Shown: positions 1 to 64,000 of the stretch, in pieces | Numbering within the stretch: position 1 is the first letter of the stretch | Layout of the letters: every line of letters begins with the position of its first letter | Source: Candidatus Accumulibacter appositus | Lineage (GTDB): Bacteria; Pseudomonadota; Gammaproteobacteria; Burkholderiales; Rhodocyclaceae | Assembly: GCA_000585055.1 (NCBI GenBank) | Contig: JEMX01000044.1 | Coordinates: 1-64,000 of the forward strand | DNA length: 64,000 bases | Reading direction: 5' to 3' | The notes under the pieces: generated by a model | What the model was told of the DNA's origin: nothing | The model's database searches: none | Seen by the model: the letters and a program-made list of their open reading frames with translations, nothing else | Made by a program: the position numbers and the translations under genes

Positions 1-3000
1 AAGTTGCCGTCTGCTTGGCCCTGCCAGCCGACGTTGGCCACCCGGCCGACGGAGAGTTCGTCCACGTTCGACGCCTCCAGCGATGCGCCGCTAGTGACGG
101 TCAAATTGCCGGTGACCCTGCCAGTGCCAGCCGTATTTGCGCCAACATTCAGCTCCGTGACATTTGCCACAACGGCGGTGCCATTGGCGATAGTCAGGTT
201 GACCCGCGCCGCCGGATTCTCCGCGCCCACGGTGGCAGCGCCGGTGACCGTCAGCCTGCTACCGCCATTGAGGTCGGTAACGTGATCGGCAGCGAGGGTG
301 ACAGGGGCGATCGCCCCTGTGTAGTTCAGGCTGGCGACGGTGGTGTCTTGGTCCACGACATTGATGCCACCGGCACCCCCGTCAGCGAAGATGACCTCAT
401 CGCTTGCAGCAGGTGCGCCTGCCGACCAGTTTCCGGACTCGCTCCAGTCGTCGGAAGCGGCGGCGCCGGTCCAGATGACGCCGGCCGGGGCGGCGGCTGT
501 GCTACCGATGTCGAATTGGCTGGGCGCTGCTGCGCTGCCGATGATGACCTGGCCGCCGTTGGTCCAGATGATCGTCGGGTCGATGACCTTGACCGACACG
601 CTGGGGGCTCCGGCATTTCCGGCGCTGCCGATGAACGACGGGTCGCAGGTCAGCGCATAGTCCAGGATCGCGGCCTCGCGTAGTGCCGGGTCGGTGATCC
701 CGGCCGCGTCGAGAAGGGCGGTCGCCTCTGCAACCTTGTCAGCTGGGAGCGACCCCAGCGACGTCTTCTGGATCGGGCAGTTCAGACTGGTGAAGGTCGC
801 TGTGCTCTCTCCCGGACGGTAGTCGAACAGCGATTCGGTCTGGCTGATACGCCAGCTGTTCGCATAGGTTTCGTACAGTTGCTCGAAGCCGATTTGAACA
901 GGCAATACGGTTCCGTCGCGCGTTGCCAGATCGTTCGTGGCGTTCCCGTCGAAGTTGCCAAGCAAGCCGCGCAGGGAGCCATCCGGCCGGTCGGCCAAGG
1001 CGCAGAAGCGCACATCGATGGAGCCTCCATAGTCGGTTACGCGCAAGAGCTCCTGGGTCGGGTAGACGATCGAGTAGATGCCGTCGGCGAAGGAGATTTG
1101 GCCGGCACCAACCGCTATCGTGCTCCCCGAGGGGATGGCAGTGCTCTGCCCGTCTATCCGCAAGGGCTGGTTCTCAGCCGTATCGATGGTCACCCGGTGG
1201 CCATCGAGCAAGGTGGCGACGGCAGTGTTGACAGAGACGTTGGGCCCGGCAGAAGCCGTTCTCGTTTGCACGGTGACCGGATTCGGGTCGTTGGCGCTGC
1301 TGGTTTCGACGAGGATGAATTCGCCGCATCCTTGCATGTCGTATTTCAGCCCGTCGGCGGTGACGTAGTGCGGGTCGCCCCAGGTGTAGCCGCATTCGAT
1401 CTCTTCGTTGTCCAGGATGGTGCCGGTCGCCTGCAGATCGCCTGGCTGGGCATTCACGCTGACGTTGCTCAGGCTGACCGTGAAGGTCTCACGTCCTTCG
1501 ATCTGTTGGTCGTCGAAGCTGCCGACCGAGATCAGTACCGACGTCTGTCCAGCGGGAATGATCGCCGTGCCGGTGAGGGGCGTCTGCGGAGCGAGGTCGC
1601 TCTGATCGGCCGAACCAACGCCGACCGGTGCGAACTCGATGCTGTAGTTTGCCGTGATGGGGCTGTTCGGGTCCGCGATATCCACCGAAACGAGGAAGGC
1701 CAGCGTGTTGCCTTCGGTCGCCGTCGCGTCGGCGATCGATAGCGTGGGCAAGGTGGGTATTGTGTCGTTGTCGATAATGGTGCCGGTGGCGATGGCACGG
1801 GTGATCGTGGCGTTGCTCGCGCCGCTGAGGGTGACGATGAAGTCCTCGGTGGCTTCCGGAAGGAGGTCGTCGGTGACGTCCAGCGTGATGGTCTTGCTGG
1901 TTTCGTTGGCCGCGAAGCTCAGCGTGCCGGTGAGTGCGTCGATGCTGTCGTTGTAGTCGTCGCTCGCCAGGGCGCTGCCCGGGTTGACGGCATAGCTGAC
2001 GGTCGACGGGCTACCGTTGTCGCCACTGCGGGTGACGACGAAGCTGATCGTCGTTGCCGTCGCGCCCGGGTCGCCTTCGGTCGCGGTTGCATCGGCAATC
2101 GACAGCGTCGGCAGGTCGTTGTCGATGATGGTGCCGGTGGCGACGGCACGGGTGATCGTGGCGTTGGTTGCGCTACTGAGGGTGACGGTGAAGTCCTCGG
2201 TCGCTTCCGGCAAGAGGTCGTCGGTGACGTCCAGCGTGATGGTCTTGCTGGTTTCGTTGGCGGCGAAGGTGAGGGTGCCGGACAGCGCGTCGATGCTGTC
2301 GTTGTAGTCGTCGCTCGCCAGGGCGCTGCCCGGATTGACGGTGTAGCTGACGGTCGACGGGCTGCCGTTGTCGCCGTTGCGGGTGACGACGAAGCTGATC
2401 GTCGTTCCCGTTGCGCCGGGGTCGCCTTCGGTCGCGGTTGCATCGGCGATCGACAGCGTCGGCAGGTCGTTGTCGATGATGGTGCCGGCGGCGATGGCAC
2501 GGGTGATCGTGGCGTTACTGGCGTCGCTGAGTTCGACGGTGAAGTTCTCGGTGGCTTCCGGCAAGAGGTCGTCGGTGACGTCCAGCGTAATGGTCTTGCT
2601 GGTCTCATTGGCCGCGAAGCTCAGCGTGCCGGATAGCGCGTCGATGCTGTCGTTGTAGTCGCCAGGGGCGACGGCGCTGCCCGGATTGACGGTATAGCTG
2701 ACGGTCGACGGGCTTCCGTTGTCGCCACTGCGGGTGACGACGAAGCTGATCGTGGTAGCCGTTGCGCCGGGGTCGCCTTCGGTCGCGGTTGCATCGGCAA
2801 TCGACAGCGCCGGCAGGTCGTTGTCGACGATGGTGCCGGTGGCGACGGCACGGGTGATCGTGGCGTTACTGGCGTTGCTGAGTTCGACGGTGAAATTCTC
2901 GGTGGCTTCCGGGAGGAGGTCGTCGGTGACGTCCAGCGTGATGGTCTTGCTGGTTTCGTTGGCCGCGAAGGTGAGGGTGCCGGTGAGCGCGTCGATGCTG

Positions 3001-4028
3001 TCGTTGTAGTCGTCGCTCGCCAGGGCGCTGCCCGGATTGACGGTGTAGCTGACGGTCGACGGGCTACCGTTGTCGCCGCTGCGGGTGACGACGAAGCTGA
3101 TCGTCGTTGTCGTGGTGCCCGGGTCGCCTTCCGTGGCGCTCGCATCGGCAATCGACAGCGTCGGCAGGTCGTTGTCGATGATGGTGCCGGTGGCAACCAG
3201 ACTTCCAGTAGCAGCGTTGGCGCTGACGTTACTCAGGGTAACGGTGAACTGCTCGTTGCCTTCGATCAAGTCATCGTCGACCGTTGCTATCAGGATCGTC
3301 GTCTGGCTTGCCCCGGCGGGGATGCTTACTTGGCCAGTGAGTTGCGTGCCAGCACCAATATCGCTTGAGTCGGCGTTGCCGCTAGCCGCTGGCCCGAAGC
3401 TGATGGTGTAGGTCGCAGTGATCGCGTGGCTGGGATCAGGCTCGCTTACCGAGACGACGAACGCCAGCGTGCCGCCTTCGTCGGCCTGGGCGTCGGCGAT
3501 GGAAACAACAGGAAGTTGGGATTCCCGTTCGACCACCACTTCCAGTCGTTCCCAGTTGCGCACCGCGAGATCGAAACTGGAGAACTGGAATACGGGATTG
3601 CTGGCCAGGTCCGGCTGCTGGTTTTGCGCCAGAAATGTCTCGAAGGCTGCAATGTCGGCACGAATTTCTGCCGAGTTGGCCTCTGCCTGGGTGAGTATCA
3701 GGCGCAGCGTGTCGTTGCCCCCGCCACCGTCGTAATAGTTGCTGTAACCCGTGTTTTCGGAGAGGCGGTAGATGCCGGTATCGTCACCGCGGCCGCCGGA
3801 CACGCGGTCGTTGCCCACGCCGCCGTCGAGAGTGTCGTTGCCGTTCTCGCCAAACAGGCCATCATCGCCGTCGCCACCAAAGACCAGGTCATCACCTTCG
3901 TCGGCAAAAATGCGGTCGTTGCCGCTGCCGCCATCAATGGTGTCGTCGCCGCGCCGGGCGAGAATGATGTCGTCACCCTGCAGGCCAAGAATATTGTCGC
4001 TGTGGCTTCTACCCCTGATGATGGCCAT
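1..4028 (-). CDS. Giant secreted RTX / Calx-beta / von Willebrand type D protein, 3' end outside window
   Basis: This minus-strand frame is open from an ATG at 4028 to the window edge, giving at least 1,342 residues. A GGGGGA ribosome site precedes the ATG, and an in-frame TAG at 4107-4109 closes the frame upstream. Residues 16-84 are glycine/aspartate RTX-type nonapeptides (GGSGNDRIF, GGDGDDGLF), which normally bind calcium. Six Calx-beta domains follow (3520 down to 1410), four of them near-identical. From about residue 877 the hallmark CGYTWGDPHY opens a vWD domain. The last part, below about base 470, has an NW-type entry (DDWSESGNW) and short repeats like passenger beta-helices. The product is probably an exported, calcium-stabilised adhesin or matrix protein. 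RTX repeats at the N-terminus are odd, because type I secretion substrates usually carry them at the C-terminus. The true C-terminus and secretion signal are not visible. Confidence 0.88.
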   Translation of the reverse strand, partial: MAIIRGRSHSDNILGLQGDDIILARRGDDTIDGGSGNDRIFADEGDDLVFGGDGDDGLFGENGNDTLDGGVGNDRVSGGRGDDTGIYRLSENTGYSNYYDGGGGNDTLRLILTQAEANSAEIRADIAAFETFLAQNQQPDLASNPVFQFSSFDLAVRNWERLEVVVERESQLPVVSIADAQADEGGTLAFVVSVSEPDPSHAITATYTISFGPAASGNADSSDIGAGTQLTGQVSIPAGASQTTILIATVDDDLIEGNEQFTVTLSNVSANAATGSLVATGTIIDNDLPTLSIADASATEGDPGTTTTTISFVVTRSGDNGSPSTVSYTVNPGSALASDDYNDSIDALTGTLTFAANETSKTITLDVTDDLLPEATENFTVELSNASNATITRAVATGTIVDNDLPALSIADATATEGDPGATATTISFVVTRSGDNGSPSTVSYTVNPGSAVAPGDYNDSIDALSGTLSFAANETSKTITLDVTDDLLPEATENFTVELSDASNATITRAIAAGTIIDNDLPTLSIADATATEGDPGATGTTISFVVTRNGDNGSPSTVSYTVNPGSALASDDYNDSIDALSGTLTFAANETSKTITLDVTDDLLPEATEDFTVTLSSATNATITRAVATGTIIDNDLPTLSIADATATEGDPGATATTISFVVTRSGDNGSPSTVSYAVNPGSALASDDYNDSIDALTGTLSFAANETSKTITLDVTDDLLPEATEDFIVTLSGASNATITRAIATGTIIDNDTIPTLPTLSIADATATEGNTLAFLVSVDIADPNSPITANYSIEFAPVGVGSADQSDLAPQTPLTGTAIIPAGQTSVLISVGSFDDQQIEGRETFTVSLSNVSVNAQPGDLQATGTILDNEEIECGYTWGDPHYVTADGLKYDMQGCGEFILVETSSANDPNPVTVQTRTASAGPNVSVNTAVATLLDGHRVTIDTAENQPLRIDGQSTAIPSGSTIAVGAGQISFADGIYSIVYPTQELLRVTDYGGSIDVRFCALADRPDGSLRGLLGNFDGNATNDLATRDGTVLPVQIGFEQLYETYANSWRISQTESLFDYRPGESTATFTSLNCPIQKTSLGSLPADKVAEATALLDAAGITDPALREAAILDYALTCDPSFIGSAGNAGAPSVSVKVIDPTIIWTNGGQVIIGSAAAPSQFDIGSTAAAPAGVIWTGAAASDDWSESGNWSAGAPAASDEVIFADGGAGGINVVDQDTTVASLNYTGAIAPVTLAADHVTDLNGGSRLTVTGAATVGAENPAARVNLTIANGTAVVANVTELNVGANTAGTGRVTGNLTVTSGASLEASNVDELSVGRVANVGWQGQADGN
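1767..3170 (-). repeat. Four tandem 351-bp Calx-beta repeat units
   Basis: Units start at 1767, 2118, 2469 and 2820, exactly 351 bp (117 codons) apart. Each encodes one Calx-beta domain with the core TLSIADATATEGDPGAT and ending near GTIIDNDLP. The copies are nearly identical at the DNA level, with only scattered substitutions. This indicates recent amplification or gene conversion. The flanking Calx-beta domains at about 3520-3190 and 1765-1410 are clearly diverged. Such arrays can change copy number by recombination and are easily collapsed in assembly. Confidence 0.95.
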
Positions 4029-4279
4029 GACGTTCCCCCAAGTTCTCACAATGAAAGGTCGAGCACCCCGATGGTCAAGGAACGAGAAACGACTGTCAGG
4101 GCGCGGCTAGCTGAATGCTGTTTCTGGAACCCGGTTTGCGGGCGCGCAACTCCGGGTAGCTTGCGACGGTGAACGCGGGCCTCTGCCTGCCCTCCGTTTC
4201 TGGTCGACTGCATCTGAGCTCCCCACTAGGCTGAAATGGCGTTGGTGACGCCGGCCAGTTTGGGCAGTGGTCCGTTTTT

Positions 4280-5020
4280 CTACAGCGGCGAGCGGTGCCG
4301 CCTACGCCACAGCAAGAGCAGGGTGAGCCCCAGGAGCGGTAGCAATGGCGGCTCGGGTAGCGCCGTTTGGCGGAAGCGCTGCATGAAGCTGCCGAGTGCG
4401 ACGGTATCCGGCAGGTTCTCACCGGTGATGAGGATGTTCGTCTGGACCAGAAGCGCTGTTTGCGAAGCGAAGTCGATCGAATCGGAGAGCAGCGAAGGCA
4501 GGGAAACGATTTCCAATACGTCCTGCTCACCAAGGACGTCGATGCCGTTCGCGGTAATGACGTCGCTGGAAACGGCAACAATTCCGCCAACGTTGCCGGC
4601 ACCGAATTCGAGCGCCGAGAGCTCCAGAGAACTGCCGACGATTGGTGAGGCGCCGCTGACGACCGAAACATAGAAAGCGAGGTTGATGTCGATGTAGTCG
4701 AACCCGGTGACCCTCATGGCGCCATTCGTCACGAGTTGGAAGCCAGGATTTAGAGCCTGGTCGTCCAAAGGAATCACGCTGACCAACGACATGTCGACGG
4801 GTGCCACGGTGTACTCGTCGTCGGCACTCCAGTTGGCGAAAACTTGGTCATTGATCCGCATGCTTCCGCCGCCCACGAGTTCGTCCAGGGTACAGAATCG
4901 ATTAATGCTTGCGCAGTCGCTGGTTACTATCGCGGCTGGTGTCTCAATGGACCACGTGCACAACATGATCGCCATAGTCATTGTGAAAGCGTGCGGCCAA
5001 TGAGCTTTCATTGCTGTCAT
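4280..5020 (-). CDS. PEP-CTERM sorting domain protein
   Basis: A 246-residue exported protein. The ATG at 5020 has a GAGGAG ribosome site eight bases upstream, which decides the start over the next Met at residue 4. A signal peptide is visible (basic start, hydrophobic TMTMAIMLCTW, likely cleavage near TPA-A). The C-terminus has the PEP-CTERM arrangement: LPEP at about residue 220, a leucine-rich transmembrane helix, then a WRRRHR basic tail. Such proteins are processed by exosortase and usually end up in the exopolysaccharide or cell envelope. The middle is beta-rich with no family I recognise. It lies 251 bp upstream of the vWD/Calx-beta gene on the same strand and could be co-transcribed with it. 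No exosortase gene is in the window. Confidence 0.9.
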   Translation of the reverse strand: MTAMKAHWPHAFTMTMAIMLCTWSIETPAAIVTSDCASINRFCTLDELVGGGSMRINDQVFANWSADDEYTVAPVDMSLVSVIPLDDQALNPGFQLVTNGAMRVTGFDYIDINLAFYVSVVSGASPIVGSSLELSALEFGAGNVGGIVAVSSDVITANGIDVLGEQDVLEIVSLPSLLSDSIDFASQTALLVQTNILITGENLPDTVALGSFMQRFRQTALPEPPLLPLLGLTLLLLWRRRHRSPL

Positions 5021-5633
5021 TTCTGTATCTCCTCGTCAGAGCAGCCATGCAGCAGCCATCGCGAGCCAGGCAAGATCAGCCCGATCCCTTGTTGGCTGTT
5101 ACGGCCGAGAACCGTGTCGTGAAAGTGGTCGGCTGTGGCGACCGCTGGCGGACGCACGCGAGATTCGTGGTGGCCGAAGACCGCCGCATGCGGGTGATCA
5201 CCTGTTGCATAGTGCCTCCCAGAAGCCTCTTGGCGGGACAGACTGCGCTCCCTCTGGAGCGATCCGAGTTTGTCCCGGGTTGCCGCCTGTCCTGTGTGCC
5301 GTAGAGGCGTCTCGGTCCAAAGATTTTCTAAATCCCTACATTAAACCAAGGTTAATGGCTCGCACCGCTTTCCACAACCCCCCAAAACAGGGGGGTAACG
5401 GGTGCTTCATTTTGTGCTGGTCGACTGTCAATCCGGGGCGCTCGAAGGTATTTCCACGTCATGCCGGTGCTGCCGCTTGTGTGGTTTCCTTCGTCGCGTG
5501 AAGGAAAGGCGATCGGGATCCTGGCAGTTGCCAATGGCCATGCTGGCCGGGTCAGCGTTGCCGAAGCTTTAGTGAATCGGCGGCGGGCAAACGGCCAGGT
5601 TTGGCAAATTGCGACCTCGTGAGATCGCGGTGC
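5021..5633. other. Gene-free stretch upstream of the PEP-CTERM gene
   Basis: This 613-bp stretch lies between the PEP-CTERM gene start and the LuxR-type gene stop, both minus strand. No frame in it reads like a protein. It should hold the promoter of the PEP-CTERM gene, but I found no convincing sigma-70 or sigma-54 (-24/-12) match. Its only clear feature is the G/C-tract inverted repeat at 5377-5396. An AT-richer patch lies at about 5318-5360. Confidence 0.6.
5377..5396. promoter_or_regulatory. Perfect inverted repeat ACCCCCC-N6-GGGGGGT
   Basis: Seven-base arms at 5377-5383 and 5390-5396 are separated by AAAACA. The element is about 360 bp upstream of the PEP-CTERM gene start and 240 bp downstream of the LuxR-type gene. 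It could be an operator or a hairpin between the two transcripts. There is no following T run, so an intrinsic terminator is unlikely. No known regulator is assigned. Confidence 0.4.
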
Positions 5634-6755
5634 TCAAGTGCTTGGGCGCTTCGTCGAAGGGCCGCCGGCGGTCGCACCGGATAGCGTGCGGATGAGTTTG
5701 TCGTAGCCATTAACGCCAGCCCGGCGATAGATTTCCTTCACGTACTCGCGCACGGTGTATGGCGAGAGCGCGAGGATGTCGGCAATCTGACGTGGCTCAT
5801 AGCGCTTGAGCAGGAGGATCGCCACGCGCTTCTGCTGAGGTGTCAGCTGCAATCCGAAAATCTCGCCGCGTACCTCCTTGTTGACGTCGAGTTTTTCAAA
5901 GGTGACAGCAAACTGGTGGCGCTGTTCGCCTGCGGCAACCCGCAGCCGTCGCGCCAAGCGGTCGATTGCCGGCGATGGCGCCACGCGACTGACATGGCCG
6001 AGGCCGATGATTCGCACCGGATCGACACGCCGTGTGCTGACAGCGAAAACCTCGCTGCTAGAGCGCCAGATGCGGAAAGATTCCGTCCGTCCGGGCAGAA
6101 TTTGCGGGGGCGTCTTGTCAGGTAGCGATTCGAGAATCTGCATCGCTTCAGCACTCAGCGCCTGGATACTTCCGTCGCAGGAGATTACCAGGACTGCCAG
6201 CGAGCGCCGCTGGTCTCGCTGGCGCTGAAGCGTGAGGTAGTCGATCGCGGTGGCGGTATGGCCAACGAACCATTGAAACAGCGCCATCTCGCGCGCGTCG
6301 AAGTCGCGTTGCCGACGACGCCGGTGCACCGCGAAGGCCCCCAGTGGAAGGCCGCTCAAATGCGGAATCACTGCCAGTGCATGGAAGTAGGGAAGGCGAT
6401 TCATGAACTCGCCGAATTCCCCGCGCACCGTCCGGCCGATGTCGGTGACGTCCGACAGGCGAACCACGGTGTCCGGATTTCTGAGCGCAGGTTGCCAGAT
6501 CACGTAGGGATCGAGTGTCTGGTAATGGGCCAGGTAGTCACCCATGGCGTGCCGGTCACAATCATGCGCATAACCCGGGCACAGACGGCCGCCAACCGGG
6601 TCGATGGGGATGAAGACGCCCGACGAGAATGACAACAGAGGGCGCAAGGCGTCGAACCACTCGGGCATCAGGGCCAGCGGATCGTGAACCGGCGGCTGCC
6701 GATTGTAGATAATATCGATCAGAGCAAACAAGCTGCTGCTGCCGTGTCTCCCCAT
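5634..6755 (-). CDS. LuxR-family transcriptional regulator with GAF-like sensor
   Basis: Predicted 373 residues from the ATG at 6755, which has AGGGGG seven bases upstream. An ATG six bases earlier abuts that site, and a longer reading would need a TTG at 6884. The middle (LPYFHALAVIPHLSGLPLG through FQWFVGHTATAID) resembles a GAF-type sensory fold that binds a small ligand. The C-terminus is a LuxR helix-turn-helix: LTPQQKRVAILLLKRY, QIADILALSPYTVREYV, then an EIYRRAGV recognition segment. There is no receiver or ATPase domain. It should be a cytoplasmic DNA-binding regulator. It sits between the two surface-protein clusters, so either could be its target. The ligand and targets are unknown. 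Confidence 0.85.
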   Translation of the reverse strand: MGRHGSSSLFALIDIIYNRQPPVHDPLALMPEWFDALRPLLSFSSGVFIPIDPVGGRLCPGYAHDCDRHAMGDYLAHYQTLDPYVIWQPALRNPDTVVRLSDVTDIGRTVRGEFGEFMNRLPYFHALAVIPHLSGLPLGAFAVHRRRRQRDFDAREMALFQWFVGHTATAIDYLTLQRQRDQRRSLAVLVISCDGSIQALSAEAMQILESLPDKTPPQILPGRTESFRIWRSSSEVFAVSTRRVDPVRIIGLGHVSRVAPSPAIDRLARRLRVAAGEQRHQFAVTFEKLDVNKEVRGEIFGLQLTPQQKRVAILLLKRYEPRQIADILALSPYTVREYVKEIYRRAGVNGYDKLIRTLSGATAGGPSTKRPST

Positions 6756-7131
6756 CCCCATTCCCCCTACGGCAGCAATGGTATCACCATTCTTGCCTTG
6801 GTCGCTACGCCATTGATGGTCGAGGGTCAATCCCTTGGCGATCCGCTGCCGCTTGCAGACCCATCTTCCGGTTGAAGTGCGCAAGGGCGAGGCGCGTGCC
6901 GACGAGGTCGGGAAAGCGGCGGAACGGGTGTGTTGCTCGGCTGAGCGGGAAATTGCCGGTGGGGGTGCTCGGGGGCTGGGGGCGCTCAGGGAGAAAAACC
7001 TCTACCTGACGTTCGGCGAGCAGTGGAATGCCAGATACGTTTCGGCGCTTATTCGGCGTTACCCGTTTGTTTCTCGTCCAGCGCGGATCGCAAGACGTCG
7101 ACGCTGTGCATCGACGAGTCGCCTTCCGGCT
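6756..7131. other. Gene-free stretch upstream of the LuxR-type regulator
   Basis: This 376-bp stretch lies between the stop of the broken peptidase gene and the start of the LuxR-type gene, both minus strand. No coding pattern is seen. It presumably contains the regulator's promoter. It carries one copy (7049-7060) of a 12-mer that recurs upstream of the STAND regulator. Confidence 0.5.
7049..7060 (+). repeat. 12-mer TTATTCGGCGTT, copy 1
   Basis: An exact match to 7886-7897. This copy is about 290 bp upstream of the LuxR-type gene start and reads toward plus. It may be a shared binding site or chance. Confidence 0.35.
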
Positions 7132-7795
7132 TCAACCGCGAGGGCCGCTGTAGCCGGCGAACACGCTGCGCCAGTCGATGCGGGCTACGACGGCCTCGCG
7201 CAGGATATCCAGGTACTCCAGCGCATCCACGCGTTCATCGGGCGGCATTGCTCCCTGCTCGTGTTCCGCGAGCAGCCGCTGCCTCTCCTTCGGGCCGTCG
7301 TCGAGCGCATGTAGTCGGCTGTAGGCCTCGCAGGTGTAGGCGAACGTCTCGCGCTTGCAGTTGTGGAAGATGTGCGCCGCCTCGTGCGCAAAAAACGTCT
7401 TCGAAGCGACCGGGCGCGTCGAAAGAGGCTGCCGACAGGTAGCAGGTCGTTTTCTCGCTCAGACCCAGCAGGCCGGGAGCGTCCTCGGCAAGCAGGTCCG
7501 CGCCCAGTCCCGCCGGATGGAGGTTCGCCAGGTGCCAGGCGGTGGCCAGCCATGGCGTGTTTTGCAGCTGCGCATCGATCGTGGCCGGAGTGACAAGAAT
7601 GACCGAGCGTTCGAGCAGATTGAGGACCGCCGCCTGTTCGCAAGCCGGGAACAGGCCACGCACCATCGGCGCCACCTTCTCGCGCGTGAAGGCGACGATG
7701 TCGATGTTGGCGACGGTTTCGGGGGACGTGATCGCTTTCGGGTCGCCGCTCGGCCTCGCAATCGCTTCAGCCAGCGGCGCTTCGGTGGCATGCAT
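7132..7795 (-). pseudogene. HExxH zinc-peptidase-like gene with a one-base frameshift
   Basis: The first frame, from the ATG at 7795, reads as a normal protein to ...DAPGRFEDVF and then loses sense. Dropping one T from the six-T run (plus-strand A run 7390-7395) restores FAHEAAHIFHNCKRETFAY..., which continues to a TGA at 7132-7134 for about 220 residues. HEAAH (7386-7372) is the classic zinc-peptidase signature, with possible third-ligand glutamates 8 and 15 residues further on. No signal peptide is seen. The family is not recognised. It is divergent from the STAND regulator, sharing the 150-bp gap 7796-7945. The extra base could be a real mutation, slippage-dependent expression, or a homopolymer sequencing error. 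Confidence 0.65.
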
Positions 7796-7885
7796 ACTGG
7801 CCGATACGGGGCGTTGAGCCAGGTACCCCGACCCAGAATGTTCGCCTTGCCCGCAGCATGCGCGAATGCTATCTTCGTCGTACGG

Positions 7886-7897
7886 TTATTCGGCGTT
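7886..7897 (+). repeat. 12-mer TTATTCGGCGTT, copy 2
   Basis: An exact copy of 7049-7060, located about 50 bp upstream of the STAND regulator ATG, in the intergenic region it shares with the broken peptidase gene. The position is suitable for an operator or promoter element, but function is unproven. Confidence 0.35.
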
Positions 7898-7945
7898 CTT
7901 GCCTCAGGTCACCGATGCGGACGCAGCGACAGGAGCGCGAATCGC

Positions 7946-10900
7946 ATGACTGTCCGGGGGATGTCACCAGGCTTGGCGAAGTTGAGCCGCCCGCGGCTCG
8001 CTCGCGTTCATCCTCGCGAGCGCTTGTTTCAGCGCCTCGACGAATGTCTGGAACATCCGGCGGTGTGGGTGAGCGGTGTTGCCGGCGCTGGCAAGACGAC
8101 CTTGATCGCCAGCTACCTCAGTGCGCGGAAGTTGCCAGCCCTCTGGTACCACGTTGACGGCAGCGATATCGATCCCGCGGCGTGTTGCCATTACCTTCGC
8201 CTCGCTGCGGCCCGCATTGCGCCGCGGGCCTGCAGTCAACTCCCTTCGCTTCCGCCGACCCTGAACGCTGACGAGGGGTCATTCTTCAGCAGCTTTTTCG
8301 CTGCGCTGTACGCCTGCAGCAGAAGTCTGCGCATTCTCGTCGTCGACAACAGTCACGAAGCGCTCGCTTCGCCCGGGTTTCGCAAGCTTCTGCGGGCCGC
8401 GATCCGCGAAGCGCCCGAAAACGTCCGCGTGATCATTACCAGCCGTACGCGGCCCAGTGGTGACAGCGCGCGTTTGCGGGCCAACGGCTATCTGGCGGTG
8501 CTGGACGCGGAAGAGCTGTCGTTTACCGAGGAGGAGTCCATCGCCGTGCAGCGACTCGCCGCCGCCGGAGGCCGGATGCGCAGCATCGATCAGATGCGCC
8601 ACTTGCACCAGATGACCGGCGGCTGGCCCGCCGGTGTCAAGCTGCTACTGCAGTTGGAGGCTCCCGATTCCTTGCCGGCCGCCGACGCTCGGCTCGCCAG
8701 GGGCAGCGCGCTTTTCGAGTTTCTGGCGAAAGAGGTCTTCGACCGCCAGTCAGAAGAAGTCCGTGGTGTCCTCCTCAAGCTCGCGTATCTGCCGCGCATC
8801 AGCCCGGCGATGGCTTGCAAGCTTGTCGCCAGCCCCGAGGCAGCCCAGATTCTCGCAACGATGCACGCTGACAATATCTTCACGTCGGCGCACGGCGTCG
8901 ATGGAGAGTTTCATTATCGCTTTCATCCCTTGCTGCGCGAATTCCTGCTGCTGCGCGCCGAGTCTGCCTTACCGGGCGAAGAGCGCGAGGGCATCGGGCG
9001 CCAGGCCGCCGCCCTTCTGGCGCAGAGCGGCGAAGTCGACGCCGCGGCGCAGGTGCTCATTTCTGGCCACCAATGGGATGAGTTGCAGCGTCTGGTGCTC
9101 GAACAGGCGTCGAATCTCGTCGACCGCGGCTGGCACCGGACCCTGTCGGTGTGGCTCGACGCCTTTCCCGAAGCGAACGTCACTGGCGATCCGTGGCTCA
9201 GCTACTGGCAGGGTGTGGCGCTGCTGCCCTTCGATCCGCCCGCTGGCCAGCGGCGCCTCGAGGATTCCTATGCTCTGTTCAGAGAACGGCATCTTGGTGA
9301 GGGTTCTTTTCTCGCCTGGTCTGCAAACGTCGATCTGATCTGTCTCGAGTGGGCGGATTTCAGCAAGCTCGATCACTGGCTCGACGAGGCGAAGGCTCTC
9401 CTCGGCGAATTTGGCGCGCCGGCCGATAAGCACGCGGCGCGCTTCGCTGCCAGCATGTTCGGTGCTTTGCTCTTTCGTCGTCCGCAGAACCCGACAATCC
9501 ATGTTTGGGCCAAGCGTCTGTTGTTGCACATCGAGGCCTGTGTCGACCCCAATCAGCGCATCCAACTCGCCTGCAACCTGCAAATCCACTACACCGTCGG
9601 CGTCGGCTTGAACGTCGAACTCGATCGTCTGATGAAAGCGATCGAACCTCCGGCAGGAACAAGGCTCGCGCCACTCACCGGGGCGTTGCTCTGGGCTTTG
9701 CGCTCGATGCACCACTGGAGTCGCGGCGAGAGCGAACAGGCGGCGGCGGCCGCCGAGAGCGGCGGCAAACTGGCACGCGAGAAGCACCTGCGCATGTGGG
9801 ATTTCATGCTCGGCGCGCTGCTCGTGTACGCGCGCCTGAACAACGGTGAACTCAGCCGCGGTCGTACCGCTCTCGCGCGACTAAAAAAATCGCTCGATTC
9901 GAAGCGCAAGATCGACGTTGCACACTTCCACTACCTCGCCTGCCTGGCCAGCCTGAGTGACGGCGAAGGCGCGCCAGCCCTGGCCCACATCGAAACCGCC
10001 AACGCCATTTCCCTTCGCTATGGCGGACCACAGCAGGAGGCGCTCGGCGCGCTCGCCCGCGCGCAGGCGCTGCATGCTGTGGGACGGACACTTGAAGCAC
10101 GGCCCGTGCTTGAGCATGGCCGCCAGATCGCCCTGGCGATGGACAGTGGCATCCTGTCTTTTCAGGCCGACCTCTGCGCAGCTCTGTTCGCTCTCGACGC
10201 CGGCGACGAGGACGCTTGTGCCAAGGCGCTCGAGAGCGCTTTCACCGTCGGTGCCGCACGCGACTACCTCAACCACAACAGCTTTCGACCGGCGGTCATG
10301 GCGCGGCTTTGTGCCTTTGCCCTGGCGCATGACATCGCCCCCGACTACGCTCGCCGCCTGATCCGCGCGAGGAAGCTCAAGCCACCCGCTCTTGAAGTGG
10401 ACGGCTGGCCATGGCCGGTGAGAATCTACACCCTCGGGCGTTTCAGTCTGGTCGTCGATGGCCGGCCCATTGCCGAAACCAGCCCGCTGCAGCACAAACC
10501 GATCGAGCTGTTGCAGGCGCTACTTTCCTTCGGAGGGCGCCAAGTCGCGATAGCCAGACTGATCGGCTGTCTTTGGCCCGAGGCCGAGAGCAAGAGTGGG
10601 CGCGGGGCCTTCGACACTGCTCTTCTGCGCTTGCGCCGACTGCTCGGCCACGACGATTCACTGATCATCGAGGGCGGCCGGCTGACGTTGAACCCGATGT
10701 TGTGCTGGGTCGACGTATGGTGCTTTGAACGGCTGCTCGGTGCGAGTGAAGAGGGTCTTCTTCACCCAGGGGACTCCGACACCGAGGACCTGCTGGCGCG
10801 AAACGACACCTTGCTGGACTTCTACCATGGCGACTTCCTCGAACACGAAAGCGCTCACCCCTGGGCCTCGCGGCGACAGGAGCGTTTGCGCGATAGGCTG

Positions 10901-11191
10901 CTGAATGTGGTCGATGGCATCGGCAGACGTCTCGAAGCCGGACAATTCTGGGATAGAGCGGTCACGCATTACCGGCGTGCCATCATCCTCGAACCGCTCG
11001 CCGAACCCTTCTACCGCCGTCTCATGGGCTGTCTGCAACAACTCGGCGAGCGCGCCGAGGCGCTGCGCGTCTATGCGCAATGCCGCAAAGCCTTGTCGGG
11101 TGGACTGCAGGCGACGCCATCCCCGGCGACGGAAGCGATCCGTGAAGCCATCGAAAGTCTGTCGCGCTTACAGGACGGCTTCAGCGGCTGA
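7946..11191 (+). CDS. STAND (MalT-like) ATPase transcriptional regulator with C-terminal BTAD domain
   Basis: Predicted 1,081 residues from the ATG at 7946, with AGGAG ten bases upstream. Longer in-frame readings would overlap the divergent peptidase-like gene. The N-terminus is a STAND P-loop ATPase: Walker A GVAGAGKTT (44-52), Walker B-like LRILVVDNSH (about 128-137), and the MalT-like sensor sequence VIITSRTRP and MTGGWPAGVKLLLQL. The middle is a long alpha-helical region, probably TPR-like. From about residue 821 comes a winged-helix DNA-binding segment (VRIYTLGRFSLVVDGRPI) followed by a bacterial transcriptional activator domain, as in SARP/AfsR proteins. Such proteins are ligand-controlled switches that oligomerise and activate transcription. 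Walker B ends DN rather than the usual DD. It ends 378 bp before the giant gene on the same strand, so that gene is the obvious candidate target. Confidence 0.88.
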   Translation: MTVRGMSPGLAKLSRPRLARVHPRERLFQRLDECLEHPAVWVSGVAGAGKTTLIASYLSARKLPALWYHVDGSDIDPAACCHYLRLAAARIAPRACSQLPSLPPTLNADEGSFFSSFFAALYACSRSLRILVVDNSHEALASPGFRKLLRAAIREAPENVRVIITSRTRPSGDSARLRANGYLAVLDAEELSFTEEESIAVQRLAAAGGRMRSIDQMRHLHQMTGGWPAGVKLLLQLEAPDSLPAADARLARGSALFEFLAKEVFDRQSEEVRGVLLKLAYLPRISPAMACKLVASPEAAQILATMHADNIFTSAHGVDGEFHYRFHPLLREFLLLRAESALPGEEREGIGRQAAALLAQSGEVDAAAQVLISGHQWDELQRLVLEQASNLVDRGWHRTLSVWLDAFPEANVTGDPWLSYWQGVALLPFDPPAGQRRLEDSYALFRERHLGEGSFLAWSANVDLICLEWADFSKLDHWLDEAKALLGEFGAPADKHAARFAASMFGALLFRRPQNPTIHVWAKRLLLHIEACVDPNQRIQLACNLQIHYTVGVGLNVELDRLMKAIEPPAGTRLAPLTGALLWALRSMHHWSRGESEQAAAAAESGGKLAREKHLRMWDFMLGALLVYARLNNGELSRGRTALARLKKSLDSKRKIDVAHFHYLACLASLSDGEGAPALAHIETANAISLRYGGPQQEALGALARAQALHAVGRTLEARPVLEHGRQIALAMDSGILSFQADLCAALFALDAGDEDACAKALESAFTVGAARDYLNHNSFRPAVMARLCAFALAHDIAPDYARRLIRARKLKPPALEVDGWPWPVRIYTLGRFSLVVDGRPIAETSPLQHKPIELLQALLSFGGRQVAIARLIGCLWPEAESKSGRGAFDTALLRLRRLLGHDDSLIIEGGRLTLNPMLCWVDVWCFERLLGASEEGLLHPGDSDTEDLLARNDTLLDFYHGDFLEHESAHPWASRRQERLRDRLLNVVDGIGRRLEAGQFWDRAVTHYRRAIILEPLAEPFYRRLMGCLQQLGERAEALRVYAQCRKALSGGLQATPSPATEAIREAIESLSRLQDGFSG

Positions 11192-11569
11192 AAGAAAGCC
11201 AGACGCTTCCGTCCGCTTTCCCCAACGACGGCCCCATCGCGCCGCTCGTCACGTCAGGACGCCGATTTATTGCAGAAATCTGCCCTTGTGTATGCAAGCT
11301 GTAAGAAGGGTCATGCGATATTGATGGCGTCTTTGTGCTGCTCGTACGGGGTACGGGTAGGGAGAGCGGGGGAAGCGTCGCGGTGCTCAGCATGTTCCCC
11401 AAGCGCGTCGGAGAAGCCCGCGTGAGGGCCTTGCCGATTCGCGCAGGGACCGATGATCGCTCCTGGCTGCCCGCGTTGCTCCCGCCACGCCAAGGTTTTT
11501 CATCGTATTGCGCTTTGCCGGTCGAGCGAGCCGTCGATCACAAGGCGCCGTGCTTGGAAAGGAGCCGAA
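11192..11569. other. Leader region of the giant gene
   Basis: This 378-bp stretch lies between the STAND regulator stop and the giant gene ATG. No independent coding frame is convincing. The giant frame is open from 11453, but the ribosome site argues for the start at 11570. Only a weak promoter-like pair is seen (TTGCAG at 11270, TATGCA at 11291, spacing 15). The region most likely contains the giant gene's promoter and a long leader. Confidence 0.5.
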
Positions 11570-14500
11570 ATGGGTCGCCGTCCTCCTGTCTTCGATGTCA
11601 CTTCTTCGCGAGCCTCATTTGCCCTATCCAGGCTCACCAGCGCCCTACGAAGTGCGCTCAAGCTACCCTGGCCGTTTGCTGACAAGCCAGAACGAGCAGC
11701 TATCGCAGCAGCAGCGGCCCGCAAGATCTTCTTCGAGAGCCTCGAACAGCGATTGCTGCTGTCGGGTGATGTGCTCCCGGCGGCGTCAACGCTGCTTCAG
11801 GAAAACGAGCCAGAGAACAACTCCCTGCTGACCGCGACGGTCATGCCGCTCACCGAGGATCCGCTCGGCAGCGGCCTGGCGATTGGCCGTGCGGAGGGTC
11901 AGCAACAGCCGGCGATCAGCGGCGACTATTGGTCGGACCCGGACTGGTGGCGGCTGCAACTGCAGCAGGGCGACGTCATTTCCGTGAGTGTCGATACGCC
12001 GACGAGTGACATGGACCCGTATCTATGGCTCGGCGATGGCAGCGGCAGCGGGATCACCTCGGACGACAACGGCGGTCCGGGAACGGATGCGGCGATCAGC
12101 CACTACACGGTCACCGCGACCGGTGTCTATTACGTTCAGGTGGGCCGAAACGGGAACAGCGCCACGCCGGGCGCCTATGAATTGCATGTCGAGCGTGCGC
12201 GTGGCATCGAACTGGAGTCCGACCTCGGCTACAGCAACGACAGCGTCGGCGGCGCGAATACGCTCACATTGGCGGGGAGCGGTGGTCATCGCACGGCGAC
12301 GGTGGCCGGCACGATCATGGCGGTCGAAGGCAGCAACACCGACGAAGATTTTTACAACCTCGGCTTGTTCAACGCCGGCAACCTTGTCGAGTTGAGCACG
12401 CGCCTGCCAAGCGACAGTACACTGCTCCCGAAAGTGACGCTGCTCGACGCCGCGGGCCAAGTCCTTGCCGACGAAGACGGCGACGCCACCGACGGCCACG
12501 CCAAGGTCACGCTTGCCTCGGACGGCGTGATCTACGCCCGCGTCGAAGCCATCAGCGGGTCCGGTTCGCGCGGCCAATACCTGCTCGACGTAGACATCAG
12601 CGACCCCGTCCGCCCACGAATAACCGGTGTCACGGGTCTCCCGGCGTTGGCGACCGAGATCACGCTGGACCCTGGCGCGCTACCGAGTACGCAGGGTTGG
12701 CGCTATTACAGCAATGGCTATGCCGAGTCGAGTATCTTCTCGACCGACGGCAGCACGCTGAGCCAGAACACCATGGGCAGCGGCGGCCATTACGCCCACT
12801 ACCAGCAGGACCACATCGTCGACGCCAGCCGGCCCTTCGAACTGAGCCTGCGCGCGCGGTTACTGCAGGAAGAGCGTGCCAGCGGCACGGACCACAACGG
12901 ATTCGCATTTGCCGTTTTTACCGGCATTCACCACGTCAACCTGTCCTTCAGCCCGACCGGGGTACAGCTCAGCGGCACCACCAACACCACGGTGGCGCTC
13001 GATACGAGCGTCTTCCACGACTACGCGCTGTCGGGCGACCCGTCCGGAAGCTACAGCCTGGCGGTTGACGGTGTCGTGGCTGCGCGCGGCGAGCTCTCCA
13101 AATCGTCGGGGGCGAGCTACGTTTGGTTCGGCGATGCGACCGGCGGCCCGAACGCCCAGGCCGAACTGACGCAATTGATATTCAAGCAACCGGAAGCGCA
13201 TGACCTGGTCGGTCCGACGCTCGGCGTGAGCTTCAGCGAAGCACTCGATGCGGCGACGGTGCAGGGGACGCCGGGCGTATGGCAGTACGGCGGACACACC
13301 TACACCCTGACCCCACGTTCGATGAGCTGGACCGAAGCCGAAGCCGAGGCCCAGCGACTGGGTGGGCACCTGGTGACGATCAACGACGAAGCCGAGCAGG
13401 CGTGGGTGAGCGAGACCTTCGGCGGCTGGGGCGGGTGGTACTTCTGGCTGGGCATGAACCGCAGCGACAACAGCATGCAATGGGCGAGTGGTGAGCCCGT
13501 GAGCTACACCAACTGGGGAGGAGGCGAGCCCAGTGGTTACAACTACGGTTACCTGACCTGGGATGGACGCTGGTACAACACCCACAGTACCGGACTGGGT
13601 AGCGGCGGCTGGGGTGTGATCGAGATCGACGATGCAGGCGCCGACGGTGACGCCGACGGCTTGCCGGACCTTCTCGATCCGTATCCCACGAACGCTGCCA
13701 ACGCCTTCGAACTGCGCGAAGCCGGGCCGGATGCCAGTTTCGATACCGCCGACGACGTTCTCTACACGCTGCGCCAGACCGCGTTCAGCGGCATCGGCGT
13801 GTCCTTGCGCATCAACGAAGGCACGCTGGGTGCGGGCAGCTACCGTTTCAGTGCCACGTCGACGATCAAGGATCCCGCCGGTAATGTGCTCGATGGGAAC
13901 GGCGACGGCAGCGGCGGTGATGCGTATCAGCGCTTCTTCACCATCGATCAGCCGCCTGGCTACCAGATTGAGCACAGCGGATTCGGTCCGCAGGCACCGC
14001 TGCTCGAACTCACTGACGACCCGGTGGGTAGTGGGCTGGCGATCGGACGGGCGCTGGGACGTCTCGACCCGGCCTACAACAGCGACTACAGCGATATGGA
14101 CGCCTGGCGCATCGAGCTGGCACAGGGTGATCGGGTATCGATCAGCGTCGACAGTCCGGCGAGCACCCTTTACCCGTCAATGTGGCTCTACGATCCGGCA
14201 GGGAGCAATGTCGCTTCCGACAGTGGCGGTCCCGGCTATGGGCAGGGTTACGGCCCGGATTACGATACCTTCATCAGCGACTACCAGGTACAAACCGGCG
14301 GCACGTACCTGCTACTGGTGGCGAAAAACTATCACGGCGGCGAAACCCGTGGCGCTTACGAGTTGCACGTCGAGCGTGCGCGTGGCATCGAACTGGAGTC
14401 CGACCTCGGCTACAGCAATGACAGCGTTGGCGGCGCGAACGTATTGACCCTGGCCGTCTCAGGCACGCACCGCACGGCGACGGTCGCCGGCACGATCATG

Positions 14501-17500
14501 GCAGCCACCGACAGCAACACCGACGAGGACTTCTACAACCTCGGCCAGATCAAGGCCGGTGAAACCGTTTTCCTCAGCACCCGCATCCTGTCCAGCAGTT
14601 CCTTGCGACCCGCTCTGGAACTCCGAAATTCGCACAACGTCGTGGTGGCGATCAGCACCAACGTGGTTGGTGCGGCGGCGCGTTTCGACGTCATTGCTGA
14701 CGACACCTACTACGTCGTCGTCAAGGGAATTTCGGGCCAGGGGTCGCGCGGCCAGTATCTCCTCGATGTCTCCGTCTGGCCCACTGGGGAGGTGTCATAC
14801 GCCGATCTGATGGTGCCTTCCGTCACCCTCCCGGCGGACGCTTCCAGCGGTGAAACGATTCGTGTCGGCTGGACGGTGGAAAATCTCGGGACCGGGATCA
14901 CTGACCGGGCAAACTGGGCCGATCGCGTCGTCTTGTCCGCGAACGAACAGTATGGCGATGCGGACGACGTGGTGCTGGCAACGGTTCTGCACAGCGGAGA
15001 GCTGGCTGTCGGCGAGTCCTACACCGTCGAGGCAGACGTGCAGTTGCCGCGTGGCAAGGCGGGTTCCTATTGGCTGTTCGTGCAGGCGGACAGCAGTCTC
15101 GGTGTTTTCGAGCACATCTTCGACGGCAACAACGTCGGCCAGAGCGCCACGCAAATCGCCATTGCTAGGACCCTGGCGGCCGACCTGCGGGTTGCTGACC
15201 TGCAGGCAAGCGCAATGGCCATCTCCGGGCGCTCTCTGGACGTCACTTGGACCGTCGAGAATGCCGGTGATGGCACGACCGGTGACGGCTTCCCGGCTGG
15301 CGTCGTTTCCGAGTGGACCGATCGCCTCGTCCTGAGTCGCAACCTTTTGCGCGGCGATGGCGACGATACCGTGCTTGGGACGTTTACGCATATTGGCGAA
15401 CTGGCGGCGGGTGGGTCCTATAACCGATCGGAGGCGGTGCTGCTACCGGCTGGGATCGAAGGCGACTTTTTCCTCTACCTGCAGACTGACATCCCGGACA
15501 AGGTTTACGAAGAGAATTGGGAGGCGAACAACGCTTCCGCATTCCGTCCGCTGCGAATCGACCTTCCGCGTCCCGATCTGCTCGTCAGTGCCGTCGACGT
15601 CCCGGCTTCGGCGCTCAACGGTGCCGATATCCTGGTCTCGTGGAACGTCGAAAACCAGGGAACGCTGGCGACCGGCGCTGCCAATTGGACAGATCGAGTC
15701 ATTCTGTCCACGGACGCGGTCCTGGATGGCGCCGACGTCGTGCTCAAGTCTCTCGCACATGCGGGGGCGCTCGCGGTGGGCGAAGGCTACGCCGCGCAAA
15801 CCACGGTGACCATTCCGACCGGCTACAGCATGTCCGAGGGCGAGTATTTTCTGTTTGTCGAGACGGAAGCGGGCAAGGTCATCACCGAGGCGATCGAAAG
15901 CAACAACGCGACCTCATCGGCGATTCAGCTCGCCTTCCCAGCGCATGTCAGCTTCTGGGATGGCGGCGGGGATGGAGTTTCGTGGAGCGATCCGAACAAC
16001 TGGACCCGCAACACGCTGCCCGGCGCGGACGACACGGTGACGATCGACGCACCAGGGGATCTCACCGTGGTGCACCAGGCGGGCGATGACACGCTGCGTC
16101 GCTTGATCCTGGACGACAAGCTTCTGCTTTCCGGCGGCAGCCTGGCGACTGTCGAGGACTTGACTGTGAACTCGACGCTGACGCTGGCCGGCGATCCGAA
16201 CAACACGGTGTTGCGCGGCTTGGTCTCCGGCTCCGGTGCCGTCTTCGTCTCCGAAGGTCGCGGCGCGACCCTGGACGGAGTGACGCTGGATGGCGTCCCG
16301 CTGACGGATCGAGGCCAGCTACGGGTGATCAATGGCCTGGCCCTGCAGGGATCGACCATCACCCTGCTCGGCGATACGCCGGGTGCGGATCGTTCGCTGG
16401 AGTTTGTTGGGGCTCAGACCCTGGGCGGTAGCGGGGAAGTGATCTTCAGTGGCAATGCCAGCCGCAATCTGGTGTTGGCGACTGATGGCACGCTGACGCT
16501 TGCTTCGGGAATAACCGTTCATGGCGGCTCGGGCATCGTCGGGCAAGATCCCGGCGCTGTCGGCGCGGATGCCGAACTGCTGGTGGAAGGCCGGATCGTC
16601 GCCGACTCCGGCGGCCAGGAGATCTTCGTTAACGCCACCTCGGTACTTAATCACGGCACGCTTGGCGCTTCAAACGGCGGCAATCTGCGCCTGACGGGGC
16701 TGGCACCGAACGAGGGGTTGCTCGATGCCGGCGCTGGGGGCACGATCCACATTGACGGCGATCTGACCAACGCCTCGTTGGGGACGCTGCGGGTCTCGGT
16801 CACTGGTGACCAGCCGCAGCAGTATGGGCGAATCGATGTGGGTGGCACGGTGCACCAGGGTGGCACCCTCCACGTAGCACTTTCGGGAGCCGCCGTTCCC
16901 GACGTTGCGCTGAGACGGGGGCTGCTCACCTACCACGCTCGCGATGGCCAGTTCGCGGACATTCGCGGGCTGGATGTTGCGTATGGCAATAACGCGACGG
17001 TGCAGAACGGCGCCAGCCTGGCGCTGGGTAAGGTAGGGCAGGCGTTCAGCTTCGATGGAACCGACGATCATCTGAGCATACCGGATAGCGTTGCCTGGAA
17101 CTTTGGCAGTGACGACTTCACAATCGAGCTGTGGACGAAGCTTGATACTGTCAAGCGCAGCATGTTCATCCACCAGCGGCAAGGTTCCGGACCGGGTGGA
17201 TTCGAGTTCTACTACGAACCCGGTTCCGTCAACGGGTGGCTACGTTTTAACCGGGACAGTGGGCACAATGTCATCGATCGAGCTTGGCAAGCGGAACCGA
17301 ATCGCTGGTATCACCTTGCCGTAACGCGGACGACTGGTACCTACCGACTGTTCGTCGATGGTGTCCAGTTGGGCGGCGAGGAAATTGACGCGAATCCGGT
17401 CCGGGATGTGACGGGGCCGCTGAGCATCGGTCAGTATCCCAACAATTATTCAGTCGATGGCTTGCTTGACGAGGTCAGCATCTATCGCCGCGCGCTCTCC

Positions 17501-20500
17501 GGCAGAGAAATCCGTGCCATCTTCGACGCCGGCAGCGCCGGCAAAGGCACCACCCCAGCGTCGCCGCCACCCTCCGGACTGGTCGGCTGGTGGAGCGCAG
17601 ACTGGGGACCGAACGACTTCGTGTCCGCCTTTAAGTTCGCCACCGAAGTCACCGACACCGGCATCAATCTGGTCACCAAGGAGCGCGAGCTTCCCGACCT
17701 GCAGACGGTCTCCGTCAGCGCGCCGAGCGCGGCGCAGAGTGGCGACTACATCGTTGTCTACTGGGACGTGCACAATCCCGGGCTCGATACCGGCAACGTC
17801 TCGTGGATGGACCGGGTCATCCTCTCCGAAGACGCGGTGCTCGACGCGGGCGACATCGAACTTGGCCGGGTGCTTCACGAGGAAGGCTTGCCCAAGGGTG
17901 AAAGCTATCGGGAGGCCGGCGTCTACACGGTGCCGATTGACTCCGCCGGGGACTTCACCATCTTCGTTACGGCGGACAGCGACTTCGCCGTCTTCGAGGG
18001 GCTCAAGGAAGCCAACAACAGTGGCCGGACCGCACAGCCGATCCACGTGACCTTGCGTCCGGTGCCGAACCTGCAGGTTGCCAGCATCGATGTGCCGGCC
18101 GAGGCGCAACCCGATCAACGCGTGCGCCTGTCATGGAGCGTGGCCAACTCAGGCGCCGGCAACGCGATCGGTCCCTGGATCGACGAGGTGTACCTGTCTG
18201 CCGATGGGTCGCTCAGCGGGGCGACGCTGCTGGCCTCCGTCCGGCGCGATGGCGGCATGATCCCGGACGCCAGCTACACGGCCTTTGCCGACGTCACCTT
18301 GCCGCGTGTCGCGGATGGCGACTACCGGATCGTGGTGTCCACCGATGCCACGAAGAGGGTACACGAGCGCTTCGACGAAGGCGACAACATCACGGTTTCG
18401 GCGTCGACCATCGCCTTCGGGCACGCCGACCTGCAGGTTTCGGCCATCTCGGCGCCTGACGAGCAACAACGGGGTTATCCGGTGCAGGTTCCAGTGACCT
18501 GGACGGTGAGCAACCAGGGTCAGCGCCCGACGATTCCGGGTGCCTGGCAGGACTACGTCTTCCTGTCGCAGAACGCCGTGATCGGCGACGCCGACGACGT
18601 GCAGGTGGGAAGCTTCCTGCACAACGGGACACTGCAGCCCGGCGAGAGCGTCGAGCAGACGCGCAGCGTCTCGCTGCCTTTCGGCGTCAAAGGTCAGTAC
18701 TACCTGTTCGTCACCGCGGACGGCGCAAACCACGTCTTCGAAGCCGATCACGAGAGCAATAACCAATCGCAGCTCGAAGCGGTAGACGTGCTCACCGCGT
18801 ACGCGGACTTCGCCGTCGATGCCGTGGTCGTTCCCGTCGACGGTGGCGCCAGCGGCACGCCGGTACAGTTATCCTGGAAAGTGAGCAACGTCGGGATTCA
18901 CGAGACGCTCGGCAGCAGTTCGTGGTCGGACGCCATCTACCTGTCGGCCGATGACGCTCTCGACGGCACCGACACCTTGCTGGCGACGGTCCCGCGTGGC
19001 GGCGTCGTGCCGGTGGGCGCCACCTATACCGGACGGGCCTCGCCGGTCCTTCCGAACGGCATCGAGGGACCCTTCCACATCATCGTCGTGGCCGATACTG
19101 GCAGTGCGGTCTACGAGGATGGTCGGCGCGGCAACAACCAGGGGAGCCAGTCTATCGAGGTGCTGCCCAAGCCGGCGCCAGACCTGCGCGTCGAGCCGAC
19201 TATCGTCGTTCCTCCCGAAGGTCAGCCCGACCGCAGCGTCGCCATTTCCTGGACAGTGAGCAACAACGGGCTCGGCAACGCCGAGGGTTCCTGGGTGGAC
19301 AGCGTCTATCTTTCCCCCGACGGCACGCTCACCGGTGCGACGCTCCTCGGCGAGTTGCGGCACGACGGTGGGCTTGCCGTCGGCGCAAGCTACAGCCAGA
19401 CGGCAAACCTGATGCTGCCGCGTGTTGGCGATGGCAACTACCGCATCGTGATCAAGACCGACGCGGCCGATGTCATCTTTGAAGGCAAGCTGGGCAGCGA
19501 AGCGGAGAACAACAACGTCACGGTCGCGGCGTCCTCCGTCGAGATGGGCCACCCCGACCTCCGGGTTCCCCAGGTGACGGTGCCTGGGGGGCTGATTGAG
19601 GGCTTCCCGGTGCGGCTGCCGATCAGTTGGACGGTGACCAATGACGGGCCGCGTCCTTCACTTGCAGCGACCTGGAACGACCAGGTCGTTCTCTCGCGCA
19701 ACGCGGTGCTCGGCGATGGCGACGATCAGGTGGTCGGGAGTTTCACGCGCTTTGGATCGCTGCAGGCCGGCGAGAGTTACACGCGCGGCGAAACGCTCAC
19801 CCTGCCGATCGGGGTGTCGGGAGATTACCGCCTTTTCGTGCGTACCGACGCGCAGGGGCAGGTCTACGAGGGTGGCGCCGATGACGGAAACAACGCTTCC
19901 GTAGCCGCTGCTGTCTCGCTGCTCACACCTTATGCCGATCTGGTTGTCGATTCGGTGAGTGCGCCGAGCGACGCGCTTGGGCGCGACACCATCCAGGTTT
20001 CGTGGACCGTCCGTAACCAGGGTCAGGACGCAACGCACGCGCAGGTCTGGAGCGAGCGGATCGTGCTTTCTGCCGATGCGACGCTTGACGGCAAGGACCT
20101 GGAAATCGGTCGGATCACCCATGTTGGTGACGTCGCTCCCGCTGAGAGTTACAGCGAGTCGGGGGCTTTCACACTGCCGGAGAGGTTGCAGGGCAGCTTC
20201 CACGTGTTCGTCGCTACCGACGCCGCTGGGGCCGTCTACGAGGATGCCTTCGAAGACAACAATCTTGGCGAGGCGAGCACGCTGCTGACCGTGGCGACGC
20301 CGCCAACGCCGAACCTGCGGGTGACCCGTGTCGCCGGTCCAGTCAGTGGCTATTCCGGCGATTTCGCCCGGGTGACCTGGACGGTTACCAACGACGGCGC
20401 AATGCCGGCACGCGGCGGCTGGAGCGACCGTGTCTACCTGTCGGTCAATGGGCTCGTCGAGGGGCCGGTGCTGGCCACTGTCCGCCACGAGAACGCGCTC

Positions 20501-23500
20501 GGCATCAACAACATCTATTCTTCCTATGCTGACATCACGCTGCCCGACCTCGTGGATGACAGCTATCGCTTCGTCGTGGTCACCGATACCGCTGACGAAG
20601 TATTCGAAGGCCTAGCCGGTGAGGGCGATAACGTTCGGGCGTCGGCAGGGACCGTCGGCATCGTGCACCCCGATCTTGTCGTCAGCAAGCTCGTCGCTCC
20701 GAAACTGGCGACCGCCGGCGACGTGATTACCATCAACTTGACGGCGACGAATGCTGGATCTGCCGCCGCCCGTGGTGGTTGGGTCGATCGCCTGTTCCTG
20801 TCGACAGACGGGACTCTTGATGGCGCTGATCGGCTGCTCGCAACGCTGCCGCGCAGCGGGCCGCTGGCAAGTGGTGCCAGCTATTCCGCACAGAGCGCGT
20901 TGACACTGCCTGCCGACCTCTTCGGACCCGCCGAGTACTACCTGATCGTCGTTTCGGATGCCGATGGCGCGGTGAAGGAGTACCAGGCCGAAAGCAACAA
21001 CCAGCGCAGCACGAGGATCATCGTGATGATGGCGCCGTTCGCCGATCTGATGACTTCGGAGGTCCGCGTCAACACCGAACTGGCGATCGGTGACCCGGCC
21101 CCGATTACCGTGACGTGGACGGTAAGCAATGTCGGGATTGACCCCGGCGCGACCGATCAGTGGGTGGACCAGATCCTGGTTGGCGATCAGGTCGTCGCCA
21201 GCTTCGTGCACCAAGGTGCGCTTGAGGTCGGACAAAGCTATACGCGCAGCGAGAGCATCCTCCTGCCGGCGGCGATGCAGGGTCGGTTCGCGATTTCGGT
21301 GCGCACCGATGGGCTCGGGCAGGTGTTCGAGAACGCCGCCGAGGCCAACAACCGGGCCAGTGCGGAGCACACGGTCGACGTGATGCCCATCGGCTACGCC
21401 GACCTGCAGGTAACAGCGATGCAGGCGGCAGACGGCTTCAGCGGCAGGCCGATCCAGGTCAGCTGGACGGTCGCCAACCTGGGCATCAGCAGCACCTCGT
21501 CTGCGGACTGGAACGACCGGCTGGTGCTGGCGCGCAATCCTGATGGGAGCGACATCATCCGTGACTACGGCTCCTTCGGTCATCTCGGGGTGCTCGCCAG
21601 GGACGGCAGCTATACGCGCTACGCCGAGATCACGCTTCCTGAGGGCTTGAGCGGAACGTTCTACGCCGTCGTGCATAGTGCTGCTGGTGGTGTCGTTCCA
21701 TTCGAGTTCCTGTACTCGAACAACAACCAGGGATCGGCAGCGACGCAGGTGCGTCTCTCACCGTCGCCTGACCTGCAGGTCGTGGACATCCAGGCGACAG
21801 CTGCGGCAAGCGACGGAGGCCTGATTGACGTCAGCTGGACCGTCGAAAACCAGGGGCAGGGCGCTGCCGCCGGAACCTGGAGCGATCTCCTGGTGTTGCG
21901 GCCGGTCGGCAACCCGGCGGCGTCGGCAATCACCCTGGGCTACTTCAATTATTCGGCGCCGCTGGCAGCCGGAAAGCATTACAGGCGTACCGAGCAGTTC
22001 CGCTTGCCGGAACGTATCACGGGTACCTACCAGGTGGTGGTGTCGACCAACCACAGCCGTTCGCTCTATGAACATGGCGTGCTCGCCGACAACAACGTGA
22101 GCACCGACGAGTCGCCGGTCACCGTCAGCCTGCGGTCGCGTCCGGACCTGCAAGTGGCCGTTCTCGACGTTGCCGAGCGCGTCACGGCTGGCGGCACGCT
22201 GGCTGCCCGCTTCGAAGTCGTTAACCAGGGCATCGCGGCGACCTCGGTCCCGAATTGGCAGGACCGCGTTTACCTCTCGCTCGACAACCGTCCGAGCGGC
22301 GACGACATCCTGATCGGCTCCTTCCAGAATGGTGCCGCGCTCGCCCCCGGCGAGCGCTACGCGACCGAAACGGGCAGTGTCGTGATCCCCGTGCGCTACC
22401 GCGGCGATGTGTACGTCATCGCCGTAGCCGACTCGTCAGACACGGTCGATGAGTACCCGAACAACGGCAACAACGTCCGGGTTCAGTCGGTTTACGTCGA
22501 GCCCAGAGCCTTTGGCGACCTGGTCACCAGCAACGTCGTCGCGCCGAATCGGGCGCAGCAGGGTTCGCAGCTCGAAGTTCGCTACACCGTGACCAACCGA
22601 GGCTCGGCGTCCACCTATGTCAGCGAGTGGCACGACACGGTCTGGCTGAGCCGCGACAAGCGGCGGCCGAGCGCCGCCAATGGCGCCATCCTGCTCGGCA
22701 GCTTCGCCCATAGCGGCGTCTTGGCGGTTGGCGAAGGCTACGACAACTCGGTCAGGGTCAACCTGCCGTCGAACCTGCCGAGCGGCATCAATACCTACTA
22801 CCTCACCGTCTGGAGCGACGCCTACGATGTCGTCATCGAGGACACGCTCTCATCGAACACCAATCCCGACGATCCCAATGAGATCGACAACAACAACTAC
22901 AAGGCGCGCGCGCTGCAGGTGATCGCCGAACCGCCACCGATTCCCGAGCCGGTCCTCGTGCCGGATCTCAGCGTTACCTCGATCGTTGCGGATGCTTTTG
23001 GCACGGGCGGCGAACGCTTCAGCGTCAGCTGGACCGTCCAGAACGGTGGCGGCGGGACTGCAGCGGGAGGCTGGAGGGACGATGTCTACCTGTCGAAGGT
23101 ACCCAGTCTGTCGCTCAACGACCCGACACGCGTCTACCTCGGCTCTGTCGCGCGTGCCGACGCCTTGCTGCCGGGTAGCAGCTATACGGTGAATCACAGC
23201 TTCCAGCTGCAGCCGCCGGCCGAGGGGACCTACGTCATCGTCGTGACCGACGCCAGCCGTGCGCGCGGTGTCAACGGGGACGTCGTTGAAACAGCGGAGG
23301 ACAACAACGAGTTCTCGGCCACCACGTTGGTAGTGCCGCGTGTTCCGGCGGACCTCGTAGTGAGCTCGGTGCTTGTTCCGCGCCAAAACTTCTCGGGTGA
23401 GGCGAGCACGGTCCAGTGGACGGTCACCAACGTCGGCGCCGAAGTGTGGTCCGGCACCAGCTACTGGATTGACCAGGTCTGGCTCTCACCGGACCCGGTT

Positions 23501-26500
23501 TTCGACCGGAACAGCAAGTTCTATCGGGACCGTGCGATCAAGGTCGGCGACTTCGCGCACACCAATTCGCCGAACATGGCGGCCGGTGCAAGCTATACGC
23601 AGACGGCCGAGATCACGCTGCCGCAGGGAATCATGCAAGCGTGGTTCGCACACGTTTACGTCGACCTGGGTGGCCAGCTGAGTGGTGGCAGTTTCGAGCG
23701 CAGTGCTTACGAAATTCCGTCGAGCAACTACGCCAAACAGACCGTCCCGGTCACCTACCGTGAACCCGACCTGAGCATCTCGGGTCTGTTGGCACCCGCG
23801 GCGGCAATGTCTGGGCAGCAGATCAATGTCGAATGGACGGTGGCAAACATCGGGACGCGCGCGACGCGTCAGCAGGACTGGCGCGACAGTGTCTTCCTGT
23901 CTCGCGACCCGTCGCTTGACGGAGGAGATGTTCGGCTCGCCGACGTTGCGCGCATCGGTGCGCTTGCCGCGGGCAACTCCTACACTGGCCAAGCGACGGT
24001 GACCTTGCCCGAAGGCATCGAAGGCGACTTCTACCTGCTGGTTGGCGCCGACGGCGGCAACGGTGGTAATCGCGTACCCGAGTTTCAGGACGAAGGAAAC
24101 AACCTCGCGGTGCATCCGCTGACCATTTCTCTGCACGAACCGCCCAACCTGCGGGTCACCAGCGTCAGCATTCCCGAGCATGCCACCGTTGGGCAAGCTT
24201 TCAGCCTGAACTACGAGGTCACCAATAGCAGCGCCGGTGCAACGCCGCCGCTCGAAGGCAAATGGACCGACGAGTTTTACCTCTCGCGCGACCAGTTCCT
24301 CGACTTTCAAGTGGATCGCTACCTGGGTAGCCGCGCCCACTCTGGTGGCTTGGCGGCCAATGCCAGCTACAGCGAAACCGTGGCGCTCAGCTTGCCTGGC
24401 GATCTCGTCGGGCCATACTACGTTTTCGTCGCCACCGATCCCGCGCGCGGCTCGCAGCGTGGCAGCGTCTTCGAAGGGGCCAACGAGACCGACAACGCGA
24501 CCGCCAGCACGCAGCCGCTGCTGATCGAACTACTGCCGCCCAGCGACCTGCAAGTAGATAGCATTGTCACCGGTGGTTCGGTCAGGTCGGGTGACCCGCT
24601 GCACGTCTCGTGGACGGTGAGCAATCACGGTGCAGAGGCGGCGGCAGGCAGTTGGAGCGACGCGGTCTACCTTTCGACGGACGCGGTGTGGGATATCGGT
24701 GACCGTTTGCTCGGCCGCGCCGATCACATCGGCACGCTTTCTGCGTCAGAGGCCTATACCGCTTCGCTGGAAGCGCGCGTGCCGCCGCTGGCCGAAGGAC
24801 AGTACCGCATCATCATCCGTACGGACATCTACAACCAGGTCTTCGAAGGCGCAGAGGAGGCCAACAACCGCGCCGCATCGCCGGACCCGCTGACCGTTTC
24901 GGTCGAGGAGTTGCATCTTGGCATCGCGCTGGACAGCACACTCGACACGGGTCAGACACGCGTCTTCCGGCTCGCCGTCGGGCCAGACGAGACCCTGCGG
25001 GTACGCCTGACGAGTCCCGCCGCCGATGGCGCGAACGAGCTCTTCCTGCGTTATGGCGACGTGCCGACCTCGGTCGCCTTCGACGCCATCTACCAGGAAC
25101 CGCTGCAGCCGGGGCAGATCGCTGTCATTCCAAATACCAAGGCCGGCACCTACTATGTCCTGGTGCGCGGTCATCAGGAACCGGCACCCGCCACGCCGGT
25201 GCGGCTTCTGGCCGAAGTCGTGCCCTTGGCGATCTCCAGCATCAGGCAGGATCGCGGTGGCGACTCGGGCCATGTCACGGTGACCATCACTGGCGCGCGT
25301 TTTGAGCCCAACGCGGTCGTCAAGCTGGTCCGTCCGGGAATCGCCGAGATCGAGCCGGTGCGCGTACAGGTGCTGGACAGCACCAGGATCGTCGCGCTCT
25401 TCGACTTCACCGACGTTCCGCACGGGCAATATGACCTGGAGGTGATCAACCCGAGCGGCAAGCGCGTGATCGAGCCCTACCGCTACTTGGTCGAGCGATC
25501 AATCGAGCCCGATGTCGCCATCGGACTGGGTGGCCCCCGGGTGGTCCTTGCCGGCGACGTCGCTACCTACGGCGTCGCTTTCCAGAGTCTGAGCAACATC
25601 GACACGCCGTACGTGAAGTTCGAGTTCGGCATCCCGGAGATGGGCCAGAACCCCTTGATTTTTGGCCTGCCCTACGTCACGGCGGTGACCAACCTGCACG
25701 GTTCGCCCGATGGCGGCTCCAAAGACATCGCGTGGGCGAGCCTCAATTCGGAGGTCAACACCGATGGGCGCGTGCTTGCCCCCGGCTACCTGCTCGACTT
25801 TGGCGCTGGCGACTTCACCGGCCTCACTTTCAACGTCGCCACCTACCCCGGTCTCAAGGAAATGTGGGACCGCGAGTACCCGACCCTGAAGAGCCAGATG
25901 GCTGGGGTCTTCCCGAACCTCGACGAACTGCTGGCGAACGATGGCGCCGGACTCGATCAGTGGTGGAGTTCGCTGCAATCCGAGCTGGTTGCGAGCTTCC
26001 CGGATCTCGCCGACCAGCTGCAAACGATCGATCTGGCGAGCATGATCAAGGGCGCCCTCAAGTTCCCGGACAGCGCCTTGCAGACTTTCATCCCCTTCCG
26101 CTTCAACGTCGTCGCCGCGGCCACGGCGATGACTCGCGAAGAGTTCATCGCCGAGCAGACCAGCGGGGCACTGAAGCTCCGCGAAGCGATTCTCGCAGAC
26201 GCGACGAGCGTGCCAGCGTTGCAGGTGCTGGCCGCCAACCCCGATGTCTGGGTGGCGGCTTACCTCTCCGCGCTCGAAAGCGGTGGCTTGCTGCGCCCGC
26301 AGTCCGCCGTACCGCCGCTGCGCGAGGACGCCAAGGCGCTGAGCCTGCAGAGCGTACTAGCCACCGGCATCCTCCTCGGCCCCGTCGGTGAGCAGATCAC
26401 GACTTCCGGAAATCTCGTCGACTTCTTCGAGCATATCCACACCTGGTACGGTGACACGCCGGGCACCATGGCGCCACTGGCCGGCTTCGACCACCGCGAG

Positions 26501-29500
26501 TTCCGTGGTCGGAATGACGCGGGCGTTCTCGTCGATTACGAACTCGACATCCCGATTCCGGAACTGCCTACGTATTCCGATTTCGACCACGCCCTCGCGC
26601 AGCAGACGCAGTTCCAGGCGTTCAACATCTTTGTCCCGTGGATTCCCTTCGAGAAGCGCAGTGCCGGCATGGCGCTGCCCGATTTCGCTTCGCTCGCGTC
26701 CACCCTCGGAGGCGAGGGCACGGGGTTTTTCGATCTGAACAAGGTGGGCAGCGAAGTCAGTGCCCTCGACTTCTCGCAGGCATTCGAACGCGCGGCAACC
26801 GCTGGCGTCGCGGCCACTATCACCGGCCCGCAAGGCTTCGGCGCCGCCGAGTTCCTGCCGAGTGGGCAGGCTTTGCCCTACGCGATCCGTTTCGAGAACC
26901 CGCCGACGGCATCGGCAATCCCCGGTCGCATCGAGGTCATCAGCAAACTTGATTCGCAGCTCGACGCACGCAGCTTCCGGCTCGGCGACGTCAAGATCGG
27001 CGACATCCAGGTGCACATCCCGAATGGCCGCGCGACCTTCCAGGGCGACTTCGACTTCACGCGCAGCAAGGGCTTCATCCTGCGCGTTACCGCCGGCGTG
27101 GACGTCCAGCAGTCGATCGCCAGTTGGCTGTTCGAGGCCATCGACCCGCTGACCGGCGAGGTCATTCGCGACACCAGCAAGGGCCTGCTGGCGCCGAACA
27201 ACGCACAGGGAATCGGTGTCGGTACGGTCGGCTACACGATCCTGCCGCGGACCGACGCGCTGACCGGTGACGCACTCACTGCCAATGTCCGCGTGCTGTT
27301 CAACACCGCCGCACCGCAGGACGCGCCGCAGATCAGCCAGACGCTCGACGCCGTCGCACCGAAGACGGCGCTGAGCACCGAGCGCATCGGCGCGGGCGGC
27401 AATGACTATCAACTGCGCTGGTTGTCCACCGACGACGACGGTGGCTCCGGCGTGCGCCATGCGACCGTGTACGTGGCCGAAGACGGCGGCGACTTCAAGA
27501 TCTGGCTACGCCAGACCAACGAGACGTCGGGCATCTACCGCGGCCGGGAAGGGCACAGCTACGAATTCCTGGCCCTGGCCACCGACAACGCCGGCAACCG
27601 CGAGCAGCCGCCACCCGGTGCTTTGGCGCCGGATGATGGCTCGCGCGCCAATCTCGGCAATCTGCCGACCTTCGAAACCACCCCGAGCGACCCGCCGGCA
27701 CCGCCGCCCGCCGAACAGCCAGCGACCAACCCGCTGTTCGTCGAGGCCGCCAGGGAAGTGCCCAATCTCGCGCAGACGACGCGCCCGTCGGAGTTCAGGA
27801 GCGTTCTCAGCCCCTTCGCTGCCGAGTCCTTCGCCACCGGCATCCGCCAGAGCTTCGCCGACATTGGCCCGCTGGCGATCGTGCAGATGCCTGATGGCAG
27901 CGTCTTGGCCAGTGGCGGCAGCACCCGCGGCGAGCTGTACCGTCTGAGCGCGGATGGCGGCGCCGTAGGTTCGCCGCTGATCCGCCTCGAAGTGCCGATC
28001 TTTGACCTGGCGCTTGATGTTAGCGGCCGCCTATGGGCGACCACCGGCGGCGGTGCGCTGCTCGAACTCGATCCTGCCGGCGGTGCGATCCTCGCCGAGC
28101 ACGGCGACGGCATCACCCAGGCGCTCGCCATTCATCCCCAGACCGGCAAGATCTACGTGTCGACAGGCGGCGGCGTGGCGATCTTCGACCCTGTTACCGA
28201 GACCTTCGAGCCCTTCAGCGAGACTCGCGTCGACGACCTCGCCTTCTCGCCCACCGGTGAGCTGTGGGGGACTTCCTGGCCTACGCGCGGAACGGTCGTC
28301 CAGTTCTCGCCGCTTGGCCGTGCGCAACCGGTTGTTCGCCTTGACAGCGAGGTCGATTCACTGGCCTTCGGTAGGCCGGGTTCGGCGCTGGCCGGACTGC
28401 TCTTTGTCAGCAGCAACGACGGTGTACTGGTGATGATCGACCTCGTCACCCTGCATCATCTCACCATCGCCCGTGGCGGTTCGCGCGGCGAGACCGTGCA
28501 GGCAACGGCGGATGGTGCCCTGCTGGTCGCCCAGTCCCACCAGATCGACCGCGTCGCGCCGCTCTTTGCACCACGCGTGATCGGCAGCAATCCGCCGCAC
28601 CAGGGTGCCGCGGCGCTGCCGCTGGCGAGCCTGACGGTCACCTTCGATCAGGACATGGATGCCGACGATCCGACCCGGCCAGGGTCGGTTCTCAAGCTGG
28701 CCAACTACGCTTTGACCGGCGCCAACACGGGCGCCCTGGCCGTGCGCTCGGCGACCTACGACGCGGCGACCCGCAGCGTGACGCTGCGTTTCGACCCGCT
28801 GGCGCCGGATACCTTCGAGTTGCATGTCGCCGGGGTCATCGCCAGCCGCCTTGGGGCCACGCTGGGCAGCGCCTACAGCGCCAGCTTCACCGCTACCGCC
28901 GACCTGTCGACGCACGTACGCATCGACTTCCTCAACACCCGCTCGTCGCGTGCCGAGGCGACGGTTTCCTACGACGTTCGGGTGACCAACATCGGCGAAG
29001 GCGACCTGCTGGCGCCGATCGTTCTCGCGCTCGACCCGGCGCGCTACTTCCAGGGGCAGCCGCTGAATGCCGAAGGCCCGAACAACCTGGGCCTCTGGCT
29101 GATCACGCTCGACGAGGAACTCGCCGACGGCGCCCTGCAGCCCGGCGAGTCCACGATCGCCCATACGGTGACGGTCAGCGATCCGCTCTGGCAGCGCGTC
29201 GACATCGGCCACGGCGTCTATGCCGTTCCGGCACCGAATGCGCCGCCGGTGTTCGAGTCCACTCCGGTCACCGAAGCACGCGCCGGCGAGGCCTATGCCT
29301 ACACGGCGCTGGCACGCGATCCTGGCGACGGTGCCGTCAGCTACCTGTTGCTGAGCAGCCCGCCGGGAATGTCGCTCGACGAGGAGAGCGGCGTCGTCAC
29401 CTGGACCCCGGACCTTGCCAGCCCCGAGCAGGCGAGCGTGCTGCTGCGCGCCTACGACCGCAGTGGCGCCTACGCCACTCAGTCCTTCACCATCGACGTC

Positions 29501-32500
29501 TCCGGAGTCAACCGCGCGCCGCAGATCATCGGTCTGCCGGCGCGGATCGAGATCGACGAGGGGCAGCCCTTCGAGCTGCCGCTGCTGGCCACCGACGCCG
29601 ACGGCGACCGCTTGGTGTTCTTCGCCGACAAGCTGCCGGGCGGAGCGGCCATCGACGCCGAACGGCAAGCGCTCACCTGGACGCCGGGCTTCGACGCCGC
29701 CGGTGACTACCGTGGTATCACCCTCGCCGTCAGCGATGGCCGCGCCGTGGCCCGTGTCAGCTTCGACCTGACCGTCCTGCCGGTCGACCAGCCGCCGACG
29801 CTTCTCACCCCGCCCGACCGCACAGTCCGCGAAGGCGACCCGATCCGCTTCCAGCTGCAGGCCAGCGACCCCGAAGGCGCGCCGCTCTACTATTCGAGCC
29901 GCTTCCTCCCCGGTGGCTCCTTCCTCGACCGCAACACCGGCGAGTTCGAGTGGACGCCGAGCTTCACCCAGGCCGGTACTTACCGCATTCCGTTCTCGGT
30001 CGGCGACGGCACGTCAGCCGCATCGGTCACCACGACGATCACGGTGCTCAACGTCAACGGCCAGCCGGTCTTCGACCAGCTTGGTGAGTGGCAGGTGCGC
30101 GAAGGGCAGACGCTCTACTTCCGCGCCTTCGCCTTCGATCCCGAGAACCCGAGCTTCGTCCCGCAGGACCGCCTGCCCGACAATCAGCTGACGCCCCTGC
30201 TCGAAAGCGAGCCGACGGTCGCTTACACGGCCAGCAAGCTGCCCGCCGGCGCGACCTTCGATGCCGACACGGCGATGTTCGTATGGACACCGGGCTTCGC
30301 GCAGGCTGGCACCTACCAGGTTGACTTCACCGCCAGCGACGACGGCGACGGCACCGGTACGCCGGGTGTGGCGGCGCTGAGCGTTCCGATCACGGTCATC
30401 AACGCCAACCAGGCGCCGGCCATTCCGGAAATCGCCAATCGCACGCTGAACCGCGGCGAGGTCGTCGAAGTGCCGGTTGTCGTCACCGACGCCGACGGCA
30501 ACCCGTTTACCCTCAGCGTTTCCGGACTGCCCAGCTTCGCCACCTTTACCGACAACGGCGATGGCAGCGGCCTGTTCCACTTCGCACCCGGGGCAAGCGA
30601 CCGTGGCAACCACGTGCTCACGCTCACCGCAACCGACGACGGTGACGGCGAGGGTGCGACAGCTGCGCGCAGCAGCACGCAGAGCTTCGTGGTCAGCGTC
30701 AGCGTGCCCAACGAAGTGCCGCAGCTGGCCTGGATCGGCGACAAGGTGGGCGTTGTCGGCGAAACGCTGAGCTTCTCGGTGCGCGCATCGGATATCGAGC
30801 AGAATCCGCTGACCTTCTCCGCCGACTCGCTGCCCACTGGCGCGACGCTCGCTCAACAGGCCGTCTACGGCACGGCCTTGTTGACCTGGACGCCGACGGT
30901 GGCCGACCTCGGCACGCACGATCTTACGCTGCGTGTGGCTGACGACGGCAATGGTGGAAGCGGACCCGTGGGCAACGATACGCAGACCCTGCGCATCGTC
31001 GTTCGCGCCGCCAATCAGGCGCCCGTGCTGCAAGCTATCGGCGACTACACGCTGATCGAGGGCGAGACGCTGATGCTGCCACTGGCAGCGCTCGACCCTG
31101 ACGGCGACCCACTGAGCTTCAGCGCCGCAAACTTGCCGGCCGGCGCCAGCCTGGATCCCCAGACCGGCGTGCTGCGCTGGACGCCGAACCTGATCCAGGC
31201 CGGTGACTACGATGGCATCGTCCTCAGCGTCTCCGATGGCAACCGCAGCGACAGCGAGACCATCTCCCTGCAGGTCGTGAACCTCAATCAGGCGCCGGTG
31301 CTGACGCCACTCGCCGACCAGTCGACGCGCGAGACCGCCGAACTCAGCTTCACGCTTGCGGCCAACGACTTCGATGGCGACCCGATCGCCTTCGCCTCGG
31401 TCAATCCGCTGCCCGCCGGCGCCCGCTTCGACGGTCGCAGCGCGACCTTCACCTGGACGCCGGGCTACGAACAGGCCGGCGAATACCTGCTGAGCTTCCT
31501 CGCCCAGGACCCGGATGGCGCGCGCGACACGGTCGACGTCACCGTACGCGTCGCCAACCTCGATCGCGCGCCGACGCTCGCCGTCGAGAAACACCAGGCG
31601 AGGATCGGCGAAGCCTTCAGCCTGGCCTTGAAAGCCTCCGACCCCGACAGCAACACGACGCTCGTCTACCGCGCCAAAGGGCTTCCGGAAGGTGCCACGC
31701 TCGAACCGGCGAGCGGGGTGATCGAATGGACGCCGAACGTCGGCCAGGCCGGCGACTACCTGGCCCTGATCACCGTCTCCGATGGCGAGCTGTCGACCAC
31801 CGAACCGCTGGTGCTGCGCGCTAGCGTCGTCCCGGCAGCGCCGAAAGTGACCATCGAACAGACGCCGAGCTTTGCCGCCGTCCGCGGCCAACCCGTGGTC
31901 GTGCACGTCCTGGCGAGCAGCTTCGCGCCGATCGCCGCAACCCGCCTGACCGTCAACGGCCAGGCCGTGGCACTCGACAGCACCGGAACCGCCCGCATCA
32001 AGGCCGCAGCGCCAGGCAAGCTCGAACTGGTAGCGACCGCCACCGACAGCGACGGGCTGAGCAGCACAACCCGCAGCGCCTTGCGCGTCCGCGACCCGCT
32101 AGACAACGTAGCACCCATCGTCGTCCTCGATTCGGCGCTGCACTCCGCACGCCTCTCGGCCCCCGCCGAAATCCGCGCCACCATCGCCGACAGCAACCTC
32201 GACGAGTGGCTGCTGGAGCTGCTGCCATTCTCCACAGCCCCCACCTCCGCCGCCGCAACAACCCTCTCCCCTGGCGGGAGAGGGAAGGGAGAGGGGGGCA
32301 TCACCCTGGCCACCGGCACCGGAACGCTCACCAACACCGCCCTGACCACCCTCGACACCGGCAAGTTCGCCAACGGCATCTACCACCTGCGCCTCACCGC
32401 CAGCGACCTGGCCGGACGGGTGAGCACCAGCGAGGCGCTGATCGAAATCGCCAGTACCACCAAACCCGGACAGTTCGTCCGCCGCGAAACCGACCTCTCG

Positions 32501-35500
32501 ATCACCCTCGACGGCGTCGCGCTCGACCTCGTCCGCGAGTACGACTCGCTCGCCACCACCAACCCCGGCAGCTTCGGCCCCGGCTGGCGCCTGACGCTGC
32601 GTGACGTCAACCTGCAAACCGACGTGCTGGCGACGGGTCGCGAGGCCAGCGGAGCGGTAAACCCGTTCAGCCTCGGCACACGCGTTTATTTGACGCTGCC
32701 GACCGGCGAGCGGGTCGGCTTCAGCTTCACCCCGCAGAAGCATGAGCTGCCAGGAATCACCTACTACACGCCTGCCTTCACGGCCGATGCGGGTGTCGGC
32801 TGGACGCTGAACGCTATCGAAAGCAAGCTGAGTCTGGCCGGTAACCGTCTTTTCGACCTCGGCACTGGCTTGCCCTACAACCCGGCGCTGGCGGTTGGCG
32901 GCGAGGCACAACTCGTCCTCACGGCGCCCGATGGCACCGCCTACCATCTGGACGGCTCACACGGCGTGACGGCAATCGTGGCCAGCAACGGCACGCGCCT
33001 GGTCGTCAGCGATAGCGGCATCCTCGCTCCGAACGGCGATGCGGTTCGCTTCGCCAGCAACTCCGACGGTCATCTGGCCAGCATCAGCGGCCCCGATGGC
33101 GATCGCATTGTTTATGGCTACGACGGCGAGGGCCGCCTTTCCTCCGTACGGCGGATCTCCGACACCGAATCGACGCACTATGGCTACGAAATGGGTCCGG
33201 TGGGTCGCCTAAGCATCGTCACCGGCGCGCAGGATGTCGCCGTCGATTACAGCATGGCAACGCCGGTTGCCGAAGCTCTGACCGGTGATCTTGGCGCCGC
33301 GCGCAGCTACCTGGCTGCTCCGTTTGTTGGCGATCTCGCCGCAGGGGCCGTAGACCGGCTGGCTTTCGCGGTGCGTCCGTCCGAGTTCGCGTCGACAGCT
33401 AGTGGAACGATCTATCTAGGCGTCGCCGTAGAGGCCGCGACCAGTAGCGCCTTGCTGCCGGGAACGCCGGCTATCGACGGGCTCGTCCCGATCGCCAGTA
33501 GTGCAGCCGGCGGCAAGTCGTTCGCACTGTTTGCGCTGACGCAGGCGGACGGCGCGCGGAACGGAGACATGCTGCACCTCCTGCGTGTTGCCGGAGTCGA
33601 TACGGTGACCTCCGGGGAGTACTTGGTGCAGCTCTTTGTTGCCGGCGATGCAAACAGTGATGGCAAGGTCGACGGCAGCGACGCCGAGATCGTCGCGGAA
33701 GCGCGTGGTACGCGTGTTGGGGAGGCTGGATACGTTGCGGCAGGCGATGCGAACCGCGATGGCGTTATCGAAGGGGCAGACAACGAATTGCTGTTCCAGA
33801 ACCTGGGTTATGCACCGAATCGGCCGCCGGTGATCAAGCCTCTCGTGGTGAAGACCCACCAGGATCTGGAGGTCGCCATCCCGGTGGCGGATCTCGTCAT
33901 GGATCTCGAAGGCGATCCATCCTTCTTCCGTCTCGGTGGCACAACGCATGGCGTCGCGCGGCTCGGCAGCGATGGCAGATCGCTGGCGTTCATGCCAGCA
34001 GTCGGGTACACAGGCGCGGCGAGTTTTCAGCTGATCGGCGACGACGGCTATTCGCAGTCGCCGGTGGGCAGTGTCTCCGTCAACGTCAGCGCTGGAAAGC
34101 TGACCCATCTGGCTTGGGAAAGGCTCTCGCTGCTTGAAATGGGAACATCCGAGCAACTTCGCGTGCGCGGCGATTTCGAGGACGAGGCGGGAGTCACGCT
34201 GCCGGCTTCCTATCTAAGTTTTCTTTCAACGGATCCGGCTGTGGCACGTTTGTCGGCGGATGGCATGGTCTCCGGTCTGGCCGAGGGGACGGCCGTTCTC
34301 AAAGTGGCTAGCCACGGCATCCAGGCGGTCAATGCGATCAGCGTCTTCGCGTTCCCCGACCTCAGCGCAGACGAGGAGGCAGAGTACGAGTTCGAGCCTG
34401 CCTTCGTCAGTCTGGATATCTATCCCGACACGCTGACCCTCCTGCCGCATGGCGTTGGTCGTCAGTTCCACGTAGCCGGCCCAGATGGCTCGGACGTGAC
34501 TGGAGCCGACTCCGGCATCCTCTACTTTGTTAGCAATCCATCGGTCGCAGCCGTAAGTGCGGAAGGTTTCGTCACCGGCTTGAACCCGGGTGTGGCAACC
34601 CTGAGCGTTGTCTATGCGGGTGGCCAGTTGGATGTCCCGCTGAGCGTTCAAGCACCATCGGTCGGTCGCACCATAGTGAGCACCGCTGGCGGGGCCGTCA
34701 AGGGCGCCAGCGGCGTAACAGTGACCATTGGTCCCGATACCCTTGCCAGCGACACGTCGGTAGCCATCGATTCTCTGGCGGCTGCGGACTTGCCGCTGTC
34801 GGTTCCCGACACGTTCGAGCTTGCCGGCGCATTCCAGCTTGACCTGGGAGGGGGAGAATTCGACGAGCCGGTGCAGATCGCATTGCCAGTGGAGCCTGGA
34901 ATTCCCGCCGGGTCGCCGGTGTACTTCTACCGCTATGTGACGCTCCCCGACGAAGCGGGGCTGCAAACACCGATGTGGCTGTTCGTCGAGACCGGTACGG
35001 TGGGCTCTGACGGAGTGGCTCGTACCGCCTCGCCACCCGCCCCGGGCGTGCGCGCGGGTGGAACCTATCTGGCCCTGGTCAGCTCCGCTGCCAAGGTGAT
35101 CACGCTATCGGCTGACTCGCTATCTCCCGCCCACTCGGCCATTGCCATGCTTTCAGGATTTGGTCCAGCCATGGGAGTGGTGCTGTCACCCTTGGGCCCT
35201 GTACTCCTGCCAGCGCCGGGCGCGGGCGCTTTGAGCAGCGTCTTACTGCGCATCTATTCGCCGAGCGGGGTTAGCACCAGACCGACACCGGTTTCACCGC
35301 CTGGCACGGCGAGCAGTCTTTACACGATTACAGTGACGCAGCCGCCGGTCAGCAGTCTGGATTCGCCGGAAGTGGCCGACCTGATTCCGAAGGTCTCAGG
35401 GGCCAAAGCTACGCTTGAGATCAAGGGAAACCGCTTCGAGGTGACATCGACCGCGACGATGACTGAGCGGCTGCAGGTGGTTTTTCGGGTTGGCGGTAAG

Positions 35501-38500
35501 GAGATTCTTGCCGATCCCACGACAGTGACGATCGTCGCCGGTGGACTTAGCAGTCTGGAGGTGGAGGCGCCTGGAGGCGTGATCCTTGGCCTTGCCGACA
35601 TCCTGGTGCGGCGTACGAAAAGCACGAACTTGGTGAGCCCATCCGGGACCGTAACGACAAGGGTCGAATCGGTCGAAAGCAACTCAGTTCGAGTAACTCC
35701 GACCGGCGGCCTCGTGTTCGTTGGTGTTCATCCGAACAAGATTGTCCTGCTCGACGGCAGCAATACGGAAACCGTCGCGACGGTGGAATTGCCTGGAGCG
35801 GCCCTGTCCTCGACCGCACCGCTGGCGGCCACGCCGGACCAGACGAGGTTGTACGTGGGATTGCGTACCGGTGGCATCGCAGTGGTCGATGTCGTTGGTC
35901 AACGTGAAGGCGACGCAGACCTCGATACCCCCGGCCTGGATCGCATCAGCAAGACCGAAGGAGGGCTCGATGACCTGCCGGGTATCCACGGACTGGTGTG
36001 TGATCCGTCGGGAGGCTTCCTGTACGCGATAGGCAACGGGAAGGTAGCCAGCAACGTCATCCATGTCATAGACATCCGGCCTTACTCGAAGGACTTCCAC
36101 AAGGTCGTCTCCCACATTTCGGTACCGGTCGCGGACGCGCTGATGGGACTCGCCGGAATGGACATCAGTGCGGACGGTCGCCGCCTGTATGCGGCGGCCC
36201 CGCGCACGACCCTGACCGACGGTCCGGACGGACGGAGTTGGTACGACGGAGGACGGGAGAACGGCAGGATCATCGTTATCAACGTGGACGGCAATGACGA
36301 ACCACTCGACAGGTCCGCCGACAATCCGCGGCGGTGGCGGGAAGTAATCGCCGTGCTGGAAGCGGGCTACAACCCGCATCTCGTGGTCGCAAGCAGTGAC
36401 CCGCACAAGATCGCGTTCAGCAATTTCCTCGACATGAATCACGGCTTCGCCACCCTGCAAGTGACCAAAGACGATCCCAACGACTTCCGCGCGGCCATTC
36501 GTTCGGTGAGTCTCAACCTCCCCGTCGATCTGAAGTTCAACCTGGATATTCAGAACGCCCGCGGTATAGCGATCACGCCGGACCTCAAGTACGCGTTTGT
36601 TTCGGACTGGTTCGTCTTCGATTTCCCGCAGCGGCGGCTTTTCCGGGCGACTGATCCTCAGGATTATGCAATTCTTGAGGGCCGTGGCGCGAAGATCGGG
36701 GTGATCGAGGATCCCTTTGCGCTAGACGCAAGGCTGGTGGGCAGTACGACCCCGGTGTTGAGTGGGTTTGCCGATCGGATGGCATTGTCGCCGGATGGGA
36801 AGCTTCTCTATGCAGACTTCAGAGGCTCGGGGGGGCTGCTTAGCCCACGGGAGGTAAAAGTTCTTGATGTGTCCGAAATTCGACGCATGCTCGAGACAGG
36901 GACACCGCTGGAAATCGCAACCAAGCGCCATGAGATGCAGAAGCGGCCGATTGAGGAGGTCCATCCGGCGGTACAGGTTGAGCCCCTAAATGTCGGAGGT
37001 ATGCCCGTAAACGCTGAAGGGCAAGAGGAGGCAGTAAAGGTTTCGGTTATCGGGAAGTACGGCGATGTATTGTCCATTGACTTTCGCGATCTGCTTGCAA
37101 GTAAGGAGTTTACAGTAAGCAGCCCAGTAAATAAAACCGAGCACGTTTTCGAGTACCTCGGCATGTTCGGGGCGCATCTACAGCAGCAACCTGTGGATCT
37201 CAAGAGCCTGCGCGATCGCACCGACCAGCACTTCGCGAGCCCCGTGGGCAAGGTGCCGTATGTCGTCCTAGATGATTTCAGCAGGTCTCCTTTACAGGAA
37301 GCGGACGAACAGACGACACTGGCCGCTGAACGTTTCGAACAAACAGGAGTTCTCTATTTTGTGCCAAAGCTTGACGACGAATTAATTCTTCGGGGAGGCC
37401 TCCATCGCGGCGCTACGGTAACTGTACGTATATCGGTCAAGACGACCACAAGATTCCTCGGGCTCCCGATCGACCGATGGCGGTCAGTAGACGTGGCAAT
37501 TAATATTCAAGACGAACAGCGGTTGCAGAAAGATGAGCAATCATTATATAGCGATATCCATCTGACAGGAGACGTCGGAAATACTACCGTGCCAGGTTCT
37601 AATCGCCCACTCGATGTTTTCAGGGTTCAGCAGCGCTTGGCTTATCTTGGCTTCCGCGGTTTCACGCTGGATAAAAGCACAATCTGTGAGGCGCAGGCGG
37701 AAGCGCGAATTGCTGCGATTGATCCAGACGGATTTTCGCCGAACAGCGTGGATGCCGCCAGGTCTGAATACGATTATGCGATAGGCGCCGTAGTAAAGCA
37801 TAGTAAGCTCGGTGCGGCGATCAAGACCTTCCAAGGGGCCCTCTTCACCGGACGTATCCCACTCGGTGTTCAGCCAATTAGATTCATAGATAATGATGGG
37901 AACGAGAAGGGTCCAAGGCTTCCAATGGAAGGTAATGTAGACTTGGTGGGCGGGATTATTAGGGCGGCTGGAGAAGACAAGACGCTCGCGGCCTTAAGCG
38001 CTACTAACGCTCCGCGATGGCAGGACGGAACGCAATTATCACTCAAGGGAGGCAGATGGAAACTAGACGATCCAACCGAGGCTTTTGCGACATCTTGGGC
38101 CTTGCGCGTGATCGAAGAGGCTCTGAGTAGCGACGATCCGGGTGGTTCTCTAGATGCACTAATTTCGGATGAAGGGTTAAGCTGGAATGGAAAGGAAGGG
38201 GTTCAGGCTATCAACGGGTTGAGTGAGCCAGGCGGCTTTACTCGAGGGCATAGTTCCCACCATACCGGCACCGAGATCGATATTGATATTCAAAACAGTC
38301 AACAAGATAATACCGGAGTCTACTTTGCCGCAGAGTTGTTTACGGACAAAGTGGGGGGCGTTAAGGCCATGGGCGCTGGAACGGGTGCAGACGCTGTTCA
38401 TGTTACATACACCGAAAGAGGTAGCTGGCATACCCTCGAACAGAACAACCTGATGACTACCGATGAGAAGGGGAAAACATTAAAAACTACGGAGTATCAG

Positions 38501-41500
38501 AAGCGATTTTCGGAGACGTTGCGTGGTGCTGCGGGACACGACGCTGATAACGTCGCAGAATTTGCGTTTGAAGGGCTGGGCGCTGGTGAATGGGAGGTAT
38601 GGGCAACTTGGGGAAGTGTCGGATTTGGGGGTGCCACTGGAAATTTTGAGTTGCTCGGGGGTAATGACCTCAGTTCGCCGCGGCAGACCGAATCCTTTAC
38701 TTTCGAGAAAAGCTCTGAGAAGCATGCTGATGCGCATGATTTTCTGGTGGGCGGAAAGAGAACAGATAACGCACATGCCGTTTGGGTCAAGATCGGCGAT
38801 GTCGCACTGACGAAGGAGGATATGGGTAAATTGTTTGTGCGTCTTTCCGGATTGGCTGGAAAAGGCGATGGGATCTTGATTATGGATGCAATTATGATTC
38901 GGCCGCGGTTGCTGCATCCGGATGCCTCTTATAGTGACAAGCTGGGTGAGCAGAATCACTTGAAGAGGCTCAATTGGTATATCGAAGACGACGATGATCC
39001 AAGCAATGGCCTGCGGAAGTCTGGCCTAACAGATGAAGAGGCGGTAATTGTCCGGGACGCTTACCTGTTTTGGCGTGCCGCTGTCAATGAAGCAGGTTGG
39101 AAGAACATGTTTGTCGGGGGAAGAACATATTCGGGGGGGGTGCGTGAACCCACTCTTGAGCGAGTTCGAGAGGTGTTGGACTACATCGGTGACGGAGATA
39201 ACGACCGCTTGGGTGAAAACATCGCAGGAGATAAGTATGTCGTCAATAATCAGTACTTAGACAGGACTCGGAGTGACACTATTAAAGCGAGGCCTGTGCC
39301 GTCGCATTGGAATCATTTCCACGTGAACATTCAGCCTCCCACGGGGCTTGGCCTGAATGCGGCGGCGCTCTCGGAACATGGCCCAGATTATGTGTCAAAT
39401 GATTTCAGATTGGTGGGTTATGAGGCAGTAAAGGCGCTTACGCTTCAAGTAGCGGAGTTTTGGGGCGTTCAGAATTATGGCGAGGTTGACTGGATAGCTG
39501 GGCAAGTTGAGGACTTGCCGTTGTCCGGCCTTGCTTCTGTTCAACTGGATAGCGCAAAAATCGTCTTGGACGTCGATGGTGCGGGTTACGGTTGGTTTGT
39601 CGATCGTACGCCGCTCGATAATGAGGAGTTTGTCTGGAATGCAGAAACGGGTGAGTGGGTGGCGTTAGCTGGAGGCGAAGCGGACGGTCGGGTGGATCTG
39701 GTTACGGTGTTGGCGCACGAGATTGGGCATGTGTTGGGGCTGGATCATGCGAGTGTCCTAACCAATCCACGGAGCGTCATGGAGACACCTCTGGCTCCAA
39801 GTGTCCGGCGCCTTCCGACCGAGGCCGATCGAGCTACATTGACAGCCGTGGTTATGGAGTGGGGGGGGCAGGTAATAACACGAGGCACGGCGTTTGAAAT
39901 GAGAGCAAGCCTAAGCGCGGATGATCCGGGTGGTTGCTCTGCAATCCTCAGCGTCGAGTCCGCTGAGTCTCTTCTTGTGTCCGAAGCGACGCGCTTGACG
40001 GGACTAGTTAGCGATAGGTCCCTATCTGCCGTTGTAGCTGGTCTTGGGTCGAGTGTTTCCGGGCCGGGAGTCGACGAGGATGGTGAACCGATCTTGCTTG
40101 ACGAGAGTGCGCAACGAAGCCGGGTGAGCCAACGGTTCATGGTTCGAGACGCACTCTCGCTGCAGTTCACCCTGCACTCGGCCGCTCTGGGCGCGAGCGC
40201 AGACTCCCCTCCAGATGCCTTCGAGGTTGCCCTGCTCGACGCCGGCACGCTGGCGCCAATCGCCGGCACCGCCGGTCTCTCTGGCAGCGACGCTTTGTTC
40301 AACCTTCAGGCCGACGGTCGTCTGGGTGCCGGTAGTCGGGTGCTACTGAATGGTCTGCCACCTGGGGCGTTGTTGCCGGATGGCGCCGTCACCGTCGACA
40401 TCGATCTCAGCGGCATTGCGACCGACAAGCCGATACTCCTGTACTTCGACCTCCTAGGCTTCGGCGCCGCCGACAGCGAGGTGATCATTGATGACGTTCA
40501 TTTCGTGATGTCTGCCGACACCGCACCGGTCGCGGGCAACGACCTGATCTCCGTCGACGAAGACTCCATCGTCCAGTTCGACGTCCGCACCAACGACACC
40601 GACGCCCAGGATGACCCGCTAACAGTCGAGCTACAATCGAGCCCGACCCAAGGCACCCTGACCCCTCAGCCCGACGGCAGCTTCATTTACCAGCCCGCCG
40701 CGAACTTCAACGGCGAAGACAGCTTCACCTACCGCCTGAGCGACGGCAGCCTCCAGTCGAATACGGCGACGGTGCGCCTGGTCGTCCGGCCGGTCAACGA
40801 CGCACCCGTCGCGCTAGCCGACTTCGGCACGCTGGCCGAGGACGGCATGCTCGATCTCGACGTCCTCGCCAACGATAGCGACATTGACGGCAACGCGCTG
40901 AGCATCGCCTCGACCAGCACTCCGGCGCACGGCAAGGTGACGGTGCTGGCCGACGGGCGGCTGCGCTACACGCCGAATGCCGATTACTTCGGCGCCGAGC
41001 GCTTCACCTATCGCGTCAGCGACGCGCAGGGCGGTGAGGCCAGCGCCGAGGTGGTGCTGACGATCACCCCGGTCGCCGACGCGCCGCGAGCGCTGAACGA
41101 CGTGGTGCAAGTTGACGAGGACGGCAGCGCCCGTTTCGACGTACGCAGCAACGACCTTGACCCCGACGGCGATCCGCTGATTGTCGAACAGCTCAGCACC
41201 CCTGTTAACGGCACGCTGACGCTGCAGAGCGACGGCAGCTTCCTCTATCAGCCGCGGGCAGACTTCTTCGGCGACGATAGCTTCACCTATCGCCTGAGCG
41301 ATGGAACACTGTTGTCTGCCGTGGCAACCGTGACCCTGCAGGTGGCCGCGGTCAATGACGCGCCCAGCGTGACGCTGCAGGAGTTCGTCATCAAGGAGGA
41401 CGAGACGCTCCTCGCCACGATCGTCGCGGCAGACGTCGATGGCGATCCGCTGACGTTCACTCTCGACCAGACCGCCGCGCACGGAACGTTGCAGCTCGGT

Positions 41501-44500
41501 AGCGACGGCAGCTTCCGCTTTACCCCGGTAACGGGCTTTGTCGGCGACGACAGCTTCACGTTCAAGGTCGGTGACGGCCAGGACGTGACGGCTGGTCGTG
41601 CCGAGATTCGCGTCAGTGGCGTCAACCACGCGCCGCTGGCCGCAGATGACAGCATCCAGGTCGATGAGAACAGCACCACCCGCTTCGACGTGCTGGCCAA
41701 CGACAGCGACCCCGACAACGATCCGCTGACGGTCGAACTGCTGTCTACTCCGGCGCACGGCGAGCTCACCCTGCAGGCGGACGGCAGCTTCGAGTATCGG
41801 CCCGAGGCCAACTACAACGGTCCGGACAGCTTTGGCTACCGCCTCAGCGACGGGCAGCTGCTATCCGCCGAGGCGACGGTGCGGCTCGACGTGCAGGCCG
41901 TGAACTATGCGCCGATCGTGGTCAACGACAGCGCTACGCTGGCTGAGGACAGCACGCTGGAAATCGACGTTCTCGCCAACGACAGCGACCCCGACGGCGA
42001 TACCCTGACGCTGGTGGCCGTCGGAACGCCGCAGAACGGTCGTGCTCAGGCGCTTGCCGACGGACGTGTCCGCTACACGCCGCGCGCCGACTACTTCGGC
42101 AGCGACAGTTTCACCTACACCGTCGCCGACCCCTCGGGCGTCCGCGCGGTGGGCACCGTCACGGTGCAGGTGACGCCGGTGCTGGACGCGCCGACGACCA
42201 GCACGCAGCGCTTCACGTCGCTGGAGGATGTGACTCTCTCCGAGCGCCTGACGGTGACCAACCCCGATGGCGCCGCACTGAGCTTCAGCATCGTCCAGGC
42301 GCCGGCGCACGGGCAACTGACGCTCGCTAACGATGGCGTCTTCGAGTACCTGCCGAGCCCCGGTTTCGGCGGCGCCGACAGTTTCAGCTTTGCGGTCGGC
42401 AATGCCGCCGGTGAGGCGGTCGGTTTGGCCGAGTTGAGCATCACGCCGGTGAATGATGCGCCGGTGGCGCAGGGTGATCGCGTCGAGCTCGACGAGGATG
42501 GCTCGGTGACGACCAATGTCGGTGACAACGACTCCGACGAGGAAGGCGATCCGATCAGCTTCGAACTGGTCTCGGGCGTCGCGCACGGCGACTTGGTCTT
42601 TGCGGCGGACGGGTCGTTCTCTTACCGTCCGGTCGCGAACTTCAACGGTGAGGATGTCTTTGCCTATGTGGCCAGCGACGGCCGACTCAAGTCGGTACGG
42701 GCGCTGGTGCATCTGCTGGTGCGGCCGCTCAATGATCCGCCGCAGGCTTTCGACGACACGCGCACAATCAACAAGAACGAGACCATCGACATCGACGTTC
42801 TCGCCAACGATCAGGATATCGACGGTGACAGCCTGGCGGTGGTCACCCCGGGAACGCCGGAACACGGGACGGTCGAGATACTCGCCGACGGACGCCTGCG
42901 CTATGTGCCGGTTAGCGGTTACGTCGGCCAGGACAGCTTCAGCTACGTGATGGCCGATTCCTCGGGCGTGCAGGCGAAGGCCGAGGTGCGCGTCGAGATC
43001 CTGCCGATCAACACTGCGCCGCGCCTTGAGTTGCAGACCTTCCAGGTCGAGGAGAACAGCAGTCTGGCGACGCGCTTCGTTGCCAACGACGCCGAGGGCG
43101 ATGCGCTCGGCTTCACCCTCCTGCAGGGGCCGGGCCATGGCTCGGTCATGCTCGACTTCGACGGGCGTTTCCTCTATGTGCCGAATCCGTTCTACTCCGG
43201 CAGCGACAGCTTCACGGTCGCGGTGAGTGACGGCCTGCTGAGCAGTGACGGCCGTGTGGATATCGCCGTCTTGGCGGTCAACGACCCGCCGCAGGCGGTG
43301 GACGATACGGCCGAACTGGCCGAGGACGGCTCCGTGCTGATCGACGTGCGTGCCAACGACCGCGACCCCGACGGCGATCCGCTGACGATCACCGCGGTTT
43401 CGCTTCCCGGACACGGCACGGCGACGATCGACAGCGGCCGCATCCGCTACACGCCGGAGGCCAATTTCTTCGGCGCCGACGGCTTCACCTACACGATCAG
43501 CGATGGCCAGGAAACCGCGACGGCTGCGGTGGCTGTAAGAGTCAACTCGGTGAACGACCGGCCGACCGCGAACGCGGACGGCGCCGAAGTCGATGAGGAC
43601 AGCTCGGTGCTGATCGACGTGCTCGCCAACGACAGCGATATCGAAGGCGATCCGCTGCGCTTGGTCTCTGTCTCGACGCCGGCGCACGGCACGGCGCTCA
43701 TCGACAACGGTCGCGTGCGCTACACCCCGGCGGCCAACTTCTTCGGCGGCGACAGCTTCACCTACACGGTCAGTGACAACAAGGACAGCAGCACGGCGAC
43801 GGTGACGATCGACGTGTTGCCGGTCGATGACCAGCCGGTGGCTCACGACGATTCGTCGACGACCGAGGAAGATCAGTCGGTGCTGATTGCCGTGCTCGCC
43901 AACGATAGCGATCTCGACGCGGTCGGTCTGACGATCGACTCGCTTACCGGCGCTGCTCACGGTACCGTGGCCATTGAAGGCGCCGCCGTGCGTTACCTGC
44001 CGGAGGCCGACTACCACGGCGCCGACAGCTTCAACTACACCCTGCGCGACGGCAAGGGCCGAACCGCCACCGCCTCTGTATCGGTCACGATCACCCCCGT
44101 CAACGACGCCCCGATTATTCTTCCGCAACAGTTCAACACCCGGGAAGGCCAGCCGCTGTCTGCTCAGCTTGTTGCCACCGACGTCGACAGCGACCAACTC
44201 AGCTTCGCCATCGATCAGTCACCGGGCCACGGCCAACTGACGCTCACGACCGACGGCCGCTTCGACTACCAGCCCGAAGCTAACTTCTCCGGCAGCGACC
44301 GCTTCCTCTTCACCGTCAGCGATGGCCTCACGACCGTGCCGGCGCAGGTCGACATCACCGTCGCAGCCGTCAACGCCGCCCCGCAGGCGCAAGACGATAT
44401 CGTCCAGCTCATCCAGGGCGGCAGCGCAAGTTTCGATGTGCGGCAAAACGACAGCGACCCCGATGGCGACCCCCTGACCGTCGTCGTGCTGACGAATCCG

Positions 44501-47500
44501 GCCAACGGCCAGTTGCTGGCGCAAGCCGACGGCAGCTTCAGCTACACGCCGGCGGCAGACTTCAGCGGCGAAGACAGCTTCACCTACCGCGTCAGCGACG
44601 GCCTGCTGCAATCTGAACCGGCGACCGTTCGCCTGGTCGTTGCCGCAGTCAACCATTCTCCGGTGGCAGTCGCGGATTCCGTTGACACCAACGAAGACAC
44701 GCCGGTCACGGTCGATGTGCTCGGCAACGACAGGGACCCCGACAACGATCCGCTATCGATCCTCTCCATCACCACCCCGCGGCACGGCAATGCCGTCCTC
44801 AACCCGAACGGCAGCATCAGCTACAGCCCGTTCGCCGACTTCTTCGGTGCCGACAGCTTCGAGTACTCACTCAGCGATGGTCGCGGCGGCCAGGATGTCG
44901 GCAGCGTCAGCATCACCATCACCCCGGTCAACGACCCGCCGCAGGCCCTCGACGATTTCGCCGAAGTCGCCGAAGACAGCTTTGTCCTCATTCAGGTGCG
45001 TAGCAACGACGACGACCCCGATGGCGACGCGCTAGACCTGACGGCCGTCTCCTCGCCTGAGCACGGCAGTGCCGTTATCGAAAGCGGCGCCATCCGCTAC
45101 ACCCCCGTGGCCAACTTCTTCGGCCGCGACAGCTTCACCTACACCGTCAGCGACAACCAGTACAGCAGCACCGCCACCGTAACGATCGACGTTCTACCCG
45201 TCGATGACCCACCGCTTGCCCGGGACGATCAGGTGACCACCGACGAAGACCAGCCAACACTGATCGACGTGCTCGCCAACGACAGCGACGTCGATGGCGT
45301 CGGCCTACAGATCGATTCGGTCAGCGCAGCCGCGCACGGCACGGTAGCCATCGAAGGCGCTTCGTTACGCTACGCCCCGGCAGAGAACTACCACGGCGCC
45401 GACGGCTTTAGCTACACCCTGCGCGACGGCAAAGGCCGTACCGCTACCGCTTTCGTGTCCGTCTCCATCACGCCCGTCGACGACGCCCCGATCGTCCTCC
45501 CGCAGCAGTTCAACACGCAGGAAGACGAGCCGCTTTCCGCGCAGCTCGTCGCCACCGACGTCGATGGCGACCAACTCAGCTTCGCCATCGACCAGCCACC
45601 GAGCCACGGCCAACTGACGCTCACTGTCGACGGCCGCTTCGACTACCAGCCCGACGCCAACTTCTCCGGCAGCGACAGCTTCCTCTACACCGTCAGCGAC
45701 GGCGTGACGACCGTACCGGCTCAGGTCGAGATCACCATCGCAGCGGTCAACGATGCGCCACAGGCGCACGACGATAATCTGCAGGTCGCAGCGGGCAGCT
45801 CCGTCAGCTTCGACGTGCGCAGCAACGACAGCGACGCCGATGGCGACGCCCTCAGCGTCGAACTGCTGTCCTCGCCCGCGCATGGCGACCTGCTCACGCA
45901 GCCCGACGGCAGCTTCCTCTACACGCCGAGCTCCGGCTTCAGCGGAGAAGACGGCTTCACCTACCGCGCCAGCGACGGCCAGCTGCAATCGGCTCCCGCA
46001 CAGGTCCGGCTGCTCGTTTTCGAAACCCGCCATCCGCCGGTGGCCGTTGCCGATTCCGTCGACACCGACGAAGACACCCCGGTCACCATCGCCGTCCTGA
46101 GCAACGACACCGACGCCGACCAGGACCCGCTATCGGTCATCGCCGTGAGCACGCCGCAGCACGGCAGCGCCGTGCTGAACACCGACGGCCGCATCACCTA
46201 CACGCCGGCCGCCGACTACTTCGGCGCGGATCACTTCGAGTATACGGTCAGCGACGGCAACGGGGGTCAGGACGTCGGCAGCGTCAGCATCACCATTAAC
46301 CCCGTGAACGACGTCCCGACGCTCGCCGAGATCGCCGATCAGCGGCTCGACGAAGGCCAGAGCCTGTCCATCCAGCTCGCCGCGGCAGACATCGACGGCG
46401 ACGATCTCAGCTATAACGTAATCGGCGCCGGTGGCGTGCTCGACGCCAGCGGCCTGTTCAGCTTCACCGCCCTCGACGGCGACGCCAGCCATTCCTTCAC
46501 GGTCCAGGTCTCGGACGGGCAAGGTGTCGCCGAGCGCCGCTTCACCGTCGGCGTCGCCAACGTCGCCCCGACCCTGAGCGTCACCGGCGCCGCCACAGCC
46601 CCCGAGGACTTGCCCTACATCATCGACCTCGCCGCCAGCGATCCCGGCCAGGACACCATCACCAGCTGGTTCGTGAACTGGGGTGATGGCGAGACGGAGA
46701 GCTTGCCCGGTACCGCCACCCAGGCCAGCCATCACTATTCACGCGCCGGCGGTCGCTTCACCATCGAAGCCTCGGCCAGCGACGAAGACGGCCGCTACGC
46801 CGCCGCACCGCTCTCTGTCACCGTCAGCCCCGACCTGCTGAGCGTCGAAAGCTTCACCTCTACCGCCAGCGGCTTCAAGGTCCGCTTCGACCACGCTTTC
46901 GACACCCGCAGCATCGACCTCAACCGCGCCGACGATGGTGTCCCCGACGTACAACTGATCGGCGATCTCGTCGGCCCGGTCAGTGGCTCGCTGCTCTTCG
47001 ACGCCGCTGGACACGGCTTCAGCTTCATCCGCAGTGGCGGCATCCTGCCCTTCGACCGCTACAGCGTCCAACTCGCCAGCGGCTCCTTGGCCTTCCACGA
47101 CGAGTTCAGCGCCCTCGACGGCAACGGCGACGGCACGCCGGGTGACGACTACCTGACCCGCTTCGACATCCTTTCCACCGGTGCCGGCATCCTCAGCCTG
47201 CCCGACTTCATGCGCGGGCCCGGCCAGGCGGTCGATGTGCCCGCCACCGGCCAGCTGCTGCCGGTCACCTTCAGTAACGGCGGTGGCATGCGCAGCCTGG
47301 TATTCACCGTCGACTACGACCCCAATCTGCTCGAGATCAGCGGCGCCCGGGCCGCATCAGGCCTGCCGGCAGGCAGCGAAGTCCGCTTCGAGAGCGCCGC
47401 ACGCGACAACGGTGGTCAGCGCGCCCGCATCACCGTCATCTTGCCAAGTCCGACCACGCTCGGTTCCGGCAGCACACGCCTGGTGGACCTGCTTGCCAGG

Positions 47501-48694: not shown

Positions 48695-48822
48695 GCTGCT
48701 CGCGCCGCGTGGATTGCTGACGTTCGGCGCGTTCGGCAGGGTCGGCTGTAGCGTGCTCGTCAAGGCAAAGGGGCCGGGATCGGACACGAGTGCGAGTACC
48801 GATTGCCGTCCGGGTAGCTTCT

Positions 48823-48840
48823 GGCCCTGGTTCCAGGGCC
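48823..48840. other. Perfect inverted repeat between the giant gene and the next PEP-CTERM gene
   Basis: GGCCCTGG-TT-CCAGGGCC can form a strong hairpin about 130 bp after the giant gene stop. No T run follows, so it is more likely an RNA-processing or stability hairpin than a simple intrinsic terminator. The rest of the 271-bp gap shows no gene. Confidence 0.5.
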
Positions 48841-48965
48841 GGTTGCGACCTGCTGCAAGCTGTTTCTGCGCCTGCCAGCGATTACTGCTCGATGACCAAT
48901 TTCGCAGCACGCCCGGAGTGCAAAAACGATCGCCTGTTGTTCAACCCTGATTTGAAGGAGATTCG

Positions 48966-49526
48966 ATGAAGATCGGTGCTTCTGCGCGTGCACTAGCGAT
49001 GTGCGCTTTCGTCCTGGCGGCGATTCCGGCTGGCGCCGCGCCGTTTTCAATAATCAGTACACCGACGAGCGGTCAGCGTGGCCAGCCGATCACCATCTCC
49101 TTGTTCGACAGCGCCGTGAGCAACCTGGAAGCGGCAGATTTCTGGCTCACCTTCGACTCCGCTGTTTTCAGCGATTTCAGCGCTTCGCCAGGCTCCGCGA
49201 CGAGCGGTTTCTCTCTGGCTGCGGGAAATCCGGTGTCGGCTGGCGGTAGCCTGTTGCAGGTGGACTTGAGTCTGGCAATCAACCTTGGCCTGCCGGTCGA
49301 TGGGGTGGCGGGCACCCTGGTGGACGTCGATTTCCTAATCAAGCCTGATGCGCCACTGGCTGATTCCGAGCTGGTCTTTGAGGCCAAGCCGTTTTCCGAC
49401 TACGCCATTCCCAGAACGGCAGGAAGGGTCAACGTAATGGGAGGATCTGTTCCCGAACCCATTTCGTCGATGCTGGTCGGTATGGCGCTTCTGACCCTCG
49501 GGGTTCTTCGCCGTCGGCGAACGTGA
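48966..49526 (+). CDS. PEP-CTERM protein with cohesin-like domain
   Basis: A 186-residue protein with AAGGAG five bases before the ATG. The N-terminus is a clear signal peptide (ALAMCAFVLAAIPAGAAP). The body (SGQRGQPITISLFDSAVSNL, ADFWLTFDSAVFSDF, TLVDVDFLIKPDAPL) resembles a cohesin-type beta-sandwich. The C-terminus has VPEP, a hydrophobic helix and RRRRT, which is a standard PEP-CTERM tag for exosortase sorting. It follows the giant dockerin/cohesin protein by 271 bp on the same strand. A natural hypothesis is that it docks the giant protein's dockerin modules at the cell surface. The cohesin call rests on pattern only. Confidence 0.85.
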   Translation: MKIGASARALAMCAFVLAAIPAGAAPFSIISTPTSGQRGQPITISLFDSAVSNLEAADFWLTFDSAVFSDFSASPGSATSGFSLAAGNPVSAGGSLLQVDLSLAINLGLPVDGVAGTLVDVDFLIKPDAPLADSELVFEAKPFSDYAIPRTAGRVNVMGGSVPEPISSMLVGMALLTLGVLRRRRT

Positions 49527-49616
49527 AAGGCAAGGGGGCATAGGCAAGGGGCGACCTTGTCGATGCTTGAGCGAGAGAAGAAGCTTTCTTTATACGATCC
49601 ATGGAGGGAGATAGCC

Positions 49617-49928
49617 ATGAACAAAGCGAGTCAAGAGGAAGTCACCCAGATGGCCGATGAAGGTCCGGTAGCGGAGCCGAAGCAGCGGATCAAGTGGCAG
49701 ACGGAAGGCCTGAAGAGCTCGTACGCCAACTTCGCCAATGCCAACTGCACGCGCGAAGAAGTGGTGCTGAACTTCGGCGTGAACAATGGTTGGGACCGAG
49801 CACAGCCGGAAGTCGAAATCCAGCTGGGGCATCGCATCATGCTCAGTCCATTTGCCGCCAAGCGCCTGGCGACCATGCTTGCGCAACTGATCGCCGAGTA
49901 TGAGGGTCGCTACGGCGAGTTGAAGTAG
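49617..49928 (+). CDS. DUF3467 family protein
   Basis: Predicted 103 residues from the ATG at 49617, preceded by GGAGGGAG; the earlier in-frame ATG at 49602 lies inside this ribosome site. The core (KSSYANFANANCTREEVVLNF, IMLSPFAAKRLATMLAQLI) matches the small DUF3467 family, whose biochemical role is unknown. The protein is soluble with no signal peptide or membrane segment. It is convergent with guaA, only 25 bp from its stop. It is probably a single-gene unit. Confidence 0.85.
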   Translation: MNKASQEEVTQMADEGPVAEPKQRIKWQTEGLKSSYANFANANCTREEVVLNFGVNNGWDRAQPEVEIQLGHRIMLSPFAAKRLATMLAQLIAEYEGRYGELK

Positions 49929-49953
49929 TGATGCGGCGGCTAGTTGGGGCTGA

Positions 49954-51519
49954 CTATTCCCACTCAATCGTCGCCGGCGGCTTGCCCGAGATGTCGTAGA
50001 CGACGCGGTTGATACCGCGCACTTCGTTGATGATCCGGTTCGAGACCTTGCCGAGCAGGCTGTGCGGCAGTTCGGCCCATTGCGCGGTCATGAAGTCCTG
50101 CGTTTCGACGGCGCGCAGGGCGACGACGTATTCGTAGGTGCGACCGTCGCCCATGACGCCGACCGACTTGACCGGCAGGAAGACGGCGAAGGCCTGGCTG
50201 GTTTTCTCGTACCAGCCGGCGGCACGCAGCTCGTCGATGAAAATGGCGTCGGCGCGGCGCAGCAGGTCGGCGAATTCGGGCTTCACTTCGCCGAGGATGC
50301 GCACCCCGAGGCCGGGGCCGGGGAAGGGGTGGCGATAGACCATGTCGTGGGCCAGGCCGAGGGCGACGCCGAGTTCGCGGACTTCGTCCTTGAACAGCTC
50401 GCGCAGCGGTTCGAGCAGCTTCAGATTGAGTTCCTCGGGCAGGCCGCCGACATTGTGGTGGCTCTTGATGGTGTGCGCTTTCTTGGTCTTGGCGCCGGCG
50501 GACTCGATTACGTCGGGGTAGATGGTTCCCTGCGCCAGCCACTTGGCATTGCCGAGCTTGGCGGCCTCGACCTGGAAGACCTCGACGAACTCGCGGCCGA
50601 TGATCTTGCGCTTCTGCTCGGGATCGGAAACGCCCTGCAGGTGGCCCATGAACTGCGCAGTGGCATCGACATGCACCACCTTGACGCCGAGATTGCGGGC
50701 AAAGGTGTGCATCACCTGCTCGGCTTCGTTGAGGCGCAGCAGGCCGTTGTCGACGAAGACGCAGGTCAGCTGGTCGCCGATCGCGCGGTGGATCAGCGCG
50801 GCGGCTACCGACGAGTCGACGCCACCCGAGAGGCCGAGGATGACTTCCTCCTGGCCGACCTGCGCGCGAATCCGCTCGACCGCTTCGCCGACATAGTCGG
50901 GCATGTTCCAGTCGTGGCCGCAGCCGCAGATGTCGCGCACGAAGCGACCGAGGATGTCCTTGCCCTTGAGGGTGTGGGTCACTTCGGGATGGAACTGCAC
51001 CGCGTAGAGCTTGCGCGCTTCGTCGGCCATGGCGGCAATCGGCGTCGACGGGTTGCTGCCGATCACCTTGAAGCCTGGGGGCAGGGTGGTGACCTTGTCG
51101 CCATGGCTCATCCAGACGTCGAGCAGCCCGTGCCCTTCGCCGTTGCGTCGGTCCTCGATGCCCCTGAACAGTTCGGAGTGGCCGCGGGCGCGCATTTCGG
51201 CATAGCCGAACTCGCGGCTGTTCGAGCTTTCGACGCTGCCGCCCAACTGGGCTGCCATCAGATGCATGCCGTAGCAGATGCCGAGCACCGGCACGCCCAG
51301 TTCGAAGACCACTTGCGGGGCTTGGAAGTCCTCGACAGCGTAGACCGAATTGGGGCCGCCGGAGAGGATGATTCCCTGTGGCTGGAAGTCGCGGATGAAT
51401 TCCTCGGAGACGTCGTAGGGATGCAGTTCGCAGTAAACCTGCTGCTCGCGGACGCGGCGGGCAATCAGCTGTGCAACCTGCGAACCGAAGTCGAGGATCA
51501 GGATTCTCTGGTGGGACAT
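49954..51519 (-). CDS. guaA: GMP synthase (glutamine-hydrolysing)
   Basis: A 521-residue enzyme that converts XMP to GMP using ATP and glutamine, the last step of guanine nucleotide synthesis in the cytoplasm. The class I amidotransferase half has the nucleophile C82 in [10 protein letters not shown], with H177 and E179 in FHPEVTHT. The ATP-pyrophosphatase half has the P-loop-like [11 protein letters not shown] (230-240). The C-terminus ends with the characteristic PPATIEWE. Length and ends match the family. It lies 58 bp downstream of guaB on the same strand, the usual guaBA order. Confidence 0.98.
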
Positions 51520-51577
51520 GGCGACGCCTCAAATGAAGCGGGCGGCCCGCAGCCGCCCGTGAATCGTCGATCGATGC

Positions 51578-53038
51578 TCAATCGACGTGGTAGTTGGGAG
51601 CTTCCTTGGTGATCTGTACATCATGGACGTGCGACTCGCGGACGCCCGCCGACGAGATCTGGACGAAGGTTGCCCGCTCGTGCATTTCGGCGATCGTCCG
51701 GCAGCCGAGGTAGCCCATCGACGAGCGCAGGCCGCCCATCAATTGATGAATCACTGCCAGCACCGAGCCTTTGTAGGGAACGCGGCCTTCGATACCTTCG
51801 GGGACCAGTTTGTCGACGTTGGCCGTTGCGTCCTGGAAATAGCGGTCGGCAGCGCCGGCCGCCATGGCCCCGATCGAACCCATGCCGCGGTAGGACTTGT
51901 AGGAGCGTCCCTGGAATAGCTCGACTTCGCCGGGGGCTTCCTCGGTGCCGGCGAAGAGGCCGCCGAGCATCACCGCGTTGCCGCCAGCGGCAATCGCCTT
52001 CGAGATGTCGCCAGAGTAGCGAATCCCACCATCGGCGATCATCGGCACGCCAATGTCCTTGAGGACATCGTGGACGTTCTGGATGGCCGTGATCTGCGGC
52101 ACACCGACGCCGGCGACGATGCGCGTGGTGCAGATCGAGCCCGGACCGATGCCCACCTTGACGCCATCGGCACCGTGATCGACCATCGCCAGCGCCGCTT
52201 CGGCGGTGGCGATGTTGCCGCCGATCACTTCGACGTCCGGGAAGTTCTTCTTGATCCACTTGACGCGGTCGAGCACGCCCTGCGAATGGCCGTGCGCGGT
52301 ATCGACGACCAGGACATCGACGCCCGCCTCGGCGAGCAGTTCGACGCGTTCTTCGGTGCCCGGACCGACGCCGACGGCGGCGCCGGCACGCAGGCGTCCG
52401 GAAGCGTCCTTGCTGGCGTTCGGGTGTTCGGTGGTCTTGATGATGTCCTTGACGGTAATCAGGCCGCGCAATTCGAAAGCGTCGTTGATGACCACCACGC
52501 GTTCGAGGCGGTGCTTATGGATCACCGCCTTGCCTTCCTCGATGGTGGCCCCCTCGGGGACCGTCACCAGTCGATGCTGAGGCGTCATGATATTGCTGAC
52601 CGGCTGGTCGAGTTCGGTTTCGAAGCGCAGGTCGCGGTTGGTGACGATGCCGACGACCACCCGGCCATCGAGCACCGGTACGCCGGAGATCTTGTGCAGG
52701 GTGGTCAGCGCCAGCACGTCACGCACGGACATCTTTGGGGATACGGTAATCGGATCCTTGAGGATTCCGGATTCGAAACGCTTGACCTTGGCGACTTCGG
52801 CCGCCTGCCCCTTCGGGCTGAGGTTCTTGTGCACTATTCCGATGCCGCCTTCCTGCGCCAGGGCGATGGCTAGGCGCGCCTCGGTGACGGTGTCCATGGC
52901 TGCCGAAACGAGTGGCAGGTTGAGGCTGATGTTGCGCGTCAAACGCGTCTTGAGCGTGACGTCGCGCGGCATTACGGAAGAATGGGCGGGAACGAGGAGC
53001 ACGTCGTCGAACGTCAGCGCCCGTTGGATTAAACGCAT
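51578..53038 (-). CDS. guaB: IMP dehydrogenase
   Basis: A 486-residue enzyme that oxidises IMP to XMP with NAD, the committed step to GMP. The start is the ATG at 53038 ([18 protein letters not shown]), the conserved family start; a longer in-frame reading upstream adds only unconserved sequence and would pass through the promoter. Two CBS domains occupy about residues 93-205. The catalytic loop [17 protein letters not shown] contains C303. First gene of the guaB–guaA unit. Its promoter at 53067-53095 overlaps that of the divergent DUF4124 gene. Confidence 0.98.
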
Positions 53039-53043
53039 AGCCT

Positions 53044-53071
53044 TTGATCCGAGGTCACAAAAACGTATTAT
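53044..53071 (+). promoter_or_regulatory. Promoter of the DUF4124 gene, overlapping the guaB promoter
   Basis: Plus strand: -35 TTGATC (53044-53049), 16-bp spacer, -10 TATTAT (53066-53071). The -10 element shares five base pairs with the guaB -10 on the other strand, so polymerase can occupy only one promoter at a time. Confidence 0.5.
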
Positions 53072-53095
53072 ACAGCTTGCTCCCTCACCGCTGAA
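53067..53095 (-). promoter_or_regulatory. guaB promoter
   Basis: Minus strand: -35 TTCAGC (53095-53090), 17-bp spacer, perfect -10 TATAAT (53072-53067). The predicted start lies about 20 bp before the guaB ATG, giving a short leader. Confidence 0.65.
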
Positions 53096-53100
53096 CGCCC

Positions 53101-53544
53101 ATGAAGCGCATTGCTCTTGCTGCCGCGACGCTGCTTGCCGCCATTGCTGCACAGGCGCAGATTTATCAATGGCAGGATGAAAACAACAAGACGGTGATCT
53201 CCGACCGACCGCCTATCGGGAAGGTCAAGGGGGCGCGCCAGATCGAAGCCGATGCCCCGCCGGAGGGTGGCGCAAACGGCAAGACGCTGGCTGACCGCGA
53301 GATGGAGTTTCGCAAACGCGAGAAGGAAGCGCGGGAAGGCGCCGATCAGGCCGCCAAGGATCAGCGTCTGGCGGCGCAGAAAAAGGAGGACTGCGAGAAC
53401 GCGCGTCGCTCGCTGAATGCTCTGGAGTCTGGCGAGCGTGTGGCGATGCGCGACAGCAAGGGCGAACGCTATTATCTCGACGACGCGCAACGCGCGCAGG
53501 AGATCGCCAAGTTGCGCGAGGACATGCAAGCCAGCTGCCAGTGA
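53101..53544 (+). CDS. DUF4124 domain-containing exported protein
   Basis: A 147-residue protein with a short signal peptide ([20 protein letters not shown]) and, directly after it, the DUF4124 signature [18 protein letters not shown]. The rest is a charged, probably coiled-coil region rich in Lys, Glu and Arg. The domain is common in beta- and gammaproteobacterial periplasmic proteins and its role is unknown. It is divergent from guaB with 62 bp between starts. No clear ribosome site precedes the ATG. Confidence 0.88.
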
Positions 53545-53574
53545 GCAAGGAAGAGCCGCTGCGCTGCGGTAACG

Positions 53575-53595
53575 CCGGCAAGTAAGCTTTGCCGG
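53575..53595. terminator. Hairpin between convergent DUF4124 and rnfH genes
   Basis: CCGGCAA (53575-53581) and TTGCCGG (53589-53595) form a perfect seven-base stem with a seven-base loop, in the 61-bp gap between two convergent stops. A bidirectional terminator is plausible, but it lacks a proper T run. Confidence 0.45.
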
Positions 53596-53605
53596 TCGCC
53601 CGAGG

Positions 53606-53932
53606 CTACTCGCCTTCTCCTGCGCCTTTTTTCATGACCTTGCCTTCGGCGGCACGTTGCTTGCGCACTTCTTTCGGATCGGCAATCAGCGGTCGGTAGA
53701 TTTCAACGCGGTCCTGATCGCGTAGCGCTGCGTCGGGCTTGGTGAGTTTGCCGAAAATGCCGATCTTGTTCTTGGCGAGGTCGATTTCCGGGTGCTTCGG
53801 CAGTAGTCCGGACGCTTCAATCGCCTGTCGCACCGTGCTGCCCTCTGCGAGCTGCAGGCGGACCAATTGTTGCTTGTCCGGCAAGGCGTAGATCACCTCG
53901 ATGCCGAGTAGCTCAGGCACGGGGCAGGCCAT
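53606..53932 (-). CDS. rnfH: RnfH family ubiquitin-like protein
   Basis: A 108-residue protein. IEVIYALPDKQQLVRLQL, GSTVRQAIEASGLL, KNKIGIFGK and LRDQDRVEIYRPLIADPKEVRKQRA match the RnfH (YfjF) beta-grasp family. The C-terminal tail is basic. Its exact role is unknown despite the name. It overlaps the end of ratA by 20 bp on the same strand, the arrangement conserved in many beta- and gammaproteobacteria next to smpB. Confidence 0.93.
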   Translation of the reverse strand: MACPVPELLGIEVIYALPDKQQLVRLQLAEGSTVRQAIEASGLLPKHPEIDLAKNKIGIFGKLTKPDAALRDQDRVEIYRPLIADPKEVRKQRAAEGKVMKKGAGEGE

Positions 53933-54350
53933 GCACTTCGTTGGCGCGTTTCACGAAGGCATCGACGAAAGTGTTGGCGATCTGGCTGAAAACCGGACCA
54001 ATGACTTTCTCGAACATCTTGCTGGAGAACTCGTACGACAGCTGGAACTCGATCTTGCAGGCGTAGTCGGCCAGGGGCTTGAAGCGCCACAGGCCCTCAA
54101 GGCGGCGAAACGGGCCATCAACGAGGTGGATTCTCATCCACTGCGGCGACTCCTTGTCGTTCTCGGTGGTGAAGTGCGAAGTCACGTTGCGGTAATTGAT
54201 GTGCAGCGTGGCGACGGTTCTCTGCTCGTCGCGAAACTCGCAGCGCGTCTGGCTGCACCAGGGTAGAAACTGCGGATAGTCCTCGACACGGTCGACGAGG
54301 TCGAACATCTGCTGCGATGATCGTTCGATGAGCACCGATTTCTTCACCAT
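53913..54350 (-). CDS. ratA: RatA / COQ10-type SRPBCC protein
   Basis: A 145-residue START-fold (SRPBCC) protein. The start at 54350 is preferred because AGAGG lies six bases upstream; the ATG at 54356 abuts that site. Signature stretches are [28 protein letters not shown] and [13 protein letters not shown] near the middle and [15 protein letters not shown] at the end. E. coli RatA was described as a ribosome association toxin, while its COQ10 relatives handle ubiquinone. Which applies here cannot be told from sequence. Paired with rnfH and divergent from smpB. Confidence 0.92.
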
Positions 54351-54381
54351 GGCCATCCTCTGCCGTACCCCGTGAATCCTG

Positions 54382-54398
54382 TAGAATCGAACATTCTA
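54382..54398. promoter_or_regulatory. Palindromic overlapping -10 elements for ratA and smpB
   Basis: TAGAATCGAACATTCTA is a perfect inverted repeat. TAGAAT at 54382-54387 can serve as -10 for smpB (plus), and the mirrored TAGAAT (54398-54393) as -10 for ratA (minus), the latter with an extended TGC in front. The -35 regions are weak on both sides. Confidence 0.5.
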
Positions 54399-54445
54399 GC
54401 ATCGCACGTTCCTGCCCACACCCCAATTTCCCGAGAAAAGGCACC

Positions 54446-54892
54446 ATGAGCATTGTCGCCAACAAGAAGGCTTTTCATGACTACTTCATAGAAGAGAAGG
54501 TCGAGGCGGGCTTGGTGTTGGAAGGCTGGGAAGTGAAGGCGATCCGCGCTGGCCGGGCGAGCATCAAGGAAGCCTATGTGGTTGTCCGCAAAGGCGAAGT
54601 CTTCCTCTTCGGAATGCACATCACGCCGCTGATGGCCGCATCGACGCACGTCAAGCCGGACGCGGTGCGCACCCGCAAGCTGCTCTTGCACGCCAGGCAG
54701 ATCAGCAAGATGATCGGCCAGGTCGAACGCGCGGGCTATACGCTGCTGCCGATCGACCTGCATTTCCAGCGCGGCCGCATCAAGGTCGAAATTGGTCTGG
54801 CAAAAGGCAAGAAGCAGTACGACAAGCGGCAAGCCGACAAAGACCGTGACTGGGTGCGCGAGAAGGCGCGCCTGATGCGCGCCAAAGTCTAG
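54446..54892 (+). CDS. smpB: SsrA (tmRNA)-binding protein
   Basis: A 148-residue protein required for trans-translation: it binds tmRNA and places it in stalled ribosomes. The family motifs are clear: [33 protein letters not shown] at the start, [21 protein letters not shown] in the middle, and the basic tail [15 protein letters not shown]...R that inserts into the mRNA channel. AAAAGG lies before the ATG. It is divergent from ratA–rnfH. The tmRNA gene is not in the window. Confidence 0.97.
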
Positions 54893-54922
54893 GCGCCTGG
54901 GTAGGTGCGCGGCGCCGGCAGT

Positions 54923-54947
54923 GCGCGGTCGCCGGTCGCGCCCTTTT
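54923..54947 (+). terminator. Possible intrinsic terminator after smpB
   Basis: GCGCGGTC/GGTCGCGC pair with a three-base loop (two G-T wobbles), followed by CCTTTT. It lies in the 58-bp gap between the convergent smpB and the GntR gene. The T run is short, so the call is tentative. Confidence 0.4.
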
Positions 54948-54950
54948 ACG

Positions 54951-55703
54951 TCAACTGAGGTGGCGCAAAGAGCGCTGCTGTCGCTGCTCGGAATCGGCGG
55001 CTTCTTCGAGTCGCTGGCGGACGAAGTTGATGTGCGTTTGCGCCGCCAGGCGAGCAGATTCGGGCTCGCGGGCGCGAATCGCGTTGCGGATTGCCAGATG
55101 TTGCGCCATCAGTTGCCGCCCGGTTTCCGCACTCACCGCGATCTCGCGCAGGTTGCGACGCACGTGTTCGTGCAGCAGGCGTAGCACACTCCCCACCAGA
55201 TGGCCGAACAGCAGGTTGTGTGCCAATTCTGCGATGGTCAGATGAAAAGCCACATCGGCAGCGACCTGGGCACTGCGATCGTCCTCGCCGTAGGCGGCGT
55301 CGAGCTTCGCGTATGCTTGTTCCAGGCGCTGCAGATCTTCGTCGGTTGCCCGTTGCGCCGCGAGTTCGGCGGCCGAGGCTTCGATCAGATAGCGAAATTC
55401 GAGCACGTCGTCCTGCAGGCAGGGATGTTGCTCGATCAGCTGCTGCCAGGGATCCGCAAAGCTGGCCTCAAGCCGGTCGGTGACGTAGGTGCCGCCACCA
55501 TGACGACTGACCAGCAGGTCGCGCGAGACGAGCTTCTTGATCGCTTCCCGCAGTGAAGGGCGGGAGACGCCGAGTTCGCTTGCCAGCTCGCGTTCGGCAG
55601 GCAGGCGGTCGCCGGGTTTGAGGGAGCCCTCCAGGATGCGCGTCTCGATCTGATGGGCGACGGCGTCGGGAATGCGCGGGAGCTTGAGCTTGGCATAGTT
55701 CAT
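54951..55703 (-). CDS. lldR: GntR/FadR-family repressor, LldR-like
   Basis: A 250-residue protein with an N-terminal winged helix-turn-helix (RLPAERELASELGVSRPSLREAIKKL, HGGGTYV, residues about 25-75) and a C-terminal all-helical FCD ligand domain (about 90-225, with FRYLIEASAAELAA and the histidines of AFHLTIAELAHN and QHLAIRNAI that usually bind a metal). Family members closest in layout are LldR/PdhR-type repressors that respond to lactate or pyruvate. It is divergent from the lutA–lutC–lutB operon, and two TGGT-N3-ACCA boxes lie between them. The symbol rests on this context rather than on a test of the ligand. Confidence 0.85.
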   Translation of the reverse strand: MNYAKLKLPRIPDAVAHQIETRILEGSLKPGDRLPAERELASELGVSRPSLREAIKKLVSRDLLVSRHGGGTYVTDRLEASFADPWQQLIEQHPCLQDDVLEFRYLIEASAAELAAQRATDEDLQRLEQAYAKLDAAYGEDDRSAQVAADVAFHLTIAELAHNLLFGHLVGSVLRLLHEHVRRNLREIAVSAETGRQLMAQHLAIRNAIRAREPESARLAAQTHINFVRQRLEEAADSEQRQQRSLRHLS

Positions 55704-55756
55704 GCTGATCTGTTGAAGTCCTTGGCTTGTTGGCCAAAATTACTGCACCGTTAAAG

Positions 55757-55767
55757 TGGTATTACCA
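55757..55767. promoter_or_regulatory. GntR-type operator, upstream box
   Basis: TGGT-ATT-ACCA, a perfect inverted repeat 54 bp from the repressor gene start. Its centre is 169 bp from that of the second box. It matches the general TGGT-N3-ACCA pattern of FadR-subfamily operators. Confidence 0.65.
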
Positions 55768-55886
55768 GTCGGTTTCGTCAGGAAGTCCGCAGCTTCGCGG
55801 CTTCTTTTCCAGCCCTGAGCATCCGCCCGCAAGTTTAACCTCATAGGGTTACGAATTGCGGGTAATGCCCAGGGTGCGCCAGGAGA

Positions 55887-55915
55887 TTGACAAAGGAACG
55901 GGCTGCAATTAGTGT
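55887..55915 (+). promoter_or_regulatory. Promoter of the lut operon
   Basis: Perfect -35 TTGACA (55887-55892), 17-bp spacer, weak -10 TAGTGT (55910-55915). Transcription would start at about 55922, inside or next to the downstream operator. Confidence 0.5.
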
Positions 55916-55925
55916 ATGGGGCAAT

Positions 55926-55936
55926 TGGTCTTACCA
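55926..55936. promoter_or_regulatory. GntR-type operator, downstream box
   Basis: TGGT-CTT-ACCA just downstream of the predicted lut promoter and 31 bp before the lutA ATG. Repressor bound here would block initiation. Together with 55757-55767 it resembles the two-operator layout of E. coli lldPRD, where LldR can loop DNA. Confidence 0.65.
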
Positions 55937-55966
55937 CTTTTTCCGATGCGAGCACAGGAGACAGCC

Positions 55967-56749
55967 ATGGATGCAGCAGGCAGCCGCCACTACCCGGACA
56001 AGCCGGCCAAGGTCTACCTCTTCGGGACCTGTCTGATTGATATGTTTTGCCCGGAGGCGGGCATGAGCGCCGTGCACTTGCTCGAACGCGAAGGAATCGA
56101 GGTGCTGTTTCCTGCCGACCAGACCTGCTGCGGGCAACCGGCGCACAGCAGTGGCTTTCCCGAGCAGGCGCGCGCCGTCGCCCGTGCGCAGTTGGGCTTA
56201 TTTCCGGAGCCGTGGCCGGTGATCGTTCCGTCCGGTTCCTGCGCCGGCACCATGCGCCACCATTATCCCGAGATGTTTGCCGACGATCCGCAGCTGCAGG
56301 CCAAGGCGAGCGCGCTTGCCGAGCGGGTGTTCGAACTCAGCGAGTTTCTCGTGCATGTCGCCAGGGTAAGTCTGGCAGACCGGGGCGCGCCGGCACGTGT
56401 TGCCTTGCACACTTCATGTGCGGCGCGCCGCGAGATGGGTACGCACGAGCACGGGCGCGCGTTGCTGGCGCAGCTGGGGGCCGTGGAAGTGGTGTTGCAC
56501 GAACACGAGTCGGAGTGTTGCGGCTTCGGGGGCACGTTCTCGCTCAAACACCCGGCCATCTCGTCGGCGATGGCTGGCGACAAGGTCGACGCGCTCAAGG
56601 AGACCGGTGCCGAGACTTTCCTGTCCGCTGACTGCGGCTGCATGCTCAGCCTGAACCATACCCTGCAGAAACAGCGTGACGGTTTTCAGGGGCAGCACCT
56701 GGCGACTTTCCTGTGGCAGCGGACGAGTGGCGAAGGAGGGCAGCAATGA
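55967..56749 (+). CDS. lutA: L-lactate utilisation protein LutA (Fe-S oxidoreductase)
   Basis: Predicted 260 residues from the ATG at 55967, with AGGAG six bases upstream; ATGs at 55916 and 55946 lack a ribosome site and the first lies at the promoter. Two CCG domains are present: CLIDMFCPEAG with DQTCCGQPAHSSG (C54-C55), and HTSCAARREMG with CCGFGGTFSLKHP and ADCGCMLSL. These cysteines bind an iron-sulfur centre in the three-subunit LutABC (LldEFG) enzyme that oxidises L-lactate to pyruvate. The stop overlaps the lutC start (ATGA), so translation is coupled. Confidence 0.93.
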   Translation: MDAAGSRHYPDKPAKVYLFGTCLIDMFCPEAGMSAVHLLEREGIEVLFPADQTCCGQPAHSSGFPEQARAVARAQLGLFPEPWPVIVPSGSCAGTMRHHYPEMFADDPQLQAKASALAERVFELSEFLVHVARVSLADRGAPARVALHTSCAARREMGTHEHGRALLAQLGAVEVVLHEHESECCGFGGTFSLKHPAISSAMAGDKVDALKETGAETFLSADCGCMLSLNHTLQKQRDGFQGQHLATFLWQRTSGEGGQQ

Positions 56750-57423
56750 GCGCGCGTGACAACATCTTGCGGCGGCTGCGCGCCGCGCCGCAAGGCAAGG
56801 CGCCGCTGGTGCCGGACGTGCCGGCTTTCTATGCGGCCGTAAGTGCGGCGACACCGCCGAGCACGCGCGCCGCGCGAATCGAACTGTTCTGCGAAAAAAT
56901 GGCTTTCTGGCACGGCGAAGTGGTGCGCGTCACCGCCGCCAACTGGCCGCACAAGCTGCGCGAGATCTGCACCGCGAAAGGTGTGCGCTCACTCCTTTAT
57001 GGTGAGCCAAGTGCACACGCGGAAGCGCTGAAGTCGGCTGGCATCGCTGGGCTGAAGTCCTATGATCGCCCGCTTGCGGAGTGGAAAAAGGAACTCTTCG
57101 AAGATACCGATGCCGGCCTGACCTCGACGCGCGGCGGGATCGCCGAAACCGGCACCCTGATCGTCTGGCCGGACGCCAGCGAGCCGCGACTGATGTCGCT
57201 GGTGCCGCCGATCCACTTCGCGCTGCTCGATGCCGATCAGCTTTACGACACCCTCTTCGACGCCATGCAGGCGCAGCGCTGGAGTGACGGCATGCCGACC
57301 AATGCGCTGCTCGTGTCCGGTCCGTCGAAGACCGCCGACATCCAGGTCACCCTGGCTTACGGCGCGCACGGCCCGAAGGAGCTGGTGGTGTTGTTGCTGG
57401 TCAATGAGGAGGAAGTGCAATGA
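56746..57423 (+). CDS. lutC: L-lactate utilisation protein LutC (LUD domain)
   Basis: A 225-residue protein. The ATG at 56746 overlaps the lutA stop and has GGAGG upstream. The C-terminal half is the LUD domain (GLTSTRGGIAETGTLIVW, PRLMSLVPPIHFALLD, SKTADIQVTLAYGAHGPKEL), which shares the fold with LutB. It is a subunit of the lactate-oxidising complex without its own cysteine cluster motif. Here it lies between lutA and lutB, whereas the common order is A-B-C. It overlaps the lutB start by four bases. Confidence 0.92.
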   Translation: MSARDNILRRLRAAPQGKAPLVPDVPAFYAAVSAATPPSTRAARIELFCEKMAFWHGEVVRVTAANWPHKLREICTAKGVRSLLYGEPSAHAEALKSAGIAGLKSYDRPLAEWKKELFEDTDAGLTSTRGGIAETGTLIVWPDASEPRLMSLVPPIHFALLDADQLYDTLFDAMQAQRWSDGMPTNALLVSGPSKTADIQVTLAYGAHGPKELVVLLLVNEEEVQ

Positions 57424-58859
57424 ATACCCAGCCGCTCGACTTCGTCCCGGCCAGCGAATTCAAGCAGCGTGCGTCCGGCGCTGTTGCCGACGCGCACCTG
57501 CGCAAGAGCTTTCGTGGCGCGATGGACTTCCTGATCAACAAGCGCGCCGCGCAGTTCCCGGACCCGGTGGCGCTCGAAAGCCAGCGCGCGCTCGCCGAGC
57601 ACATTCGCAAGTACAGTCTGGCGCGGCTGCCCGAGTTGCTCGAACAGCTCGAGCGCAAGCTGACCGACAACGGCGTGAAAGTGCATTGGGCCGAGAATGC
57701 CGAAGAAGCCTGCGCGATCATCGTCGGCATCGCGCAGCGCCACTCGACGAAACTGATGGTCAAGGGCAAGTCGATGGTCAGCGAGGAGGTCGAGCTCAAC
57801 CACGCCATGGCCGCCGCCGGGATCGATGCCCTGGAGAGCGACATGGGCGAGTACATCGTCCAGCTCGACGGCGAGAAGCCCTCGCACATCATCATGCCGG
57901 CGATCCACAAGACCAAGCAGCAGATCGCCCGCCTGTTCGCCGACAAGGTGCCCGGTGCCCGCTACACCGAATCGGTCGACGAGTTGATCGGCATCGGCCG
58001 CGCCGTGTTACGCGAGAAGTTCATGAGCGCCGAGATCGGCTTGTCCGGCGTCAATTTCGCCGTCGCCGAAACCGGCACCCTGTGCCTGGTGGAGAACGAA
58101 GGCAACGGCCGCATGTGCACCACCGTACCCGAAGTGCATATTGCCATCACCGGTATCGAAAAAGTGGTCGAAAAGCTCGAGCACGTGCCGCCGCTGTTCG
58201 GCCTGTTGACCCGCTCGGCGACCGGGCAGGCGATCACCACCTACTTCAACATGATCAGTGGTCCGCGCAAGCCCGGCGAGAAGGACGGCCCGGGTGAGAT
58301 GCACCTGGTGCTGGTCGACAATGGGCGCACGCAAGCCTACGGCGACGAGCAGTTGCGCTCGACCCTGCAGTGCATCCGCTGCGGCGCGTGCATGAACCAT
58401 TGCCCGGTGTATACACGTATCGGCGGCCACGCCTATGGCACCACCTATCCCGGGCCGATCGGCGAAATCATCTCGCCGCATATGCTCGGCCTGAATGCCA
58501 CGCACGTTCTGCCGACCGCTTCCAGCCTCTGCGGCGCCTGCGGCGAAGTCTGCCCGGTGCGCATCCCGATTCCGGAACTGCTGGTCCGCCTGCGCGAGGA
58601 GGCGCAGCACGATGCGCGTCCCGGACATGCACCGCTGCGCGGCCAGGGGGCGGCCAAGAGCCGCCTGGTCGACGCCGTCTGGTCGGGGTGGGCGGCGCTG
58701 TACACCCGCCCGGCGTTCTATCGCGCCTTCGGCTGGCTGGCGACGCGCTTTCGTGCGCTGACCCCACCAATGCAGGGCGGCTGGACGGTCAGCCGTACGC
58801 CGATGAAACCGGCCGCGCGGACATTGCATGAGCTGATGGCGGAGAGAACGAAGCGCTGA
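57420..58859 (+). CDS. lutB: L-lactate utilisation protein LutB (4Fe-4S, LUD domain)
   Basis: A 479-residue protein. The N-terminal half is a LUD domain (MVKGKSMVSEEVELNHAM, GVNFAVAETGTLCLVENEGN). Then come two 4Fe-4S motifs: CIRCGACMNHC (C318, C321, C324, C328) and CGACGEVC (C371, C374, C378), followed by PVRIPIPELLVRLR. The end has the family's conserved TRFRAL...GWTVSRTPMKPAARTL region. It transfers electrons from lactate together with LutA and LutC, probably towards the quinone pool. Last gene of the coupled operon. No lactate permease is adjacent. Confidence 0.94.
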   Translation: MNTQPLDFVPASEFKQRASGAVADAHLRKSFRGAMDFLINKRAAQFPDPVALESQRALAEHIRKYSLARLPELLEQLERKLTDNGVKVHWAENAEEACAIIVGIAQRHSTKLMVKGKSMVSEEVELNHAMAAAGIDALESDMGEYIVQLDGEKPSHIIMPAIHKTKQQIARLFADKVPGARYTESVDELIGIGRAVLREKFMSAEIGLSGVNFAVAETGTLCLVENEGNGRMCTTVPEVHIAITGIEKVVEKLEHVPPLFGLLTRSATGQAITTYFNMISGPRKPGEKDGPGEMHLVLVDNGRTQAYGDEQLRSTLQCIRCGACMNHCPVYTRIGGHAYGTTYPGPIGEIISPHMLGLNATHVLPTASSLCGACGEVCPVRIPIPELLVRLREEAQHDARPGHAPLRGQGAAKSRLVDAVWSGWAALYTRPAFYRAFGWLATRFRALTPPMQGGWTVSRTPMKPAARTLHELMAERTKR

Positions 58860-58946
58860 GATTCGCGCGCCAACCGAAGGGGCCGGGGGCAGAGGGCGCG
58901 CTCGTGACTTTCACATTAGAAAGCGAAAAATCAACGGAGAAGAATT

Positions 58947-59435
58947 ATGTCTGCACCCATCGAAATCCTGCGCGGAGTTGTACATCCGTGGTATTGCGAC
59001 AACTTCGGCCATATGAATGTCCGTTGGTATAGCCATTTTTTTGATGACGCCGCATTTCACCTTTGGCCGCTCTACTGGGGGAGTCACAAGAAAATGCAGG
59101 ATGAGTTTGCAGTGCATACGGTAACCGCTTCTGCGACGGTGCAGTTCTTGCAGGAACTGCTGGCAGGGGATTTGATTTTGGTAGATAGTTCGCTGACCCG
59201 TGTCGGCCGCAAGAGTTGTACTTTTACAGAGCGAATGCTGCATGTTGACACGAAGGAAGTGCATGCTACCTACGACACCGTAGAAGTCTTCTTTGACCCA
59301 CGAACGCGCAAGGCAACAGAGATCCCGGCTCCAATCCGGCGGGCCTTGGAAAATGCATACCAGGTCGCGCCACAAGACCAGAAGCCTAACGGTGATGACA
59401 CGTGCAGACACCCCAAATCATCATCAGAGTCATGA
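58947..59435 (+). CDS. Hotdog-fold acyl-CoA thioesterase
   Basis: A 162-residue protein of the 4-hydroxybenzoyl-CoA thioesterase type. The signature YCDNFGHMNVRWYSHFFDDA carries the usual D-x-x-GHMN active-site helix entry. Later strands (TASATVQFLQELLAGDLILV, RKSCTFTERML) fit the hotdog sheet. The substrate is probably a short or aromatic acyl-CoA and cannot be told from sequence. A GGAGAAG ribosome site precedes the ATG. It starts 87 bp after lutB and may be a separate unit. Codon use is slightly more AT-rich than in the lut genes. Confidence 0.85.
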   Translation: MSAPIEILRGVVHPWYCDNFGHMNVRWYSHFFDDAAFHLWPLYWGSHKKMQDEFAVHTVTASATVQFLQELLAGDLILVDSSLTRVGRKSCTFTERMLHVDTKEVHATYDTVEVFFDPRTRKATEIPAPIRRALENAYQVAPQDQKPNGDDTCRHPKSSSES

Positions 59436-59488
59436 TCATTCCCCTCTTCCTCTGGCCCTTCTTCCGCAAGGCGAGAAGGGAGGTTCGC

Positions 59489-59506
59489 AAGTCGCGTACG
59501 CGACTT
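59489..59506. repeat. Perfect 18-bp palindrome AAGTCGCGTACGCGACTT
   Basis: A fully symmetric palindrome in the gap after the thioesterase gene. Just before it, CCCTTCT and AGAAGGG arms flank another stem. These look like a REP-type or mobile-element end sequence and lie next to the transposase remnant. Confidence 0.5.
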
Positions 59507-59521
59507 TCACGGTAGGCGCGC

Positions 59522-59870
59522 TCATCGCGCCTCCCAGTGCGGCGGTTGTGCGCGGATGGCGTGCTTCCGCAGGAAGGTCTCAACGATGATCTCGCCGCGC
59601 TACAGTCCGGGCAGACGAAGGTCGGCGGCGCGCTAGCGGCCAGTGCACCGGCTCCCTGACGTTTCGCGTCGGCAGCGGGCGACACGTGCAGCAAGGCCCG
59701 CAGCGTCGCCAGATTTTCTCTGCGCCGCGCATTTGCGATCAGCCCATGGTGCCGGATGCGGTGAAAGCCGCTGGGCAGCACCTGCAACAGGAAGCGACGC
59801 ATGAACGGCAGAACAAGCTGCTCGGGATCATCCCTTACGGCGACAAGCCGAAAGCCTATTTCCGCCGCTT
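59522..59870 (-). pseudogene. Decayed C-terminal end of an IS91-type transposase
   Basis: The minus-strand reading FMRRFLLQVLPSGFHRIRHHGLIANARRRENL and FVCPDC matches the conserved C-terminal part of IS91-family Y2 transposases (FHRIRHYG motif and zinc-finger-like CPxC). After FVCPDC the frame is lost by about one base near 59597-59603. The next frame continues EIIVETFLRKHAIRAQPP to a stop at 59522-59524. No N-terminal half or catalytic tyrosines are present. The fragment is an inactive scar of a past insertion. Confidence 0.75.
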
Positions 59871-60101
59871 CCAAAGTGCCAGCCAGCAGATTCAAGCCGT
59901 CATGCGCCAGATTTGCACCGCCCGTGCAAGTAACTGAACGCCCGTGTGATGCGGGGGGCGTGGCTCTTCCTTGATGTCGAACAATAGGCCTGGAAGGAAT
60001 AAGCAGCAAACTTTTCATTCTTTTGCAGTCTTTGGGCTTTGCGCTACCTTGGCGCGCCGGTTTGCCTCCGCCCTCTCGACCCTTAGCCCAAAGGCCTGTT
60101 G
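59871..60101. other. Gene-free stretch before the SLC13-type permease
   Basis: With the transposase scar, 59436-60101 contains no intact gene. This part has an AT-richer patch (about 60005-60035) that may include the permease promoter, but no convincing -35/-10 pair was found. Confidence 0.45.
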
Positions 60102-61907
60102 ATGTTGCTTCCCGAGTCACTGCACGCGCTGACTGTCGGCCTGACGCTGGTCGGCCTGTTTGCGTGCTTCGTGCGCGAATGGTTGAAGCCGGATGTGGCG
60201 GTAATGAGCGCGGTGGCCTTGCTGATGGCGCTTGGTTTGCTGACTCCGAAGCAGGTGCTCAGCGTGTTCAGCAACAGCGCGCCAATCACGGTTGCCTGCC
60301 TGTTCATCATCAGTGGGGCGTTGAGCAAGACCGGTTGCGTCGATCGCCTGGGTGACTGGCTGGGGGCGATGGCCGGACACAGCGAGCGTCGCTTGCTGTT
60401 GGCAATGCTCGCCGTTGGTCTGCTGGTGTCGCCGTTTATCAACAATACGCCGGTGGTGATGGTGATGATTCCGGCGGTGATCACGATGGCCGGGCGCTAC
60501 GGGGTGGCGCCATCACGGCTGCTGATTCCGCTTTCCTACGCGACCATTCTTGGCGGCATGATCACCATGGTCGGTACCTCGACCAACATCCTGGTCGATG
60601 GCGTTGCGCGTCAGCATGGGCTCGAGCCGTTCCGGATGTTCGAGATCAGCGCTCCGGCCATGGTCATCGCCTTGATCGGCTGCGCTTTGCTGCTCTGGCT
60701 GGCGCCGCGCTTTCTGCCCGTGCGCGAGACCTTGACGCAGCAGTTCACCGGTAGCGGCGATCGTCTGTTCATGAGCGAGCTCTTCGTGCCTGAAGGCTCC
60801 CATCTGGCCGGACGCAGTTTGCAGGAGGCGCGGCTGGCGAACGGCACGATCGAGGTGCTGAAGCTGTTTCGCGGTGACGAGGAATGGTCTACGCCCTTGC
60901 CGGGGACTGCACTGATGGTCGGCGATCGGCTGGTGGTCCATAGCCGCAGCAGTGCGATGATGGATCTGCGCAGCAGCACCGACCTGATGGGTGTGCAGGC
61001 ACAGGTAGCTGATGCGCACGACCTGGAAACGCTGCGCCGCCGTGGGGTGGTAATGGTCGAGGCAATCGTCGGCCAGACCTCGCGTTACGTCCTGCGCCCG
61101 ATCCGCGACCTCGATCTCACCGCCCGCTATGGCATCCACCTGGTCGCCGTGCATCGCAAGAACGCGTCGATTGCCGATATCGGCGACGACTTCCAGTTGC
61201 AGTTTGGCGACGTTCTGTTGGTCGAAGGCGGCTCGGCGCAGATCAAGCGCTTCTGCGAAAACGGCGATCTGTTCGCCATCACCGAGGGCCTCACGCCGGT
61301 GAGCAATCATCGCCGGGCGCCGATCGCCCTGGCCAGCATCGTCGGCGTGATGACCCTGGCCGCTTTCAACGTGATGCCGATCGAAGGGCTGGCGATCATC
61401 GGCGCGGTGCTCGTCGTCGCAACTGGTTGCCTGCGCGCCGACGAGGCCTACAAGTCGATCGAATGGCCGATTCTGGTGCTCATTTTCGGCATGTTGGCGC
61501 TGAGCATCGCCATGCACGAATCCGGGCTCGACAAGTTGATGGCCAGCGCGCTGGTCGGTGTCGGCGGCAGCTTGTCGCCATGGATGATGCTCTCGTTGGT
61601 GATTCTGCTCACTTCGATTGCCACCGAATTCCTCAGTAACAACGCCGTGGCGGTGTTGTTTACGCCAATCGTGATCGGTATCGCCGAACATCTCGGCGTC
61701 GATCCACGCCCCTTCGTGGTGGCGGTGATGTTCGCCGCCAGTGCGAGCTTCGCGACGCCGATCGGCTACCAGACCAATACCCTGGTCTATACGGCTGGCA
61801 ATTACCGCTTCGCCGACTTCGCGCGCCTCGGCATTCCGCTCAATCTGGTGGTCTGGGTGACGGCGAGTGTGTTGATCCCTCTCTTCTGGCCGCTGCGGCC
61901 GGTTTGA
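60102..61907 (+). CDS. SLC13/DASS-type permease with central TrkA_C (RCK_C) domains
   Basis: A 601-residue membrane protein. ATG at 60102 with AAAGG eight bases upstream is preferred over the adjacent TTG. About ten or more hydrophobic segments flank a soluble middle. The N-terminal half has NNTPVVMVMIPAV and MVGTSTNILVDG; the C-terminal half has EFLSNNAVAVLFTPIV and PIGYQTNTLVY, the paired SNT-type substrate/sodium motifs of divalent-anion symporters. Between them (about 210-390) two TrkA_C-like domains (SHLAGRSLQEARL, LMVGDRLVVHS; FQLQFGDVLLVEG) probably sense a ligand. Substrates may be dicarboxylates or sulfate. It is convergent with aspA, 57 bp away. Confidence 0.88.
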   Translation: MLLPESLHALTVGLTLVGLFACFVREWLKPDVAVMSAVALLMALGLLTPKQVLSVFSNSAPITVACLFIISGALSKTGCVDRLGDWLGAMAGHSERRLLLAMLAVGLLVSPFINNTPVVMVMIPAVITMAGRYGVAPSRLLIPLSYATILGGMITMVGTSTNILVDGVARQHGLEPFRMFEISAPAMVIALIGCALLLWLAPRFLPVRETLTQQFTGSGDRLFMSELFVPEGSHLAGRSLQEARLANGTIEVLKLFRGDEEWSTPLPGTALMVGDRLVVHSRSSAMMDLRSSTDLMGVQAQVADAHDLETLRRRGVVMVEAIVGQTSRYVLRPIRDLDLTARYGIHLVAVHRKNASIADIGDDFQLQFGDVLLVEGGSAQIKRFCENGDLFAITEGLTPVSNHRRAPIALASIVGVMTLAAFNVMPIEGLAIIGAVLVVATGCLRADEAYKSIEWPILVLIFGMLALSIAMHESGLDKLMASALVGVGGSLSPWMMLSLVILLTSIATEFLSNNAVAVLFTPIVIGIAEHLGVDPRPFVVAVMFAASASFATPIGYQTNTLVYTAGNYRFADFARLGIPLNLVVWVTASVLIPLFWPLRPV

Positions 61908-61964
61908 GGCGGAAGGCGAGGGAGGGGGGGGCTGTCGCCTCGACGCGGCGGCGGCGTACCGTTC

Positions 61965-63377
<1,413 letters not shown>

Positions 63378-63505
63378 GGGATGGGTCCGTTTGAAAGAAC
63401 GGCTAATTGTGGTCTGCAGTGCGCGTCCACATGATGCTATTTACGAATTGTCGATGCCGCTTCTGCATGGGCCCTGGGCGGGGCGAGCGCGTACCGGTTC
63501 GGCGA

Positions 63506-64000
63506 TCAGTTTGCCGATGCTCCGAGGCAGGCATGCCAGATTCTTTCAACCTCCGGACGACTGGGCTCGGCCTGGCGATAGAGCGAAATCTGCAAACTGG
63601 CCGTGTGCCTGTCGTCGCCCGCGTAAACGAGCGATCCGGCTGCCAATTCGTCGCGGACGGCGAGTTCGGGAATCCACGCGATCCCGGCACCGGCGACTAC
63701 GCCGCTCTTGAGGACGTCGGACATCGAGCATTCATAGCGAAAATCCAGCCTTGCCGCGAGATTCTCGCGATCGATCACCGATCCTGTCAGGCGGCCAAGG
63801 TAGCTGTTGCTCGGATAACAGAGATAGGGGAGCATCTCCCTGCTGGTCAGGGAGTAACGCGCCGAGCCGGTGCTCTCCGGCGCACTGACCGCTACCAGGC
63901 GTTCGCTGACCAGTGCGGCGGAGGGGTAGCGATTCATCTGGGCCAGCGTCGGTAGTGCGGCGCTGCTGTACGCCAGCATCAGGTCGCAGTGCCCGGTGAT
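63506..64000 (-). CDS. LysR-family regulator, C-terminal part (5' end outside window)
   Basis: Open from the window edge to the stop at 63506, covering about 164 residues of a LysR substrate-binding domain: GHCDLMLAYSS, VSERLVAVSAP, a SNSYLGRL effector-binding stretch, SDVLKSGVVAGAGIAWIPELAV (typical of the second lobe), and LQISLYRQAEPSRPEVERIW at the end. The helix-turn-helix lies beyond base 64000. It is in the same orientation as aspA and directly upstream of it. Control of aspartate or dicarboxylate use is a guess from position. Confidence 0.88.
   Translation of the reverse strand: MTGHCDLMLAYSSAALPTLAQMNRYPSAALVSERLVAVSAPESTGSARYSLTSREMLPYLCYPSNSYLGRLTGSVIDRENLAARLDFRYECSMSDVLKSGVVAGAGIAWIPELAVRDELAAGSLVYAGDDRHTASLQISLYRQAEPSRPEVERIWHACLGASAN

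Follow-up and report, generated by a model that had tools for sequence, protein, structure and literature searches.

An open frame of 12,374 codons encoding a LEPR-XLL protein in 'Candidatus Accumulibacter', and a SecA/HlyD/M50 gene cluster that co-occurs with its family

The gene at 11570-48694 (+) of the window (the whole stretch of DNA analysed, 64,000 nucleotides) encodes a giant protein of the LEPR-XLL family, and LEPR-XLL genes co-occur, and are often linked, with a cluster of genes for a SecA-like protein, HlyD-type adaptors and a PqqD-M50-HlyD protein. Our best reading, to which we assign a probability of roughly 0.6, is that the giant is an exported acidic matrix or adhesion protein, probably moved by this dedicated SecA-type cluster.

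Reading frame and domain organization

The assembly carrying the gene belongs to 'Candidatus Accumulibacter', a wastewater bacterium, and is a draft of 218 contigs (source genome G000; the window lies on its contig C44). The initial annotation described a single stop-free frame of 37 kb, and this proved exact: the frame comprises 12,374 sense codons with no internal stops, is preceded by a ribosome site and encodes a LEPR-XLL element at its N-terminus. A stop-free run of this length has a chance of about 1e-150 in a model of independent bases with the same GC, and GC is lowest at codon position 2 in all 3-kb bins, as in coding DNA. The earliest start codon past the upstream stop of the frame is the ATG at 11453, but a start at 11570 is favoured because the sequence AAAGGAG ends five bases 5' of position 11570. 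Counted from there, the predicted product has about 1.30 MDa, a pI of 4.3 and three cysteines. No ordinary signal peptide was seen on it by eye, and profile scans of residues 8601-12374 gave no match to RTX repeats.

All features of the giant described below lie on the + strand. The LEPR-XLL element (FFESLEQRLLLSG; 11729-11791, residues 54-74) scored 28.9 bits against NF012209 (cut-off 17) and 35.0 bits in a six-frame search. It is followed by a PPC-type block (11834-12619; PF04151, 54.8 bits, and self-comparison), a C-type lectin domain (13319-13534; PF00059, 35.6 bits, cut-off 22.6) and a second copy of the PPC-type block (13994-14809), which in self-comparison is 46-65% identical to the first in tiles of 150 residues. 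A LamG/concanavalin-like domain (17054-17512; PF13385, 98 bits, cut-off 27.6) separates two CARDB arrays, a short one of about 3 repeats found by self-comparison (14747-15919) and a long one of about 19-20 repeats found by profile and self-comparison (17657-24871), both numbers being estimates from repeat spacing; across the whole first segment of the giant, 13 CARDB stretches pass the Pfam search on their own.

After the long array come about 1,450 residues with few domain matches, and then Ig-type repeats (29237-31801), for which Pfam recovered 8 He_PIG and 5 Big_9 stretches in the second segment. Next are a Rhs-like region that alignment shows to be kept across the giant family (32438-33259; RHS_repeat 21.4 bits, under the cut-off of 22), a type I dockerin (33641-33805; PF00404, 25.0 bits, cut-off 22.9), Big_2-type repeats and a second beta-propeller-like region (35657-36769). 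The propellers of the giant are assigned by reading the sequence; a Pfam search at E 0.01 did not match them. Beyond the hydrolase-bearing stretch treated below, a Big_9/cadherin-like array with 22 Big_9 stretches (40520-46537) leads to a PKD-like domain (46559-46801; PF18911, 23.5 bits, under the cut-off of 27) and to the terminal unit. Most kinds of module named in the initial annotation were recovered in this way, the passing profiles being C-type lectin, LamG, CARDB, He_PIG, Big_9, cohesin, dockerin and matrixin, with RHS_repeat just under its cut-off and the propellers lacking a Pfam match.

Gene neighbourhood

A MalT-like/BTAD regulator gene lies upstream of the giant at 7355-11191 (+). 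In G015, a congener assembled as one contig, a homolog of 58% identity stands directly upstream of the orthologous giant and ends about 160 bases before its frame. The LuxR-type neighbour gene had no match in the loci compared; the proposal of dedicated regulators is thus supported for one gene, the MalT/BTAD regulator. The PEP-CTERM genes proposed on either side score at the edge of the models. The small protein encoded at 48966-49526 (+) reaches 15.3 against a PEP-CTERM cut-off of 16, and has homologs near the giants of G015 (50%) and of another congener, G018 (58%); the frame at 4283-5020 reaches 14.2 against the same cut-off, and 15.9 against a MYXO-CTERM cut-off of 15.85. The protein of 48966-49526 also shows a weak similarity to the PepA model, which is associated with flocculation (24.4 bits against a cut-off of 80). 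At the start of the window, a frame for an RTX/Calx-beta/VWD protein (3-4049, -) runs off the contig start and holds a 351-base tandem repeat of 4.1 copies (1764-3194, 90% matches).

Relatives in the genus and order

A query spanning the Rhs-like to matrixin regions matched 21 of 61 genomes, namely 19 of 28 of the genus (source included) and 2 of 33 others. The closest comparison is offered by G015, whose colinear frame of 14,708 codons is mostly 65-85% identical to the window giant in tiles of 200 residues. The ortholog departs from it in having about 1,450 additional residues near the start, in an identity that falls to 25-50% over codons 7,400-9,450 of the window giant, and in a lack of any tile match over codons 8,700-9,200, where LAS-like motifs are nevertheless still present in the counterpart. 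Nine congeners have matching frames of more than 9,000 codons, and LEPR-XLL frames of more than 10,000 codons also occur elsewhere in the order. As judged from sequence, many genomes of the genus carry related giants. The combination of modules is not unique, since congeners have colinear giants and the order has other LEPR-XLL frames of this size.

The initial annotation also raised the worry that the frame might join separate genes artificially. Such an assembly artefact, or a decaying fusion of separate genes, would find some room in a draft of 218 contigs and in the fall of GC3 at codons 8401-9600; an assembly join is nonetheless unlikely because the one-contig congener has a colinear frame in which the order of parts is unchanged and GC3 falls in a similar way, and the matching frames of nine congeners speak against it as well. 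The worry is thus largely met, and we regard this explanation as very improbable.

The source genome contains other long frames: one of 12,094 codons on contig C59 and two, of 7,255 and 6,173 codons, which overlap on C13 and contain a run of unknown bases. On the contig of the giant itself, the region C44, 102596-117261, holds a second LEPR-XLL frame of 3,286 codons; the next open frame overlaps it and continues past the end of the contig. Contig C38 starts within a frame of 2,275 codons, which Big_9 matches 18 times, and also carries a weak (26%) PqqD-M50-HlyD homolog.

The internal hydrolase bay

Between the propeller-like region and the Big_9/cadherin-like array lies a stretch (36770-40369) with GC3 of 0.51-0.59 in 300-codon bins, as against 0.83-0.89 in later bins up to codon 11700; the fall begins near codon 7,200, earlier than the bay itself. 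The stretch contains a peptidoglycan-binding-like region (37547-37969) whose motif (DVFRVQQRLAYLGF) is common to relatives, one of which matches PG_binding_1 at 14.1 bits, under the cut-off of 23. It also contains the core of a matrixin (M10) zinc site, HEIGHVLGLDH (39653-39784; motif at residue 9383), which agrees with HExxHxxGxxH and passes PF00413 (26.2 bits, cut-off 24). The peptidase-like part claimed for the giant is supported by this matrixin match; the hydrolase bay preceding it was absent from the earlier description.

In the window giant the bay holds a LAS-type (M15/M74-like) metallopeptidase region (38207-39349) with both metal motifs, HxxGxxxD (HHTGTEIDID, residue 8897) and HxH (HFHV, residue 9249). 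No family profile exceeded its cut-off over this domain (Peptidase_M74 18.9 versus 25, VanY 13.4 versus 25), it had no PDB match, and its structure model, with pLDDT 29.3, is too low to assign a fold. A phage origin of the domain was considered and dropped, as no phage match was found.

Other giants carry something else at this site. Seven of ten scanned cassettes (L068, L082, L083, L085, L088, L094 and L099) match the phage endolysin family phrog_181, with E values of 4e-49 to 2e-11, and one of the ten (L068) passes the Pfam GH19 cut-off. The L083 cassette aligns with the solved endolysin 4ok7 at 1e-22 over a span that includes the QESGG/HESGG segment, and is up to 42.7% identical to phage sequences among the ten records listed of 1,296. 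The three cassettes lacking a phrog_181 match (window, G015 and L084) carry LAS-like motifs; at the bay site such motifs were read in the window, G015 and G022, the second motif of G015 being HFD where the others have HFH.

GC3 of the bay, taken as the interval between the peptidoglycan-binding-like and matrixin motifs, was below that of the 300-900 codons upstream in all 15 loci compared (0.52-0.78 versus 0.64-0.89). These loci were the 12 with both motifs among 20 examined, together with the window, G015 and contig C13 of the source genome. Giants of another type (L096-L098) showed neither a GC3 dip nor the peptidoglycan-binding motif. The fixed internal bay is, at the level of sequence, a site of swapped putative wall hydrolases, LAS-type or endolysin-like depending on the giant. 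If these are active, a fixed bay with exchanged wall-hydrolase domains would be an unusual enzyme mount inside an adhesin.

The terminal cohesin unit and tail

The C-terminus comprises a cohesin-like sandwich with the conserved motif PDFMRGPGQ (47186-47563), a dockerin-like element that is conserved in the C-terminal alignment (47624-47800; PF00404, 16.5 bits, under the cut-off of 22.9) and a cohesin (47924-48214; PF00963, 54.7 bits, cut-off 24.1). The unit has no PDB relative by sequence. Its structure model is poor overall (mean pLDDT 47), yet the blocks of the first sandwich mostly reach pLDDT 66-88, for the most part close to 80, and their best Foldseek matches are cohesins, so that a cohesin fold is supported for this predicted domain.

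The last 200 residues had no NCBIfam match. Alignment and profile search delimit here a tail motif (D, W.K, PN..L.V; 48473-48685), in which D, W, P, N, L and V occupy invariant columns of an alignment of 11 C-termini. At E<=0.01 the tail profile was found in 9 of 300 genomes of the order; the two without LEPR are marginal (E 0.0065 and 0.0095). The other seven are among 32 LEPR-positive genomes, and the tail is therefore an end piece common to a subset of LEPR proteins, not to all; a role as universal LEPR partner is not supported. LEPR element and tail share one frame on contigs C44 and C59 of the source genome and in G085, G176 (two frames), G041 and G124.

A gene cluster that accompanies LEPR-XLL proteins

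The cluster consists of GAF-HlyD, PqqD-M50-HlyD, SecA-like and HlyD genes. In the source genome it lies outside the window, on contig C59, between the giant of 12,094 codons and the end of another giant frame, which the contig boundary truncates; it is not adjacent there to the giant studied here. In G015 the ortholog, a second giant, a PEP-CTERM-like small gene and the cluster follow one another on one strand, in G016 the cluster is flanked by two giants, and in G018 a giant of 9,505 codons stands between the M50 and SecA-like genes. In this region of G018 (G018:C6:49970-87378), a second stretch resembling part of the M50 protein (41%) stands just before the SecA-like gene. Of 20 neighbourhoods of the order, all 20 contained GAF-HlyD, 18 the SecA-like gene and 11 the second HlyD gene, several of them on the other strand.

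The HExxH and NPxxxxD residues of the M50 protein are invariant in 12 aligned sequences; the protein has no PDB relative by sequence. The SecA-like protein of the source genome (678 residues) keeps TGEGKT, DEAD and GRAGRQG and has the motor domains (SecA_DEAD 320 bits, PP-binding 90.6 bits). It falls below the NCBIfam SecA2 cut-off (best model 548.8 bits versus 1085). Its alignment to SecA stops at about residue 605 and no scaffold/wing domain match was obtained, and for this reason it may not be a usual translocase. No outer-membrane pore was seen among the cluster genes scanned.

LEPR elements were counted at E<=0.001 and strong M50 homologs at E<1e-100, a line set after viewing the gap between 1e-114 and 1e-53; the count of putative exporters does not include the weak class of homologs, with identities of 25-30% and E values between 1e-53 and 1e-25. 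The LEPR, M50 and tail searches are taken to cover the same 300 genomes, on which the genomes listed agree. In these, 28 had both LEPR and strong M50, 4 LEPR alone, 4 M50 alone and 264 neither (Fisher 6e-31 by genome); the corresponding counts by genus, tallied by hand, were 17, 3, 1 and 114 (p 1e-17); genomes within a sample have common ancestry. The LEPR-only genomes (G129, G130, G274 and G285) have E values of 2e-4 to 5e-4, and one scored as having both (G046) has an equally weak LEPR match, 6e-4; the M50-only genomes (G088, G150, G189 and G217) are all drafts of 310-580 contigs. LEPR by itself, present in 32 of the 300 genomes, was rejected as a novelty.

Within the genus, 17 of 28 genomes had both, two LEPR only (G011 and G019), one the exporter only (G006) and eight neither (p 1e-4). 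One of the congeners, G009, assembled as a single contig, lacks both LEPR and exporter matches and offers a natural negative. Linkage points in the same direction: 19 of the 47 M50 places share their contig with a LEPR match, and all 19 pairs agree in strand. In 13 of them LEPR is found downstream of the M50 gene at a distance of up to 15 kb; in the other six the start of LEPR is 21.8-46.6 kb upstream of it, a distance close to the length of one giant.

Outside the order, a Hyphomicrobiales MAG (G338), picked for having the giant core, carries an M50 gene at 44%; LEPR occurs in 2 of 190 genomes of its class, the one clear case being G338, the single genome of that class in which M50 was looked at. 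In Planctomycetota, sampled by way of a Pirellulales record, the exporter profile is matched in 34 of 149 genomes (in two, G545 and G589, by short adaptor-only matches) and LEPR (E<=1e-4) in three. All three have the profile and 31 profile-positive genomes lack LEPR (p 0.011). By pattern, 1 of 20 Planctomycetota neighbourhoods (L191) contained a LEPR-like motif, compared with 5 of 20 from the order; 13 of the 20 Planctomycetota neighbourhoods had a SecA-like gene. Since the Planctomycetota cluster is mostly found without LEPR, the putative exporter probably predates its LEPR cargo and has a wider distribution.

Proposed function and alternative explanations

Based on these observations, we propose that the LEPR element near the start would act as an export tag recognized by the cluster, and that the SecA-like motor, HlyD-type adaptors and PqqD-M50-HlyD membrane protein encoded on C59 would carry the giant through the membranes, the M50 protein possibly cutting it. 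Outside the cell, the sugar-binding and Ig-type arrays may bridge cells and glycans, and the cohesin/dockerin/cohesin unit and tail might hold the giant to partners or to the cell surface. The internal hydrolase bay could work on peptidoglycan, either the cell's own during export or that of neighbours. The matrix-building system suggested in the initial annotation survives in the sense that a large exported matrix or adhesion protein is the best reading, and fails in so far as the combination is not unique. For the family as a whole it seems somewhat better than an even bet that LEPR-XLL giants have a secretion system dedicated to them, which admits them by LEPR as the entry tag and consists of a SecA-type motor in shortened form, HlyD-type adaptors (two or three) and a PqqD-M50 protein; the Accumulibacter cargo would bear exchangeable endolysin-like or LAS-type hydrolases in a fixed bay, and the relatives in Planctomycetota would serve other large cargo.

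The giant might instead be a contact weapon, that is, a long adhesin displaying a swappable peptidoglycan hydrolase to neighbouring cells, with the bay exchanged as in polymorphic toxins. The occurrence at one site of either LAS-like motifs or phage-endolysin-like domains (the latter in 7 of 10 cassettes), the lower GC3 of the bay in 15 of 15 loci and the likeness of the L083 cassette to phage sequences and 4ok7 all agree with this. However, the bay is internal and not at the tip, the LAS domain of the window lacks phage and PDB matches, and the G015 copy deviates at its second motif; we consider a weapon unlikely. A little less likely still, in our opinion, is an ordinary large adhesin secreted by the general Sec or a type I route, the cluster serving other cargo and co-occurring with LEPR through ancestry or lifestyle. 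Clusters devoid of LEPR matches in Planctomycetota and in four exporter-positive genomes of the order, all of them drafts, could be read this way; the association by genus, the agreement in strand of 19 of 19 pairs, and the giants beside or between cluster genes in G015, G016 and G018 argue against it.

With export by the cluster as the preferred reading, a gene set that tracks LEPR giants so closely would give a direct handle on the export of proteins of more than 1 MDa. How Gram-negative bacteria export proteins of this size that have neither RTX nor an ordinary signal peptide is, to our knowledge, an open question. Accumulibacter is important in phosphorus removal and in granular sludge. 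The giants are concrete candidates for its extracellular proteins, which are described as little known (PMC12019908). Speaking against the proposed reading, the main text of that study, on the secretome of an Accumulibacter enrichment, does not mention LEPR, cadherin, VCBS or Ig-like, and it reports that the proteins in its long, negatively charged cluster came mostly from other organisms than Accumulibacter (PMC12019908).

Comparison with known systems

The giant shares cohesin (54.7 bits) and dockerin (25.0 bits) modules with cellulosome scaffoldins, and the variable module seen at its bay with polymorphic toxins. Adhesins of the LapA/BapA/CshA type have similar Ig/cadherin-like arrays, and the BapA/LapF and CshA repeat models match the giant; it differs from them in having no RTX match in residues 8601-12374, in its LEPR start and in belonging to a family linked with the SecA/HlyD/M50 cluster. 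The accessory Sec system (SecA2) exports large surface glycoproteins in Gram-positive bacteria. Both systems combine an additional SecA-like motor with surface proteins that are giant and repetitive, whereas here the host is Gram-negative, the SecA-like protein is shortened after the motor and the neighbours are HlyD and PqqD-M50 proteins. In the literature searched, which excludes most subscription papers and preprints, we recognized no paper linking LEPR-XLL proteins or giants with such a cluster.

Giant1-5 of Apilactobacillus kunkeei, very large extracellular proteins of 3,000-8,000 residues, are likewise, by their published description, encoded by consecutive genes but belong to a lactic acid bacterium (PMC12863079). 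A LEPR-XLL protein of Limnohabitans was met among Lake Baikal transcripts (PMC9611531), and one of Vibrio sp. VB16, with about 8000 residues and likewise an N-terminal LEPR-XLL element, is reported with C-terminal RTX and serralysin domains (PMC10868602), RTX being unmatched in the last third of our giant. With LEPR-XLL proteins as defined by NF012209 (LEPR-8K), the giant shares an N-terminal LEPR element above the cut-off, very large size and repetitiveness; it is set apart by its 12,374 residues, its putative wall-hydrolase bay and its terminal cohesin/dockerin unit, and its C-terminal tail is common to part of the family.
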